64,000 nucleotides of DNA, taken from assembly GCA_033675265.1 (NCBI GenBank), contig JAUJYZ010000723.1:1-64000 (forward strand), read 5' to 3'. Shown here piece by piece: positions 1 through 64,000 of this stretch (the first letter of the stretch is position 1; each line of letters opens with the position of its first letter). The DNA is from Actinostola sp. cb2023 (lineage: Eukaryota > Cnidaria > Anthozoa > Actiniaria > Actinostolidae). Position numbers and translations under genes: made by a program. Below the pieces are notes generated by a model. It ran no database searches. It was not told where the DNA came from and worked only from the letters and a program-made list of their open reading frames with translations.

Positions 1-594
1 TGGGACAAGGGTGGGAATGAGAATCAATAGATATATGGGAGGGAAATAGGTTTCTTGTAAGCTAGAACACATGACAGTAATAAAGTTATTATTATTATTA
101 TACTGCATTTTTATTATTTTATATTACCACTAATGTGCCTTGCTGACAAGGGACAGCTACATGTATGCATTGAAAGCTACATGTACGGCAGTGCACAACT
201 CGCAGCACTTCACTTTCTACCAGAAACGCCAGTTTTAAGCTCTTGTGATGTATTGTAATACGTAAGCACGATACCTGCACATTGCTACAAATATTTATAG
301 TATGATGTGCACTTGCAAACAACGTTTCACACAACAATGCACATAGTTTGCGTCTAAGACTTATTGAAGAAGTTATTGAGTTATTGAGTATTTTTGGGAT
401 ATGATCGATTTGTATGGATAATTCTGTGGGATATGCTCAATGGAATAGAAATACACACTATAGTAATTTAACTTTTCGGTCTACGGATTATCTATAAAGT
501 AGAATAGGCTATAAATAACCTTATGATGTATTATTTATGTTCAATAAAAGCTTTTAAAATATTTCTTACCACTTGTTTCAATCTTATCTGAAAT
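1..594. other. Non-coding, AT-rich, no gene seen
   Basis: No reading frame of protein-like composition is visible on either strand. A short TTA microsatellite sits near 86-102. The only ORF (119-337, minus) is short and not recognisable. Confidence 0.5.
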
Positions 595-893
595 CTTGGC
601 ATATGCCGAAATCGTGAATGTTGGCATATGCCGAATTCGTGAATGTTGGCATATGCCGAAATCGTGAATGTTGGCATATGCCGAATTCGTGAATGTTGGC
701 ATATGCCGAAATCTTGAATGCTGGCATTTGCCAATTCTTGAATGTTGGCATATGCCGAAATCTTGAATGCTGGCATTTGCCAAATTCTTGAATGTTGGCA
801 TATGCCGAAATCTTGAATGCTGGCATTTGCCAAATTCTTGAATGTTGGCATATGCCGAAATCTTGAATGCTGGCATTTGCCAAAATCTTGAAT
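595..893. repeat. Minisatellite of alternating 25-bp half-units
   Basis: The motif GGCATATGCCGAAAT and its variant GGCATTTGCCAAATT alternate with TTGAATG or GTGAATG spacers about twelve times. The left half carries only the first variant; the right half alternates the two, so a 50-bp higher-order unit has formed. GGCATATGCC is itself palindromic. Three overlapping ORFs here are by-products of the repeat. Confidence 0.9.
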
Positions 894-1314
894 GGGACTG
901 GCAATATAATAACTATGTACCATTTATGGTCCAAACAACAGTTTCTATAGTTTAATTTTGAGAACAGAAACAATTTTAGCTGAAAAAAATATCAAATCGG
1001 CAAATCAAATAAGATGTCTTCAATATTTGCTAAAATGAATAAAATAACCAGCAAAAAATTGAAAAGTCTCTCGAAAAGTGCTGGGAAATCTAACTTTGGA
1101 ATATCCGAAGTCATTCTGGAACGTGCAATATATGTGTATATTTTAGTTTTTTAACCAAGAGAGTATGACTAAGTCCAATGATAATTTCTCTGTTAGTATT
1201 TTAAGATTTTAACCAATCTTATTCCAGATGTTCAATTACATCACGACACATCCACTTGCAGTCCAACCGCAACAGCATTCCTCATCAAAATACGCTAACG
1301 AATAGCGTGTGCAG

Positions 1315-1632
1315 ATACTGTCAGTGAAAAAATATATAAATAGTAACAAAGAAATTATCATTGGATCATTGAAGTTTTTACAGAGATATGTTAGAGGTTT
1401 GGACAACACCAAGCTACTTCAGTTCCTCAGGTTCACCACAGCAAGTGACATCATGATTGATGGTAAGATTGAAATAACATTTACCAAACTGGAGGGAGCA
1501 CAGTGCAGACCAATAGCCCACACGTGTGGCCCATTACTTGAACTCCCATGTACTTACTCCAACTTTGTAGAACTAAGGGAGCAATTCAACAACATCCTTG
1601 ATCAGAACATTTGGGAGATAGATATCATGTAA
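1315..1632 (+). CDS. C-terminal exon of a HECT-like domain protein (partial)
   Basis: The reading frame runs from a possible acceptor (GTGTGCAG, ending 1314) to a TAA stop at 1630-1632, about 105 residues. It contains KLLQFLRFTTASDIM, then IEITFTKLEGAQCRPIAHTC, then LLELPCTYSNFVELR. This resembles the C-lobe of HECT-type ubiquitin ligases: a LxxFLRFxTxS-type block followed by the HTC segment holding the catalytic cysteine and an LxLPxTY block. Similar divergent HECT-like tails occur in many invertebrate proteins, some of them linked to transposons. A stop codon in frame at 1303 shows the exon cannot extend much upstream. No upstream exon was found, so this could be the end of a gene starting left of the window or a stranded fragment. 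The family call is from memory of motifs. Confidence 0.5.
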   Translation: MLSVKKYINSNKEIIIGSLKFLQRYVRGLDNTKLLQFLRFTTASDIMIDGKIEITFTKLEGAQCRPIAHTCGPLLELPCTYSNFVELREQFNNILDQNIWEIDIM

Positions 1633-1983
1633 ATCAAATAATTAAACAGCTCTTTCATAAGTTATGTGTTAATAATTATTAGGCCTTTCAGGAACTGGGC
1701 CCTATTGCTATTCTGCAGCTGTTTAGTCATTGTGGGGATTATATTATTTATATTCCTCTGGTACATGTATCAGTATTGTACACAAATATATTACCATAAT
1801 ATAACCATAGTAACACATGACAGTCTTGTTTAGCAGTCAGCATTTAGAGTTATTTTCAAAACATACTGGTACTAGAATGAGTATGACAGAGTTGTTATAT
1901 CCTAGAGATATCCTAGTATTTCTTTTTTATGTATCTATTTTTAGTCTTGAAGTGGAACATTACCTGCATGAGACTAAACTAAC

Positions 1984-2199
1984 AAGCAAGAAGCTGACGA
2001 CCGCAAAGGGCATTGGGACTTTCTCCTTATTCATTTATTCATCCGTAGACATTTTAACAACATGCATTTTTAAATGGCCGAATAGTTCCAAATGATTGCT
2101 ATTCAAAACTCGTAGGGATAACTTCTCAAGTACCACGGATAAATAAAATTAATTAGGAGATTCCCAAAGTCCTTTGCGGTCGTCAGCTTCTTGCTTGTT
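1984..2199. mobile_element. MITE, copy 1 (TIR AGCAAGAAGCTGACGACCGC)
   Basis: The ends are inverted repeats of at least 23 bp beginning AGCAAGAAGCTGACGACCGC. The internal 170 bp is AT-rich and non-coding. A closely similar copy lies in the same orientation at 3003-3220, which makes insertion or segment duplication likely. Confidence 0.75.
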
Positions 2200-3005
2200 G
2201 CTTTCGGCCCGGTCAACGATATTTGGAATAGGTGTATATGATATTTCTATTCCAAGGACTTGAACTGATATTTCCTGTCCTAGAACTTGAAATGATATTT
2301 CAAAGTACTCTAGAGCGGACTTGAAATCATTACAAAGTACTCAAGAGCGGACTTTCTGGGGTATCCAGTTCCATCATGACTATACTTGATTTTCAATTGC
2401 AGACCTGTGGACATTACTTATCGAAGACATAATTCTCTGTTTTAGCTAGCTGTTATTTTTGCTTTGTATTGTTCTTTTTCGTCAGTTCTGTCCTCGTTAC
2501 GTTTGTTTTGATTTTGGTTATTTGTACATGTTTGTCAGTTCTTCATCTTCTTCCTCAGTAGACTCAGTCCTAGTTCTTGGGTTATCGATTATAGATCTGT
2601 GCACTTCGTTTTCTGAAGACGGGCTTTTCCAAAAAAGCAAGGTATAAAAGACCGGTTTGAACACTGTAGCAACAAAGAGCCGATCTGGCTAGTGTGCGTT
2701 CCTTTATGCTTGAAGTAGTATTTCTAGTCCGAATTCAAGGCTTTGGAATACTTCTCATACTCGTTAATTATTACATGCAATGGCCTAAAGGCAATGAATA
2801 AAGAGTTCCAAGATTTTAGCCCGGAAAAGCAAGAATTTGAGTCTTTGCATATGCTCTGCTCATGCGTAGAGTCGAGGACATCGTATCCCACATGTGTTGG
2901 ACTCTTGAGTAGCATGGAGTAGAGCCTGCTATCATATTAAATCGAATTCGGACAGAGTGATTGTTATACACCTATTCCAAAAATCGTTTTCCCCGGCGCC
3001 GAAAG
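2200..3005. mobile_element. Segment bounded by inverted 40-bp ends, between two MITE copies
   Basis: TTGCTTTCGGCCCGGTCAAC plus the following ATATTTGGAATAGGTGTATA at 2197-2240 recur inverted at about 2966-3005 (TACACCTATTCC ... GCCGAAAGC). The left-hand end recurs once more after the second MITE copy (3220-3262). The 2200-3005 stretch therefore looks like one unit of a nested or tandemly copied element. No transposase is visible. Confidence 0.5.
2728..2962. repeat. 235-bp repeat, inverted partner at 3553-3797
   Basis: The segment between GTCCGAATTCAAGGCTTTGG and GAATTCGGACAGAGTG reappears in reverse complement at 3553-3797, with shared blocks such as the CATATGCTCTGCTCATG region. The partner has diverged and contains a short replacement near 3690-3730. 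The pair sits around the second MITE copy. Confidence 0.65.
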
Positions 3006-3220
3006 CAAGAAGCTGACGACCGCAAATGGCGTTGGGACTTTCTCCTTATTCATTTATTCACCCGTAGACATTTTGACAACATGCATTTTCAAATGGCCGA
3101 ATAGTTCCAAATGATTGCTATTCAATATATGTTCGTAGCGGGGATAACTCAAATACCACTGATAAATTAATTAATTAGGAGATTCCCAAAGTCCTTTGCG
3201 GTCGTCAGCTTCTTGCTTGT
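3003..3220. mobile_element. MITE, copy 2 of the 1984-2199 family
   Basis: Same terminal inverted repeats and nearly the same interior as 1984-2199, in direct orientation about 1.02 kb away. Confidence 0.75.
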
Positions 3221-3265
3221 TGCTTTCGGCCCGGACAACGATATTTGGAATAGGTGTATATATAT

Positions 3266-3380
3266 TCTGCGCATTTGATTGGCTGGTTACCTCATGAATA
3301 ATTAATGAGTATGAGAAGAGCTCTTCTCATACTCATTAGTTATTCATGAGGTAACCAGCCAATCAAATGTGCAGAATCAG
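3266..3380. mobile_element. Near-perfect 115-bp hairpin element
   Basis: TTCTGCGCATTTGATTGGCT at the left is matched by its inverted copy ending 3377. The centre is the palindrome AAGAGCTCTT. Length and symmetry fit a fold-back MITE. Confidence 0.75.
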
Positions 3381-3402
3381 ACCATGTGATGTAACCGTGG
3401 AA

Positions 3403-3490
3403 AGTACTGGCGAGAGTAACTGGAAATTTTTCCAGTTACTCTCCCCAGTACTTATCATGAGGGACGATTAGAACTAATCGTCCCTCATCA
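3403..3490. repeat. Two adjacent short hairpins
   Basis: GTACTGGCGAGAGTAACTGG pairs with CCAGTTACTCTCCCCAGTAC (3405-3452). ATGAGGGACGATTAG pairs with CTAATCGTCCCTCAT (3458-3489). They could be the ends of one small fold-back element. Confidence 0.6.
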
Positions 3491-3799
3491 CTGTACACGA
3501 GTTCTTATCCCTCATATAACAATCATCGGGATCTTGTACAGAGTAGAGGCATTACCACTCTGTCCGAATTCGCTTCAATCTGAAAGCAGGCTCTACTGCA
3601 TGCTACTCAATAGTCCAACACATGTGGGATATGTCCTCGACTCTGCGCATGAGCAGAGCATATGCAAAGACCGGAATTCCATTCTCGTACCCAGAGCTCC
3701 TCGGTCGGTCGTTCCTTCTCCCGTCGGTCATTGCATGTAATAATTAATGAGTTCGCCGAGGACTGGAAACCCGTCTAGTCCGAATTCGAGGCTTTGGAA

Positions 3800-4510
3800 C
3801 ATTATTACTTCCAAAAAGTAACGCTCAGAATGTTGTTTGAAAGATTTGTTTGGATATATGAACACTGAGGTATCCGGCTGCATGGTCGATACTTTTTCGA
3901 AGTCAATCAGTAAAAACTGTGCATATTATTATGTAATAGCAAGAGACCATAATACTAAGAGAGCGAATCGCGCGGAATGATGTTTGGGATATGCTCGTGG
4001 CGCTAAACTTCAGTGAAATCTGACTTTCGGCAGATAAAAACTCTTTCGGTAAAACCTTTGTAAGATGCTTAAAATCAAGAAAAAATATGTAAGCTCATAG
4101 ATTGCGGGATGATAACGTTCATGTCAAAAGACGACAGTAAATTGAAAACTGCTACGATAAAGACAGTGAATTTCAGTCCGGTTTTGAAAGCTGAAAGCAT
4201 TTTTGAATTTTCGGTCTTGTACGCGGCCGCGCGTTAGCTTCCCGCCATTTATGTAAATAGGAAATCTGCTCTGAATCAAATTCAAACAAGAAATAAGATC
4301 GATTTAGTCGTTCAACCTATGCCATTCTACATGACTAGCATGTTTATCCAGGTTCTTGGCATTTTGAACAAGGTCTTTACTTGCACCAGCTATCTCCAAT
4401 AGATACCCCATCAACCTTGAGCCATACTGGATGGTCCTGTATGTAATACACAAATATGTCAGTATTACTAGGAACCCTGTGTCAACTATTTTAGGTTGAC
4501 ATGGAAATAA
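3800..4510. other. Non-coding, no recognised feature
   Basis: No convincing coding region, repeat array or inverted repeat was found here. Stop codons are frequent in all six frames. Confidence 0.4.
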
Positions 4511-5010
4511 TAATTACTTTTTACTAATAATTTACAAAACAATGTTTGGGGAATGAGGGGTAGGGCCCAGGATGGGTACTCAGGGGTATCAGTGATGGGG
4601 AGGTGCAAATGAGGCCAAACTTTTTAACCCCAAAAAAGTCCATTACGCAAAAACAAGACCCCAAAAAAGTCCAACGGCCCACAACGTAACCCCCCAAAAA
4701 GTACATTTTTTTCTCCGCATAAAATCAAGAATGGTAGGATATCATTTTTATAAACCCCCAAAAAGTCCTTGTCAAAATCTTTATATCAAAAAAAGTCCAC
4801 CAGAAAATTGCTAACCCAAAAAATGTCCCAAGCTGCGAATTTCAAACCCGAAAAAGGTCTTCGCACCTCCCTGTCACTGATACCCCCGAGTACCCCCCCC
4901 CCCCTGGGGGTTAGGGTCAAACAGAGCATCAACATTTTATCAGCACTTTATCAGCTGCCTAATTCAGGTTTAACCAAATGTTGTTCTGTAAAATAGTAAA
5001 AAGTAACGGG
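4511..5010. mobile_element. About 500-bp inverted-repeat element rich in CCCCAAAAAAGTCC
   Basis: The ends pair: TTACTTTTTACTAATAATTT with the interior AACAATGTTTGGGG at the left, and AATGTTGTTCTGTAAAATAG with AAAAAGTAAC at the right. The inner GTACTCAGGGGTATCAGTGA pairs with TCACTGATACCCCCGAGTAC (about 4576-4895). Between them are repeated CCCCAAAAAAGTCC motifs. A partial copy of the end occurs at 5036-5115. A small ORF on each strand follows the repeat and is not taken as a gene. Confidence 0.6.
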
Positions 5011-5499
5011 GAAAAAAGTCACTGACATGGAAATAACAGTGACTTTTTTTTCACTTTTTTACAATTTACAGAACAATGTTTGGGAAGGAGGAGTGGGTGT
5101 CAAACAGAGCATCAACATTACAAGCTCTGAAACTCTTAGAATGTTGGTACAATTATTATGTAATTATAAATAAATCATGTATGTGTACTTGTTATAATAA
5201 TGATTCCCTGTATTCCCCCCCCCCCCCCCCCCATGTCTTGCAGTGATGGCTATATCCCCCTTTGCAGGACCCCCCTAATGTAGATGTAGATTGAACCTTC
5301 CATTTTACTGTGAGAGAATTTCAAAGCCATGATTTCGAAATACTGTTGCATGCTCACTGGTGCTGCAAATCGCGTAAGACATGTCAACATAGCGGGGGGA
5401 CAGTTTGTCAAGAGTTGGAAGATATTTGATAAAAACATTTACATGGTTACATAAAAGATGTCATATATACATGAATATTCATTGACGTATCACTTGTAG

Positions 5500-6062
5500 G
5501 GATGCAAAGGATTGAGAGTGTACGATGTCTGAGAAGGTTGGAGATGGAAAAGGAGTGAATGTGTACGATGTCTGTGAAGGGTGGGGATGGAAAAGGAGTG
5601 AATGTGTACGATGTCTGTGAAGGGTGGGGATGGAATAGGAGTGAGTGTGTACGATGTCTGAGAGTTGGAGATGGAAAAGGAGTGAGTGTGCACGATGTCT
5701 GTGAAGGGTGGGGATGGAATAGGAGTGAGTGTGTACGATGTCTGAGAAGGTTCGAGATGGAAAAGGAGTAAGTGTGTACGATGTCTGTGAAGGGTGGGGA
5801 TGGAATAGGAGTGAGTGTGTACGATGTCTGAGAAGGGTGGGGATGGAATAGGAGTGAATGTGCACGATGTCTGTGAAGGGTGGGGATGGAAAAGGAGTGA
5901 ATGTGCACGATGTCTGTGAAGGGTGGGGATGGAATAGGAGTGAATGTGCACGATGTCTGTGAAGGGTGGGGATGGAAAAGGAGTGAGTGTGTACGATGTC
6001 TGAGAAGGTTGGAGATGGAAAAGGAGTGAGTGTGCACGATGTCTGTGAAGGGTGGGGATGGG
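5500..6062. repeat. 43-bp minisatellite, about 13 copies
   Basis: The unit is TGTACGATGTCTGTGAAGGG followed by TGGGGATGGAATAGGAGTGA and GTG. Some units carry the shorter form GAGAAGGTTGGAGATGGAAA. The unit is not a multiple of three, so the long minus-strand ORFs cycle through frames of the same DNA and are not taken as coding. A single related unit sits alone at 8187-8222. Confidence 0.9.
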
Positions 6063-6073
6063 AAATAAGTGAT

Positions 6074-6240
6074 AATCGGGGGGGGGGGGGGGGGGGCTTA
6101 TAACCAGGAGAGCTTATAACCGGGAGGGCTAATAACCGGGAGGAAATTTATGTTAGCAGACAGGTGGGTTTATAATCGGGGGGGGGGGGGCTTATAACCG
6201 GGGGGACTTATAACCGGGTAGCATATAACCGGGATTCTAT
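6074..6240. repeat. GCTTATAACCGGGAGG repeats with poly-G runs
   Basis: The motif (G)CTTATAACCGGG is repeated about seven times between two runs of G (near 6079-6096 and 6179-6191). The poly-G runs may be length-uncertain. Confidence 0.8.
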
Positions 6241-6423
6241 GGTATTTCTTTATACATGTATACAAGAAGTTTTAATATAATTTAATATTTATAAGAACCT
6301 CTTTGCTTTGCTTTAATGGTTAAACAAGTTCTTATATTTTACGATATTTAAATGCCAAATTTGTGCCTACAGCTATACACTAGGTTCTTACACACAGGTT
6401 TTTACTGTAGTAAATAATAATAT

Positions 6424-6651
6424 ACAGCTATTTCAAAAAAGGTTATATGGGCGATGTGAATGGAATCAGCGAAAGGTCACAACAATGTGAACTCTGGGAA
6501 TTTCCCAAACTTTGTCTTCACAATATGGAGCCGGCATATTTTTCTTCTGTATGTGCATGCCAACATTATTTACATATGATCCACAATACATTTTGGGCTT
6601 GGTATGCAAGATGCAACAAAACCTTCACCAACCTTTTTTTGAAATAGCTGT
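6424..6651. mobile_element. MITE with TIR TACAGCTATTTCAAAAAA
   Basis: The left end TACAGCTATTTCAAAAAAGG and the right end CCTTTTTTTGAAATAGCTGTA are inverted copies. The flanking TA on both sides fits a TA target-site duplication of Tc1/mariner type. The same ends occur at 55252-55535, with a different interior. Confidence 0.8.
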
Positions 6652-6912
6652 ATACCCTATACTCACTCTTACATAATAATGTTCACTATTAATATAAATA
6701 AACAATATTACAGTGTTCTCGCCAGAAATTTTGATTGTGGGGGTCATGGGGCCCCTCCCCCCTCAAAAACAGGGTCCCTCCAAGCAAATGTCTGGGACAA
6801 TGTACTAGTTCGATAAGTTGAATTTCCCACGGTAAAATTCATTTGTTAACAATATTGTAGTATGTTATTAAAAATCTTGTAATTGCAGCCAGGATGCATT
6901 AAATGACATTAA

Positions 6913-7107
6913 AATAGGTTGTCTCTGGCTTATATATTTGTTAATTGAGATACAAACGTTTCGATCCTTCCTCGGATCTTCTTCAGTGTAACGATCTTGT
7001 ATAGCATACGCATTACAACAAGATCGTTACACTGAAGAAGATCCGAGGAAGGATCGAAACGTTTGTATCTTAATTAACAAATATATAAGCCAAAGACAAC
7101 CAATTTT
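6913..7107. mobile_element. 195-bp hairpin element
   Basis: Two arms of about 85 bp are near-perfect inverted copies, for example AACGTTTCGATCCTTCCTCG and its complement, around a short centre at about 7001-7015. No coding content. Confidence 0.8.
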
Positions 7108-7164
7108 AATGTCAAATATTGTAGTATGCTAGTTGGTTTCTACTGTCTAAGACAATATTATTAG

Positions 7165-7275
7165 ACTACTCGTTCTCGTTTTCTATGGGTTCAAATAGTC
7201 AACTCGATGCTATGCATACACATTCATTATTATTATTGAGTATTGACTCATAGAAAACTCGAACTCAGTCTAATT
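7165..7275. repeat. Dispersed inverted repeat (ACTACTCGTTCTCGTTTTCT)
   Basis: A segment beginning ACTACTCGTTCTCGTTTTCT and ending GAACTCAGTCTAA is related to 19388-19490, and to its mirror copy at 40920-41030. Its ends are weakly inverted. It is probably a small transposon family. Confidence 0.5.
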
Positions 7276-7456
7276 GTTTATAATTAAATAGAACTCAGTG
7301 AATGACTCAATAATATAAAAATCGAGAGGGAGCTGAGAGAAACTGCTCCGCGTTTTCCACTTTGGTAGAACACGCTGAGACTACCACACCATGATTTCTA
7401 ACTTGACTCCGCACTCCGCATTTCCACCAGACGCTCCGGCTTCGATCGGTCGCCTA

Positions 7457-7905
7457 TATCTTCGCTCATCAATCGCCACGGCTAATTAACGAACGAACGA
7501 TGGCCGAACGTTTTTAAGAAACGACATTATTAGATAATTTAAATGATCCATGAGTTAGTTGTGATGTGGATTATTTCGATGTAAACATACTCTATCTTCG
7601 CCACGGCTAACGAACGAACGATGGCCGAACGTTTTTTAGAACTGACGACATATCATATATTAGATGATTTAAATGATCCATGAGTTAGTTGTGATATGGA
7701 TTATTTCGATGTAAACATACTCTATCCTCGCCACAGCTAACGATCGAGCGAACGATGGCCGAATGTTTTTAGAACGACATATCATATATTAGATGGTTTG
7801 TTGTGATGTGGATTATTTCGATGTAAACATACTCTATCTTCGCCACAGCTAACGATCGAGTGACCGATGGCCGAATGTTTTTAGAACGACATATCATATA
7901 TTAGA
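7457..7905. repeat. Four copies of a unit of about 110-120 bp
   Basis: Each copy contains GATGGCCGAACGTTTTT or a close variant, then CATATCATATATTAGATGAT, then TGTGGATTATTTCGATGTAA. Copies are 90-130 bp apart because internal segments have been lost. Confidence 0.75.
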
Positions 7906-8200
7906 TGATTGAAATGGTGGACGAATTAGTTGTGATGGTAGCATGCGGGTTGATGGGAATTCCCACCGGAACGAACAGTACCGCTCGCCGACTTTTTAGC
8001 CCTGCACGAATCTCACATAAAACAATATCATGGGATTCCTGTGGTAGTATGTGGGCTGATGGGAGGGGAGGCGAGGTCCGCCAAGCCGCTGTACGAGATG
8101 TGTTCCCTGTGGCAAACAGATCCAACGGATCGACCAGTAAAACGTTTCGGCCACCGGAATCCGGTAGCAGTATTGGACATGTATGTCTAGGAAGGGTGGA
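7906..8200. other. Segment of higher GC, no gene recognised
   Basis: This stretch is visibly richer in G and C than its surroundings and is open in more than one frame (plus 7905-8210, minus 7901-8254). Neither translation resembles a family I recognise. It lies between two repeat arrays, so it may be a fragment of an old element or gene. Confidence 0.3.
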
Positions 8201-8225
8201 TATGGAATAGGAGTGAGTGTGTGTA

Positions 8226-9198
8226 TATGCAACACGGTATAGGGTAGAGTACACTCTACTCTATATGCAACACGGTATATATAGGGTACAGTACACTCTA
8301 CTCTATATGCAACACGGTATAGGGTACAGTACACTCTACTCTATATGCAACACGGTATAGGGTAACAGTACACTCTACTCTATATGCAACACGGTATAGG
8401 GTACAGTACACTCTACTCTATATGCAACACGGTATAGGGTAGAGTACACTCTACTCTATATGCAACACGGTATAGGGTACAGTACACTCTACTCTATATG
8501 CAACACGGTATAGGGTACAGTACACTCTACTCTATATGCAACACGGTATAGGGTACAGTACACTCTACTCTATATGCAACACGGTATAGGGTAGAGTACA
8601 CTCTACTCTATATGCAACACGGTATAGGGTACAGTACACTCTACTCTATATGCAACACGGTATAGGGTACAGTACACTCTACTCTATATGCAACACGGTA
8701 TAGGGTACAGTACACTCTACTCTATATTCAACACGGTATAGGGTACAGTACACTCTACTCTATATGCAACACGGTATAGGGTACAGTACACTCTACTCTA
8801 TATGCAACACGGTATAGGGTAGAGTACACTCTACTCTATATGCAACACGGTATAGGGTACAGTACACTCTACTCTATATGCAACACGGTATAGGGTACAG
8901 TACACTCTACTCTATATGCAACACGGTATAGGGTACAGTACACTCTACTCTATATGCAACACGGTATAGGGTAGAGTACACTCTACTCTATATGCAACAC
9001 GGTATAGGGTAGAGTACACTCTACTCTATATGCAACACGGTATAGGGTACAGTACACTCTACTCTATATGCAACACGGTATAGGGTACAGTACACTCTAC
9101 TCTATATGCAACACGGTATAGGGTACAGTACACTCTACTCTATATGCAAACACGGTATAGGGTACAGTACACTCTACTCTATATGCAACACGGTATAG
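8226..9198. repeat. 38-bp satellite, about 25 copies, ending at the palindrome edge
   Basis: The unit is TATGCAACACGGTATAGGGT followed by ACAGTACACTCTACTCTA. A variant with AGAGTACACT recurs every few units. The array stops inside a unit at GGTATAG, and the next base (9199) is the first base of the inverted duplication. Confidence 0.95.
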
Positions 9199-9699
9199 CC
9201 AGTCAAGCCCAAGAGTCTCTCTTATACCCATGATGCCTTATGTCAATGTTTGTATTTTGTGTTAGCCTGTGTAGCCCGACGAAAATATGGTGGGGGAGGG
9301 GAAGATGGGTATTGGGTCAAACCCCCTCTAAACAAACCCCATTTGAGCTGCTACGTAGGCTAATAACACATTGTTTTTTTTGGTCAAGAATGGTTCAGAT
9401 GAATACCAAATTGAAGGGGTCCCTGCAAGAACAGTGTAAGTGACTTGTGATCAAACCCAAAATCTCCTTTGGAATTCAAAGAGCCTACATGAGAAATCAG
9501 TTTTTGATCAGATTCTTATAAATTAATATGACTCGTATAAAGACAATGACTATAGGTTTATTAGCTAAGCCATGACCTAGTTGAAAATTTGCTATTTCAA
9601 TAATGCATATCATTTATAAAGCACCTATGTGATTGTTGTGTTGTTGTTTTACAACAATTTAACCTGTCAAAGTGGGAAAGGCTTGGAGTTTTACCAAAA

Positions 9700-10935
9700 A
9701 TTATAGGGTAGGAAAAGATTGTGTGACAAGTCGTGACATGCTGTTGTAAGCACTGTGTCTGTACTCTTATAGACAAACCAGCCAATCAGATGGCGATATT
9801 ATAGGATAGGAAAAGAATGTGTGACAAGTCGTGACATGCTGTTGTAAGCACCGTCTGCACTCTTATTGACAATGGCAAACCAGCCAATCAGATGGCGATA
9901 TTATAGGATAGGAAAAGATTGTGTGACAAGTCGTGACATCCTGTTGTAAGCACTGTGTCTGTACTCTTATTGACAATGACAAACCAGCCAATCAGATGGC
10001 GATATTATAGGATAGGAAAAGAATGTGTGACAAGTCGTGACATGCTGTCGTAAGCACTGTGTCTGTACTCTTATTGACAATGGCAAACCAGCCAATCAGA
10101 TGGCGATATTATAGGATAGGAAAAGATTGTGTGACAAGTCGTGACATGCTGTCGTAAGCACTGTGTCTGTACTCTTATTGACAATGGCAAACCAGCCAAT
10201 CAGATGGCGATATTATAGGATAGGAAAAGATTGTGTGACAAGTCGTGACATGCTGTCGTAAGCACTGTGTCTGTACTCTTATTGACAATGGCAAACCAGC
10301 CAATCAGATGGCGATATTATAGGATAGGAAAAGATTGTGTGACAAGTCGTGACATGCTGTTGTAAGCACTGTGTGTCTGTACTCTTATTGACAATGGCAA
10401 ACCAGCCAATCAGATGGCGATATTATAGGATAGGAAAAGATTGTGTAACAAGTCGTGACATGCTGTTGTAAGCACTGTGTCTGTACTCTTATTGACAATG
10501 GCAAACCAGCCAATCAGATGGCGATATTATAGGATAGGAAAAGATTGTGTGACAAGTCGTGACATGCTGTTGTAAGCACTGTGTCTGTACTCTTATTGAC
10601 AATGACAAACCAGCCAATCAGATGTCGATATTATAGGATAGGAAAAGAATGTGTGACAAGTCGTGACATGCTGTTGTAAGCAGTGTCTGTACTCTTATTG
10701 ACAATGGCAAACCAGCCAATCAGATGGCGATATTATAGGATAGGAAAAGATTGTATGACAAGTCGTGACATGCTGTCGTAAGCACTGTGTGTCTGTACTC
10801 TTATTGACAATGGCAAACCAGCCAATCAGATGGCGATATTATAGGATAGGAAAAGAATGTGTGACAAGTCGTGACATGCTGTCGTAAGCACTGTGTCTGT
10901 ACTCTTATTGACAACGGCAAACCAGCCAATCAGAA
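9700..10935. repeat. 104-bp satellite, about 12 copies (left arm)
   Basis: The unit contains CAAACCAGCCAATCAGATGG, CGATATTATAGGATAGGAAA and GTCGTGACATGCTGT. Copies differ at a few fixed positions (AAGATTG/AAGAATG, GTTGTAAG/GTCGTAAG) and by GT dinucleotide number in CACTGTGTCTG. The mirror array at 49480-50495 has about two units fewer. Confidence 0.95.
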
Positions 10936-12952
10936 AGCTCTTGCAGCTTTACAAGTCGATTAAAAAAATTGGTTTAAATTTAGCATAATCTAAAAACAAA
11001 TAAAAAATAAATAAGAGACAACCAGGTTTACGACTCTTCCATTTATTACGTGACATTAAAAAGTTTTAAAGAGTAAGCAACATACAGGTAAAACTATATT
11101 ACAGAAAGCTGACATACTAAGTTCATTGTCTGGTACTGAATAACATCAATGGCTACAATAATCTTATGGGAATAAGCTACGAGTGAGTGGCAATAAAGTG
11201 GAGCAATGTGGAGAATATACTTACAGTCACGATCCGCTGACTGCCCGCAAGCGTACGGACTAAATAATAACAAGTATGGATGTTGACTAGAAATAGCCCC
11301 ATGTTAGAAAATGCATCACGAAAAAGTACAATTCATAATAATAATAATGAATGATAATACACACAAATATTTCAACAGTCAATGTAAAACATGGCTTTAT
11401 GGAGGGACAGTTTACTGTACATCACAGAAGAGTGTGCCCACCTTCAACGCATGCCCACAAGTCAGTATTGGACCAAAATAATCAACGATAAGAGATGTAA
11501 ATATACTGAAGGTGGCAACACTTTTTCCGAGCACTGTAAGTCAGAGAGGCGAAGAGTGGTAACACATTCACCAATCTGCTCAAAATATACTGCAAATATT
11601 ATTGACTACATTGCAAAATGCATGGTATACTGTAGAGAATATGTCAATGCATTAATGACAAAATGGCTAAAAATAAATGCAATAACTGGAATGAAAGAGC
11701 AATAGGCACAAATGCAAGATCAAACAACTCACTCAGGTTTGTCCAGTTCTTAGAGGCTCATCTACAAAGCTGTAAATTCACCGCTGTGGCTTCACTCTGC
11801 CAACCAAAGTGTTTGTCTCGTTCACTACAATGCTCAAAAAAGCAGCATTTTGTTGAATGTAAAACTACTAACAATCTTAGTTTACAATAACCCACCGCGT
11901 AGGGTGTTTCGTTCCACATTTCAGGGCTGCAGTCTGGAGAACTCTGAGGTTCTTGTGGACTGGAGAATTGAAGAAAATCAACAAGTGTTCAAAAGAACAG
12001 GTTTCATGCATGTATAAAGCCATTTGAGAGACCACAAGAGAAGATATATATGGCATAATAGGTAGTACTTTATCATTGAAGTTAATGTGCTACTTATCTG
12101 GACTTCATAACAGCCCTGAAAGGGAACATCACAAACTGATGCAATGCCAAACACAAAACACAAGCACTTTAAAACTATTGGTAGTAATTCACATTGCATA
12201 TAGAGTAAGCAAGGGCGTCATAGTACTAAAATATCATTATTATTACAATGTTCTTTCAATGATGTAGTTATTTATACGGACTGCATGCATGGTCGCTTGA
12301 CTTGTGCACTTGCTTGGAGTAGCTGTAAGACCTGTCATTCTATACATTAATTACTTCACTAACATACACCATAAAAATTAAGGTTAAAAGACATTTTAGG
12401 TCAATAAACTACAGTAGTTTTCAGCAATGCACAGGTTGGCACAAGAACTATGAACTCCACCAGAGTCTACTGTGACACACAGTAGTCCGTTCTTCAATCA
12501 GTACGACAAGGCTACGAAGATCCACCAGCAACCTACAAATGTGAAGGCCATAAAAAGTTTACACAAATAGCTAAACTCATAATTGCGCTGGAAGGAAAGA
12601 ATGACGTTAGTAGTTCAATGTGGGGAAAACGCTTTTGAACCATACGTTGGAAAATAATTAAACCACACAACATAGATATAGTCTTAGCAAATGAATTATG
12701 TTAGTACTATATTCTATAATACAGTAGTAATACATTTGGGAATAGTCATAAATGCAGAAATTTCATGGTACCTTCAGCATTGAAGCGAATCTGCAATGAA
12801 ACTTTACAGTTTGCATATACGGTATAGTAATAATACGTATGTACGTGTGTACACACAATTCAATATTGCAGTGGATAAAACTAGGTATATACAGTTGACG
12901 TGAATAATCATATTACAGTTATAGGTTAACATGAATGAAGACATATATACAT

Positions 12953-13078
12953 GGCTCCCTGCGAGAACAGAGCAAGTGACTTGTGATCAAAAACCCAAAT
13001 TCTCCTTTGAAAATTGAGGAAATCTCAATGAGAATTTAGATTTTGATCAGAGATCACTTACGTAGTTCTTGCAGGGAG
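12953..13078. mobile_element. Fold-back element with GTAAGT/CAG near its ends (left arm, copy 1)
   Basis: The ends GGCTCCCTGCGAGAACAGAG and GTAGTTCTTGCAGGGAG are inverted. The interior is two arms of ATCAAAATCTAAATTCTC type around a short loop. The same family lies at 23196-23333, with mirror copies at 37071-37208 and 47334-47458. A partial copy starts near 9417. Confidence 0.8.
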
Positions 13079-15002
13079 AACTTCAGATAGTTATTATAAT
13101 AATCTTCCAGTGACGATCTGTAAAGAATTTAACATTATTTGCAAATGTACGTACAGTATCGCAAACTTCATAATAACTACATGTCATAAAATAACTCAAT
13201 AATGTGCACAGAAAAAGCATAATGTTACGAGGCCATACGGATGTGCTGTCCCTTGCGCTGTTCCCTGGAGAAACATTCACGGTGGTATAAAACACAACTG
13301 ACGAAAATCTCATAATAATAGATGGAATTCCAAGTATATCTTACTACTGTACTAACAGGTAATACATTTTAAAAATATGAAGGTTATCAAGATTGATTCA
13401 GATAACATAAGTACAGAAACTAATGTATTTGAGGTAATATTTCTACATCAACCTCTGACCTCTGAAGGCTCAACCTCATCCCTGCCAGTGTCAATGTTAC
13501 GCCAGACACATCACGCCTCGAAGCCTGTGACTACACCTTTGGTGATCTAACACTTTGAAACAATATATGCAGCAACAAATACTGAGACTTTTTACAATGC
13601 AATATCATTGATGGTCAATTTGATAGTATATTATGTGTACAGTGATATACAATAGCACTCAATCAGGTAATTACCATAGCGACGGTGGAGTGTTTTCACA
13701 TCTAATGAAAAGACAGCATCAACAAAATGCATATTCATTCACAAGATCATTTTGCATAAGATAGAAATAACATCAGCAACAGATTGTATATTCATATACA
13801 AAGATCAAATGTTTAAAAATTACCATGTCGAGTTTTGTGTTTTCTCGTCTGCTAGTGTAACAACAGCATCAACAAAATGCATATTCATTCACAAGATCAT
13901 TTTGCATAAGATAGAAATAACATCAGCAACAAATTGTATATTCATTCACAAGATCATTTTGCATAAGATAAAAAGTTTGTCAACATCAACAACAAAAGTA
14001 TATTCATGGCACATGTGTAAGATCAAAAATTACCATTTCGAGTTTCGTGTTTTCTCTGCTCCTAATAAAGCAACAGCAGCAACACATACTGTATAATATA
14101 TCCATGGCACAAAAATACAATGATTGTGTTAAAAATTACCATGTCGAGTTTTGTGTTTTCTCGTCTCCTAGTAAACAACAGCATCAACAAAATGCATATT
14201 CAAAGTACATACATACATACATTCTTTATTAAGTACCGTATAAACAAAATACTATATATCAATCTATTTGCAACAAAGATCATTTTGGACATTAAAATTT
14301 ACCCTTCTGAACACAGCTTGCTACCTACTAGTGAATACAGTCCAGCAACAACAAAACAAACTACCATAATTATGCTTAAACTATGATTATATTAACAGTA
14401 ATATCAATAACACTATCTATTTTTGCACACATATTTGAACAGAGATATATAATTAGTATGCATTATTTTTATAATTGATAAAGAAAACAATATAACCAAG
14501 AATACAAGTTAGTCGCAAGTATAATAATAATAATAATAATAATAATTTATTTCAGGTCGATAACGTAGGGAGTGGTTACCCAATCTCCCGAGCCGAGGCT
14601 CATGTAAAAAACGCTCGAATATAATACTCATTAAAACTCTCACTGTAGGCAACATAACACATTAATTTTGCAAGAATGATAATCACAAATATTATGTAAC
14701 AAATTTGATATGATTTGTATGAATCGCTAATGATTAAGTTCAAGTACATGTTATAATATGAGATTAATGTTATAATGTAGTTATATATTTATAATAAATA
14801 TTTTAGAATACAGTAATTCAAAGGATATTCCTTCTAGTGGTCACGGAAATGGTTTCAAAATAAATCCAGCAACATAGCGTATGTATATATGTCAACTCTC
14901 TCTAGCAGGACACCCCACACTGCAATGACACCTTAATAGAATGACGACGCATTGTCTGGGCTCTAAGCACCTGTCCTTCTCTAAGACGGACACTTCTGCC
15001 TC

Positions 15003-15241
15003 ATTAGAGAGATTTAGCATCGACGAGAAATGAGAATGCGACGTTAGATGACGAATATATCACATTTGGTTATTGCGCGACTACCGTGACAACGTCACGA
15101 TGTCAAGTTCACGACAGTATTTCACTTGTTTCCACGTCCTCTTCATGACGTTGAGGATGCCAATGGTCGTTTTCACAGTTATTCGTCAGCGTGTGTGCCG
15201 TCCTCTTTCACGTCGCATCATGTTTGCTAAATCTCTCTATT
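15003..15241. mobile_element. MITE with TIR TAGAGAGATTTAGCA
   Basis: TAGAGAGATTTAGCATCGAC at the left is inverted at the right as TGCTAAATCTCTCTA. The interior is rich in ACGTCA-type words. The mirror copy is at about 45172-45413. Confidence 0.65.
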
Positions 15242-15249
15242 ATTGCAAA

Positions 15250-15376
15250 AGTAGGTGGTGGCTAAATGGGATGCCTCAAAAAGACCTTCATGTGTCAAAT
15301 CTATTGTGTTACTCCATCGTTCTATTGTTTATATTTAATGAGGTCCTTTTGAGGCACCACATTTAGTCGCCACCAC
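15250..15376. mobile_element. MITE with TIR AGGTGGTGGCTAAATGGGAT
   Basis: The arms TGGCTAAATGGGATGCCTCA and its inverted partner flank about 60 bp. The same family occurs at 62225-62362 and in the mirror at 45040-45165. Three genomic positions within one window point to an abundant family. Confidence 0.8.
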
Positions 15377-16103
15377 AAAGGTAGGATCCCACTGTACTTC
15401 AATAATCTCGCTCACAAGATTAAATTGCAGAGCCGGACACATATGCCAACAATATTACACACAATGCTAATGCTGCACCATGTATCTGTACCTCTAGCTG
15501 GCCAGCAAGAGTTTGTCCTAAGGGTGTCCAACTTAGAGAAATTTGACTATTTAAATAGACGAGATTTCAGGTTCGAAAAATGTGAATAAAAGGGGATGAA
15601 TGGGAAGTGAATGGGAATAAAAGGGGATGAATGAGTGAACGGGAAGTGGTTCATTCATGACATCAATTAATAAGAACTTACCTTTGTAAGGACGTTTATT
15701 ATTGTGGTGACTGTTGGTTGTTCTGGCCTTCCTGCGGCTGCTGTTGTTGTCCAGGTTGTCCAGGTTGTCCAGGTTGTCCAGGTTGTTGGTAGTAAAGGTT
15801 TTGTTGTTGTTTGAAGTATTGATTCCATGCTGCTGTGTAATCAGGTTGGCCACCCGCGGCTACACACAAATAAACAAGGTGTTGGATAACAGTATTTACT
15901 GTGAACCACCACCACAATCATGCATCATCATCATCACAATCATCCATCCATCATGGTCTATCATCAGCGACCACCACAATCCATCATCAATATTTTTACC
16001 ACCACAATCATCCATCATCACCACAATCAATCGTGATTCACCATGATCATCATCATCTTTTTCAACATGATTCATCATGATCATCTTCAACATTATCCAT
16101 GAC

Positions 16104-17155
16104 AGTATGTGGTTCTAATTGTGAACAGTTCTAATTGTGAACACTTTTCAGTAAAAGTGCCATTTTTATACCGTAAAGTTAAGATCGACAAAAAATATCT
16201 TACCCGAGCAAATATCGATTTATTTTCAATCATTCAATGCAATTTTGGGCTTTCTGACATTTATTCCGCGCAAAATTTCAACTTTGATTCAAAGTAAGCT
16301 GACGACTGCTGTTTACAAATTCGAATTTTAAGTGCGCCTTTAGATTCTCTGTGGCAAAGTTCGCATATTTTCTTTCTAAAAACGCAAAGTTTGGAGTTTG
16401 TTTTTATAATATGAGCTAAAAGGTAAATAATAACACTTTTCTTTACAAAAACAATAATTAGAAAAGTGTTGAAAATGAACGAGCAGCATCGGAATGAAAA
16501 ATTGTGCGTGTTTTTGCGATGTGCATGTAATTGTAAACACGCATATGCTCACGCATAACTTGGCACTTCATAACATATGTAGTTTTTGAGATATAGAGTA
16601 AAATTGCCGCTAATGTACCTGCACTGGTACAATAGCAAATATTGAGAAGGAAATATGTATAAGAAGTCTGCGTTTGTGATACAAATTTTCGCCATTTCGT
16701 TGTTAGCAATTACACGAGTGTGATGAAAGGTATGCATCAATGAACATGCGAACACGTCAGTAATTTAGCGTTGCCGTCTGACTTCACTTCGTTTTAACAT
16801 TTTTCTATCATTCGTATCGAAATAATACGAACATAAATATTGTTTTAAGACAACTTGGAACTTGTACATCGAATTGCAAGGCTAGAAACTGAGAATAATA
16901 CACAATATTAATCCATTAAAAAGCAAGCCAAAAGTGTTCACAATTACAAACATCTGTTCACAATTAGAACTACCAAAGGACATGATATAATAAAATATAT
17001 TTAGAAAAGTTCAATAATAAATACAACGAAACTTAATCACATGTTAGCTGAAGTGTAGAGCTAATTCATAGCAAAGGTTCAGGATAATCATACCATATGT
17101 TGACGAGAAATAACATCAAGTGCAAAAAGTGTTCACAATTAGAACCACATACTGT
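16104..17155. mobile_element. About 1.05-kb element with TIR CAGTATGTGGTTCTAATTGT, in an intron
   Basis: ACAGTATGTGGTTCTAATTG and the following TGAACA are inverted at 17121-17157. Subterminal copies of GTTCTAATTGTGAACA or GTTCACAATTAGAAC occur next to both ends. Internal ORFs are short and unrecognised, so it is probably non-autonomous. It lies in the intron between the last two coding exons. Mirror copy: 43258-44312. Confidence 0.75.
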
Positions 17156-17560
17156 ACCATGATCATCTTGGACATTATGTGGGTCGTTACCATCATGACT
17201 CACCATGATCATCATATGTGCCACTATTATCACTTCAAGGTGTCATATCTTAAATCAATACTTACATGAACCACCTTGAGCTGGCTGTCCAGTGGAGGCA
17301 GCTGCTGCGGCCTGTTGTTGATAATACTGTTGATAATACGCGGCCCAGGCAGCAGAGTAATCTTGAGGGGCACCTAATAGCATGCAGATGACCTTATTTT
17401 TATTTATTCACCTTTTTTTTCACCTTATCGTTACACGTTAATTTTGCACATTATAAAAGTGAGTTAATCTTACCAGAAGCCGATTGCTGACCTTGTTCAG
17501 CCTGGAAAACAAATTTAAAGTCAGGATGGATTTGATTATTGTTCCCAAGGGATCAATACA

Positions 17561-18478
17561 ATAGGACATAAAGTCCCTTCAAGATAATGCCCCCGAAACA
17601 CATACACAAATACAGACACACACTGAAAGTCAGGGAGATCGGGACACTGAGGACGATAAATATGATTAATACAATAGGACACAAAGTCCCCTTCAAGATA
17701 ATGCCCCCTTTCCAACACATACACAAATACAGACACACACTGAAAGTCAGGGAGATCGGGACACTGAGGACGATAAATATGATTAATACAATAGGACACA
17801 AAGTCCCCTTCAAGATAATGCCCCCTTTCCAACACATACATAAATACAGACACACACTGAAAGTCAGGGAGATCGGGACACTGAGGACGATAAATATGAT
17901 TAATACAATAGGACACAAAGTCCCCTTCAAGATAATGTCCCCTTTCCAACACATACATAAATACAGACACACACTGAAAGTCAGGGAGATTGGGACACTG
18001 AGGACGATAAATATGATTAATACAATAGGACACAAAGTCCCCTTCAAGATAATGCCCCCTTTCCAACACATACATAAATACAGACACACACTGAAAGTCA
18101 GGGAGATTGGGACACTGAGGACGATAAATATGATTAATACAATAGGACACAAAGTCCCCTTCAAGATAATGCCCCCTTTCCAACACATACATAAATACAG
18201 ACACACACTGAAAGTCAGGGAGATTGGGACACTGAGGACGATAAATATGATTAATACAATAGGACACAAAGTCCCCTTCAAGATAATGCCCCCTTTCCAA
18301 CACATACATAAATACAGACACACACTGAAAGTCAGGGAGATTGGGACACTGAGGACGATAAATATGATTAATACAATAGGACACAAAGTCCCCTTCAAGA
18401 TAATGCCCCCTTTCCAACACATACATAAATACAGACACACACTGAAAGTCAGGGAGATCAGGACACTGAGGACAATAA
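17561..18478. repeat. 117-bp minisatellite, about 8 copies, intronic (left arm)
   Basis: The unit includes CCCCCTTTCCAACACATACA, CTGAAAGTCAGGGAG and GACACTGAGGACGATAAAT. 117 is divisible by three and the unit has no stop in several frames, which gives long overlapping ORFs on both strands. The array ends about 60 bp before the 28-bp exon 14 of the minus-strand gene. Confidence 0.9.
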
Positions 18479-18627
18479 TTTGTTTAAATCCTGGGTGGTT
18501 CATTAATGTCCCTCTCAAGTCCATTTAGTGGTATACTATCTTGACAACGGTTATCTTAAACTCTCCACCATGGGTATTTTAATCCCTTGGAATGAGACAA
18601 AATGGATTAGGACCACTATTTCAAACC

Positions 18628-19024
18628 AGGGTTCATACTACTAGGAGATTATAAAATTCCAGGGCCCGGTTGTTCGAAAGGCGATTAGTGCTAATCCTGG
18701 ATTAGCGTCAATAGTTTTCTTAAGATTTAATCCTGGATTAGTGCTAATCGCCTTTCGAACAACCGGGCCCAGGAGTTTTCCAGGGTACAAATTTAAAAAT
18801 TCCAGGACCCTTAACTTACAAATTGCCAATTTTCTTGACTAAAACAATTATTTAACAATTTAAATTGTTCTGATATTTAACCCAATACTAATAGAAAATT
18901 CCAAGAGTTTTCCAGGAGTTGGTGTCAAAATTGCAATTTTCCAGGAGTGTTCCAGGGCCCTGGAGGAAATTTTTGAAATTCCAGGAGTTTTCCAGGAATT
19001 CCAGGAGCAGTGCGAACCCTGTCA
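18628..19024. mobile_element. CAGGGTTC...GAACCCTG element with a nested hairpin MITE
   Basis: The outer ends CCAGGGTTCATAC and GCGAACCCTGTC are inverted. The interior is full of TTCCAGGAGTTTTCCAGG-like words. A second, near-perfect hairpin (GGGCCCGGTTGTTCGAAAGG and its complement, 18660-18771) is inserted inside it. A related outer element is at 23805-24220. Confidence 0.7.
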
Positions 19025-19523
19025 CACACCCTCGCTATCTTGAACTTTTTTACTATTCTTGCGAATGTTCAAGATGGCCAGGTTCGACTGTAGTGTAGAG
19101 ACGAGAGACCACTGAGCAACTCAATGTACCCATATGTTAGCCTGGTCATTGTATACTAATAAATTAGCATAAACCATCCAGTGGTCTATCGCAAATCCTG
19201 CAATCTGATTGGTTCGCTACTAGTGGTCTATCGGCTCATAGACCCCGAGTAGATGTAAACAAACAAAATGGCGGCTTCGTCGTCACGTTTTGCTAATGTT
19301 TCAGAGGACTTTCTCCACAAATTATTGTCTGTTGCTTGTTTCTGTCATTTTCTACTGACCTACTGGATGGTTTATGCTAAAACAATTCGACTACTCGTTC
19401 TTGTTTTCTATGATGGATAGTGAACTCGGCACTATGCACCTCGTTGACTATTGTCTCGTAGAAACCTCAAACTCTTAGACTAATAAATTGTTAATTATCA
19501 GTCAATACTCTCAGTACCTTATG

Positions 19524-19622
19524 GATTATACAGTGTTTGTCTCTGACTTCTGTTTTTCTATATAGACGTTTCGGCCATTATAGAAAAACAGAAGTCAGAG
19601 ACAAACACTGTATAATCAATAA
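19524..19622. mobile_element. Near-perfect 99-bp hairpin MITE
   Basis: GGATTATACAGTGTTTGTCT and the following CTGACTTCTGTTTTTCTATA are repeated inverted around GACGTTTCGGCCATT. Mirror copy at 40785-40880. Confidence 0.85.
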
Positions 19623-20356
19623 TGTATCGTAAACCTGACTGCTACTTAAGATATACTCTCAGTACCTGTTGCCCTCCTTGTTGTGTATATTGCTGCTGTC
19701 CATACTGCTGTTGTGAGCAAAACTCTTGCTGGCCATATTGTTGTTGTTGTTGGCCATAAGGGTAACCGCTACCAGACCAAGGTTGTTGCTGTTGTTGTTG
19801 CTGCTGCTGCTGTTGTTGTTGTTGATTCCAGTTAGAATTCTGTTGACCCTGGTTCCACCTAAAGACATTGAAGGTAAAAATATTATTATTTAATATTTCT
19901 AATAATCCTGCGTAGTTATTAGCTCTTTATAGTGTGGAAAAAAAACATGAAAAATAAGGCTTGAAAGTCCTCAGTTGATAAACACATACAAAACTCTCTG
20001 TTTTTGATTCGTAATAACTTCTAGAATACTCGCAATGCAACTTTCCAAAATTGTATATTTTGAAGTACTCTTTCCGATGTCCGAAGCAATAATAATTATT
20101 GCTTAATTATTGATGTGTCTATTTTAAAGGTATGGTATGAATTCGGTCTTATAGCTCTTACTTTTGATTGAAGTTTCCGCCGCCGCCGCCGCCTCCACGG
20201 CCTCTTCCTCCTCCACGAGGCTGCAAGTGAAAAAGAAAGTTCAAACACATATTTCCACCAAGAGCAAACACTCTAATATCACCATCTTTAATGTGTTCGC
20301 ATACTTCTGTTGCTATTGCCGACCAATCAGCTTCCAACATGGCTAGATATATACAG

Positions 20357-20480
20357 CTTATTTGATGGTTTGACATATAATATGTGCAGATATTGTATGA
20401 GATGCGCGGTGCGAGGAAAAATACAAGCAATGAGTAAAATATCCGCAAGTATTATCTGTCAAACCATCAAATAAGGGGTT
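20357..20480. mobile_element. Hairpin MITE with TIR CTTATTTGATGGTTTGACA
   Basis: CTTATTTGATGGTTTGACA at 20357 pairs with its inverted copy ending 20476. It lies in the intron between the KH4 exon and the glycine/arginine exon. Mirror copy at about 39926-40046. Confidence 0.8.
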
Positions 20481-20969
20481 TATTATTCCACAATAGATTT
20501 CGGTTCTTTGTTTCCTGAAGTTTTTGAGCCATTTTTTCTGGGGTTTTTTTTTCGTGCGCTCGCAAGCTACTTTGTAATACGCTATTTTGTATGTTCTCTT
20601 GCCCTTAATATGGTAAAATGATGCCACACAAAATGACAATAAAACAACACTTACATCTTCAATCTTCTCCCTGATCATGTTCTGTGCCTGCTGTATTTGA
20701 GCATCTGTTCCTCTGATTACAAAGTACTTCGTTGGTGAGCTTTCGGGGATGGATCTATTCAGTTCGACATGAGCTCCAGACTGTTGGATGATCTGTCTTA
20801 TAGTCTCTCCTCCTTTGCCAATAATAAGACCACACTTATTGCCAGGTACAGGCGCCTCGACTGTCTTTACTCCAGGCATATTGGGGGATGGTCCTTTAGG
20901 TGGGGGGCCCCCACGCTGACGAGACTAAAAATAGATGACAAGGTGATCACATAAATAAATTGCCCCCTC

Positions 20970-21190
20970 AAATTGAAAACCCCAATCCCACCCTTCCATC
21001 CATAAAGTGGATGTTATACCACCCCACCCTCCGTAAAGTAGCATGGTATACCACCCCACCCCACCATAAAGTAGCATGGTATACCACCCCACCCCACCAT
21101 AAAGTAGCATGGTATACCACCCCACCCCACCATAAAGTAGCATGGCATACCACCCCACCCCATCCCCCATAAAGTAGGATGGTATACTAC
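20970..21190. repeat. 33-bp minisatellite upstream of the KH4 exon (left arm)
   Basis: The unit is GGTATACCACCCCACCCCAC followed by CATAAAGTAGCAT, about six copies. In gene sense it is a G-rich strand (GGTGGGGTGGGGTGG) and ends about 60 bp before the acceptor of the KH4 exon. Mirror: 39222-39415. Confidence 0.9.
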
Positions 21191-21520
21191 TTGGCATTCA
21201 GCAAGAAAATTACCAGCACCTTGCAAGAAGTTGAATTTAATTATCTCGAGCAGCTTTATGAATTATTGTTTTGCCTCTATGAAAATCACTGTTGAATTGT
21301 CATAGCAGTTTTTCTTGCAAACTTTAGCACAGTATTTTCTTGGACTTTCAGCAGTACAAACACAAATAGACCTTTCTCACATTCTGCTCCAATGCCCACA
21401 ATAGCACCAGGTAGAGACTGGGGTAGACATTGCCACACCTTACTGTATTTTGTCTACCCCAATCTCGAGTTGTTTGCGGTCATCAAAGCAAAATGTGGGA
21501 AAAATTTAGATAAATTTGCA

Positions 21521-21676
21521 ATTCTCTATTTTCTCATAGCACATAATGTTTTGCGCCTTGGGGGGTAATACAAAAGAAAATGGTGTTGCATAATTACATG
21601 GTGAACAGAAAGCTTCCATTTTCTTTTGTATTACCCCCAAGGCACAAAGCATTATGTGCTATGAGAAAGTAGAGAA
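21521..21676. mobile_element. 155-bp hairpin MITE
   Basis: CTCATAGCACATAATGTTTT and GGGGGGTAATACAAAAGAAA at the left are inverted at the right. Mirror copy at about 38729-38883. Confidence 0.8.
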
Positions 21677-23195
21677 CAAATCTGGAATCAATCCAAAACA
21701 CAACACCACAAACAGATAAATCTCTCCTTGTAAATTCTAGCACATGATTTATCTCATTTCAAGGTATCATTGAAGAGCACCAAAATTACTGCCACAAGCA
21801 TGATACTTTTAGATTAATAGCTTATTTTTAATGTAACGTCTTGGTGACGGAACTGGCAATATCCTAAAAGAGGTCTTTACTCCTTGCAAGTTTTACGAAA
21901 TACTGAACTATCTGAAAGAATAAGTGCTTATACAATGCATTAATGTACATGCGTGCTGTAAGACTAGAACCCTGAGGCAAAACCGTTGACAATGAGCTTG
22001 TGTCACACTGGTCACATGGCTTTTTAAATCTTCATCTAAAAAACTACAAAATATCAGTATCGTAATACCCCAGTTTGGAGTTGTTTATAGGAACCACCAT
22101 ACTCCTTGTCAAACATTTATTTGCCTTAGTCTTAATCCAGATAATTACCCGTGGAATTTAAAAAGGTGTATATTGTCCAATGATTTTACACCAAATTGAG
22201 GCTGACAACAAAAGATACAATCATCTAAAGTTTGCTGCTGCCTATCAGGATTTGTATGGGTTTTCGGCAATACACAGATCATTACGGAAAGAGCAAATTT
22301 TGGACCTCTGTAACTTTTGTCCCATCTACTTAAATCATTTCAAACTTTTCAAATTTACTAATATTAGCATACTCTTTCCAATAATGATATCTTTGTACGT
22401 TTTAGATCAACATTTACAAAGTCAAGTTCAACCGTGACACAAGTTCTTTCTAGGAGCGTCAACCTCCATCAACTAGATTTATCAAGGATTCTAGCTTCAC
22501 AGAGAACTAGAAGCTACGTGTCTTACGTTTACTTGTAATGAAAAAGCATTAAAATGTTTATCACATTACTGGCACTTTAGTGATATGATATACACTACTG
22601 CGGCAATCTAGAATAGGTGATGTACCCACTGTGTGTAGTGTAAAACCTATACCTGTTCTATTATCTCAGTGATAGTATCTTCAACCTGTCTTAGCTGTTC
22701 CTGAGAGCCTTGTACTGTTGCAATTCTGTTTGGACTGGAAGGATTTTCAGCTGAAAAAATAACAAGTGGATAAAAACTTTTATAATAATAATAATAATAA
22801 TAATAACAATAATAATAGCATTTATATAAACATGATAGAATTACAGCATGGCTGGTGTGGTCGTGTATATCTAAGCATTCTTGGTTTGCAATCAATCCCT
22901 TGAGAATCAAGAGATAAAGACATGGCGGCCATGTTGGTTGAACAAACAATAATGAGCAATCTTTTGTTGAAGTTCAACCAAGATGGCCACCGTGACGTGT
23001 ATTACAAACCACCAATATACTAAACTAAACCCGCAATGAATATGGTATCTCTATCTGTATTATTCATCACTCGGCAGATACTATTGGGTTACTGGCCATA
23101 TAGTCCATCATGGTTCGGCCACCAATTTACAAGTGTACAGTACTGTAGCTATTGTTTTAGCTGCCAAGAACAAAAGCTACACTTGTAAATTACAG

Positions 23196-23333
23196 TTGAA
23201 GGGCTCCCTGCAATAACAGAGTAAGTGACTTGAGATCAAAACCCAAATTCTCCTTTCAAAATCAAAGAATCTCAAGGAGAATTTAGATTTTGATCAGAAA
23301 TCACTTACGTAGTTCTTGCAGGGAGCCCTTCAA
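23196..23333. mobile_element. Fold-back element with GTAAGT/CAG near its ends (left arm, copy 2)
   Basis: TTGAAGGGCTCCCTGCAATA and its inverted partner bound two arms with the words ATCAAAACCCAAATTCTCCT and AGGAGAATTTAGATTTTGAT. It sits inside the intron after the first KH3 exon. See 37071-37208. Confidence 0.85.
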
Positions 23334-23804
23334 TTATGATTGAAACCTCCCCACAATGGCCACCTCTACACAACATTTTGTCCAGGTGGCCATGGTGGAG
23401 AGGCTGAACTGTATTCAACTTACCCTCTGCACTAAACTGCACACGAGCACCAGATTCAGCTTGGATTCTTTTAATAGTTTCTCCACTTCTGCCAATCACA
23501 AAGCCAACTATGTCTCTTGGGACAGGAATCTGATCACAGAATCACCAATAATTATTTTAATTATTCTCTGAATAATTAATAATTATTTTAATTAATATCT
23601 GAATAATTAATTAATTAATAAATATCTGAATAATTAATAAATAATTTAATTAATATCTGAATCATATCAGTTTATTCTGATTTAATGTGACTGCGTGATG
23701 CAGTTAGTTGAGTGCACAAAACGTTGGTCTAGTGACACATACAGTTTGGCATTAAATTTAAGCCATTAATGTACTTTACTAATATGACTACTGTGACTGC
23801 GATT

Positions 23805-24222
23805 CAGGGTTCACACGGAATGTCCACAATAAAATTCCATGACTTTTCCATGACCTGGCCCATAAATCCATGACCTAAATTTAAGAATTACTAACAGTAA
23901 CAAGACACAGATTATAGTGTTCAAATACCACCGAACCTAGACCGAAGCAGTGACCTCTCCTATGACTTTAATATAAATTGTATGTGTGGTTTAATTACTC
24001 TGAAAAGTGTACACATCTGATTTTACGGCAACCTAGTTAGCAAATTTAGCCTTGATCACTATAATCTTAGACTGAACATTTTTTTTGGAGATTGTAAAGG
24101 TAATAAAATTCCATGTCTTTTCCATGACTTTTGACATTTTGGTGAAATTCCAGGACTTTTCCAGGCCTGGAAAATGATTTTCTAAATTCAGTGACTTTCC
24201 ATGACCGTGTGAACCCTGGCGT
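23805..24222. mobile_element. CAGGGTTCACACGG...CCGTGTGAACCCTG element
   Basis: The ends CAGGGTTCACACGGAATGTC and GACCGTGTGAACCCTG are inverted. The interior has repeated TTCCATGACTTTTCCATGAC words. Related to the element at 18628-19024. Mirror at about 36182-36600. Confidence 0.7.
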
Positions 24223-24409
24223 GATGCAGTTCGTACATCATTACAGAAGCAATTCCCAGTTCCGTGAGGCCTGGGAGCAAATGTTCGGTTAAAATCAGCA
24301 TCTTTGAGCTAATTTGAACTCCGCGCCATGCTCATCATAGTTTCTTTATCAAGTGAATCATATATCTCACGCATTACATGTAATCTCAAAGCTCTTACAA
24401 TACTAAGCA

Positions 24410-24665
24410 CATAATACTCCAGTTTCGAGTTGTTAAGCGATGACCGCTGTCCTTGACAAAAGACGCATTTCCTCAGGCTAAGCCTCAATTCAGTGTAAAT
24501 TATTCGACAAATACCGACGAGGACGCAAAAAAGTGTTGACATTCAACAATAGAAACCATTTTTAATTGCACGGGTTATTCTCTGGATTGAGGCTAAGCCT
24601 GAGCAAACGTCTTTTGTCAAGGAGTACAGCGGTGTCTAAACAAACTCGAAACGGGAGTATTTCAT
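24410..24665. mobile_element. MITE with arms containing TTGACAAAAGACG
   Basis: The arms contain CGAGTTGTTAAGCG ... TTGACAAAAGACGC on one side and CGTCTTTTGTCAAGG ... AAACAAACTCGAAACGGGAG on the other, with GAGGCTAAGCCT blocks inside. The mirror copy is at 35744-35992. A more diverged relative lies at about 22080-22290 (mirror 38110-38340). Confidence 0.65.
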
Positions 24666-25936
24666 CAATATCATCACAACAATCATCCTACCTCCAATAC
24701 ATTGACACCTCCATGACCTTGCAAATCAGTTCTTCTTCCCATGAAGTCTGGTGTTTGGCGTTGCTTGCTTGAGGGGCAAGTATCATAATATTCTTATTGT
24801 TGTGAAACTATTTCTATATAGTTTCCTTAAAAACTATTTATATTTAACATACTTTCCTCATTAAAAAAAACTGACATCCCAGTATGATGTAAGACAATTT
24901 AAACTTTTGTTTGATGTTCCAGGTAAAAAAAACCTAGGTGTTTACAATAATTTACAATAATAATTATAATAAAGTCTGTTGTACTGTATACGGTGTAACC
25001 GTTTGTTTTATATAAGTTGCCAAGATTAATAGAAATCCAGATACACAGTTGCTCACACCAGCGAAATCCTTAACTATCTATACATAGTCACTTGGAAATA
25101 ATTCCCGTCTGGGCTCGTTTTTTTTTTTTCGAGTCTTTATTTATGCTTGATGAAATCCTACCAACTACTTTACCTATCTATACATAGTCCAAGCTATGAA
25201 CTAACAAGAGTAAAACAGGTTACACATGAATATTGCCGATGTGATATCTTCACTAAAGTGCCAGATACTGATAAACATTCAAGCTTTGTTCATATGTGCA
25301 TGTTAACAGTGGCGATATCTTGGAATGCACATCCGTGTTTCCAAGATATCAACTCCCACACCTAGAGTTACTATACCTCGAGTTCTTTCTCTGTAAGAAG
25401 ATCAGTCACAAGGTCTTTACCACGCTGGCATCTGGTAGGGTCACCCATGATTCGGAGGGGTTTTTCAGGGGCGTTTTTGGAAAGGGCCATCTTGGATCAT
25501 GACCATTCTGCATTGTGCTCTTTCCTAGAATAATAACAATAATGATCTTTAATCAAAGAATTACAGTGTTTTTTTATTACAAATTTAAAAAAGTGTTTTT
25601 TATTACAAATTTAAAAAACTTTGTGTGGCAATGCAAAAGAACGTGAACATACTTTGCCACTGATTAAACAAAGACTATTATATCACAGACTACTCTACTG
25701 GTCTATGTACTTTATTTACCTGAAGGCTCTTGATTGTCTCTCCACCTTTGCCTAGGGTAAAACAGACAGTGTTCACATTCATAAACAGGGCAAACAGACC
25801 ACTCCAACTACACAACCATGTTACAGAATGACAGTTTGGTGGGGTTAGTTGTCTTACCAATAATAAGTCCCACTTTGCTAGCAGGAATCATCATCTCGCA
25901 GACTTGTTCGCCGGGAGCTACAACTGGAACTGACAT

Positions 25937-26545
25937 CTATGAGGATCAAATAATAAGTTATAACTACGGTAATAAATACAGACTTGTTCGCCGTGCGGGA
26001 GCTACAACTGGCATGGACTTCTATGAGGATTTAATAATAATTTATAACTACCGGTAATAAATACAGACTTGTTTGCCAGGAGCTACAACTGGCATGGACT
26101 TCTATGAGGATCTAATAATAATTTATAACTACCGGTAATAAATACAGACTTGTTCGCCAGGAGCTACAACTGGCATGGACTTCTATGAGGATCTAATAAT
26201 AATTTATAACTACCGGTAATAAATACAGACTTGTTTGCCGGGAGCTACAACTGGCATGGACTTCTATGAGGATCTAATAATAATTTATAACTACCAGTAA
26301 TAAATACAGACTTGTTTGCCGGGAGCTACAACTGGCATGGACTTCTATGAGGATCTAATAATAATTTATAACTACCAGTAATAAATACAGACTTGTTTGC
26401 CGGGAGCTACAACTGGCATGGACTTCTATGAGGATCTAATAATAATTTATAACTACCGGTAATAAATACAGACTTGTTCGCCAGGAGCTACAACTGGCAT
26501 GGACTTCTATGAGGATCTAATAATAATTCCTAACTAATAAATACT
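25937..26545. repeat. 81-bp array of copied intron/exon boundary (left arm)
   Basis: Seven extra copies of the acceptor and first bases of the KH2 exon 25858-25936, directly adjoining it on its upstream side. See the mirror array 33890-34474 for details. Confidence 0.9.
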
Positions 26546-27689
26546 GACACTCTATTGTTAATATGAACAAGAAGTTACAGTACCCGTCAGAATAAAGCGA
26601 ACAACGCACACGAAACGCAAACGCAAAAAAAAACGCAGCCCAAACGCAGTAAGGCAGCGTATTTCTTTGTTACTCAATTTCTATAGGTATTGTTTTCTTT
26701 TGTGAAGTGAAACAGAAGAACCTCTCACGCACGGCAAACATAATAAAGACTGTAAACCGAAACCAAGTTTATCGGACGGTATATTGAGCATGTCATTGGG
26801 TCACAGAACGTTTAAAAGTTTACTTCGCTTCAATAAAACACTTCAATTCTGTTTCTCAACTGATAAGCTCTAATTTAAGCTAAGTTTGATAGTTCCTTGT
26901 TACGTAGAACCCGAGATATGAATACAAATAAACCGCTCGATCGACCGAGTCTTTCGGCGTCACACATTTGAACTCTGAATACACTTCAAAAGTTTACTTC
27001 GCATCAATAAAAACACCTCAATTCTGTTTCTCAACTTATAAACTACAATTTAAGCTAAGTTTGATAGTTCCTTGTTATGTAGAACCCGAGATATGAATAC
27101 AAATAAACTGCTTGATCGACCGGCGTGACAGACATGAATGATCGAAGCGTCTTTTGGCGTCACACATTTGAACTCTGAATACACTTCAAAAGTTTACTTC
27201 GCATCAATAAAACGCCCCAATTCTGTTTCTCAACTTATAAACTACAATTTAAGCTAAGTTTGATAGTTCCTTGTTACGTAGAACCCGAGATATGAATACA
27301 AATAAACTGCTTGATCGACCGGCGTGACAGACATGAACGATCGAAGCGTCTTACACTTTAATTCGAAAGTTTACATGTACTTCGCATCAATAAGCTTCAA
27401 GGCAATGTTTGGTGATTAGTTGGCCGATTAGTTTTTAATAACCTGTATTGTGTCGGTCTTTACTGATATTTTCAGTCAAACGCGTTTGCCAAATACGCAA
27501 CGCACTCGCAAAATTAACGCGTTTTTTGGTTCGCTTTATTCTGACCGGTACTGTAAGCTTTACAAACATTTCCCATTGTGGAGTGAGGCAATAGGAATTT
27601 CCTAATGGACTTACCAGACTATCAGGGATTTTGCCTTCTTCGCATATTTTGTGTAGCAGTTGTTTCGCTTTCCTGCACAAGAATGCACA

Positions 27690-27890
27690 AATAAATACAT
27701 CACTTCACTTAAAAGCGGAAGCGTCCCGCCTCCTGAAAAACTACTGCGTTATGGTGGGCGGTCTTTCAAACACGCCGCCCCAAAAACTATGGAACTCACT
27801 TCCCGATAGTGCTCGGCTGTGTGAGAACATAACCAGTTTTTAAAACCAGCATTAAAACGTATCTTTTTAAACAAGTTTTTTAATTGCCCT
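27690..27890 (+). mobile_element. LINE reverse-transcriptase C-terminal remnant (left arm)
   Basis: On the plus strand, opposite to the gene, the DNA encodes LLRYGGRSFK, APKLWNSLPDSARLCENITS and FKTSIKTYLFKQVFN-like words, in two frames because of an extra A in a run near 27781-27785. The pattern APKLWNSLP...FKxxLKTYLF is typical of the C-terminal end of CR1/L2-type non-LTR retrotransposon polyproteins. Mirror: 32515-32754, minus strand. Confidence 0.75.
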
Positions 27891-28205
27891 ATACCACTAT
27901 GACGTAACGGCTTATTTATGAGGGGGACAGAATCGTGAAGAACAATAGAATTTTGAACTAAATCTGCTCTGCTGAGTTCGCTTGATTTCAAATTGGCTAG
28001 TTTCCAGATATTATATTCATCGATACTTTTCCCACAATATTTACTGTGTTTGGTGACTTTTATCGCTTTCAGACCGTCTGTAAAATACATTTATTTGGGG
28101 AATCCTTTGTGTTGTTGCTGTTTTTGTCCCCTCTAGCGACCATGATCCTTAGCGTTTAAACAATAGATTGTTTTGATTTGACGTCATAGTGGTATAGGGC
28201 AATTA
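27881..28205. mobile_element. 325-bp inverted-end element next to the LINE remnant
   Basis: TAATTGCCCTATACCACTAT and the following GACGT are inverted at 28181-28205. The interior has one ORF of about 80 residues (minus) with no recognised family. Mirror: 32212-32536. Confidence 0.7.
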
Positions 28206-28659
28206 GACATACATATATACATATACATTATAGCATATCATATTATAATAATAATTATGATTAATTAGATCTGTACATATATATAAGAAAATTTTAAGGA
28301 TTCTTTTTATTTAGGCTGTTTTGTAAAGTAGTTTTTAATTAGATTTTAAGTTTATATTATTGTTATATTTAGATTAATGTTCACATTATTATGTTTAGAT
28401 TATTAGATTATATTTATTTTACTCATTGTAAATTTTGATTATTAATTATTATTATTACCTCTGTACAACATGGAAGCGAGAGCGAGTATATAAATACAGC
28501 TTTACTACTTAACTTGATTAGACATCTGCTAATGTTTTTATCAGTCTGAGACTGTTTAGTGTCACCCTCATAAAATAAGTCTGTTTGATTTTGATTTGAA
28601 TGTCAGACTCAATCAAATCACTATTTTAACAACTGGTGTTAGCAGTTCCACCCAGCATT

Positions 28660-28835
28660 CTTATGTAATATACCACTTCACGGTTCTGTTGAGTACCCAC
28701 GAAACAATGATACCAAGTCAAGGTTGGCCTTGTGCAAATACAATAATTGAATGAAAGCACAAGGGGCAACCTCGACTTGGTACCATTGTTCGTGACTACT
28801 GAACCGAAACCGTGGAACTGGTGTATTCACCCTTT
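28660..28835. mobile_element. Hairpin MITE with ends CACGGTTC
   Basis: The arms contain ACGGTTCTGTTGAGTACCCA and GTCAAGGTTGGCCTTGTGCA, inverted as GCACAAGGGGCAACCTCGAC and CGTGACTACTGAACCG. The mirror (31570-31714) is in the intron following KH1 exon 3. Confidence 0.75.
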
Positions 28836-29312
28836 CATTAAATCCTCTCCAATACTCACTCGACAGCTTGTGTGTAGGAACTCATTGATAGTTACAGATC
28901 GGTCTGGGGGCGGCATAGCTCCCATTGTGGATCTATAGCACAATAAAATGTTCAGTATGATTTAATATTTTGGGGTATAATTAAGTGCAGACGTCAAGCC
29001 TAAAATAGTTACAGACTAAGTTATTATTACAAGTTTTTTTTTTATTATTATAAGTTATATATTATATATTACAGACATTGAAAGGTATTGCTCACCTGGG
29101 GCAACCTGGATCCTTGCACCTGTTTCCGACTGGAGGTTGTTGATCTGCTCACCACCTCTTCATAACTGTAATCAATAATAATAAACACTTTATCAAAACA
29201 GTGGCTCAACACAACAGATTAGCAACCTCTTGTGCCAAAAGTTCTTACCTAAGCCGACAAACTTGTTTGGGATCCCTAAGGTTCTTCTGTAGTCATAGAA
29301 CCAAGTCCAGCC

Positions 29313-31091
29313 CTGTGGTAATATCAATGTATTATTGATGAGAATTTATGAAAATAAAATCATTTATTATATATCTGTTGACGTATTTTTACCAAATTTG
29401 GTCATTTTTTTGAGGGCCGATATGAGGCGTTAATGCCTGATAGAAATCCGTAAGCCCTGTTCACAACTCAAAAAGCAAGATCCTGATAAGCTAAAATATG
29501 TCACAGTTAGATACTTCATAATAGGACCTAAGGAAAATCCTGCACATCGATTGGCTGAGAGAGAAATGGTAATTTCAGCGTAATAGTGGTATTTCAAGCT
29601 TCTTAGGAGTGTATTGTCAAAAAAATCAACATGGTAACCATTGTTCATGGACATTCAAATCCAAGATGGCGGATAAACCCGACAGAGTTTTTCTCGCATA
29701 ATAAAAGCTGAAATATACCTAGAACAAATCTCAAGAAGACAACAAAATTGAAAAAAGTAAAATCAACCATGGATATATTGTTTGACAAATCAGGAAGGTT
29801 TTTCGTTGGCTAAGAATGCAAAAATCAGCGAGAAACGATTCGGCTGTTGATCGTGCTAAAGTAAAGGTTTTCTGCTTTAGATCGAGAAGCTGAATAAGAA
29901 TTATTGGCTGGAAAAAAGGTAAAAATAAAGCTTTAGAAACCTCTTGTTTTCTGTTTTCACGTCATTTGATTATGAACCTTATTGAACGTTTTTCTATGAA
30001 AATAAGTAGGTACTTGAGAGCATTGTGCCATTAGGTATCATGGTAAAATACTAGGGAACAAACTCGGGGATCGAAATTGCAGTATTTTTCCTAGGTTCAT
30101 ATTATAAACACTTTAATAGCATGTTTTGTACTTGATAATTTGGGATAGCTAACACTCGTCGATAATTTGCAAAATTGTCACCAAATTTCACTCGAGCGGA
30201 GGGCTCGTGAAATTTGGTTAACATTTTTGAAATATCAACTGAGTGGTATTTTAAAATCCCAAAGAATCACGTACTAAAACATGACTAGCTCTAAATGTTT
30301 AAATTAAGACTGTAAGAAAGACTGCAATTTCTATCGAGATTTGTCTGATAGTTTACCATGAACTAATGGAAAATGCTCCTCAAGTAAATTATTTTCATAG
30401 TGAAAAACGTTTATTCATTAAGAATTAGATAACAAAGTGAGAAAACAGAAACAAGAGGTTTCTAAGCTTTAATTTTTACTTTGTCAGCAATAATTTTAAT
30501 TTAACTTCTCGATCTAAAGCAGGAAAACCTTTACTTTAGCACGATCAAAACAGTCGATCGGTTCTCGCTGATTTTTTGCAGTCTAGCCAAGAAAAACCTT
30601 CCTGAGTTGTCAACAATATATCAATGTTGATGTACTTTTTTCAATTGTTGTTTCTTGAGATTGTTTTCTAGGTATATTTCAGCTTTTTAGCGAGAAAAAA
30701 ACTCTGTCGGGTTTATCCGCCATTCTTGATTGAATGTCATGAACAATGGTTACATGGTGATTTTGGAAAACCACTCCTAAGAGCTTGAAAATACCACTAT
30801 ATCGTCTGACAATACCACTCCTCTCAGCCAATCGAATTGCAGGATTTCTTACCCCCCCCCCCCCCCCCCCCCCCTGGGGCATCAATTATAAATTATATAA
30901 CTGTGACTATAATTTTATCAGGATATTGCTTTTGAGATTTTTGTGAACAGGGCATTACGGATTTCTACAGGGCATTAACGCCTCATGTCGGCCCTCAAAA
31001 ATGACCAAATTTGGGTAAAATTACGTCACAGATATATAATAAATGATTTTATTTTCATAAATTCTCATCAATAACATTGATATTTACACAG
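29313..31091. other. Centre of the palindrome between the two first visible FUBP exons
   Basis: No exon is recognised. The two halves are inverted copies of each other but, unlike the outer arms, they disagree often, by both substitutions and indels, and more so towards 30,200. A run of 23 C at 30852-30874 has no counterpart at the mirror position (about 29525-29545). The word CAAGATGGCGGATAAACCCG type (about 29651) and its mirror (about 30713) mark the arms. There is no promoter-like or start-codon exon here that could give either FUBP copy a 5' end. Confidence 0.8.
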
Positions 31092-32799
31092 GGCTGGACT
31101 TGGTTCTATGACGACAGAAGAACTTAGGATCCCAAACAAGTTTGTCGGCTTAGGTAAGAACTTTTGCATAGAGGTTGCTAATCTGTTGTGTTGAGACCAC
31201 TGTTTTGATAAAGTGTTTATTATTATTGTTACAGTTATTGGAAGAGGTGGTGAGCAGATCAACAAACTCCAGTCGGAAAACAGGTGCAAGGATCCAGGTT
31301 GCCCCAGGTGAGCAATACCTTTCAATGTCTGTAATAATAATAATAATAACTTATAATAATAACTTGTAATAATAACTTAGTCTGTAACTATTTTTAGGCT
31401 TGACGTCTGCACTTAATTATACCCCAAAATATTAAATCATCTGAACATTTTATTGTGCTATAGATCCACCAATGGGAGCTATGCCGCCCCCAGACCGATC
31501 TGTAACTATCAATGGTTCTACACAAGCTGTCGAGTGAGTATTGGAGAGGTTTAATAAAGGGTGAATACACCAGTTCACGGTTCGGTTCAGTAGTCACGAA
31601 CAATGGTTACAAGTCGAGGTTGCCCTTGTGCTTTCATTCAATTATTGTATTTGCACAAGGCCAACCTTGACTTGGTATCATTGTTCGTGGGTACTCAACA
31701 GAACCGTGAAGTGGTATATTACATAGAATGCTGGGTGGAACTGCTAACACCAGTTGTTAAAATAGTGATTTTGATTGAGTCTGACATTCAAATCAAATCA
31801 AAGACTTATTTTATGAGGGTGACACTAAACAGTCTCAGACTGATAAACATTAGCAGATGTCTAATCAAGTTAAGTAGTAAAGCTGTATTTATTACTCGCT
31901 CTCGCTTCCATGTTGTACAGAGGTAATAATAATAATAATAATCAAAAAATTTATATAGCGCCATTTCCTTATAGCCCAATGGCGCTTTACAATGAGTAAA
32001 ATAAATATAATCTAATAATCTAAACATAATAATGTGAACATTAATCTAAATATAACAATAATATAAACTTAAAATCTAATTTAAAAACTACTTACAAAAC
32101 AGCCTAAATAAAAAGAATCCTTAAAATTTCTTATATATATGTACAGATCTAATTAATCATAATTATTATTATAATATGATATGCTATAATGTATATGTAT
32201 ATATGTATGTCTAATTGCCCTATACCACTATGACGTCAAATCAAAACAATCTATTGTTTAAACGCTAAGGATCATGGTCGCTAGAGGGGGACAAAACAGC
32301 AACAACACAAAGGATTCCCCAAATAAATGTATTTTACAGACGGTCTGAAAGCGATAAAAGTCACCAAACACAGTAAATATTGTGGGAAAAGTATCGATGA
32401 ATATAATATCTGGAAACTAGCCAATTTGAAATCAAGCGAACCTCAGCAGAGCAGATTTAGTTCAAAATTCTATTGTTCTTCACGATTCTGTCCCCCTCAA
32501 AATAAGCCGTTACGTCATAGTGGTATAGGGCAATTAAAAACTTGTTTAAAAAGATACGTTTTAATGCTGGTTTTAAAACTGGTTATGTTCTCACACAGCC
32601 GAGCACTATCGGGAAGTGAGTTCCATAGTTTTGGGGCGGCGTGTTTGAAAGACCGCCCACCATAACGCAGTAGTTTTTCAGGAGGCGGGACGCTTCCGCT
32701 TTTAAGTGAAGTGATGTATTTATTTGTGCATTCTTGTGCAGGAAAGCGAAACAACTGCTACACAAAATATGCGAAGAAGGCAAAATCCCTGATAGTCTG
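31092..32799 (+). CDS. FUBP1: FUBP right-arm exons 1-4: KH1
   Basis: Exon 1 reads AGLGSMTTEELRIPNKFVGL. Exon 2 starts at the GxxG loop (VIGRGGEQINKLQSE) and is then shifted by an extra A in a run of four. Read without that base it continues TGARIQVAP, as expected for KH1. Exon 3 gives PPMGAMPPPDRSVTINGSTQ and AV. Exon 4 gives EKAKQLLHKICEEGKIPDSL, the KH1 C-terminal helix. Exon 1 opens in the middle of a codon, so at least one upstream coding exon is missing. The intron before exon 4 holds a MITE and an antisense LINE remnant that reaches the acceptor. Confidence 0.93.
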
Positions 32800-35700
32800 G
32801 TAAGTCCATTAGGAAATTCCTATTGCCTCACTCCACAATGGGAAATGTTTGTAAAGCTTACAGTACCGGTCAGAATAAAGCGAACCAAAAAACGCGTTAA
32901 TTTTGCGAGTGCGTTGCGTATTTGGCAAACGCGTTTGACTGAAAATATCAGTAAAGACCGACACAATACAGGTTATTAAAAACTAATCGGCCAACTAATC
33001 ACCAAACATTGCCTTGAAGCTTATTGATGCGAAGTACATGTAAACTTTCGAATTAAAGTGTAAGACGCTTCGATCGTTCATGTCTGTCACGCCGGTCGAT
33101 CAAGCAGTTTATTTGTATTCATATCTCGGGTTCTACGTAACAAGGAACTATCAAACTTAGCTTAAATTGTAGTTTATAAGTTGAGAAACAGAATTGGGGC
33201 GTTTTATTGATGCGAAGTAAACTTTTGAAGTGTATTCAGAGTTCAAATGTGTGACGCCAAAAGACGCTTCGATCATTCATGTCTGTCACGCCGGTCGATC
33301 AAGCAGTTTATTTGTATTCATATCTCGGGTTCTACATAACAAGGAACTATCAAACTTAGCTTAAATTGTAGTTTATAAGTTGAGAAACAGAATTGAGGTG
33401 TTTTATTGATGCGAAGTAAACTTTTGAAGTGTATTCAGAGTTCAAATGTGTGACGCCGAAAGACTCGGTCGATCGAGCGGTTTATTTGTATTCATATCTC
33501 GGGTTCTACGTAACAAGGAACTATCAAACTTAGCTTAAATTAGAGCTTATCAGTTGAGAAACAGAATTGAAGTGTTTTATTGAAGCGAAGTAAACTTTTA
33601 AACGTTCTGTGACCCAAATGACATGCTCAATATACCGTCCGATAAACTTGGTTTCGGTTTACAGTCTTTATTATGTTTGCCGTGCGTGAGAGGTTCTTCT
33701 GTTTCACTTCACAAAAGAAAACAATACCTATAGAAATTGAGTAACAAAGAAATACGCTGCCTTACTGCGTTTGGGCTGCGTTTTTTTTTGCGTTTGCGTT
33801 TCGTGTGCGTTGTTCGCTTTATTCTGACGGGTACTGTAACTTCTTGTTCATATTAACAATAGAGTGTCAGTATTTATTAGTTAGGAATTATTATTAGATC
33901 CTCATAGAAGTCCATGCCAGTTGTAGCTCCTGGCGAACAAGTCTGTATTTATTACCGGTAGTTATAAATTATTATTAGATCCTCATAGAAGTCCATGCCA
34001 GTTGTAGCTCCCGGCAAACAAGTCTGTATTTATTACTGGTAGTTATAAATTATTATTAGATCCTCATAGAAGTCCATGCCAGTTGTAGCTCCCGGCAAAC
34101 AAGTCTGTATTTATTACTGGTAGTTATAAATTATTATTAGATCCTCATAGAAGTCCATGCCAGTTGTAGCTCCCGGCAAACAAGTCTGTATTTATTACCG
34201 GTAGTTATAAATTATTATTAGATCCTCATAGAAGTCCATGCCAGTTGTAGCTCCTGGCGAACAAGTCTGTATTTATTACCGGTAGTTATAAATTATTATT
34301 AGATCCTCATAGAAGTCCATGCCAGTTGTAGCTCCTGGCAAACAAGTCTGTATTTATTACCGGTAGTTTATAAATTATTATTAAATCCTCATAGAGTCCA
34401 TGCCAGTTGTAGCTCCCGGCGAACAAGTCTGTATTTATTACCGGTAGTTATAACTTATTATTTGATCCTCATAGATGTCAGTTCCAGTTGTAGCTCCCGG
34501 CGAACAAGTCTGCGAGATGATGATTCCTGCTAGCAAAGTGGGACTTATTATTGGTAAGACAACTAACCCCACCAAACTGTCATTCTGTAACATGGTTGTG
34601 TAGTTGGAGTGGTCTGTTTGCCCTGTTTATGAATGTGAACACTGTCTGTTTTACCCTAGGCAAAGGTGGAGAGACAATCAAGAGCCTTCAGGTAAATAAA
34701 GTACATAGACCAGTAGAGTAGTCTGTGATATAATAGTCTTTGTTTAATCAGTGGCAAAGTATGTTCACGTTCTTTTGCATTGCCACACAAAGTTTTTTAA
34801 ATTTGTAATAAAAAACACTTTTTTAAATTTGTAATAAAAAACACTGTAATTCTTTGATTAAAGATCATTATTGTTATTATTCTAGGAAAGAGCACAATGC
34901 AGAATGGTCATGATCCAAGATGGCCCTTTCCAAAACGCCCCTGAAAAACCCCTCCGAATCATGGGTGACCCTACCAGATGCCAGCGTGGTAAAGACCTTG
35001 TGACTGATCTTCTTACAGAGAAAGAACTCGAGGTATAGTAACTCTAGGTGTGGGAGTTGATATCTTGGAAACACGGATGTGCATTCCAAGATATCGCCAC
35101 TGTTAACATGCACATATGAACAAAGCTTGAATGTTTATCAGTATCTGGCACTTTAGTGAAGATATCACATCGGCAATATTCATGTGTAACCTGTTTTACT
35201 CTTGTTAGTTCATAGCTTGGACTATGTATAGATAGGTAAAGTAGTTGGTAGGATTTCATCAAGCATAAATAAAGACTCGAAAAAAAAAACGAGCCCAGAC
35301 GGGAATTATTTCCAAGTGACTATGTATAGATAGTTAAGGATTTCGCTGGTGTGAGCAACTGTGTATCTGGATTTCTATTAATCTTGGCAACTTATATAAA
35401 ACAAACGGTTACACCGTATACAGTACAACAGACTTTATTATAATTATTATTGTAAATTATTGTAAACACCTAGGTTTTTTTTACCTGGAACATCAAACAA
35501 AAGTTTAAATTGTCTTACATCATACTGGGATGTCAGTTTTTTTTAATGAGGAAAGTATGTTAAATATAAATAGTTTTTAAGGAAACTATATAGAAATAGT
35601 TTCACAACAATAAGAATATTATGATACTTGCCCCTCAAGCAAGCAACGCCAACACCAGACTTCATGGGAAGAAGAACTGATTTGCAAGGTCATGGAGGTG

Positions 35701-38700
35701 TCAATGTATTGGAGGTAGGATGATTGTTGTGATGATATTGATGAAATACTCCCGTTTCGAGTTTGTTTAGACACCGCTGTACTCCTTGACAAAAGACGTT
35801 TGCTCAGGCTTAGCCTCAATCCAGAGAATAACCCGTGCAATTAAAAATGGTTTCTATTGTTGAATGTCAACACTTTTTTGCGTCCTCGTCGGTATTTGTC
35901 GAATAATTTACACTGAATTGAGGCTTAGCCTGAGGAAATGCGTCTTTTGTCAAGGACAGCGGTCATCGCTTAACAACTCGAAACTGGAGTATTATGTGCT
36001 TAGTATTGTAAGAGCTTTGAGATTACATGTAATGCGTGAGATATATGATTCACTTGATAAAGAAACTATGATGAGCATGGCGCGGAGTTCAAATTAGCTC
36101 AAAGATGCTGATTTTAACCGAACATTTGCTCCCAGGCCTCACGGAACTGGGAATTGCTTCTGTAATGATGTACGAACTGCATCACGCCAGGGTTCACACG
36201 GTCATGGAAAGTCACTGAATTTAGAAAATCATTTTCCAGGCCTGGAAAAGTCCTGGAATTTCACCAAAATGTCAAAAGTCATGGAAAAGACATGGAATTT
36301 TATTACCTTTACAATCTCCAAAAAAATGTTCAGTCTAAGATTATAGTGATCAAGGCTAAATTTGCTAACTAGGTTGCCGTAAAATCAGATGTGTACACTT
36401 TTCAGAGTAATTAAACCACACATACAATTTATATTAAAGTCATAGGAGAGGTCACTGCTTCGGTCTAGGTTCGGTGGTATTTGAACACTATAATCTGTGT
36501 CTTGTTACTGTTAGTAATTCTTAAATTTAGGTCATGGATTTATGGGCCAGGTCATGGAAAAGTCATGGAATTTTATTGTGGACATTCCGTGTGAACCCTG
36601 AATCGCAGTCACAGTAGTCATATTAGTAAAGTACATTAATGGCTTAAATTTAATGCCAAACTGTATGTGTCACTAGACCAACGTTTTGTGCACTCAACTA
36701 ACTGCATCACGCAGTCACATTAAATCAGAATAACTGATATGATTCAGATATTAATTAAATTATTTATTAATTATTCAGATATTTATTAATTAATTAATTA
36801 TTCAGATATTAATTAAAATAATTATTAATTATTCAGAGAATAATTAAAATAATTATTGGTGATTCTGTGATCAGATTCCTGTCCCAAGAGACATAGTTGG
36901 CTTTGTGATTGGCAGAAGTGGAGAAACTATTAAAAGAATCCAAGCTGAATCTGGTGCTCGTGTGCAGTTTAGTGCAGAGGGTAAGTTGAATACAGTTCAG
37001 CCTCTCCACCATGGCCACCTGGACAAAATGTTGTGTAGAGGTGGCCATTGTGGGGAGGTTTCAATCATAATTGAAGGGCTCCCTGCAAGAACTACGTAAG
37101 TGATTTCTGATCAAAATCTAAATTCTCCTTGAGATTCTTTGATTTTGAAAGGAGAATTTGGGTTTTGATCTCAAGTCACTTACTCTGTTATTGCAGGGAG
37201 CCCTTCAACTGTAATTTACAAGTGTAGCTTTTGTTCTTGGCAGCTAAAACAATAGCTACAGTACTGTACACTTGTAAATTGGTGGCCGAACCATGATGGA
37301 CTATATGGCCAGTAACCCAATAGTATCTGCCGAGTGATGAATAATACAGATAGAGATACCATATTCATTGCGGGTTTAGTTTAGTATATTGGTGGTTTGT
37401 AATACACGTCACGGTGGCCATCTTGGTTGAACTTCAACAAAAGATTGCTCATTATTGTTTGTTCAACCAACATGGCCGCCATGTCTTTATCTCTTGATTC
37501 TCAAGGGATTGATTGCAAACCAAGAATGCTTAGATATACACGACCACACCAGCCATGCTGTAATTCTATCATGTTTATATAAATGCTATTATTATTGTTA
37601 TTATTATTATTATTATTATTATAAAAGTTTTTATCCACTTGTTATTTTTTCAGCTGAAAATCCTTCCAGTCCAAACAGAATTGCAACAGTACAAGGCTCT
37701 CAGGAACAGCTAAGACAGGTTGAAGATACTATCACTGAGATAATAGAACAGGTATAGGTTTTACACTACACACAGTGGGTACATCACCTATTCTAGATTG
37801 CCGCAGTAGTGTATATCATATCACTAAAGTGCCAGTAATGTGATAAACATTTTAATGCTTTTTCATTACAAGTAAACGTAAGACACGTAGCTTCAGTTCT
37901 CTGTGAAGCTAGAATCCTTGATAAATCTAGTTGATGGAGGTTGACGCTCCTAGAAAGAACTTGTGTCACGGTTGAACTTGACTTTGTAAATGTTGATCTA
38001 AAACGTACAAAGATATCATTATTGGAAAGAGTATGCTAATATTAGTAAATTTGAAAAGTTTGAAATGATTTAAGTAGATGGGACAAAAGTTACAGAGGTC
38101 CAAAATTTGCTCTTTCCGTAATGATCTGTGTATTGCCGAAAACCCATACAAATCCTGATAGGCAGCAGCAAACTTTAGATGATTGTATCTTTTGTTGTCA
38201 GCCTCAATTTGGTGTAAAATCATTGGACAATATACACCTTTTTAAATTCCACGGGTAATTATCTGGATTAAGACTAAGGCAAATAAATGTTTGACAAGGA
38301 GTATGGTGGTTCCTATAAACAACTCCAAACTGGGGTATTACGATACTGATATTTTGTAGTTTTTAGATGAAGATTTAAAAAGCCATGTGACCAGTGGTGA
38401 CACAAGCTCATTGTCAACGGTTTTGCCTCAGGGTTCTAGTCTTACAGCACGCATGTACATTAATGCATTGTATAAGCACTTATTCTTTCAGATAGTTCAG
38501 TATTTCGTAAAACTTGCAAGGAGTAAAGACCTCTTTTAGGATATTGCCAGTTCCGTCACCAAGACGTTACATTAAAAATAAGCTATTAATCTAAAAGTAT
38601 CATGCTTGTGGCAGTAATTTTGGTGCTCTTCAATGATACCTTGAAATGAGATAAATCATGTGCTAGAATTTACAAGGAGAGATTTATCTGTTTGTGGTGT

Positions 38701-40584
38701 TGTGTTTTGGATTGATTCCAGATTTGTTCTCTACTTTCTCATAGCACATAATGCTTTGTGCCTTGGGGGGTAATACAAAAGAAAATGGAAGCTTTCTGTT
38801 CACCATGTAATTATGCAACACCATTTTCTTTTGTATTACCCCCCAAGGCGCAAAACATTATGTGCTATGAGAAAATAGAGAATTGCAAATTTATCTAAAT
38901 TTTTCCCACATTTTGCTTTGATGACCGCAAACAACTCGAGATTGGGGTAGACAAAATACAGTAAGGTGTGGCAATGTCTACCCCAGTCTCTACCTGGTGC
39001 TATTGTGGGCATTGGAGCAGAATGTGAGAAAGGTCTATTTGTGTTTGTACTGCTGAAAGTCCAAGAAAATACTGTGCTAAAGTTTGCAAGAAAAACTGCT
39101 ATGACAATTCAACAGTGATTTTCATAGAGGCAAAACAATAATTCATAAAGCTGCTCGAGATAATTAAATTCAACTTCTTGCAAGGTGCTGGTAATTTTCT
39201 TGCTGAATGCCAAGTAGTAGTATACCATCCTACTTTATGGGGGATGGGGTGGGGTGGTATGCCATGCTACTTTATGGTGGGGTGGGGTGGTATACCATGC
39301 TACTTTATGGTGGGGTGGGGTGGTATACCATGCTACTTTATGGTGGGGTGGGGTGGTATACCATGCTACTTTACGGAGGGTGGGGTGGTATAACATCCAC
39401 TTTATGGAAGGGTGGGATTGGGGTTTTCAATTTGAGGGGGCAATTTATTTATGTGATCACCTTGTCATCTATTTTTAGTCTCGTCAGCGTGGGGGCCCCC
39501 CACCTAAAGGACCATCCCCCAATATGCCTGGAGTAAAGACAGTCGAGGCGCCTGTACCTGGCAATAAGTGTGGTCTTATTATTGGCAAAGGAGGAGAGAC
39601 TATAAGACAGATCATCCAACAGTCTGGAGCTCATGTCGAACTGAATAGATCCATCCCCGAAAGCTCACCAACGAAGTACTTTGTAATCAGAGGAACAGAT
39701 GCTCAAATACAGCAGGCACAGAACATGATCAGGGAGAAGATTGAAGATGTAAGTGTTGTTTTATTGTCATTTTGTGGGCATCATTTTACCATATTAAGGG
39801 CAAGAGAACATACAAAATAGCGTATTACAAAGTAGCTTGCGAGCGCACGAAAAAAAACCCCAGAAAAAATGGCTCAAAAACTTCAGGAAACAAAGAACCG
39901 AAATCTATTGTGGAATAATAAACCCCTTATTTGATGGTTTGACAGATAATACTTGCGGATATTTTACTCATTGCTTGTATTTTTCCTCGCACCGCGCATC
40001 TCATACAATATCTGCACATATTATATGTCAAACCATCAAATAAGCTGTATATATCTAGCCATGTTGGAAGCTGATTGGTCGGCAATAGCAACAGAAGTAT
40101 GCGAACACATTAAAGATGGTGATATTAGAGTGTTTGCTCTTGGTGGAAATATGTGTTTGAACTTTCTTTTTCACTTGCAGCCTCGTGGAGGAGGAAGAGG
40201 CCGTGGAGGCGGCGGCGGCGGCGGAAACTTCAATCAAAAGTAAGAGCTATAAGACCGAATTCATACCATACCTTTAAAATAGACACATCAATAATTAAGC
40301 AATAATTATTATTGCTTCGGACATCGGAAAGAGTACTTCAAAATATACAATTTTGGAAAGTTGCATTGCGAGTATTCTAGAAGTTATTACGAATCAAAAA
40401 CAGAGAGTTTTGTATGTGTTTATCAACTGAGGACTTTCAAGCCTTATTTTCATGTTTTTTTTCCACACTATAAAGAGCTAATAACTACGCAGGATTATTA
40501 GAAATATTAAATAATAATATTTTTACCTTCAATGTCTTTAGGTGGAACCAGGGTCAACAGAATTCTAACTGGAATCAACAACAA

Positions 40585-40616
<32 letters not shown>

Positions 40617-43600
40617 ACAACCTTGGTCTGGTAGCGGTTACCCTTATGGCCAACAACAACAACAATATGGCCAGCAAGAGTACTCACAACAGCAGTATGG
40701 ACAGCAGCAATATACACAACAAGGAGGGCAACAGGTACTGAGAGTATATCTTAAGTAGCAGTCAGGTTTACGATACATTATTGATTATACAGTGTTTGTC
40801 TCTGACTTCTGTTTTTCTATAATGGCCGAAACGTCTATATAGAAAAACAGAAGTCAGAGACAAACACTGTATAATCCATAAGGTACTGAGAGTAGGTACT
40901 GAGAGTAGTGACTGATAATTAACAATTTATTAGTCTAAGAGTTTGAGGTTTCTACGAGACAATAGTCAACGAGGTGCATAGTGCCGAGTTCACTATCCAT
41001 CATAGAAAACAAGAACGAGTAGTCGAATTGTTTTAGCATAAACCATCCAGTAGGTCAGTAGAAAATGACAGAAACAAGCAACAGACAATAATTTGTGGAG
41101 AAAGTCCTCTGAAACATTAGCAAAACGTGACGACGAAGCCGCCATTTTGTTTGTTTACATCTACTCGGGGTCTATGAGCTGATAGACCACTAGTAGCGAA
41201 CCAATCAGATTGCAGGATTTGCGATAGACCACTGGATGGTTTATGCTAATTTATTAGTATACAATGACCAGGCTAACATATGGGTACATTGAGTTGCTCA
41301 GTGGTCTCTCGTCTCTACACTACAGTCGAACCTGGCCATCTTGAACATTCGCAAGAATAGTAAAAAAGTTCAAGATAGCGAGGGTGTGTGACAGGGTTCG
41401 CACTGCTCCTGGAATTCCTGGAAAACTCCTGGAATTTCAAAAATTTCCTCCAGGGCCCTGGAACACTCCTGGAAAATTGCAATTTTGACACCAACTCCTG
41501 GAAAACTCTTGGAATTTTCTATTAGTATTGGGTTAAATATCAGAACAATTTAAATTGTTAAATAATTGTTTTAGTCAAGAAAATTGGCAATTTGTAAGTT
41601 AAGGGTCCTGGAATTTTTAAATTTGTACCCTGGAAAACTCCTGGGCCCGGTTGTTCGAAAGGCGATTAGCACTAATCCAGGATTAAATCTTAAGAAAACT
41701 ATTGACGCTAATCCAGGATTAGCACTAATCGCCTTTCGAACAACCGGGCCCTGGAATTTTATAATCTCCTAGTAGTATGAACCCTGGTTTGAAATAGTGG
41801 TCCTAATCCATTTTGTCTCATTCCAAGGGATTAAAATACCCATGGTGGAGAGTTTAAGATAACCGTTGTCAAGATAGTATACCACTAAATGGACTTGAGA
41901 GGGACATTAATGAACCACCCAGGATTTAAACAAATTATTGTCCTCAGTGTCCTGATCTCCCTGACTTTCAGTGTGTGTCTGTATTTATGTATGTGTTGGA
42001 AAGGGGGCATTATCTTGAAGGGGACTTTGTGTCCTATTGTATTAATCATATTTATCGTCCTCAGTGTCCCAATCTCCCTGACTTTCAGTGTGTGTCTGTA
42101 TTTATGTATGTGTTGGAAAGGGGGCATTATCTTGAAGGGGACTTTGTGTCCTATTGTATTAATCATATTTATCGTCCTCAGTGTCCCAATCTCCCTGACT
42201 TTCAGTGTGTGTCTGTATTTATGTATGTGTTGGAAAGGGGGCATTATCTTGAAGGGGACTTTGTGTCCTATTGTATTAATCATATTTATCGTCCTCAGTG
42301 TCCCAATCTCCCTGACTTTCAGTGTGTGTCTGTATTTATGTATGTGTTGGAAAGGGGGCATTATCTTGAAGGGGACTTTGTGTCCTATTGTATTAATCAT
42401 ATTATCGTCCTCAGTGTCCCAATCTCCCTGACTTTCAGTGTGTGTCTGTATTTATGTATGTGTTGGAAAGGGGACATTATCTTGAAGGGGACTTTGTGTC
42501 CTATTGTATTAATCATATTTATCGTCCTCAGTGTCCCGATCTCCCTGACTTTCAGTGTGTGTCTGTATTTATGTATGTGTTGGAAAGGGGGCATTATCTT
42601 GAAGGGGACTTTGTGTCCTATTGTATTAATCATATTTATCGTCCTCAGTGTCCCGATCTCCCTGACTTTCAGTGTGTGTCTGTATTTGTGTATGTGTTGG
42701 AAAGGGGGCATTATCTTGAAGGGGACTTTGTGTCCTATTGTATTAATCATATTTATCGTCCTCAGTGTCCCGATCTCCCTGACTTTCAGTGTGTGTCTGT
42801 ATTTGTGTATGTGTTTCGGGGGCATTATCTTGAAGGGACTTTATGTCCTATTGTATTGATCCCTTGGGAACAATAATCAAATCCATCCTGACTTTAAATT
42901 TGTTTCCAGGCTGAACAAGGTCAGCAATCGGCTTCTGGTAAGATTAACTCACTTTTATAATGTGCAAAATTAACGTGTAACGATAAGGTGAAAAAAAAGG
43001 TGAATAAATAAAAATAAGGTCATCTGCATGCTATTAGGTGCCCCTCAAGATTACTCTGCTGCCTGGGCCGCGTATTATCAACAGTATTATCAACAACAGG
43101 CCGCAGCAGCTGCCTCCACTGGACAGCCAGCTCAAGGTGGTTCATGTAAGTATTGATTTAAGATATGACACCTTGAAGTGATAATAGTGGCACATATGAT
43201 GATCATGGTGAGTCATGATGGTAACGACCCACATAATGTCCAAGATGATCATGGTACAGTATGTGGTTCTAATTGTGAACACTTTTTGCACTTGATGTTA
43301 TTTCTCGTCAACATATGGTATGATTATCCTGAACCTTTGCTATGAATTAGCTCTACACTTCAGCTAACATGTGATTAAGTTTCGTTGTATTTATTATTGA
43401 ACTTTTCTAAATATATTTTATTATATCATGTCCTTTGGTAGTTCTAATTGTGAACAGATGTTTGTAATTGTGAACACTTTTGGCTTGCTTTTTAATGGAT
43501 TAATATTGTGTATTATTCTCAGTTTCTAGCCTTGCAATTCGATGTACAAGTTCCAAGTTGTCTTAAAACAATATTTATGTTCGTATTATTTCGATACGAA

Positions 43601-44715
43601 TGATAGAAAAATGTTAAAACGAAGTGAAGTCAGACGGCAACGCTAAATTACTGACGTGTTCGCATGTTCATTGATGCATACCTTTCATCACACTCGTGTA
43701 ATTGCTAACAACGAAATGGCGAAAATTTGTATCACAAACGCAGACTTCTTATACATATTTCCTTCTCAATATTTGCTATTGTACCAGTGCAGGTACATTA
43801 GCGGCAATTTTACTCTATATCTCAAAAACTACATATGTTATGAAGTGCCAAGTTATGCGTGAGCATATGCGTGTTTACAATTACATGCACATCGCAAAAA
43901 CACGCACAATTTTTCATTCCGATGCTGCTCGTTCATTTTCAACACTTTTCTAATTATTGTTTTTGTAAAGAAAAGTGTTATTATTTACCTTTTAGCTCAT
44001 ATTATAAAAACAAACTCCAAACTTTGCGTTTTTAGAAAGAAAATATGCGAACTTTGCCACAGAGAATCTAAAGGCGCACTTAAAATTCGAATTTGTAAAC
44101 AGCAGTCGTCAGCTTACTTTGAATCAAAGTTGAAATTTTGCGCGGAATAAATGTCAGAAAGCCCAAAATTGCATTGAATGATTGAAAATAAATCGATATT
44201 TGCTCGGGTAAGATATTTTTTGTCGATCTTAACTTTACGGTATAAAAATGGCACTTTTACTGAAAAGTGTTCACAATTAGAACTGTTCACAATTAGAACC
44301 ACATACTGTCATGGATAATGTTGAAGATGATCATGATGAATCATGTTGAAAAAGATGATGATGATCATGGTGAATCACGATTGATTGTGGTGATGATGAT
44401 GGATGATTGTGGTGGTAAAAATATTGATGATGGATTGTGGTGGTCGCTGATGATAGACCATGATGGATGGATGATTGTGATGATGATGATGCATGATTGT
44501 GGTGGTGGTTCACAGTAAATACTGTTATCCAACACCTTGTTTATTTGTGTGTAGCCGCGGGTGGCCAACCTGATTACACAGCAGCATGGAATCAATACTT
44601 CAAACAACAACAAAACCTTTACTACCAACAACCTGGACAACCTGGACAACCTGGACAACCTGGACAACAACAGCAGCCGCAGGAAGGCCAGAACAACCAA
44701 CAGTCACCACAATAA
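31092..44715 (+). CDS. FUBP1: FUBP/KHSRP-like four-KH-domain protein, right-arm copy, 5'-truncated
   Basis: Sixteen exons: 31092-31153, 31235-31307, 31464-31533, 32742-32799, 34475-34553, 34660-34691, 34886-35032, 35640-35714, 36875-36980, 37654-37751, 39479-39748, 40181-40239, 40542-40734, 42910-42937, 43038-43145, 44555-44715. All junctions are GT-AG and the codon phases agree, giving about 538 residues plus stop. The order is KH1, KH2, KH3, KH4, a Gly/Arg patch, a Gln-rich stretch, and two DYxAAW tyrosine-rich repeats, which matches animal FUBP1/FUBP3/KHSRP. Proteins of this family bind single-stranded DNA or AU-rich RNA and act in transcription, splicing and mRNA decay in the nucleus and cytoplasm. 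The roughly 100 N-terminal residues expected are absent because the palindrome axis cuts the upstream intron. One extra A at 31277-31280 shifts the frame in KH1; the rest is intact. Confidence 0.95.
32212..32536. mobile_element. Inverted-end element (mirror of 27881-28205)
   Basis: TAATTGCCCTATACCACTAT at the left and ATAGTGGTATAGGGCAATTA at the right. It lies in the intron before KH1 exon 4, directly next to the LINE remnant. Confidence 0.7.
32515..32754 (-). mobile_element. LINE reverse-transcriptase C-terminal remnant (right arm)
   Basis: The minus strand encodes one continuous frame with LLRYGGRSFK, AAPKLWNSLPDSARLCENIT and FKTSIKTYLFKQVFN, the usual C-terminal end of CR1/L2-like LINE proteins. 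It is antisense to the FUBP gene. The frame reaches into FUBP exon 4 (32742-32799), so the pyrimidine tract of that acceptor appears to be antisense LINE sequence. Confidence 0.78.
33890..34474. repeat. 81-bp array made of copied exon-5 acceptor and exon start
   Basis: Seven units end in CCTCATAG at 33907, 33988, 34069, 34150, 34231, 34312 and 34394; the true acceptor ends at 34474. Spacing is 81 bp, once 82 and once 80. After each decoy acceptor comes AAGTCCATGCCAGTTGTAGC and TCCCGGC, close to the true exon start ATGTCAGTTCCAGTTGTAGC TCCCGGC. Then CAAGTCTGTATTTATTACCG and GTAGTTATAAA replace the rest of the exon. In the exon-5 frame each decoy meets a TAG after 17 codons, just at a possible donor (CCG/GTAGTT). 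Confidence 0.93.
34475..35032 (+). CDS. FUBP1: FUBP right-arm exons 5-7: KH2
   Basis: Exon 5 encodes MSVPVVAPGEQVCEMMIPAS and KVGLII. Exon 6, only 32 bp, encodes the GKGGETIKSLQ loop and helix. Exon 7 encodes ERAQCRMVMIQDGPFQNAPE, then KPLRIMGDPTRCQRGKDLVT and DLLTEKELE. The GKGG loop and the MVMIQDGP block are nearly as in vertebrate FUBP1. The acceptor of exon 5 is the last member of an 81-bp tandem array of near-identical acceptors. Confidence 0.95.
35640..37751 (+). CDS. FUBP1: FUBP right-arm exons 8-10: linker and KH3
   Basis: Exon 8 (QATPTPDFMGRRTDLQGHGG, VNVLE) is the linker. Exon 9 begins IPVPRDIVGFVIGRSGETIK and holds the GRSG loop. Exon 10 gives ENPSSPNRIATVQGSQEQLR and a closing helix ending EIIEQ. 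Exon 8 has two possible acceptors four bases apart (CTCAAG and CAAG); only the first keeps the frame. The intron between exons 9 and 10 contains the fold-back element 37071-37208. Confidence 0.93.
37071..37208. mobile_element. Fold-back element with GTAAGT near one end and TTGCAG near the other
   Basis: The TIR is TTGAAGGGCTCCCTGCAAGA. Sixteen bases further in is ACTACGTAAGTGATTTCTGA, a strong donor consensus. The right end reads TGTTATTGCAGGGAGCCC, an acceptor-like CAG. The body has two arms with ATCAAAATCTAAATTCTCCT. Because the arms are inverted, the donor-like word is present at both ends on opposite strands. Confidence 0.85.
38729..38883. mobile_element. 155-bp hairpin MITE (right arm)
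   Basis: TTCTCATAGCACATAATGCT and TGGGGGGTAATACAAAAGAA are inverted around a short centre. Mirror of 21521-21676. Confidence 0.8.
39222..39415. repeat. 33-bp G-rich minisatellite upstream of the KH4 exon (right arm)
   Basis: ATGCTACTTTATGGTGGGGT followed by GGGGTGGTATACC, about six copies. On the sense strand it has GGGGTGGGGTGG runs. It ends about 62 bp before the acceptor at 39478. The mirror copy differs by a 3-bp TAG repeat at its outer edge. Confidence 0.9.
39479..40239 (+). CDS. FUBP1: FUBP right-arm exons 11-12: KH4 and Gly/Arg patch
   Basis: Exon 11 (90 codons) opens with SRQRGGPPPKGPSPNMPGVK and carries the whole of KH4, with GLIIGKGGETIRQIIQQSGA and YFVIRGTDAQIQQAQNMI. Exon 12 encodes PRGGGRGRGGGGGGGNFNQ, an RGG-like RNA-binding patch. 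The intron between them holds a hairpin MITE (about 39926-40046). A G-rich 33-bp array ends about 60 bp before exon 11. Confidence 0.95.
40542..40734 (+). CDS. FUBP1: FUBP right-arm exon 13: Gln-rich tract
   Basis: Sixty-four codons, with a CAA/CAG run and later YGQQ-type repeats (GSGYPYGQQQQQYGQQEYSQ). It probably forms a disordered low-complexity region. The left-arm copy has one CAG fewer and one extra codon elsewhere (QEFCSQ instead of QEYSQ), so the two exons are equal in length. Such in-frame differences look like allelic variation. Confidence 0.93.
40785..40880. mobile_element. Hairpin MITE (right arm)
   Basis: GATTATACAGTGTTTGTCTC with the following TGACTTCTGTTTTTCTATA is inverted around ATGGCCGAAACGTC. 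Mirror of 19524-19622. AGGTACTGAGAGTA directly to its right is duplicated relative to the left arm. Confidence 0.85.
41640..41755. mobile_element. GGGCCCGGTTGTTCGAAAGG hairpin nested in a CAGGGTTC element
   Basis: Mirror of the nested pair at 18628-19024. The outer element spans about 41395-41790. The hairpin arms carry GCGATTAGCACTAATCCAGG. Confidence 0.75.
41932..42867. repeat. 117-bp minisatellite upstream of micro-exon 14 (right arm)
   Basis: About eight units. In gene sense each contains TTTATCGTCCTCAG and CTCCCTGACTTTCAG, both like 3' splice sites. The true acceptor at 42909 is preceded by ATCCATCCTGACTTTAAATT and TGTTTCCAG, so the array looks derived from this intron end. It stops about 43 bp upstream of the exon. 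One T is missing at about 42403 compared with the left arm. Confidence 0.9.
42910..44715 (+). CDS. FUBP1: FUBP right-arm exons 14-16: C-terminal tyrosine-rich repeats
   Basis: Exon 14 is a 28-bp micro-exon (AEQGQQSAS). Exon 15 has PQDYSAAWAAYYQQYYQQQ and a short poly-Ala. Exon 16 has GGQPDYTAAWNQYFKQQQN and four PGQ repeats, and ends at TAA 44713-44715. These correspond to the DYTKAW/DYSAAW activation motifs of FUBP proteins. A good donor (AAAG/GTAAGT, about 44732) follows 16 bp after the stop, so the 3' UTR may itself be spliced. Confidence 0.93.
43258..44312. mobile_element. About 1.05-kb element with TIR CAGTATGTGGTTCTAATTGT (right arm)
   Basis: Mirror of 16104-17155. It lies in the intron between FUBP exons 15 and 16. 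Confidence 0.75.
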
Positions 44716-45039
44716 TAAACGTCCTTACAAAGGTAAGTTCTTATTAATTGATGTCATGAATGAACCACTTCCCGTTCACTCATTCATCCCCTTTTATTCC
44801 CATTCACTTCCCATTCATCCCCTTTTATTCACATTTTTCGAACCTGAAATCTCGTCTATTTAAATAGTCAAATTTCTCTAAGTTGGACACCCCCTTAGGA
44901 CAAACTCTTGCTGGCCAGCTAGAGGTACAGATACATGGTGCAGCATTAGCATTGTGTGTAATGTTGGCATATGTGTCCGGCTCTGCAATTTAATCTTGTG
45001 AGCGAGATTATTGAAGTACAGTGGGATCCTACCTTTGTG

Positions 45040-45165
45040 GTGGCGACTAAATGTGGTGCCTCAAAAGGACCTCATTAAATATAAACAATAGAACGATGGA
45101 GTAACACAATAGATTTGACACATGAAGGTCTTTTTGAGGCATCCCATTTAGCCACCACCTACTTT
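45040..45165. mobile_element. MITE with TIR TGGCTAAATGGGATGCCTCA (right arm)
   Basis: Mirror of 15250-15376 and the same family as 62225-62362. Confidence 0.8.
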
Positions 45166-46245
45166 TGCAATAATAGAGAGATTTAGCAAACATGATGCGA
45201 CGTGAAAGAGGACGGCACACACGCTGACGAATAACTGTGAAAACGACCATTGGCATCCTCAACGTCATGAAGAGGACGTGGAAACAAGTGAAATACTGTC
45301 GTGAACTTGACATCGTGACGTTGTCACGGTAGTCGCGCAATAACCAAATGTGATATATTCGTCATCTAACGTCGCATTCTCATTTCTCGTCGATGCTAAA
45401 TCTCTCTAATGAGGCAGAAGTGTCCGTCTTAGAGAAGGACAGGTGCTTAGAGCCCAGACAATGCGTCGTCATTCTATTAAGGTGTCATTGCAGTGTGGGG
45501 TGTCCTGCTAGAGAGAGTTGACATATATACATACGCTATGTTGCTGGATTTATTTTGAAACCATTTCCGTGACCACTAGAAGGAATATCCTTTGAATTAC
45601 TGTATTCTAAAATATTTATTATAAATATATAACTACATTATAACATTAATCTCATATTATAACATGTACTTGAACTTAATCATTAGCGATTCATACAAAT
45701 CATATCAAATTTGTTACATAATATTTGTGATTATCATTCTTGCAAAATTAATGTGTTATGTTGCCTACAGTGAGAGTTTTAATGAGTATTATATTCGAGC
45801 GTTTTTTACATGAGCCTCGGCTCGGGAGATTGGGTAACCACTCCCTACGTTATCGACCTGAAATAAATTATTATTATTATTATTATTATTATACTTGCGA
45901 CTAACTTGTATTCTTGGTTATATTGTTTTCTTTATCAATTATAAAAATAATGCATACTAATTATATATCTCTGTTCAAATATGTGTGCAAAAATAGATAG
46001 TGTTATTGATATTACTGTTAATATAATCATAGTTTAAGCATAATTATGGTAGTTTGTTTTGTTGTTGCTGGACTGTATTCACTAGTAGGTAGCAAGCTGT
46101 GTTCAGAAGGGTAAATTTTAATGTCCAAAATGATCTTTGTTGCAAATAGATTGATATATAGTATTTTGTTTATACGGTACTTAATAAAGAATGTATGTAT
46201 GTATGTACTTTGAATATGCATTTTGTTGATGCTGTTGTTTACTAG

Positions 46246-46737
46246 GAGACGAGAAAACACAAAACTCGACATGGTAATTTTTAACACAATCATTGTATTT
46301 TTGTGCCATGGATATATTATACAGTATGTGTTGCTGCTGTTGCTTTATTAGGAGCAGAGAAAACACGAAACTCGAAATGGTAATTTTTGATCTTACACAT
46401 GTGCCATGAATATACTTTTGTTGTTGATGTTGACAAACTTTTTATCTTATGCAAAATGATCTTGTGAATGAATATACAATTTGTTGCTGATGTTATTTCT
46501 ATCTTATGCAAAATGATCTTGTGAATGAATATGCATTTTGTTGATGCTGTTGTTACACTAGCAGACGAGAAAACACAAAACTCGACATGGTAATTTTTAA
46601 CATTTGATCTTTGTATATGAATATACAATCTGTTGCTGATGTTATTTCTATCTTATGCAAAATGATCTTGTGAATGAATATGCATTTTGTTGATGCTGTC
46701 TTTTCATTAGATGTGAAAACACTCCACCGTCGCTATG
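46246..46737 (+). repeat. Four mini-exon-like repeats with conserved AG and GTAATT borders
   Basis: The four segments are 46246-46273, 46352-46379, 46562-46589 (28 nt each) and 46711-46737 (27 nt). Each follows a pyrimidine-rich stretch ending in TAG (such as GATGCTGTTGTTTACTAG) and is followed by GTAATT. The core is GACGAGAAAACACAAAACTC and GACATG; the last is the most diverged. They lie 3' of the FUBP stop, in FUBP sense. The mirror set is at about 13680-14170. They could be spliced non-coding mini-exons or only a dispersed repeat. Confidence 0.5.
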
Positions 46738-47333
46738 GTAATTACCTGATTGAGTGCTATTGTATATCACTGTACACATAATATACTATCAAATTGACCA
46801 TCAATGATATTGCATTGTAAAAAGTCTCAGTATTTGTTGCTGCATATATTGTTTCAAAGTGTTAGATCACCAAAGGTGTAGTCACAGGCTTCGAGGCGTG
46901 ATGTGTCTGGCGTAACATTGACACTGGCAGGGATGAGGTTGAGCCTTCAGAGGTCAGAGGTTGATGTAGAAATATTACCTCAAATACATTAGTTTCTGTA
47001 CTTATGTTATCTGAATCAATCTTGATAACCTTCATATTTTAAAAATGTATTACCTGTTAGTACAGTAGTAAGATATACTTGGAATTCCATCTATTATTAT
47101 GAGATTTTCGTCAGTTGTGTTTTATACCACCGTGAATGTTTCTCCAGGGAACAGCGCAAGGGACAGCACATCCGTATGGCCTCGTAAAATTATGCTTTTT
47201 CTGTGCACATTATTGAGTTATTTTATGACATGTAGTTATTATGAAGTTTGCGATACTGTACGTACATTTGCAAATAATGTTAAATTCTTTACAGATCGTC
47301 ACTGGAAGATTATTATAATAACTATCTGAAGTT

Positions 47334-47458
47334 CTCCCTGCAAGAACTACGTAAGTGATCTCTGATCAAAATCTAAATTCTCATTGAGATTTCCTCAATT
47401 TTCAAAGGAGAATTTGGGTTTTGATCACAAGTCACTTGCTCTGTTCTCGCAGGGAGCC
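47334..47458. mobile_element. Fold-back element with GTAAGT/CAG near its ends (right arm)
   Basis: CTCCCTGCAAGAACTACGTA at the left and TTCTCGCAGGGAGCC at the right, with inverted arms. Mirror of 12953-13078. A decayed relative lies at about 50690-50776. Confidence 0.8.
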
Positions 47459-49479
47459 ATGTATATATGTCTTCATTCATGTTAACCTATAACTGTAATA
47501 TGATTATTCACGTCAACTGTATATACCTAGTTTTATCCACTGCAATATTGAATTGTGTGTACACACGTACATACGTATTATTACTATACCGTATATGCAA
47601 ACTGTAAAGTTTCATTGCAGATTCGCTTCAATGCTGAAGGTACCATGAAATTTCTGCATTTATGACTATTCCCAAATGTATTACTACTGTATTATAGAAT
47701 ATAGTACTAACATAATTCATTTGCTAAGACTATATCTATGTTGTGTGGTTTAATTATTTTCCAACGTATGGTTCAAAAGCGTTTTCCCACATTGAACTAC
47801 TAACGTCATTCTTTCCTTCCAGCGCAATTATGAGTTTAGCTATTTGTGTAAACTTTTTATGGCCTTCACATTTGTAGGTTGCTGGTGGATCTTCGTAGCC
47901 TTGTCGTACTGATTGAAGAACGGACTACTGTGTGTCACAGTAGACTCTGGTGGAGTTCATAGTTCTTGTGCCAACCTGTGCATTGCTGAAAACTACTGTA
48001 GTTTATTGACCTAAAATGTCTTTTAACCTTAATTTTTATGGTGTATGTTAGTGAAGTAATTAATGTATAGAATGACAGGTCTTACAGCTACTCCAAGCAA
48101 GTGCACAAGTCAAGCGACCATGCATGCAGTCCGTATAAATAACTACATCATTGAAAGAACATTGTAATAATAATGATATTTTAGTACTATGACGCCCTTG
48201 CTTACTCTATATGCAATGTGAATTACTACCAATAGTTTTAAAGTGCTTGTGTTTTGTGTTTGGCATTGCATCAGTTTGTGATGTTCCCTTTCAGGGCTGT
48301 TATGAAGTCCAGATAAGTAGCACATTAACTTCAATGATAAAGTACTACCTATTATGCCATATATATCTTCTCTTGTGGTCTCTCAAATGGCTTATACATG
48401 CATGAAACCTGTTCTTTTGAACACTTGTTGATTTTCTTCAATTCTCCAGTCCACAAGAACCTCAGAGTTCTCCAGACTGCAGCCCTGAAATGTGGAACGA
48501 AACACCCTACGCGGTGGGTTATTGTAAACTAAGATTGTTAGTAGTTTTACATTCAACAAAATGCTGCTTTTTTGAGCATTGTAGTGAACGAGACAAACAC
48601 TTTGGTTGGCAGAGTGAAGCCACAGCGGTGAATTTACAGCTTTGTAGATGAGCCTCTAAGAACTGGACAAACCTGAGTGAGTTGTTTGATCTTGCATTTG
48701 TGCCTATTGCTCTTTCATTCCAGTTATTGCATTTATTTATTTTTAGCCATTTTGTCATTAATGCATTGACATATTCTCTACAGTATACCATGCATTTTGC
48801 AATGTAGTCAATAATATTTGCAGTATATTTTGAGCAGATTGGTGAATGTGTTACCACTCTTCGCCTCTCTGACTTACAGTGCTCGGAAAAGTGTTGCCAC
48901 CTTCAGTATATTTACATCTCTTATCGTTGATTATTTTGGTCCAATACTGACTTGTGGGCATGCGTTGAAGGTGGGCACACTCTTCTGTGATGTACAGTAA
49001 ACTGTCCCTCCATAAAGCCATGTTTTACATTGACTGTTGAAATATTTGTGTGTATTATCATTCATTATTATTATTATGAATTGTACTTTTTCGTGATGCA
49101 TTTTCTAACATGGGGCTATTTCTAGTCAACATCCATACTTGTTATTATTTAGTCCGTACGCTTGCGGGCAGTCAGCGGATCGTGACTGTAAGTATATTCT
49201 CCACATTGCTCCACTTTATTGCCACTCACTCGTAGCTTATTCCCATAAGATTATTGTAGCCATTGATGTTATTCAGTACCAGACAATGAACTTAGTATGT
49301 CAGCTTTCTGTAATATAGTTTTACCTGTATGTTGCTTACTCTTTAAAACTTTTTAATGTCACGTAATAAATGGAAGAATCGTAAAACCTGGTTGTCTCTT
49401 ATTTATTTGTTATTTGTTTTTAGATTATGCTAAATTTAAACCAATTTTTTTAATCGACTTGTAAAGCTGCAAGAGCTTT

Positions 49480-50495
49480 CTGATTGGCTGGTTTGCCGTT
49501 GTCAATAAGAGTACAGACACACAGTGCTTACAACAGCATGTCACGACTTGTCACACAATCTTTTCCTATCCTATAATATCGCCATCTGATTGGCTGGTTT
49601 GCCATTGTCAATAAGAGTACAGACACAGTGCTTATGACAGCATGTCACGACTTGTCACACAATCTTTTCCTATCCTATAATATCGCCATCTGATTGGCTG
49701 GTTTGCCATTGTCAATAAGAGTACAGACACAGTGCTTACGACAGCATGTCACGACTTGTCACACAATCTTTTCCTATCCTATAATATCGCCATCTGATTG
49801 GCTGGTTTGCCGTTGTCAATAAGAGTACAGACACACAGTGCTTACGACAGCATGTCACGACTTGTCACACAATCTTTTCCTATCCTATAATATCGCCATC
49901 TGATTGGCTGGTTTGCCATTGTCAATAAGAGAGTACAGACACGGTGCTTACGACAGCATGTCACGACTTGTCACACAATCTTTTCCTATCCTATAATATC
50001 GCCATCTGATTGGCTGGTTTGCCATTGTCAATAAGAGTGCAGACGGTGCTTACAACAGCATGTCACTACTTGTCACACATTCTTTTCCTATCCTATAATA
50101 TCACCATCTGATTGGCTGGTTTGCCGTTGTCAATAAGAGTACAGACACACAGTGCTTACAACAGCATGTCACGACTTGTCACATTCTTTTCCTACCCTAT
50201 AATATCGCCATCTGATTGGCTGGTTTGTCAATAAGAGTACAGACACATAGTGCTTACGACAGCATGTCACGACTTGTCACACATTCTTTTCCTATCCTAT
50301 AATATCGCCATCTGATTGGCTGGTTTGTCAATAAGAGTACAGACACATAGTGCTTACGACAGCATGTCACGACTTGTCACACATTCTTTTCCTATCCTAT
50401 AATATCGCCATCTGATTGGCTGGTTTGTCAATAAGAGTACAGACACAGTGCTTACAACAGCATGTCACGACTTGTCACACAATCTTTTCCTACCA
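49480..50495. repeat. 104-bp satellite, about 10 copies (right arm)
   Basis: Inverted counterpart of 9700-10935 with about two units fewer and several unit-level differences, for example shortened GGTTTGTCAATAAGAG units at about 50220 and 50325. Confidence 0.95.
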
Positions 50496-51092
50496 TTTAA
50501 TTTTTGGTAAAACTCCAAGCCTTTCCCACTTTGACAGGTTAAATTGTTGTACACAACAATCACATAGGTGCTTTATAAATGATATGCATTATTGAAATAG
50601 CAAATTTTCAACTAGGTCATGGCTTAGCTAATAAACCTATAGTCATTGTCTTTATACGAGTCATATTAATTTATAAGAATCTGATCAAAAACTGATTTCT
50701 CATGTAGGCTCTTTGAATTCCAAAGGAGATTTTGGGTTTTGATCACAAGTCACTTACACTGTTCTTGCAGGGACCCCTTCAATTTGGTATTCATCTGAAC
50801 CATTCTTGACCAAAAAAAACAATGTGTTATTAGCCTACGTAGCAGCTCAAATGGGGTTTGTTTAGAGGGGGTTTGACCCCAATACCCATCCTCCCCTCCC
50901 CCACCATATTTTCGTCGGGCTACACAGGCTAACACAAAATACAAACATTGACATAAGGCATCATGGGTATAAGAGAGACTCTTGGGCTTGACTGGCATTC
51001 CACAGGGAATAGAATAATAGCTGTCATGTTGGACGAGAAGCCATCGTATCGTAGTGATTTTAGGATGTGAAGAGCTAACCCCAGGGAGCAAT

Positions 51093-51238
51093 GAAAATAA
51101 GCCTGGTTTCCATATGGCCGCTGTAATCGCCCAAAACCATGTTCAGCGATCCTGCTATCTTTGCCATAGATAGGATCTCTGTGATTTGCTGAACATGGTT
51201 TTGGACTTGCAGCAATCGTATGGAAACCAGGCTTATGT
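51093..51238. mobile_element. Hairpin MITE with TIR AAGCCTGGTTTCCATA
   Basis: AAGCCTGGTTTCCATATGGC is inverted as GTATGGAAACCAGGCTTA. The inner arms share CCAAAACCATGTTCAGC and GCTGAACATGGTTTTGG. Confidence 0.8.
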
Positions 51239-52024
51239 TGTAAGTGTACACCCTGTTATCCATGTCTGACGGCTATTCTCAGAGAGATGATTGCAAACCC
51301 AGAAAATCCAAAAAGCTCTGCAGAAAATTCATCAGGGGTTGTTGATAAGGTCATTCCCATGGGATTTCATTAGAAGCCAACAACCAGCCAGCTTCAGTGG
51401 CTACTTTCAAAATCAGTGCCATCAGACTATATTTTTTGTGCCTTTTAATAATTTTCACAGTAGGACAATATGCCTACTTTGTTTAAAATAACTCTGTGAT
51501 ACAAAATATTTACAAAAAATATTTGGAAATGAAATTACACTTAAAAAATTACTCTTAAAAAATCTGGATTAATTTAAAAAATACTTATAATAAAACATAA
51601 TTTAAAAAGTACAACCGTCCCTTGATGTAGGTTTGTTCTCTAAGCTCAAGACTGCAATTACTGTGAGACTGCATGAACTCACAATTACAGTCCTATGTAT
51701 TTGTGAAACTCCGAAAAAAGGCCAAGTTTGAGTCGGAAGCTTTAAGAAGAAAGACGGGGGAATGAGGCAAGAAGGGGAGAGACAAATTTGAACTTCAGCT
51801 CTGTCTTGGTGGAATCTGGGAATAAGTAGGGACTGATTTGCTGTCAAGATACAGCACAGTTCTCTTAAACCTACCTTCCATATTTGATGTTCGAGAAAGC
51901 ATAAAATATTGTGCAACTTATTGCGCTGCAAGTTGATGAACGATGTTGCTTGACGTGTTATACTACTCCACACAACAAATGTTCTTGCACGGCGTAGACC
52001 AACAGCATTTTGCAACTTGCAATA

Positions 52025-52187
52025 GACCGAATGCAATAATGGCGTCCAATTTCAATTGCCATTGTTCTCGACTGACTAGCCTCGTGTTCGTGTGGAAACA
52101 CAAAAGCAATTTCACCTGAATGAGAGGCTAGTCGGTCCAGAACAATGGCAATTGAAATTGGACGCCATTATTGCATTCGGTCAGTAA
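52025..52187. mobile_element. Hairpin MITE with TIR GACCGAATGCAATAATGGCG
   Basis: GACCGAATGCAATAATGGCG and TCCAATTTCAATTGCCATTG are inverted exactly at the right end (about 52138-52184). The centre is TCGTGTTCGTGTGGAAACAC. Confidence 0.8.
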
Positions 52188-52360
52188 AGAACTCTTGTTG
52201 CAGGTGTTGTAGTAATACGAGCAATGCCTCTGCAACTTACAATGCAACATTGTTGCACAATCCATTGCTTGAATTTGTTGCCTGATTTACTTGGCGTTCA
52301 CACATCTTGAAGTTCACTGGTTCACCTAGTTTGCATGTCACATGTTTCCAAACATCGACG

Positions 52361-55300
52361 TTAGCTTGAATGTAAGATAATTGCGCACACTGCAGTCACA
52401 GCAGCAAGTCCAGCAACTACAATGGCAGTTCTTTCAAACCATTTGCACCTTCCTCCAGGTCTAAATAGGCTTCCATTATCAAAATGTACAACAAATCCAT
52501 CCTGTCGCAAGAGAAAAACAAATGGGAGCATGAATCGGATGTTTGTGAGTGAAAACAATTTCTACAGAACTGATCTCCATGCATATGATTGGACAAATAG
52601 GTTTGTCTCTTGTGTATTCAGTCTGTGTTCCAGGTGACTGCTGCTAACAGAGGTTCCTTTGTATCCTTAACCAAAGTCAAAAGAGAGGGATATAAAGGAG
52701 CTGCTGCTAACAGAGGTTCCTTTGTATCCTTAACCAAAGTCAAAAGAGAGGGATATAAAGGAGCTGCTGCTAACAGAGGTTCCTTTGTATCCTTAACCAA
52801 AGTCAAAAGAGAGGGATATAAAGGAGCTGCTGCTAGCAGAGGTTCCTTTGTATCCTTAACCAAAGTCAAAAGAGAGGGATATAAAGGAGCTGCTGCTAAC
52901 AGAGGTTCCTTTGTATCCTTAACCAAAGTCAAAAGAGAGGGATATAAAGGAGCTGCTGCTAATAGAGGTTCCTTTGTATCCTTAACCAAAGTCAAAAGAG
53001 AGGGATATAAAGGAGCTGCTGCTAACAGAGGTTCCTTTGTATCCTTAACCAAAGTCAAAAGAGAGGGATATAAAGGAGCTGCTGCTAACAGAGGTTCCTT
53101 TGTATCCTTAACCAAAGTCAAAAGAGAGGGATATAAAGGAGCTGCTGCTAACAGAGGTTCCTTTGTATCCTTAACCAAAGTCAAAAGAGAGGGATATAAA
53201 GGAGCTGCTGCTAACAGAGGTTCCTTTGTATCCTTAACCAAAGTCAAAAGAGAGGGATATAAAGGAGCTGCTGCTAACAGAGGTTCCTTTGTATCCTTAA
53301 CCAAAGTCAAAAGAGAGGGATATAAAGGAGCTGCTGCTAACAGAGGTTCCTTTGTATCCTTAACCAAAGTCAAAAGAGGGGGATATAAAGGAGCTGCTGC
53401 TAACAGAGGTTCCTTTGTATCCTTAACCAAAGTCAAAAGAGAGGGATATAAAGGAGCTGCTGCTAATTACAGAGGTTCCTTTGTATCCTTAATCAAAGTC
53501 AAAAGAGAGGGATATAAAGGAGCTGCTGCTAACAGAGGTTCCTTTGTATCCTTAACCAAAGTCAAAAGAGAGGGATATAAAGGAGCTGCTGCTAGCAGAG
53601 GTTCCTTTGTATCCTTAACCAAAGTCAAAAGAGGGATATAAAGGAGCTGCTGCTAGCAGAGGTTCCTTTGTACGCTTAACCAAAGTCAAAAGAGAGGGAT
53701 ATAAAGGAGCTGCTGCTAGCAGAGGTTCCTTTGTACGCTTAACCAAAGTCAAAAGAGAGGGATATAAAGGAGCTGCTGCTAACAGAGGTTCCTTTGTATC
53801 CTTAACCAAAGTCAAAAGAGAGGGATATAAAGGAGCTGCTGCTAGCAGAGGTTCCTTTGTATCCTTAACCAAAGTCAAAAGAGAGGGAAGGTTCCTTTGT
53901 ATATCCTTAACCAAAGTCAAAAGAGGGATATAAAGGAGCTGCTGCTAATAGAGGTTCCTTTGTATCCTTAACCAAAGTCAAAAGAGAGGGATATAAAGGA
54001 GCTGCTGCTAGCAGAGGTTCCTTTGTATCCTTAACCAAAGTCAAAAGAGAGGGATATAAAGGAGCTGCTGCTAGCAGAGGTTCCTTTGTATCCTTAACCA
54101 AAGTCAAAAGAGAGGGATATAAAGGAGCTGCTGCTAGCAGAGGTTCCTTTGTATCCTTAACCAAAGTCAAAAGAGAGGGATATAAAGGAGCTGCTGCTAA
54201 CAGAGGTTCCTTTGTATCCTTAACCAAAGTCAAAAGAGAGGGATATAAAGGATGAGCTGCTGCTAGCAGAGGTTCCTTTGTATCCTTAACCAAAGTCAAA
54301 AGAGAGGGATATAAAGGAGCTGCTGCTAACAGAGGTTCCTTTGTATCCTTAACCAAAGTCAAAAGAGAGGGATATAAAGGAGCTGCTGCTAGCAGAGGTT
54401 CCTTTGTATCCTTAACTAAAGTCAAAAGAGAGGGATATAAAGGAGCTGCTGCTAACAGAGGTTCCTTTGTATCCTTAACCAAAGTCAAAAGAGAGGGATA
54501 TAAAGGAGCTGCTGCTAACAGAGGTTCCTTTGTATCCTTAACCAAAGTCAAAAGAGAGGGATATAAAGGAGCTGCTGCTATCAGAGGTTCCTTTGTATCC
54601 TTAACCAAAGTCAAAAGAGAGGGATATAAAGGAGCTGCTGCTAACAGAGGTTCCTTTGTATCCTTAACCAAAGTCAAAAGAGAGGGATATAAAGGAGCTG
54701 CTGCTAGCAGAGGTTCCTTTGTATCCTTAACCAAAGTCAAAAGAGAGGGATATAAAGGAGCTGCTGCTAGCAGAGGTTCCTTTGTATCCTTAACCAAAGT
54801 CAAAAGAGAGGGATATAAAGGAGCTGCTGCTAACAGAGGTTCCTTTGTATCCTTAACCAAAGTCAAAAGAGAGGGATATAAAGGAGCTGCTGCTAACAGA
54901 GGTTCCTTTGTATCCTTAACCAAAGTCAAAAGAGAGGGATATAAAGGAGCTGCTGCTAGCAGAGTAGACAGTTGTATGAAAATAACCCGATGGACAAAGT
55001 CCAGTGGCACACACTGAGCTCTGTATACCTTGGGGACCCCCTTGGGCTGTTATATAGGGTTTCAACGATCACGTGCCGGCAGCCATGATGGGACAGGAAG
55101 AGGAATACCTTTCCCCTAAGGAATTGAATTATTTCTCATGTAAAAAGATTTTATTGTTCCTGTCCCCTGTCATGGCTGCCGGCACGTGATCATGCAAACT
55201 CTCTATTTGTTGCCAAGGGTATATTTCAATACAATACAATAACTTTATTTACAGCTATTTCAAAAAACGTTGATACTGAATAATAGTGTATTCCAAGACC

Positions 55301-56849
55301 GAAATGCATTTTGGGACTCATGTATTATTGTCTAAAGTAATATAAATAATAATAATTTATTTTATTTTTAGTGTATTCCATCAGAAACAATATACCAGCT
55401 CCATATTGCAAACAAATTGCTGTATATTTACTTTTTATTTCAAAATAACTAGGCCCACAATGCCCTTTGGTCTTGGAATGCACTATTCAGTATGCAGTAT
55501 TCAGTTTTCAACGTTTTTTGAAATAGCTGTATACACGATTAAAATTAAAGCTGAAAAGCTTGTGGGGTCGTGTACAAAACAATGAAAATAAAACTATGTA
55601 TATGTAATTCTAAATGCTATTTCGGGCGGTGCCCCTCTAACGCTGCACCTCCTGAAGATAATCCTGGATCTGCTTGTTTACTGTTAATTACATTGACCAT
55701 GGACACTTTGATTGAGCCCGATCAGAGTCTTCACTTTGTGTAAAGCCAGTGTAAACCTCTGTAATAGTTTGGAAATATTTGCAGATGTTGACTGGCACGT
55801 AAAAATGTGTCAATCTGTCAGAAAAACGTTTTTGCATGCACATTGATTTCTCCGTTAGTTTTCGTATTGTTATTATTATTATGTAAAGCAAAGAAATCCA
55901 AAACAGTATAGAGTGCAATTTAGAAAAGCTTGAAAACTAAATAACTAATTAGTATTAAATAGCACTAATGAAACAATAGAAAACAATAGAAATAGCACTA
56001 TTTCACACTTTTCTAAATTGCACTCTAATTAGTTTCCATTAAAAGAATACTTCGACGGCTTAAATGAATAAATTACTCGATTCCTGTGCAAGTAATATTC
56101 AACCAAGAATCTTGTCGAAGTGTTTTTCCTTCCTTGACATTGTCTCGATTGCCCAAATATTTACCAACTCAAGATATAATAGCAGATAAAAGCTCCTAAA
56201 ACGCCAGACATAGTGACATAGCATTTACGTGGGTTTTAGGGGTCATTTAGGCGATTAAGTTAGTAGTAGATTATGTAGTTAACAAACTCACCCATCCTCC
56301 GTGTCTTCGAATCCATCCACTGAGTCTCTTACGTGTGTACTGTCCCATCCACTTGGATATATTCCTAGCAGTTTTGATGTCCTTAGCTTGGCAGCAATCC
56401 TTCGCTAATGCTCCTGCAAATGCGTGCATAGAAACAATCTTGGCCCACGTAATGCCTCCCATAAGTATGTTGTCGGACACGGACGTAAACAAACCGCAAA
56501 TGACGATCTCAAAGTTGATTCTAAAGTTCAGTTGGCGCACCACATCAGTGTACAGATTGGGATATCCTTTCTCGAGGATTCGTCCAAATTTGTTCATAGT
56601 TTTAACAACATCTTTTGAGCAGATACCATCATTTGCTGGAGTTTCGAAAACGGACTTGTAAACGTCTTCAGCGAACTTTTGTTCAATGTATTTCTGGCAT
56701 ATATATCGCGCTTGTATGGCTATTTCATCGTCAGTGAATTCTACGCGGTTGGCATTCACCTTTATAATACCTCGGCAAAGGATACACAAATTCACAAACA
56801 CACTTCGCGCGAAATGATAGACAAACTGTGCGTATTTCTTCAAGGTCAT
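52361..56849 (-). CDS. Bcl-2 family protein (multi-BH, C-terminal membrane anchor), two coding exons
   Basis: Exon 1 is 56292-56849 and exon 2 is 52361-52501, giving 232 residues. Exon 1 holds a first helix (EIAIQARYICQKYIEQKF, 42-59), a BH3 region (VVKTMNKFGRILEKG, 81-95), BH1 (NILMGGITWAKIVSMHAFAG, 127-146), and BH2 starting at GWIRRHGGW (178-186). The donor TGG/GTGAGT cuts directly after GGW, the position of the intron conserved in Bcl-2 family genes, in phase 0. Exon 2 continues DGFVVHFDNGSLFRPGGRCK and ends with a hydrophobic anchor (TAIVVAGLAAVTAVCAIIL, about 212-230). WDGFV resembles vertebrate MCL1; the BH3 and LYTDVVRQLNF area resembles BOK. Bcl-2 proteins control mitochondrial outer-membrane permeability in apoptosis. 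Whether this one is pro- or anti-apoptotic cannot be told. The aspartate usual after the BH3 glycine is an arginine here. An in-frame TAA lies a few codons upstream of the start Met. Confidence 0.9.
52632..54963. repeat. 63-bp minisatellite, about 37 copies, in the Bcl-2 family gene intron
   Basis: The unit is TTCCTTTGTATCCTTAACCA, AAGTCAAAAGAGAGGGATAT, AAAGGAGCTGCTGCTAACAG and AGG. Copies differ mainly at AACAGAGG/AGCAGAGG; a few have small deletions or insertions (about 53630, 53885, 54250). 63 is divisible by three and open on both strands, giving ORFs of over 340 residues that look like artefacts of the repeat. In gene sense (minus) each unit has CCCTCTCTTTTGACTTTGG and CCTCTGTTAGCAG, which resemble pyrimidine tracts with AG. 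The array ends 130 bp upstream of the acceptor at 52502. Confidence 0.95.
55066..55196. mobile_element. Hairpin MITE with TIR GATCACGTGCCGGCAGCCAT
   Basis: GATCACGTGCCGGCAGCCAT and its inverted copy flank about 90 bp that also pairs partly (GGGACAGGAA with TTCCTGTCCC). Inside the Bcl-2 family gene intron. Confidence 0.8.
55252..55535. mobile_element. MITE with TIR TACAGCTATTTCAAAAAACG
   Basis: The ends TACAGCTATTTCAAAAAACG and CGTTTTTTGAAATAGCTGTA, with flanking TA, match the family at 6424-6651. The inner arms TATTCCAAGACC/GGTCTTGGAATGCAC are also inverted. It lies in the intron of the Bcl-2 family gene. Confidence 0.8.
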
Positions 56850-56918
56850 GTTGGTTCGGCTGGCGTGATTTCAAAACACTGATTTTAAATATACCAAGAA
56901 TGCTGAACCTATACGACG

Positions 56919-57604
56919 CGCTCAAGTATGTTAAGGCCTGGTTCAAGCCCAAAAACGAGAAAAAAATGTAAAACATTATAATGTCACTTCCTTTTTACCA
57001 AACATTACGAAACTTAGCACAGCCATAGAGTTCGACATCCTTAATTGATTGAAGTCAACAAAATACCAAAAAAGCTGAACACGTGATTAACCACGTGACA
57101 ACAGTCTTTGAAAATTTACTTTAAAATGCGGTCGCGGTTTTAAGAACAGTGTAAAAACAAACAATTGCATATGTTGTCAATGCTAGTGCTCTACACAACT
57201 GCGTTTGGAAAACTTGTCTCTGATTTCTCTTAAGAGAGATATTTACGAAAATAGGTCACGTGACCATTTAGCCAGAATACGTTTTCTCAATTTTCTCGAT
57301 AACTAAAATTATGGGACAGGTTTTCCAAACGCTATCTTTTTTCATTAGTTGTCCTTAATATTGTAGCATAAAAACTATTTCAGCATATCTTAAACTCGCG
57401 ACCGCATATTTAAAAAACGACATTTCACATGCCCAGGTCACGTGACCACTTGACGTCAGTATTTTTAGGACTAAATCATCAAACATCTTGAATATAATCT
57501 TATGCCTAAATATCAATGCCATAGAAATGAATCGTGGGGAATACTAAAAATAAACGTGATTTTGAGTGATGGCTTCATGAACCAGGCCTTAACATACTTG
57601 AGCG
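56919..57604. mobile_element. 686-bp element with 30-bp inverted ends, just 5' of the Bcl-2 family gene
   Basis: CGCTCAAGTATGTTAAGGCC and the following TGGTTCA are inverted at 57576-57604. The inner sequences share GTCACGTGACC-type words (about 57250 and 57435) and ATGCGGTCGCGGTTT / CGCGACCGCATATTT (about 57126 and 57397), so the whole unit folds back. It begins 70 bp upstream of the start codon and must overlap or replace the promoter or 5' UTR region. Confidence 0.75.
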
Positions 57605-58446
57605 TCACAATAGATCAACACAATAAACAGACAGGACAAAATATTCGCATTCTCCCATTTGTAGTACGGATGTCGGAAATGGCAGTGTAAACAAATTACC
57701 ATCTACATTTTAAATAGTATGAGTTTTAAACGTAAGAGTTATCAATCGAAAAACATAGCTACCACTAAGGGATACTGTATTGTACTGTAATGAAACTAGC
57801 TTTATAACTAAAAGGCTAAAATTTATACCATCAAGTTTCGAGATTCGCCGTCAATCATCAGCGGCAACAATTATATCAATACACAACACTTCAGGCGTGG
57901 AGCTATTCAGCCGTAAAGTTTTTAACATTTTATGGGAATTTTTTTTAGCTTAGCAGACATGAATTTGAGGAACGACGGGAAAAATCTAATGATTAAAGCT
58001 GCGTCTCGTGACACATGCTGAAAGGAAACCACAGGGAACACTTGGTACTTTCACGCGATTCCACTTTGGCCTCCTCCTCCCCAATCCCATGCATCCAGGA
58101 CCACCAATTAAAGCTGCTAGTCCATTCGCAAACGCCGGTCATGTACTGCATTGATATGGAATCGCTACATACACACACACACACAGTTTATTGTACCTCC
58201 CAAATACAGGTCCCCATACAGGCTGAAAGTGAAACGTACTGAGAGGAAGTCGTGCCCCCCAAGGAAAGGGGCGGGGATCGATATGATCGTCTTCTCTTTT
58301 AGGGGTATAAATTAAGGTTTTTGGTACGCACCTTCGTGTAGTAAAGGAGAGAGAGATCGTTTATTACATAATTTACAAAGCAAGTTACGTAACTAGTATT
58401 TACAAAAATATAGCCGGAGTGATTCCAATGATCGAACCTAGGCATT
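57605..58446. other. Non-coding, CA microsatellite, no gene
   Basis: Only short ORFs. A short (CA)n run is at 58169-58184. Nothing else is recognised. Confidence 0.4.
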
Positions 58447-59155
58447 ACTAAGCTACTTGTAGCCTCTTCTTACGGTGTTTTATCCGAGGATATTGGTTCC
58501 GAGGATATTGGGTTACCTGTGGTCTCCCGCGGTTAATTAACATGAAATTCAAGAAAGGCTGATACTACGTAGAAATAAAAAGCTTAACACAACACCAACA
58601 TGATAGAGCAAGAGAGAGCATAGTTCTTTAGCATAGTTTGTCTATATGCATTCCGTGTAGGATTGGTTTTGTCCATCCACACCTAGGTTAAACGCAACAC
58701 CAACATGATATTTTGGATTCTTGCCCTTTGAACCATATTACCGCACGTGTTGTGGTGTGAGCCAATGGGCAGGTTTCTAAATTTGAGCTGGTTGAGTTTC
58801 AGAGTCGACACGTAAGTAACATACATTGGCTTTCTGAGTTGGTGTTTGTTGCTCTCGCTACACCGTACCGATGAGTTCCAAAAGAACGAAACAGCTGTCT
58901 ACGGTTGCCGATCCTGGCTCTCTCTTGCTCTATCATGTTGGTGTTGTGTTAAGCTTTTTATTTCTACGTAGTATCAGCCTTTCTTGAATTTCATGTTTGC
59001 CATATGTATAGCTGATTAGATCTTTTACAGATCCTACGTATACCTACAGCATTTTCGTTCACGGTTCCCTCTTTCAGGTTAATTAACCCCCACCACAGGT
59101 AACCCAATATCCTCGGATAAAACGCCGTAAGAAGAGGCTATACAAGTAGCTTAAG
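58447..59155. mobile_element. About 700-bp imperfect palindromic element
   Basis: The left arm (AGCTACTTGTAGCCTCTTCT, then TTATCCGAGGATATTGG, then CTTTCTTGAATTTCATG in complement) is inverted at 58905-59155. Long exact arms surround ATCATGTTGGTGTTGTGTTA. The centre (about 58620-58910) has no long ORF. The left arm has a duplicated CCGAGGATATTGG. Confidence 0.75.
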
Positions 59156-59649
59156 GCATTACTAAATAACTATTTATGATCATGAATGTCTCTAATTTAA
59201 AATTGAACTGTCTTTAAAGTGGCTTTGAAACTGAAGCTAAATCAAAGTGTTTTTATTTCAAAATACCTCAAAGACAAATCCATTAAAAATGAGAACAAGA
59301 AAACTAAGAGGAAAGGACAAGAAAAAAAGGGAGAAAATGAACCGTGCCAAAGCGAAGAAGGCAAAAAACACACAAAAAAGATAAACTCCTGTGAGACTCG
59401 AACTCCGGACCTTTGGCTCAGTTGATTTTGGTCATGGTCCCACCCCTCCCGTATCAAAGGAAAGACGAAAAAGAAATCTCGGAAAAAGGAAATGAAAAAT
59501 AAATAATGGAACGATTCTCCCAAGCTAAGACATTCTTAGAAGCTGAGATATCGAATCGACTTACGTTAAGGGTGAAGATTTCGGCCCCACCCGTTCTATT
59601 CCGGTGCTATCATTAAACTACATGCAGCTCCTAACCAAAAGGCCAGTGA

Positions 59650-59775
59650 GGTAAGGGATATCCGGCCCCTGGAGAACTCGAGTGGCCATGTTGGTGGTAC
59701 CATGCAACAAGAGAAGCTAATGAGGAATGCTTTATTGTTGTCTGAATCCAACATGGCCGCCATGACGTCACGAGC
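59650..59775. mobile_element. Inverted repeat with GTGGCCATGTTGG ends
   Basis: GAGTGGCCATGTTGGTGGTA and CCAACATGGCCGCCATGACG are inverted. A related pair with GGCGGCCATGTTGGTTGAAC is at 22920-22995 and its mirror 37410-37485. Confidence 0.6.
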
Positions 59776-59832
59776 AAACCAGCAATGCCTCTAGTCACAT
59801 ATAGTAATACAACAGGAACATAATAATAATAA

Positions 59833-60020
59833 GTCGAACCTCCCGTAAGCGACCACCCAAAATGTCAAGTTTTGTGGTCGCTTATGAGAGGTGGTCGCTT
59901 ACGAGAGTTTCCAACTGTGATTTTCACCATGCAACTGTAGTAATTTTACTTGGAACTGAACTTTTGGTATTTTGGAAAGCCGGTCGCTTACGAGTGGTCG
60001 CAACCCGAGGTTCAACTGTA
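59833..60020. mobile_element. GGTCGCTTACGAG-type MITE
   Basis: GTCGAACCTCCCGTAAGCGA at the left and GAGGTTCAACTGTA at the right are inverted ends. TGGTCGCTTACGAGAG and variants occur four times inside. This word family is common in several invertebrate genomes (from memory). Confidence 0.7.
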
Positions 60021-60146
60021 ATAACTTTATTTCTGTCAGGTAAAATAGCAGTTTCCTAATACAACAGGAACATCTCATTCCATACTTCGTCCATTCCTCC
60101 CCTCCTTATTTTTACTCGAAACAAATACAAGTCCAATAAGGCGGGT

Positions 60147-60160
60147 TTTATTCTTTTATT
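60147..60160 (-). terminator. Candidate poly(A) signals of ODF2
   Basis: On the minus strand two AATAAA hexamers lie about 260-270 nt past the ODF2 stop codon (complements of 60147-60152 and 60155-60160). Confidence 0.5.
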
Positions 60161-60418
60161 ACATGGTTATACAACTATACAATGCTTTAAAAAAATCTAG
60201 TTAAAGAATCAGACGTAACTATAAAAATAGACGGAAAAATTGTAAAGGCGTATGTAAAGAAGTCCAGGAATGAGTGACATTAAAAAAAAAAAAAATTTGA
60301 TGAAGAAATTTGAAAATGTTGACGCTTGAGTTGATTAAAAATGTTAAAACGTAAATATATATCATAAAAATATATCTGAAGGTTGTATAAAGTCTATAAA
60401 AATAGTTTATAAAAGACA

Positions 60419-61932
60419 TTATCGTGGAGACTCGAGTTCGTCGAACACGTCTGAGTAGGAAGACTTGAGAAACGCGACGTAGTTTTGCATGCTTCGTGTC
60501 GTACTGTTGGCTTGTTCTAAACGGTCTTTCATGTCGTGTAGCTTGGAGTTGAACCTTCTCTCAGCCTTGGAGAAAATCGTGGAAAAGAAATCGTTAGATT
60601 GCTGACAAGACTGGTTGAGATTTAGCAAGAAGCCCAAGAAGGTACAGTCGATGTACACGGTGCAACATTGCGCGCAAAAATAAAAATAAAACATTGCGCG
60701 AAAGAATAAAAAAAAACATTGTGCGCAAGAATAAAAAAAAAACATTGCGCGCAAGAATAAAAAAAAACCATTGCGCGCAAGAATAAAAAAAACCATTGCG
60801 CGCAAGAATAAAAAAAAACATTGCGCGCAAGAATAAAAAAAAACATTGCGCGCAAGAATAAAAAAAAGCATTGCGCGCAGACGATGACGCGTGGACATAA
60901 CCTTTAGGCTCCGTCCACACTATTCTAAAACGATCGAAAACGGAGATGTTTATCTATAAAAACGGAGGTCTTCGAAAACGCTTTCCAAAGCGGAGACTTT
61001 TGAAAACGTAGGTCTATCGTTTTAGTGTGGACGGCAAAAACGGAGCTTTTCAGAAACGACTGACGTCACAACCGGAGCTTTTCAGAATAATCTACGTCAC
61101 AACTCAGCCGATAGCATCGCTGGCGCTACTGGAGCATGCGCATTGAACAGAAAAAACGTCCGAGCAGAGCGTGGTTGGATCAGTCTCACATGCGCTCACT
61201 ATTGGTTGTTTGATATTTATGGAACGGACTGCTATAGGGACTGGGGATGACGACATATTCAGTACCAGTCCCTTGGTCTCACCTCGTCTTTGGCTCGCTT
61301 CATGGATGCCGCGCTGGCCGTGGCACGACTAAGCTGTGTTTCCAAATCGACAATCCTTGCTTGAGCTGCGCGCTCCTGAATGAGAAACAAACCAACGTGG
61401 TAGTTAGGGTGCGTTCGATTGACCGTATTCCAGAATAGGAATACACAGAATAACATCCCTAAATCGCTGTCACGCAGCTACTGTCCACTGTAAAATAAAA
61501 CGATTCCTTGTTGTATCATAATAAAGTTACAAGGAACAGTTTGGCCAATTTTAAATGTGCTGAAATAAAATAATATGATGATAGTGGAGATATTGGTTCG
61601 CTGAATCCCCTCCGAACCCCCTCCGAACCCCTCCGAACCCCATTTGAGCTGCTACTGCTGCTGTTTGCTAAAGTTTACTGACTGGTTTAGACGTTCGCAT
61701 TGTTTCAGTAGAATTGTCCACTATTGGATATGAACCCGCGATCCCGCGGGATCTCTTTCTTGTCCCTTGAGCATTCGGGATAGCCGTGTTCTACTGTATT
61801 GATGTTGTTATTGTTTACCTTGGCAACATTTTTATCTCGCTGCATCTCTGCCTGTCTTCTCGCCTCGGAGAGTGAAGACTCGAGTTGTGACGTCAGGCGA
61901 ATATTTTCTGCTCTCAAATCCTCCAGTCGTTG
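60419..61932 (-). CDS. ODF2: ODF2/cenexin-like coiled-coil protein, last three coding exons
   Basis: The exons are 61819-61932 (38 codons), 61283-61375 (31 codons) and 60419-60565 (48 codons plus TAA). All junctions are GT-AG in phase 0. The product is a continuous heptad-rich coiled coil: QRLEDLRAENIRLTSQLESS, then ERAAQARIVDLETQLSRATA, then AERRFNSKLHDMKDRLEQAN. It ends STTRSMQNYVAFLKSSYSDV and FDELESPR. The block RSMQNYVxFLKSSYxxVF is the conserved C-terminal signature of ODF2, a protein of the centriole distal/subdistal appendages and of sperm outer dense fibres. The tail after it is shorter than in mammals. Upstream exons lie beyond the 84-bp array and outside the window. Confidence 0.92.
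60660..60885. repeat. 25-bp array (TTGCGCGCAAGAATAAAAAA), intronic in ODF2
   Basis: About nine units of CATTGCGCGCAAGAATAAAA with a variable A run. TTGCGCGCAA is palindromic. In gene sense the array gives alternating poly-T and TTATTC tracts, and it ends about 100 bp upstream of the last ODF2 acceptor (60566). Read-through ORFs with FFYSCAQ repeats are artefacts. Confidence 0.9.
60905..61060. mobile_element. CCGTCCACACTA...TAGTGTGGACGG MITE
   Basis: CTCCGTCCACACTATTCTAA and TTTTAGTGTGGACGG are inverted ends, with AAAACGGAG and CTTTTGAAAACG words inside. A tail with GGAGCTTTTCAGAA repeated twice follows to about 61095. Confidence 0.7.
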
Positions 61933-62045
61933 CTATGGAGACAAAAGTTTAGCTTTGTTGCAGTCAGTTAAAACGACTCGGAAGTCTTTATCAAAATTGC
62001 TTAAAAAGTCCTCTATATATCCCACCGCTGACACCAGAGCAAAGG

Positions 62046-62222
62046 AAAACACTAGATAGCAATGACCTAAACCAGGTCAAGATTTGAATAACAATAGATG
62101 CGTCGTTCTACAAAGACATGTCCTTTGTAGAACGAGGCATATCTAACAATAGTTCCTATTGTTGTACAATAGTTCCTATTGTTATTCAAATCTTGACCTG
62201 GTCATTGCTATCTAGTGTTTTC
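62046..62222. mobile_element. Hairpin MITE with TIR AAAACACTAGATAGCAATGA
   Basis: AAAACACTAGATAGCAATGA and CCAGGTCAAGATTTGAATAA are inverted exactly at 62172-62222. The centre contains a small TTCTACAAAG hairpin. It is in an ODF2 intron. Confidence 0.85.
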
Positions 62223-62362
62223 CCAGGTGGCGGCTAAATGGGATGCCTCAAAAGGACCTTCGAGTGTCAAACAATAGAGCGAATCTATTGTGTTACTGCA
62301 TCGTTCTATTGTGTTATATTAATGAGGTCCTTTTGAGGCATCCCTTTTAGCCTCCACCGTTT
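62223..62362. mobile_element. MITE with TIR TGGCGGCTAAATGGGATGCC
   Basis: Same family as 15250-15376, inserted directly against the end of the previous MITE. Arms CTAAATGGGATGCCTCAAAA and TTTTGAGGCATCCCTTTTAG. Confidence 0.85.
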
Positions 62363-64000
62363 CCTTGTATGTATACTTCGTATGTATACTTCGTAGTTCG
62401 TCTTGAGTAGGTGAGAGGGGTGGGGTGAGTCATTGTACTTACTTGTCAAGGTAATCAGACTTTGTATGTATACTTCGTAGTTCGTCTTGAGTAGGTGAGA
62501 GGGGTGGGGTGAGTCATTGTACTTACTTGTCAAGGTAATCAGACTTTGTATGTATACTTCGTAGTTCGTCTTGAGTAGGTGAGAGGGGGGTGGGGTGAGT
62601 CATTGTACTTACTTGTCAAGGTAATCAGACTTTGTATGTATACTTCGTAGTTCGTCTTGAGTAGGTGAGAGGGGTGGGGTGAGTCATTGTACTTACTTGT
62701 CAAGGTAATCAGACTTTGTATGTATGCATCGTCGTCAGTTCGTCTTGAGTAGGTGGGAGGGGTGGGGTGAGTCATTGTACTTACTTGTCAAGGTAATCAG
62801 ACTTTGTATGTATACTTCGTAGTTCGTCTTGAGTAGGTGAGAGGGGTGGGGTGAGTCATTGTACTTACTTGTCAAGGTAATCAGACTTTGTATGTATACT
62901 TCGTAGTTCGTCTTGAGTAGGTGAGAGGGGTGGGGTGAGTGATTGTACTTACTTGTCAAGGTAATCAGACTTTGTATGTATACTTCGTAGTTCGTCTTGA
63001 GTAGGTGTGAGGGGTGGGGGGTGGGGTGAGTCACTTTGTACTTACTTGTCAAGGTAGTCAGTACTTACTTTGTAATACTTTGTATGTACTTCGTAGTTCG
63101 TCTTGAGTAGGTGAGAGGGGTGGGGTGAGTCATTGTACTTACTTGTCAAGGTAATCAGACTTTGTATGTATACTTCGTAGTTCGTCTTGAGTAGGTGAGA
63201 GGGGTGGGGTGAGTCATTGTACTTACTTGTCAAGGTAATCAGGACTTTGTATGTATTCGTAGTTCGTCTTATGAGAGGGGTGGGGTGAGTCATTGTACTT
63301 ACTTGTCAAGGTAATCAGACTTTGTATGTATACTTCGTAGTTCGTCTTGAGTAGGGGAGGGGGGTGGGGTGAGTCATTGTACTTACTTGTCAAGGTAATC
63401 AGACTTTGTATGTATACTTCGTAGTTCGTCTTGAGTAGGTGAGAGGGGTGGGGTGAGTCATTGTACTTACTTGTCAAGGTAATCAGACTTTGTATGTATA
63501 CTTCGTAGTTCGTCTTGAGTAGGTGAGAGGGGTGGGGTGAGTCATTGTACTTACTTGTCAAGGTAATCAGACTTTGTATGTATACTTCGTAGTTCGTCTT
63601 GAGTAGGTGAGGGGGGGGGGTGGGGTGAGTCATTGTACTTACTTGTCAAGGTAATCAGACTTTGTATGTATACTTCGTAGTTCGTCTTGAGTAGGTGAGA
63701 GGGGGGGGTGAGTCATTGTACTTACTTGTCAAGGTAATGTACTTTACTTGTCAAGGTAATCAGACTTTGTATGTATACTTCGTAGTTCGTCTTGAGTAGG
63801 TGAGAGGGGTGGGGTGAGTCATTGTACTTACTTGTCAAGGTAATCAGACTTTGTATGTATACTTCGTAGTTCGTCTTGAGTAGGTGAGAGGGGTGGGGTG
63901 AGTCATTGTACTTACTTGTCAAGGTAATCAGACTTTGTATGTATACTTCGTAGTTCGTCTTGAGTAGGTGAGAGGGGTGGGGTGAGTCATTGTACTTACT
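62363..64000. repeat. 84-bp minisatellite, at least 19 copies, in an ODF2 intron, running off the window
   Basis: The unit is TATGTATACTTCGTAGTTCG, TCTTGAGTAGGTGAGAGGGG, TGGGGTGAGTCATTGTACTT, ACTTGTCAAGGTAATCAGAC and TTTG. Some units are shortened (about 63060-63100, 63240-63275, 63700-63745) and G runs vary. In ODF2 sense (minus) each unit reads CACCCCACCCCTCTCACCTA and CTCAAG, then 43 nt, then GTAAGTAC, so it has the form acceptor, short open segment (TNYEVYIQSLITLT), donor. Confidence 0.93.

Follow-up and report, generated by a model that had tools for sequence, protein, structure and literature searches.

Natural long palindromes include those of the Y chromosome and hairpin-capped inverted duplications such as breakage-fusion-bridge products. 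In the accessible part of the Pacasus report, 0.5% of the reads in a PacBio set made without amplification contained palindromes, which were attributed to false positives and to missed or missing SMRTbell adapters (PMC6218980). Fold-back reads, according to the portion of the Breakinator paper available to us, originate in library preparation and are described mainly for nanopore; in such a read the second half aligns where the first does but on the opposite strand, frequently with nothing between the two, and in one example 27 other reads span the place unbroken (PMC12870357).

Herein, we analysed a large inverted repeat in the draft genome of the sea anemone Actinostola sp. cb2023 (order Actiniaria). 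The window, that is, the whole stretch of 64,000 nucleotides under analysis, covers positions 1-64,000 of contig C1462 (200,889 bp), and a second contig, C620 (475,757 bp), was compared with it throughout. The assembly totals 424,152,321 bases in 1,594 contigs, and the published genome is given as 424.3 Mb in 1,596 scaffolds. It was made from a single specimen from a deep-sea vent, with 112.37 Gb of PacBio data (library insert of 20 kb) and 26.10 Gb of Illumina data entering a pipeline of LoRDEC, DBG2OLC, Racon, Pilon and Redundans; heterozygosity was estimated at 0.9%, and the PacBio and Illumina runs together are SRR25988563-SRR25988567 (PMC10803348). Dividing 112.37 Gb by 424 Mb, we obtained a PacBio depth of ~265-fold, while the table of the genome paper gives 280x (PMC10803348). 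Judging from the sequences compared below, we put at roughly 90% the probability that the palindrome arose in assembly, as an artefact originating from a fold-back PacBio read; the animal itself most likely lacks it. The parts of the window are as follows.

1-9,198: left flank, the end of the contig, apparently a patchwork of dispersed repeats
9,199-30,191, plus strand: left arm, 20,993 bp, in the orientation of C620 (C620:10149 to ~31,117), 99.4% identical to C620:10149-29390
30,114-30,283: axis, where the native hairpin of C620:31039-31196 is present in damaged form, located at the 3' portion of a repeat element
30,192-50,996, minus strand: right arm, 20,805 bp, 99.1% identical to C620:10861-30497, continuing outward into a flank common with C620
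50,997-64,000: right flank, in the order of C620:10149 down to 1
52,638-54,964: 63-bp satellite in the right flank
56,271-56,870, minus strand: Bcl-2-like ORF in the right flank
from 62,375: 84-bp satellite in the right flank

Self-BLAST of the window confirmed the inverted repeat described by the first-pass annotation, which spanned 9,198-50,996 with its axis at ~30,191. The main inverted match (9,909-28,432 versus 50,492-31,986) was 99.2% identical, and at 99% over 18.5 kb a chance model is unnecessary. An outer match of 95.4% (9,198-10,724 versus 50,996-49,479) consisted mostly of a 104-bp satellite. Closer to the axis, the identity was 93.2% in the inner match (28,433-29,522 versus 31,947-30,885), and in the core at 29,535-30,847 it fell to only 80.8% against the reverse complement of the same segment. 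The wording "near-perfect palindrome" therefore suits the outer arms but not the last 1-2 kb before the axis. Satellites aside, there were few substitutions between the arms up to ~28,000 and a steep rise after it. Three differences reported earlier between the arms were all present: two units of the 104-bp satellite (11.9 versus 9.8 copies), the CTG/CAG number, and an indel near 28,432, where the left arm is without 37 bases. The arms measured 21.0 and 20.8 kb, in agreement with the 20-kb PacBio insert. Like natural palindromes, the locus has two long arms that are ~99% identical and a short axis at an inverted repeat.

The same arm was found once in C620, which runs from an allele of the flank through the arm and the axis into other DNA and holds no palindrome. 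The reverse complement of the right flank of the window corresponds to C620:1-10149, with the pieces in the same order; the arm occupies C620 from 10149 to ~31,190, and the DNA beyond is different. In the first 60 kb of C620, the longest self-inverted match at the axis was 165 columns (31,039-31,196). When the best 40 candidates were scored, the 6 kb after the axis (C620:31300-37300) gave one full-length match in the assembly and no second, and two 6-kb stretches of the arm gave three full-length matches each, namely the left arm, the right arm and C620 (best 40 candidates scored for each stretch). Thus the arms are mirror copies of a single locus whose normal arrangement is seen on another contig. 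The 84-bp satellite crossed by C1462 is also the starting point of C620. Given the one full-length match of the DNA after the axis, the order of C620 and the common satellite, the simplest true map would lead from C1462 through the axis element to C620: it would follow C1462 from 200,889 down to the arm, cross the element, and continue in C620 from 31.2 kb onward. A different account is that one haplotype of the animal recently acquired a genuine 41.8-kb inverted duplication, produced by a break at the hairpin, a fold-back cap and copying in vivo, with C620 as the unduplicated allele. The existence of a contig in non-palindromic order speaks against such a duplication.

The two flanks of the palindrome differ, unlike those of a pure mirror read, which argues against an artefact and in favour of duplication in vivo. 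On the left, the change from flank to arm is abrupt and falls within an array of a 38-bp satellite (8,224-9,198). Its pieces match many contigs, including C48 (1-1,125, at 100%) as well as C85 and C673 (8,224-9,198, at 100%), and no full-length second locus appeared among the best 40 of 2,204-8,450 candidates scored per search. The compared portions of C620 (60 kb) and C1462 (84 kb) gave only short repeat matches of at most 314 bp. The left flank looks like a patchwork of repeats. DBG2OLC, in the accessible text of its paper, patches long reads successively and fills gaps with short-read contigs (PMC5004134), which makes a false join at 9,198 plausible; a real allele carrying an insertion at 9,198 was considered as the alternative. 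Separately, the pieces 1,120-1,368 and 1,364-1,980 of this flank were found in opposite order in another contig, C179.

On the right, the match of the arm to C620 extends beyond 50,996 (C620:9859-11678 versus 51283-49479). Both arms lose their match to C620 at C620:10149, although the arm ends coincide in any palindrome. The right flank differed from C620 by 1.1-3.1% substitutions in four pieces, an allele-like level, and contained two inserts of ~0.7 kb that are absent from C620, one at 56,921-57,602, which is a dispersed repeat, and one at 58,452-59,153. In contrast, a 4-kb test of the arms against C620 gave 0.03% substitutions for the right arm and 0.08% for the left, and the change in divergence was located at ~C620:9,700-10,600. 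The fold-back reading leaves this fall unexplained, which counts against it. Local homozygosity, or a consensus from the pooled reads of all three copies, would suffice to produce the fall, and it is neutral between a real and a false palindrome apart from one prediction: if C620 were the other allele of a duplicated haplotype, it should differ from the right arm by ~1%, as in the flank, rather than by the 0.03% seen.

To compare the left arm, the right arm and C620, substitutions were counted over window positions 10,934-28,000, which leaves out the outer satellite, and indels over 10,934-28,150. Among 23 substitution differences, C620 stood apart in 16, the left arm in 4 and the right arm in 3; nine further entries up to 28,400, all private to the left arm and lying in the error zone, were excluded from the 23. 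Twelve of the 16 that set C620 apart sit at 23,535-23,947, and since several of them adjoin indels, they are not independent. The 59 indel differences set the left arm apart in 27 cases (22 of them insertions), C620 in 18 and the right arm in 14. Among the differences that set the right arm apart is a 13-bp repeat, in which the left arm sides with C620, and the length of the 104-bp satellite by BLAST coordinates was also similar in C620 and the left arm (1,238 and 1,235 bp).

These counts bear on the idea that the assembler joined two haplotypes head to head, with no chimeric read required. It would account for the 3 substitutions (of 23), the 14 indels (of 59) and the satellite length in which the left arm sides with C620 and the right arm differs. 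However, C620 is the odd one out, with the arms sharing a state, at 16 of the 23 substitutions and 18 of the 59 indels, so that the arms do not each match a different allele throughout; the 16 substitutions indicate that the left arm is not simply the allele of C620. Such a join would still need a piece that spans the axis, and the spanning sequence is rich in errors. We consider a join of haplotypes scarcely credible. For the fold-back reading, the differences in which the left arm joins C620 (the 14 indels and the 3 substitutions, the 13-bp repeat among them, and the satellite length) are a point against it. The failure of the left arm to mirror the right arm exactly is the strongest remaining point for a real duplication, and the private microsatellite and minisatellite differences of the left arm, the right arm and C620 resemble those of three real copies. 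A consensus of mixed reads from both haplotypes, or three real copies, would yield such a mosaic. On the other side, the 22 insertions among the 27 indels private to the left arm are nearer to raw-read error than to mutation, and the arm length equals the library insert size; both speak against a duplication in vivo.

The axis lies in a native hairpin. In C620, the hairpin is imperfect, with arms of 79 bp at 31,039-31,196 and a self-inverted identity of 83.6%. Its predicted energy was -58.7 kcal/mol, compared with a mean of -12.5 for shuffled sequences (z -15.7; 0 of 200 shuffles as good). The element that carries it is dispersed, with at least 81 matches when 40 of 250 candidate places were scored. 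Seven copies that were fetched were 92-100% alike and 91-98% like C620, and all seven matched C620 straight across the hairpin, ending ~10 bases past it. The halves of the window axis were much less similar to these seven copies (left, 73.5-79.1%; right, 74.2-76.2%). In an alignment of the window with C620 and its reverse complement that allowed one jump, the turning point fell at ~C620:31140-31180, inside the 3' stem and ~20-60 bases past the centre; placing the mirror at the hairpin centre (31,120) cost 17 score units, placing it at 31,185 cost 14, and placing it farther out cost more. A turning point inside the stem is the trace expected of a 3' end that folded back in the stem and was then extended. 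It is only suggestive, because the sequence is noisy and because in L007, one of four hairpin copies inspected, the native 3' stem resembles a mirrored 5' stem. Repair of a hairpin-capped break in vivo would also leave the axis at the hairpin and a switch in the stem.

A search for adapter sequence in window positions 28,001-31,500 found no trace, with a best local score of 28 of 90 compared with a mean of 29.2 and a maximum of 38 in 50 shuffles. The palindromic reads treated in the accessible text of Pacasus resemble the present case in being the mirror read of one insert and in harming assembly; the window differs in its axis, which lacks an adapter trace and lies in a native hairpin (PMC6218980). 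Missed or missing SMRTbell adapters are a recognised cause of palindromic PacBio reads in that same text. An ordinary fragment end affected in this way, the hairpin being there by coincidence, was counted as a variant within the main reading with the same practical meaning. It is unlikely here, since the axis falls in a strong native hairpin and a missed adapter should have left its sequence, although a missing adapter, like a snap-back, leaves none. The lack of a trace makes a fragment end closed by the hairpin the preferred form of the artefact.

The disagreement with C620 was then counted in 250-base bins from ~C620:25,900 inward, and it peaked at the axis. On the left arm, there were 0-1.2 events per 100 bases until C620:29,250, followed by a climb to 10-12. 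On the right arm, there were 0-0.8 events per 100 bases until C620:30,250 and then 10-20.6, the last right-arm bin taking in true differences between the two stems. Two features of the window mark this region.

28,126-30,880: error-rich zone, with 10-12 events per 100 bases on the left and 10-21 on the right relative to C620
30,852-30,874, plus strand: run of 23 C with no counterpart in C620 or the left arm

Inward of C620:30251, insertion events were the commonest kind over the two arms together (80), followed by substitutions (68) and deletions (26). Errors in raw PacBio reads are typically insertion-rich, and the disagreement at the axis resembles an uncorrected PacBio read; the run of 23 C likewise looks like a raw-read artefact. 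With ~265-fold data, a real palindrome would be expected to have many reads crossing the axis and a clean consensus. The consensus at the axis was not as clean as elsewhere, whereas natural palindromes should have an axis as clean as their arms. Raw-read error density at the axis despite 112.37 Gb of PacBio data is difficult to reconcile with a duplication in vivo, which we regard as very improbable.

In the preferred explanation, a fold-back read, a 21-kb fragment would have ended within the native hairpin of the repeat element during library preparation. Its 3' strand may have snapped back inside the hairpin stem and been extended or sealed, so that this end was closed without an adapter. 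The polymerase would then have read along the fragment, turned at the hairpin and returned, so that the second half of the resulting ~42-kb read would mirror the first. DBG2OLC would have taken this mirror read as a backbone and patched positions 1-9,198 onto its far end. Ordinary reads would prefer C620 at the element, leaving one or a few fold-back reads to form the axis of C1462. The non-palindromic contig, the hairpin at the axis and the error peak were observed directly; we infer that the reads were one or a few, that the strand snapped back and that the junction at 9,198 is a false one. According to the accessible text of the DBG2OLC paper, chimeric reads appear to be a greater problem on PacBio, and the program has a step for their removal (PMC5004134). 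The fold-back read must then have escaped this filter, which is a point against an artefact and one in favour of duplication in vivo. Another point against an artefact is that, in the portion of the 2026 Breakinator survey available to us, almost no fold-backs were found in three PacBio sets (HiFi, Mas-Seq and Iso-Seq) (PMC12870357). The first-pass annotation had listed a fold-back duplication, a head-to-head join of haplotypes and a chimeric fold-back read, and had taken the differences between the arms to fit the first two; with the error peak at the axis and the order of C620, the third is best supported.

The palindrome also affects the reading of a gene. Exons with KH domains were present in both arms and in C620, and they belong to a gene that we take to be FUBP-like, on the basis of a FUBP query sequence.

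20,667-20,861, minus strand: KH-domain exon in the left arm, mirrored at 39,542-39,736 (plus strand) and found at C620:21623-21817 (minus strand)
25,386-25,524, minus strand: KH exon of which the left-arm copy alone is frameshifted (additional T near 25,474); the frame is open in the right arm (34,886-35,023) and in C620 (26,350-26,487)
29,097-29,159, minus strand: first KH exon, with one residue changed in the left arm; its reading frame is disrupted in the right arm (31,114-31,290) and open in C620 (30,070-30,141)

The damage to these exons is consistent with sequencing error, and, taken on its own, the decay of a real copy fits too.

A cheap test that needs no reads is suggested by this locus: a rise of errors towards the axis relative to another copy, together with a second contig in normal order. 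If the duplication had occurred in vivo, the dispersed family of hairpin repeats would be a source of new palindromes. On the preferred reading of a fold-back read, the public assembly of this sea anemone apparently holds an inverted duplication that is false. Part of the FUBP-like gene is thereby present three times, and both copies in the window have exons disturbed by apparent sequencing errors. Counts of genes or palindromes made from this assembly would mislead.

When the right flank of the palindrome (window 50,997-62,226) was aligned with the first 10,000 bases of C620 (L033), the 475,757-bp contig of the same assembly that carries the arm once, the two sequences showed allele-like differences of 1.1-3.1%. 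Within the arm the difference drops to 0.03-0.08%, and the change lies near the arm's outer edge. At window 28,432, the left arm lacks 37 bases found in C620 (L035, about 29,393-29,429), and a small hairpin (GCGCCATT...AATGGCGC) lies within these missing bases.

At the left junction, a block of 38-bp satellite units (window 8,224-9,198) is cut off at both ends and matches, at 100% identity, internal segments of more extended arrays that lie on contigs C85 and C673 (L042, L043). Farther out in the left flank, two adjoining pieces at window 1,120-1,980 occur in reversed order in C179 (L057, 832-1,692) and also in C906. This flank contains three homopolymer runs:

5,215-5,232, long C or G run, 18 bases
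6,078-6,096, long C or G run, 19 bases
6,178-6,190, long C or G run, 13 bases

These runs resemble the 23-C run close to the axis, and they are possibly read artefacts.

Two coding features on the right side of the window correspond to parts of the public protein QZH41_002828 (P0003) from the 475,757-bp contig:

56,271-56,870, minus strand, Bcl-2-like open reading frame
60,419-60,919, minus strand, coiled-coil-like stretch, part of that in QZH41_002828

QZH41_002828 joins the coiled-coil-like stretch and part of the Bcl-2-like protein in one chain; P0001 and the window's open reading frame have another N-terminus. The public protein appears to come from a fused gene model.

In C1462, the window's contig, the right flank of the palindrome also holds a 682-bp dispersed repeat (56,921-57,602) with many copies at 96-99% identity, and the corresponding place in C620 carries no copy. 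This repeat looks like a young insertion polymorphism.
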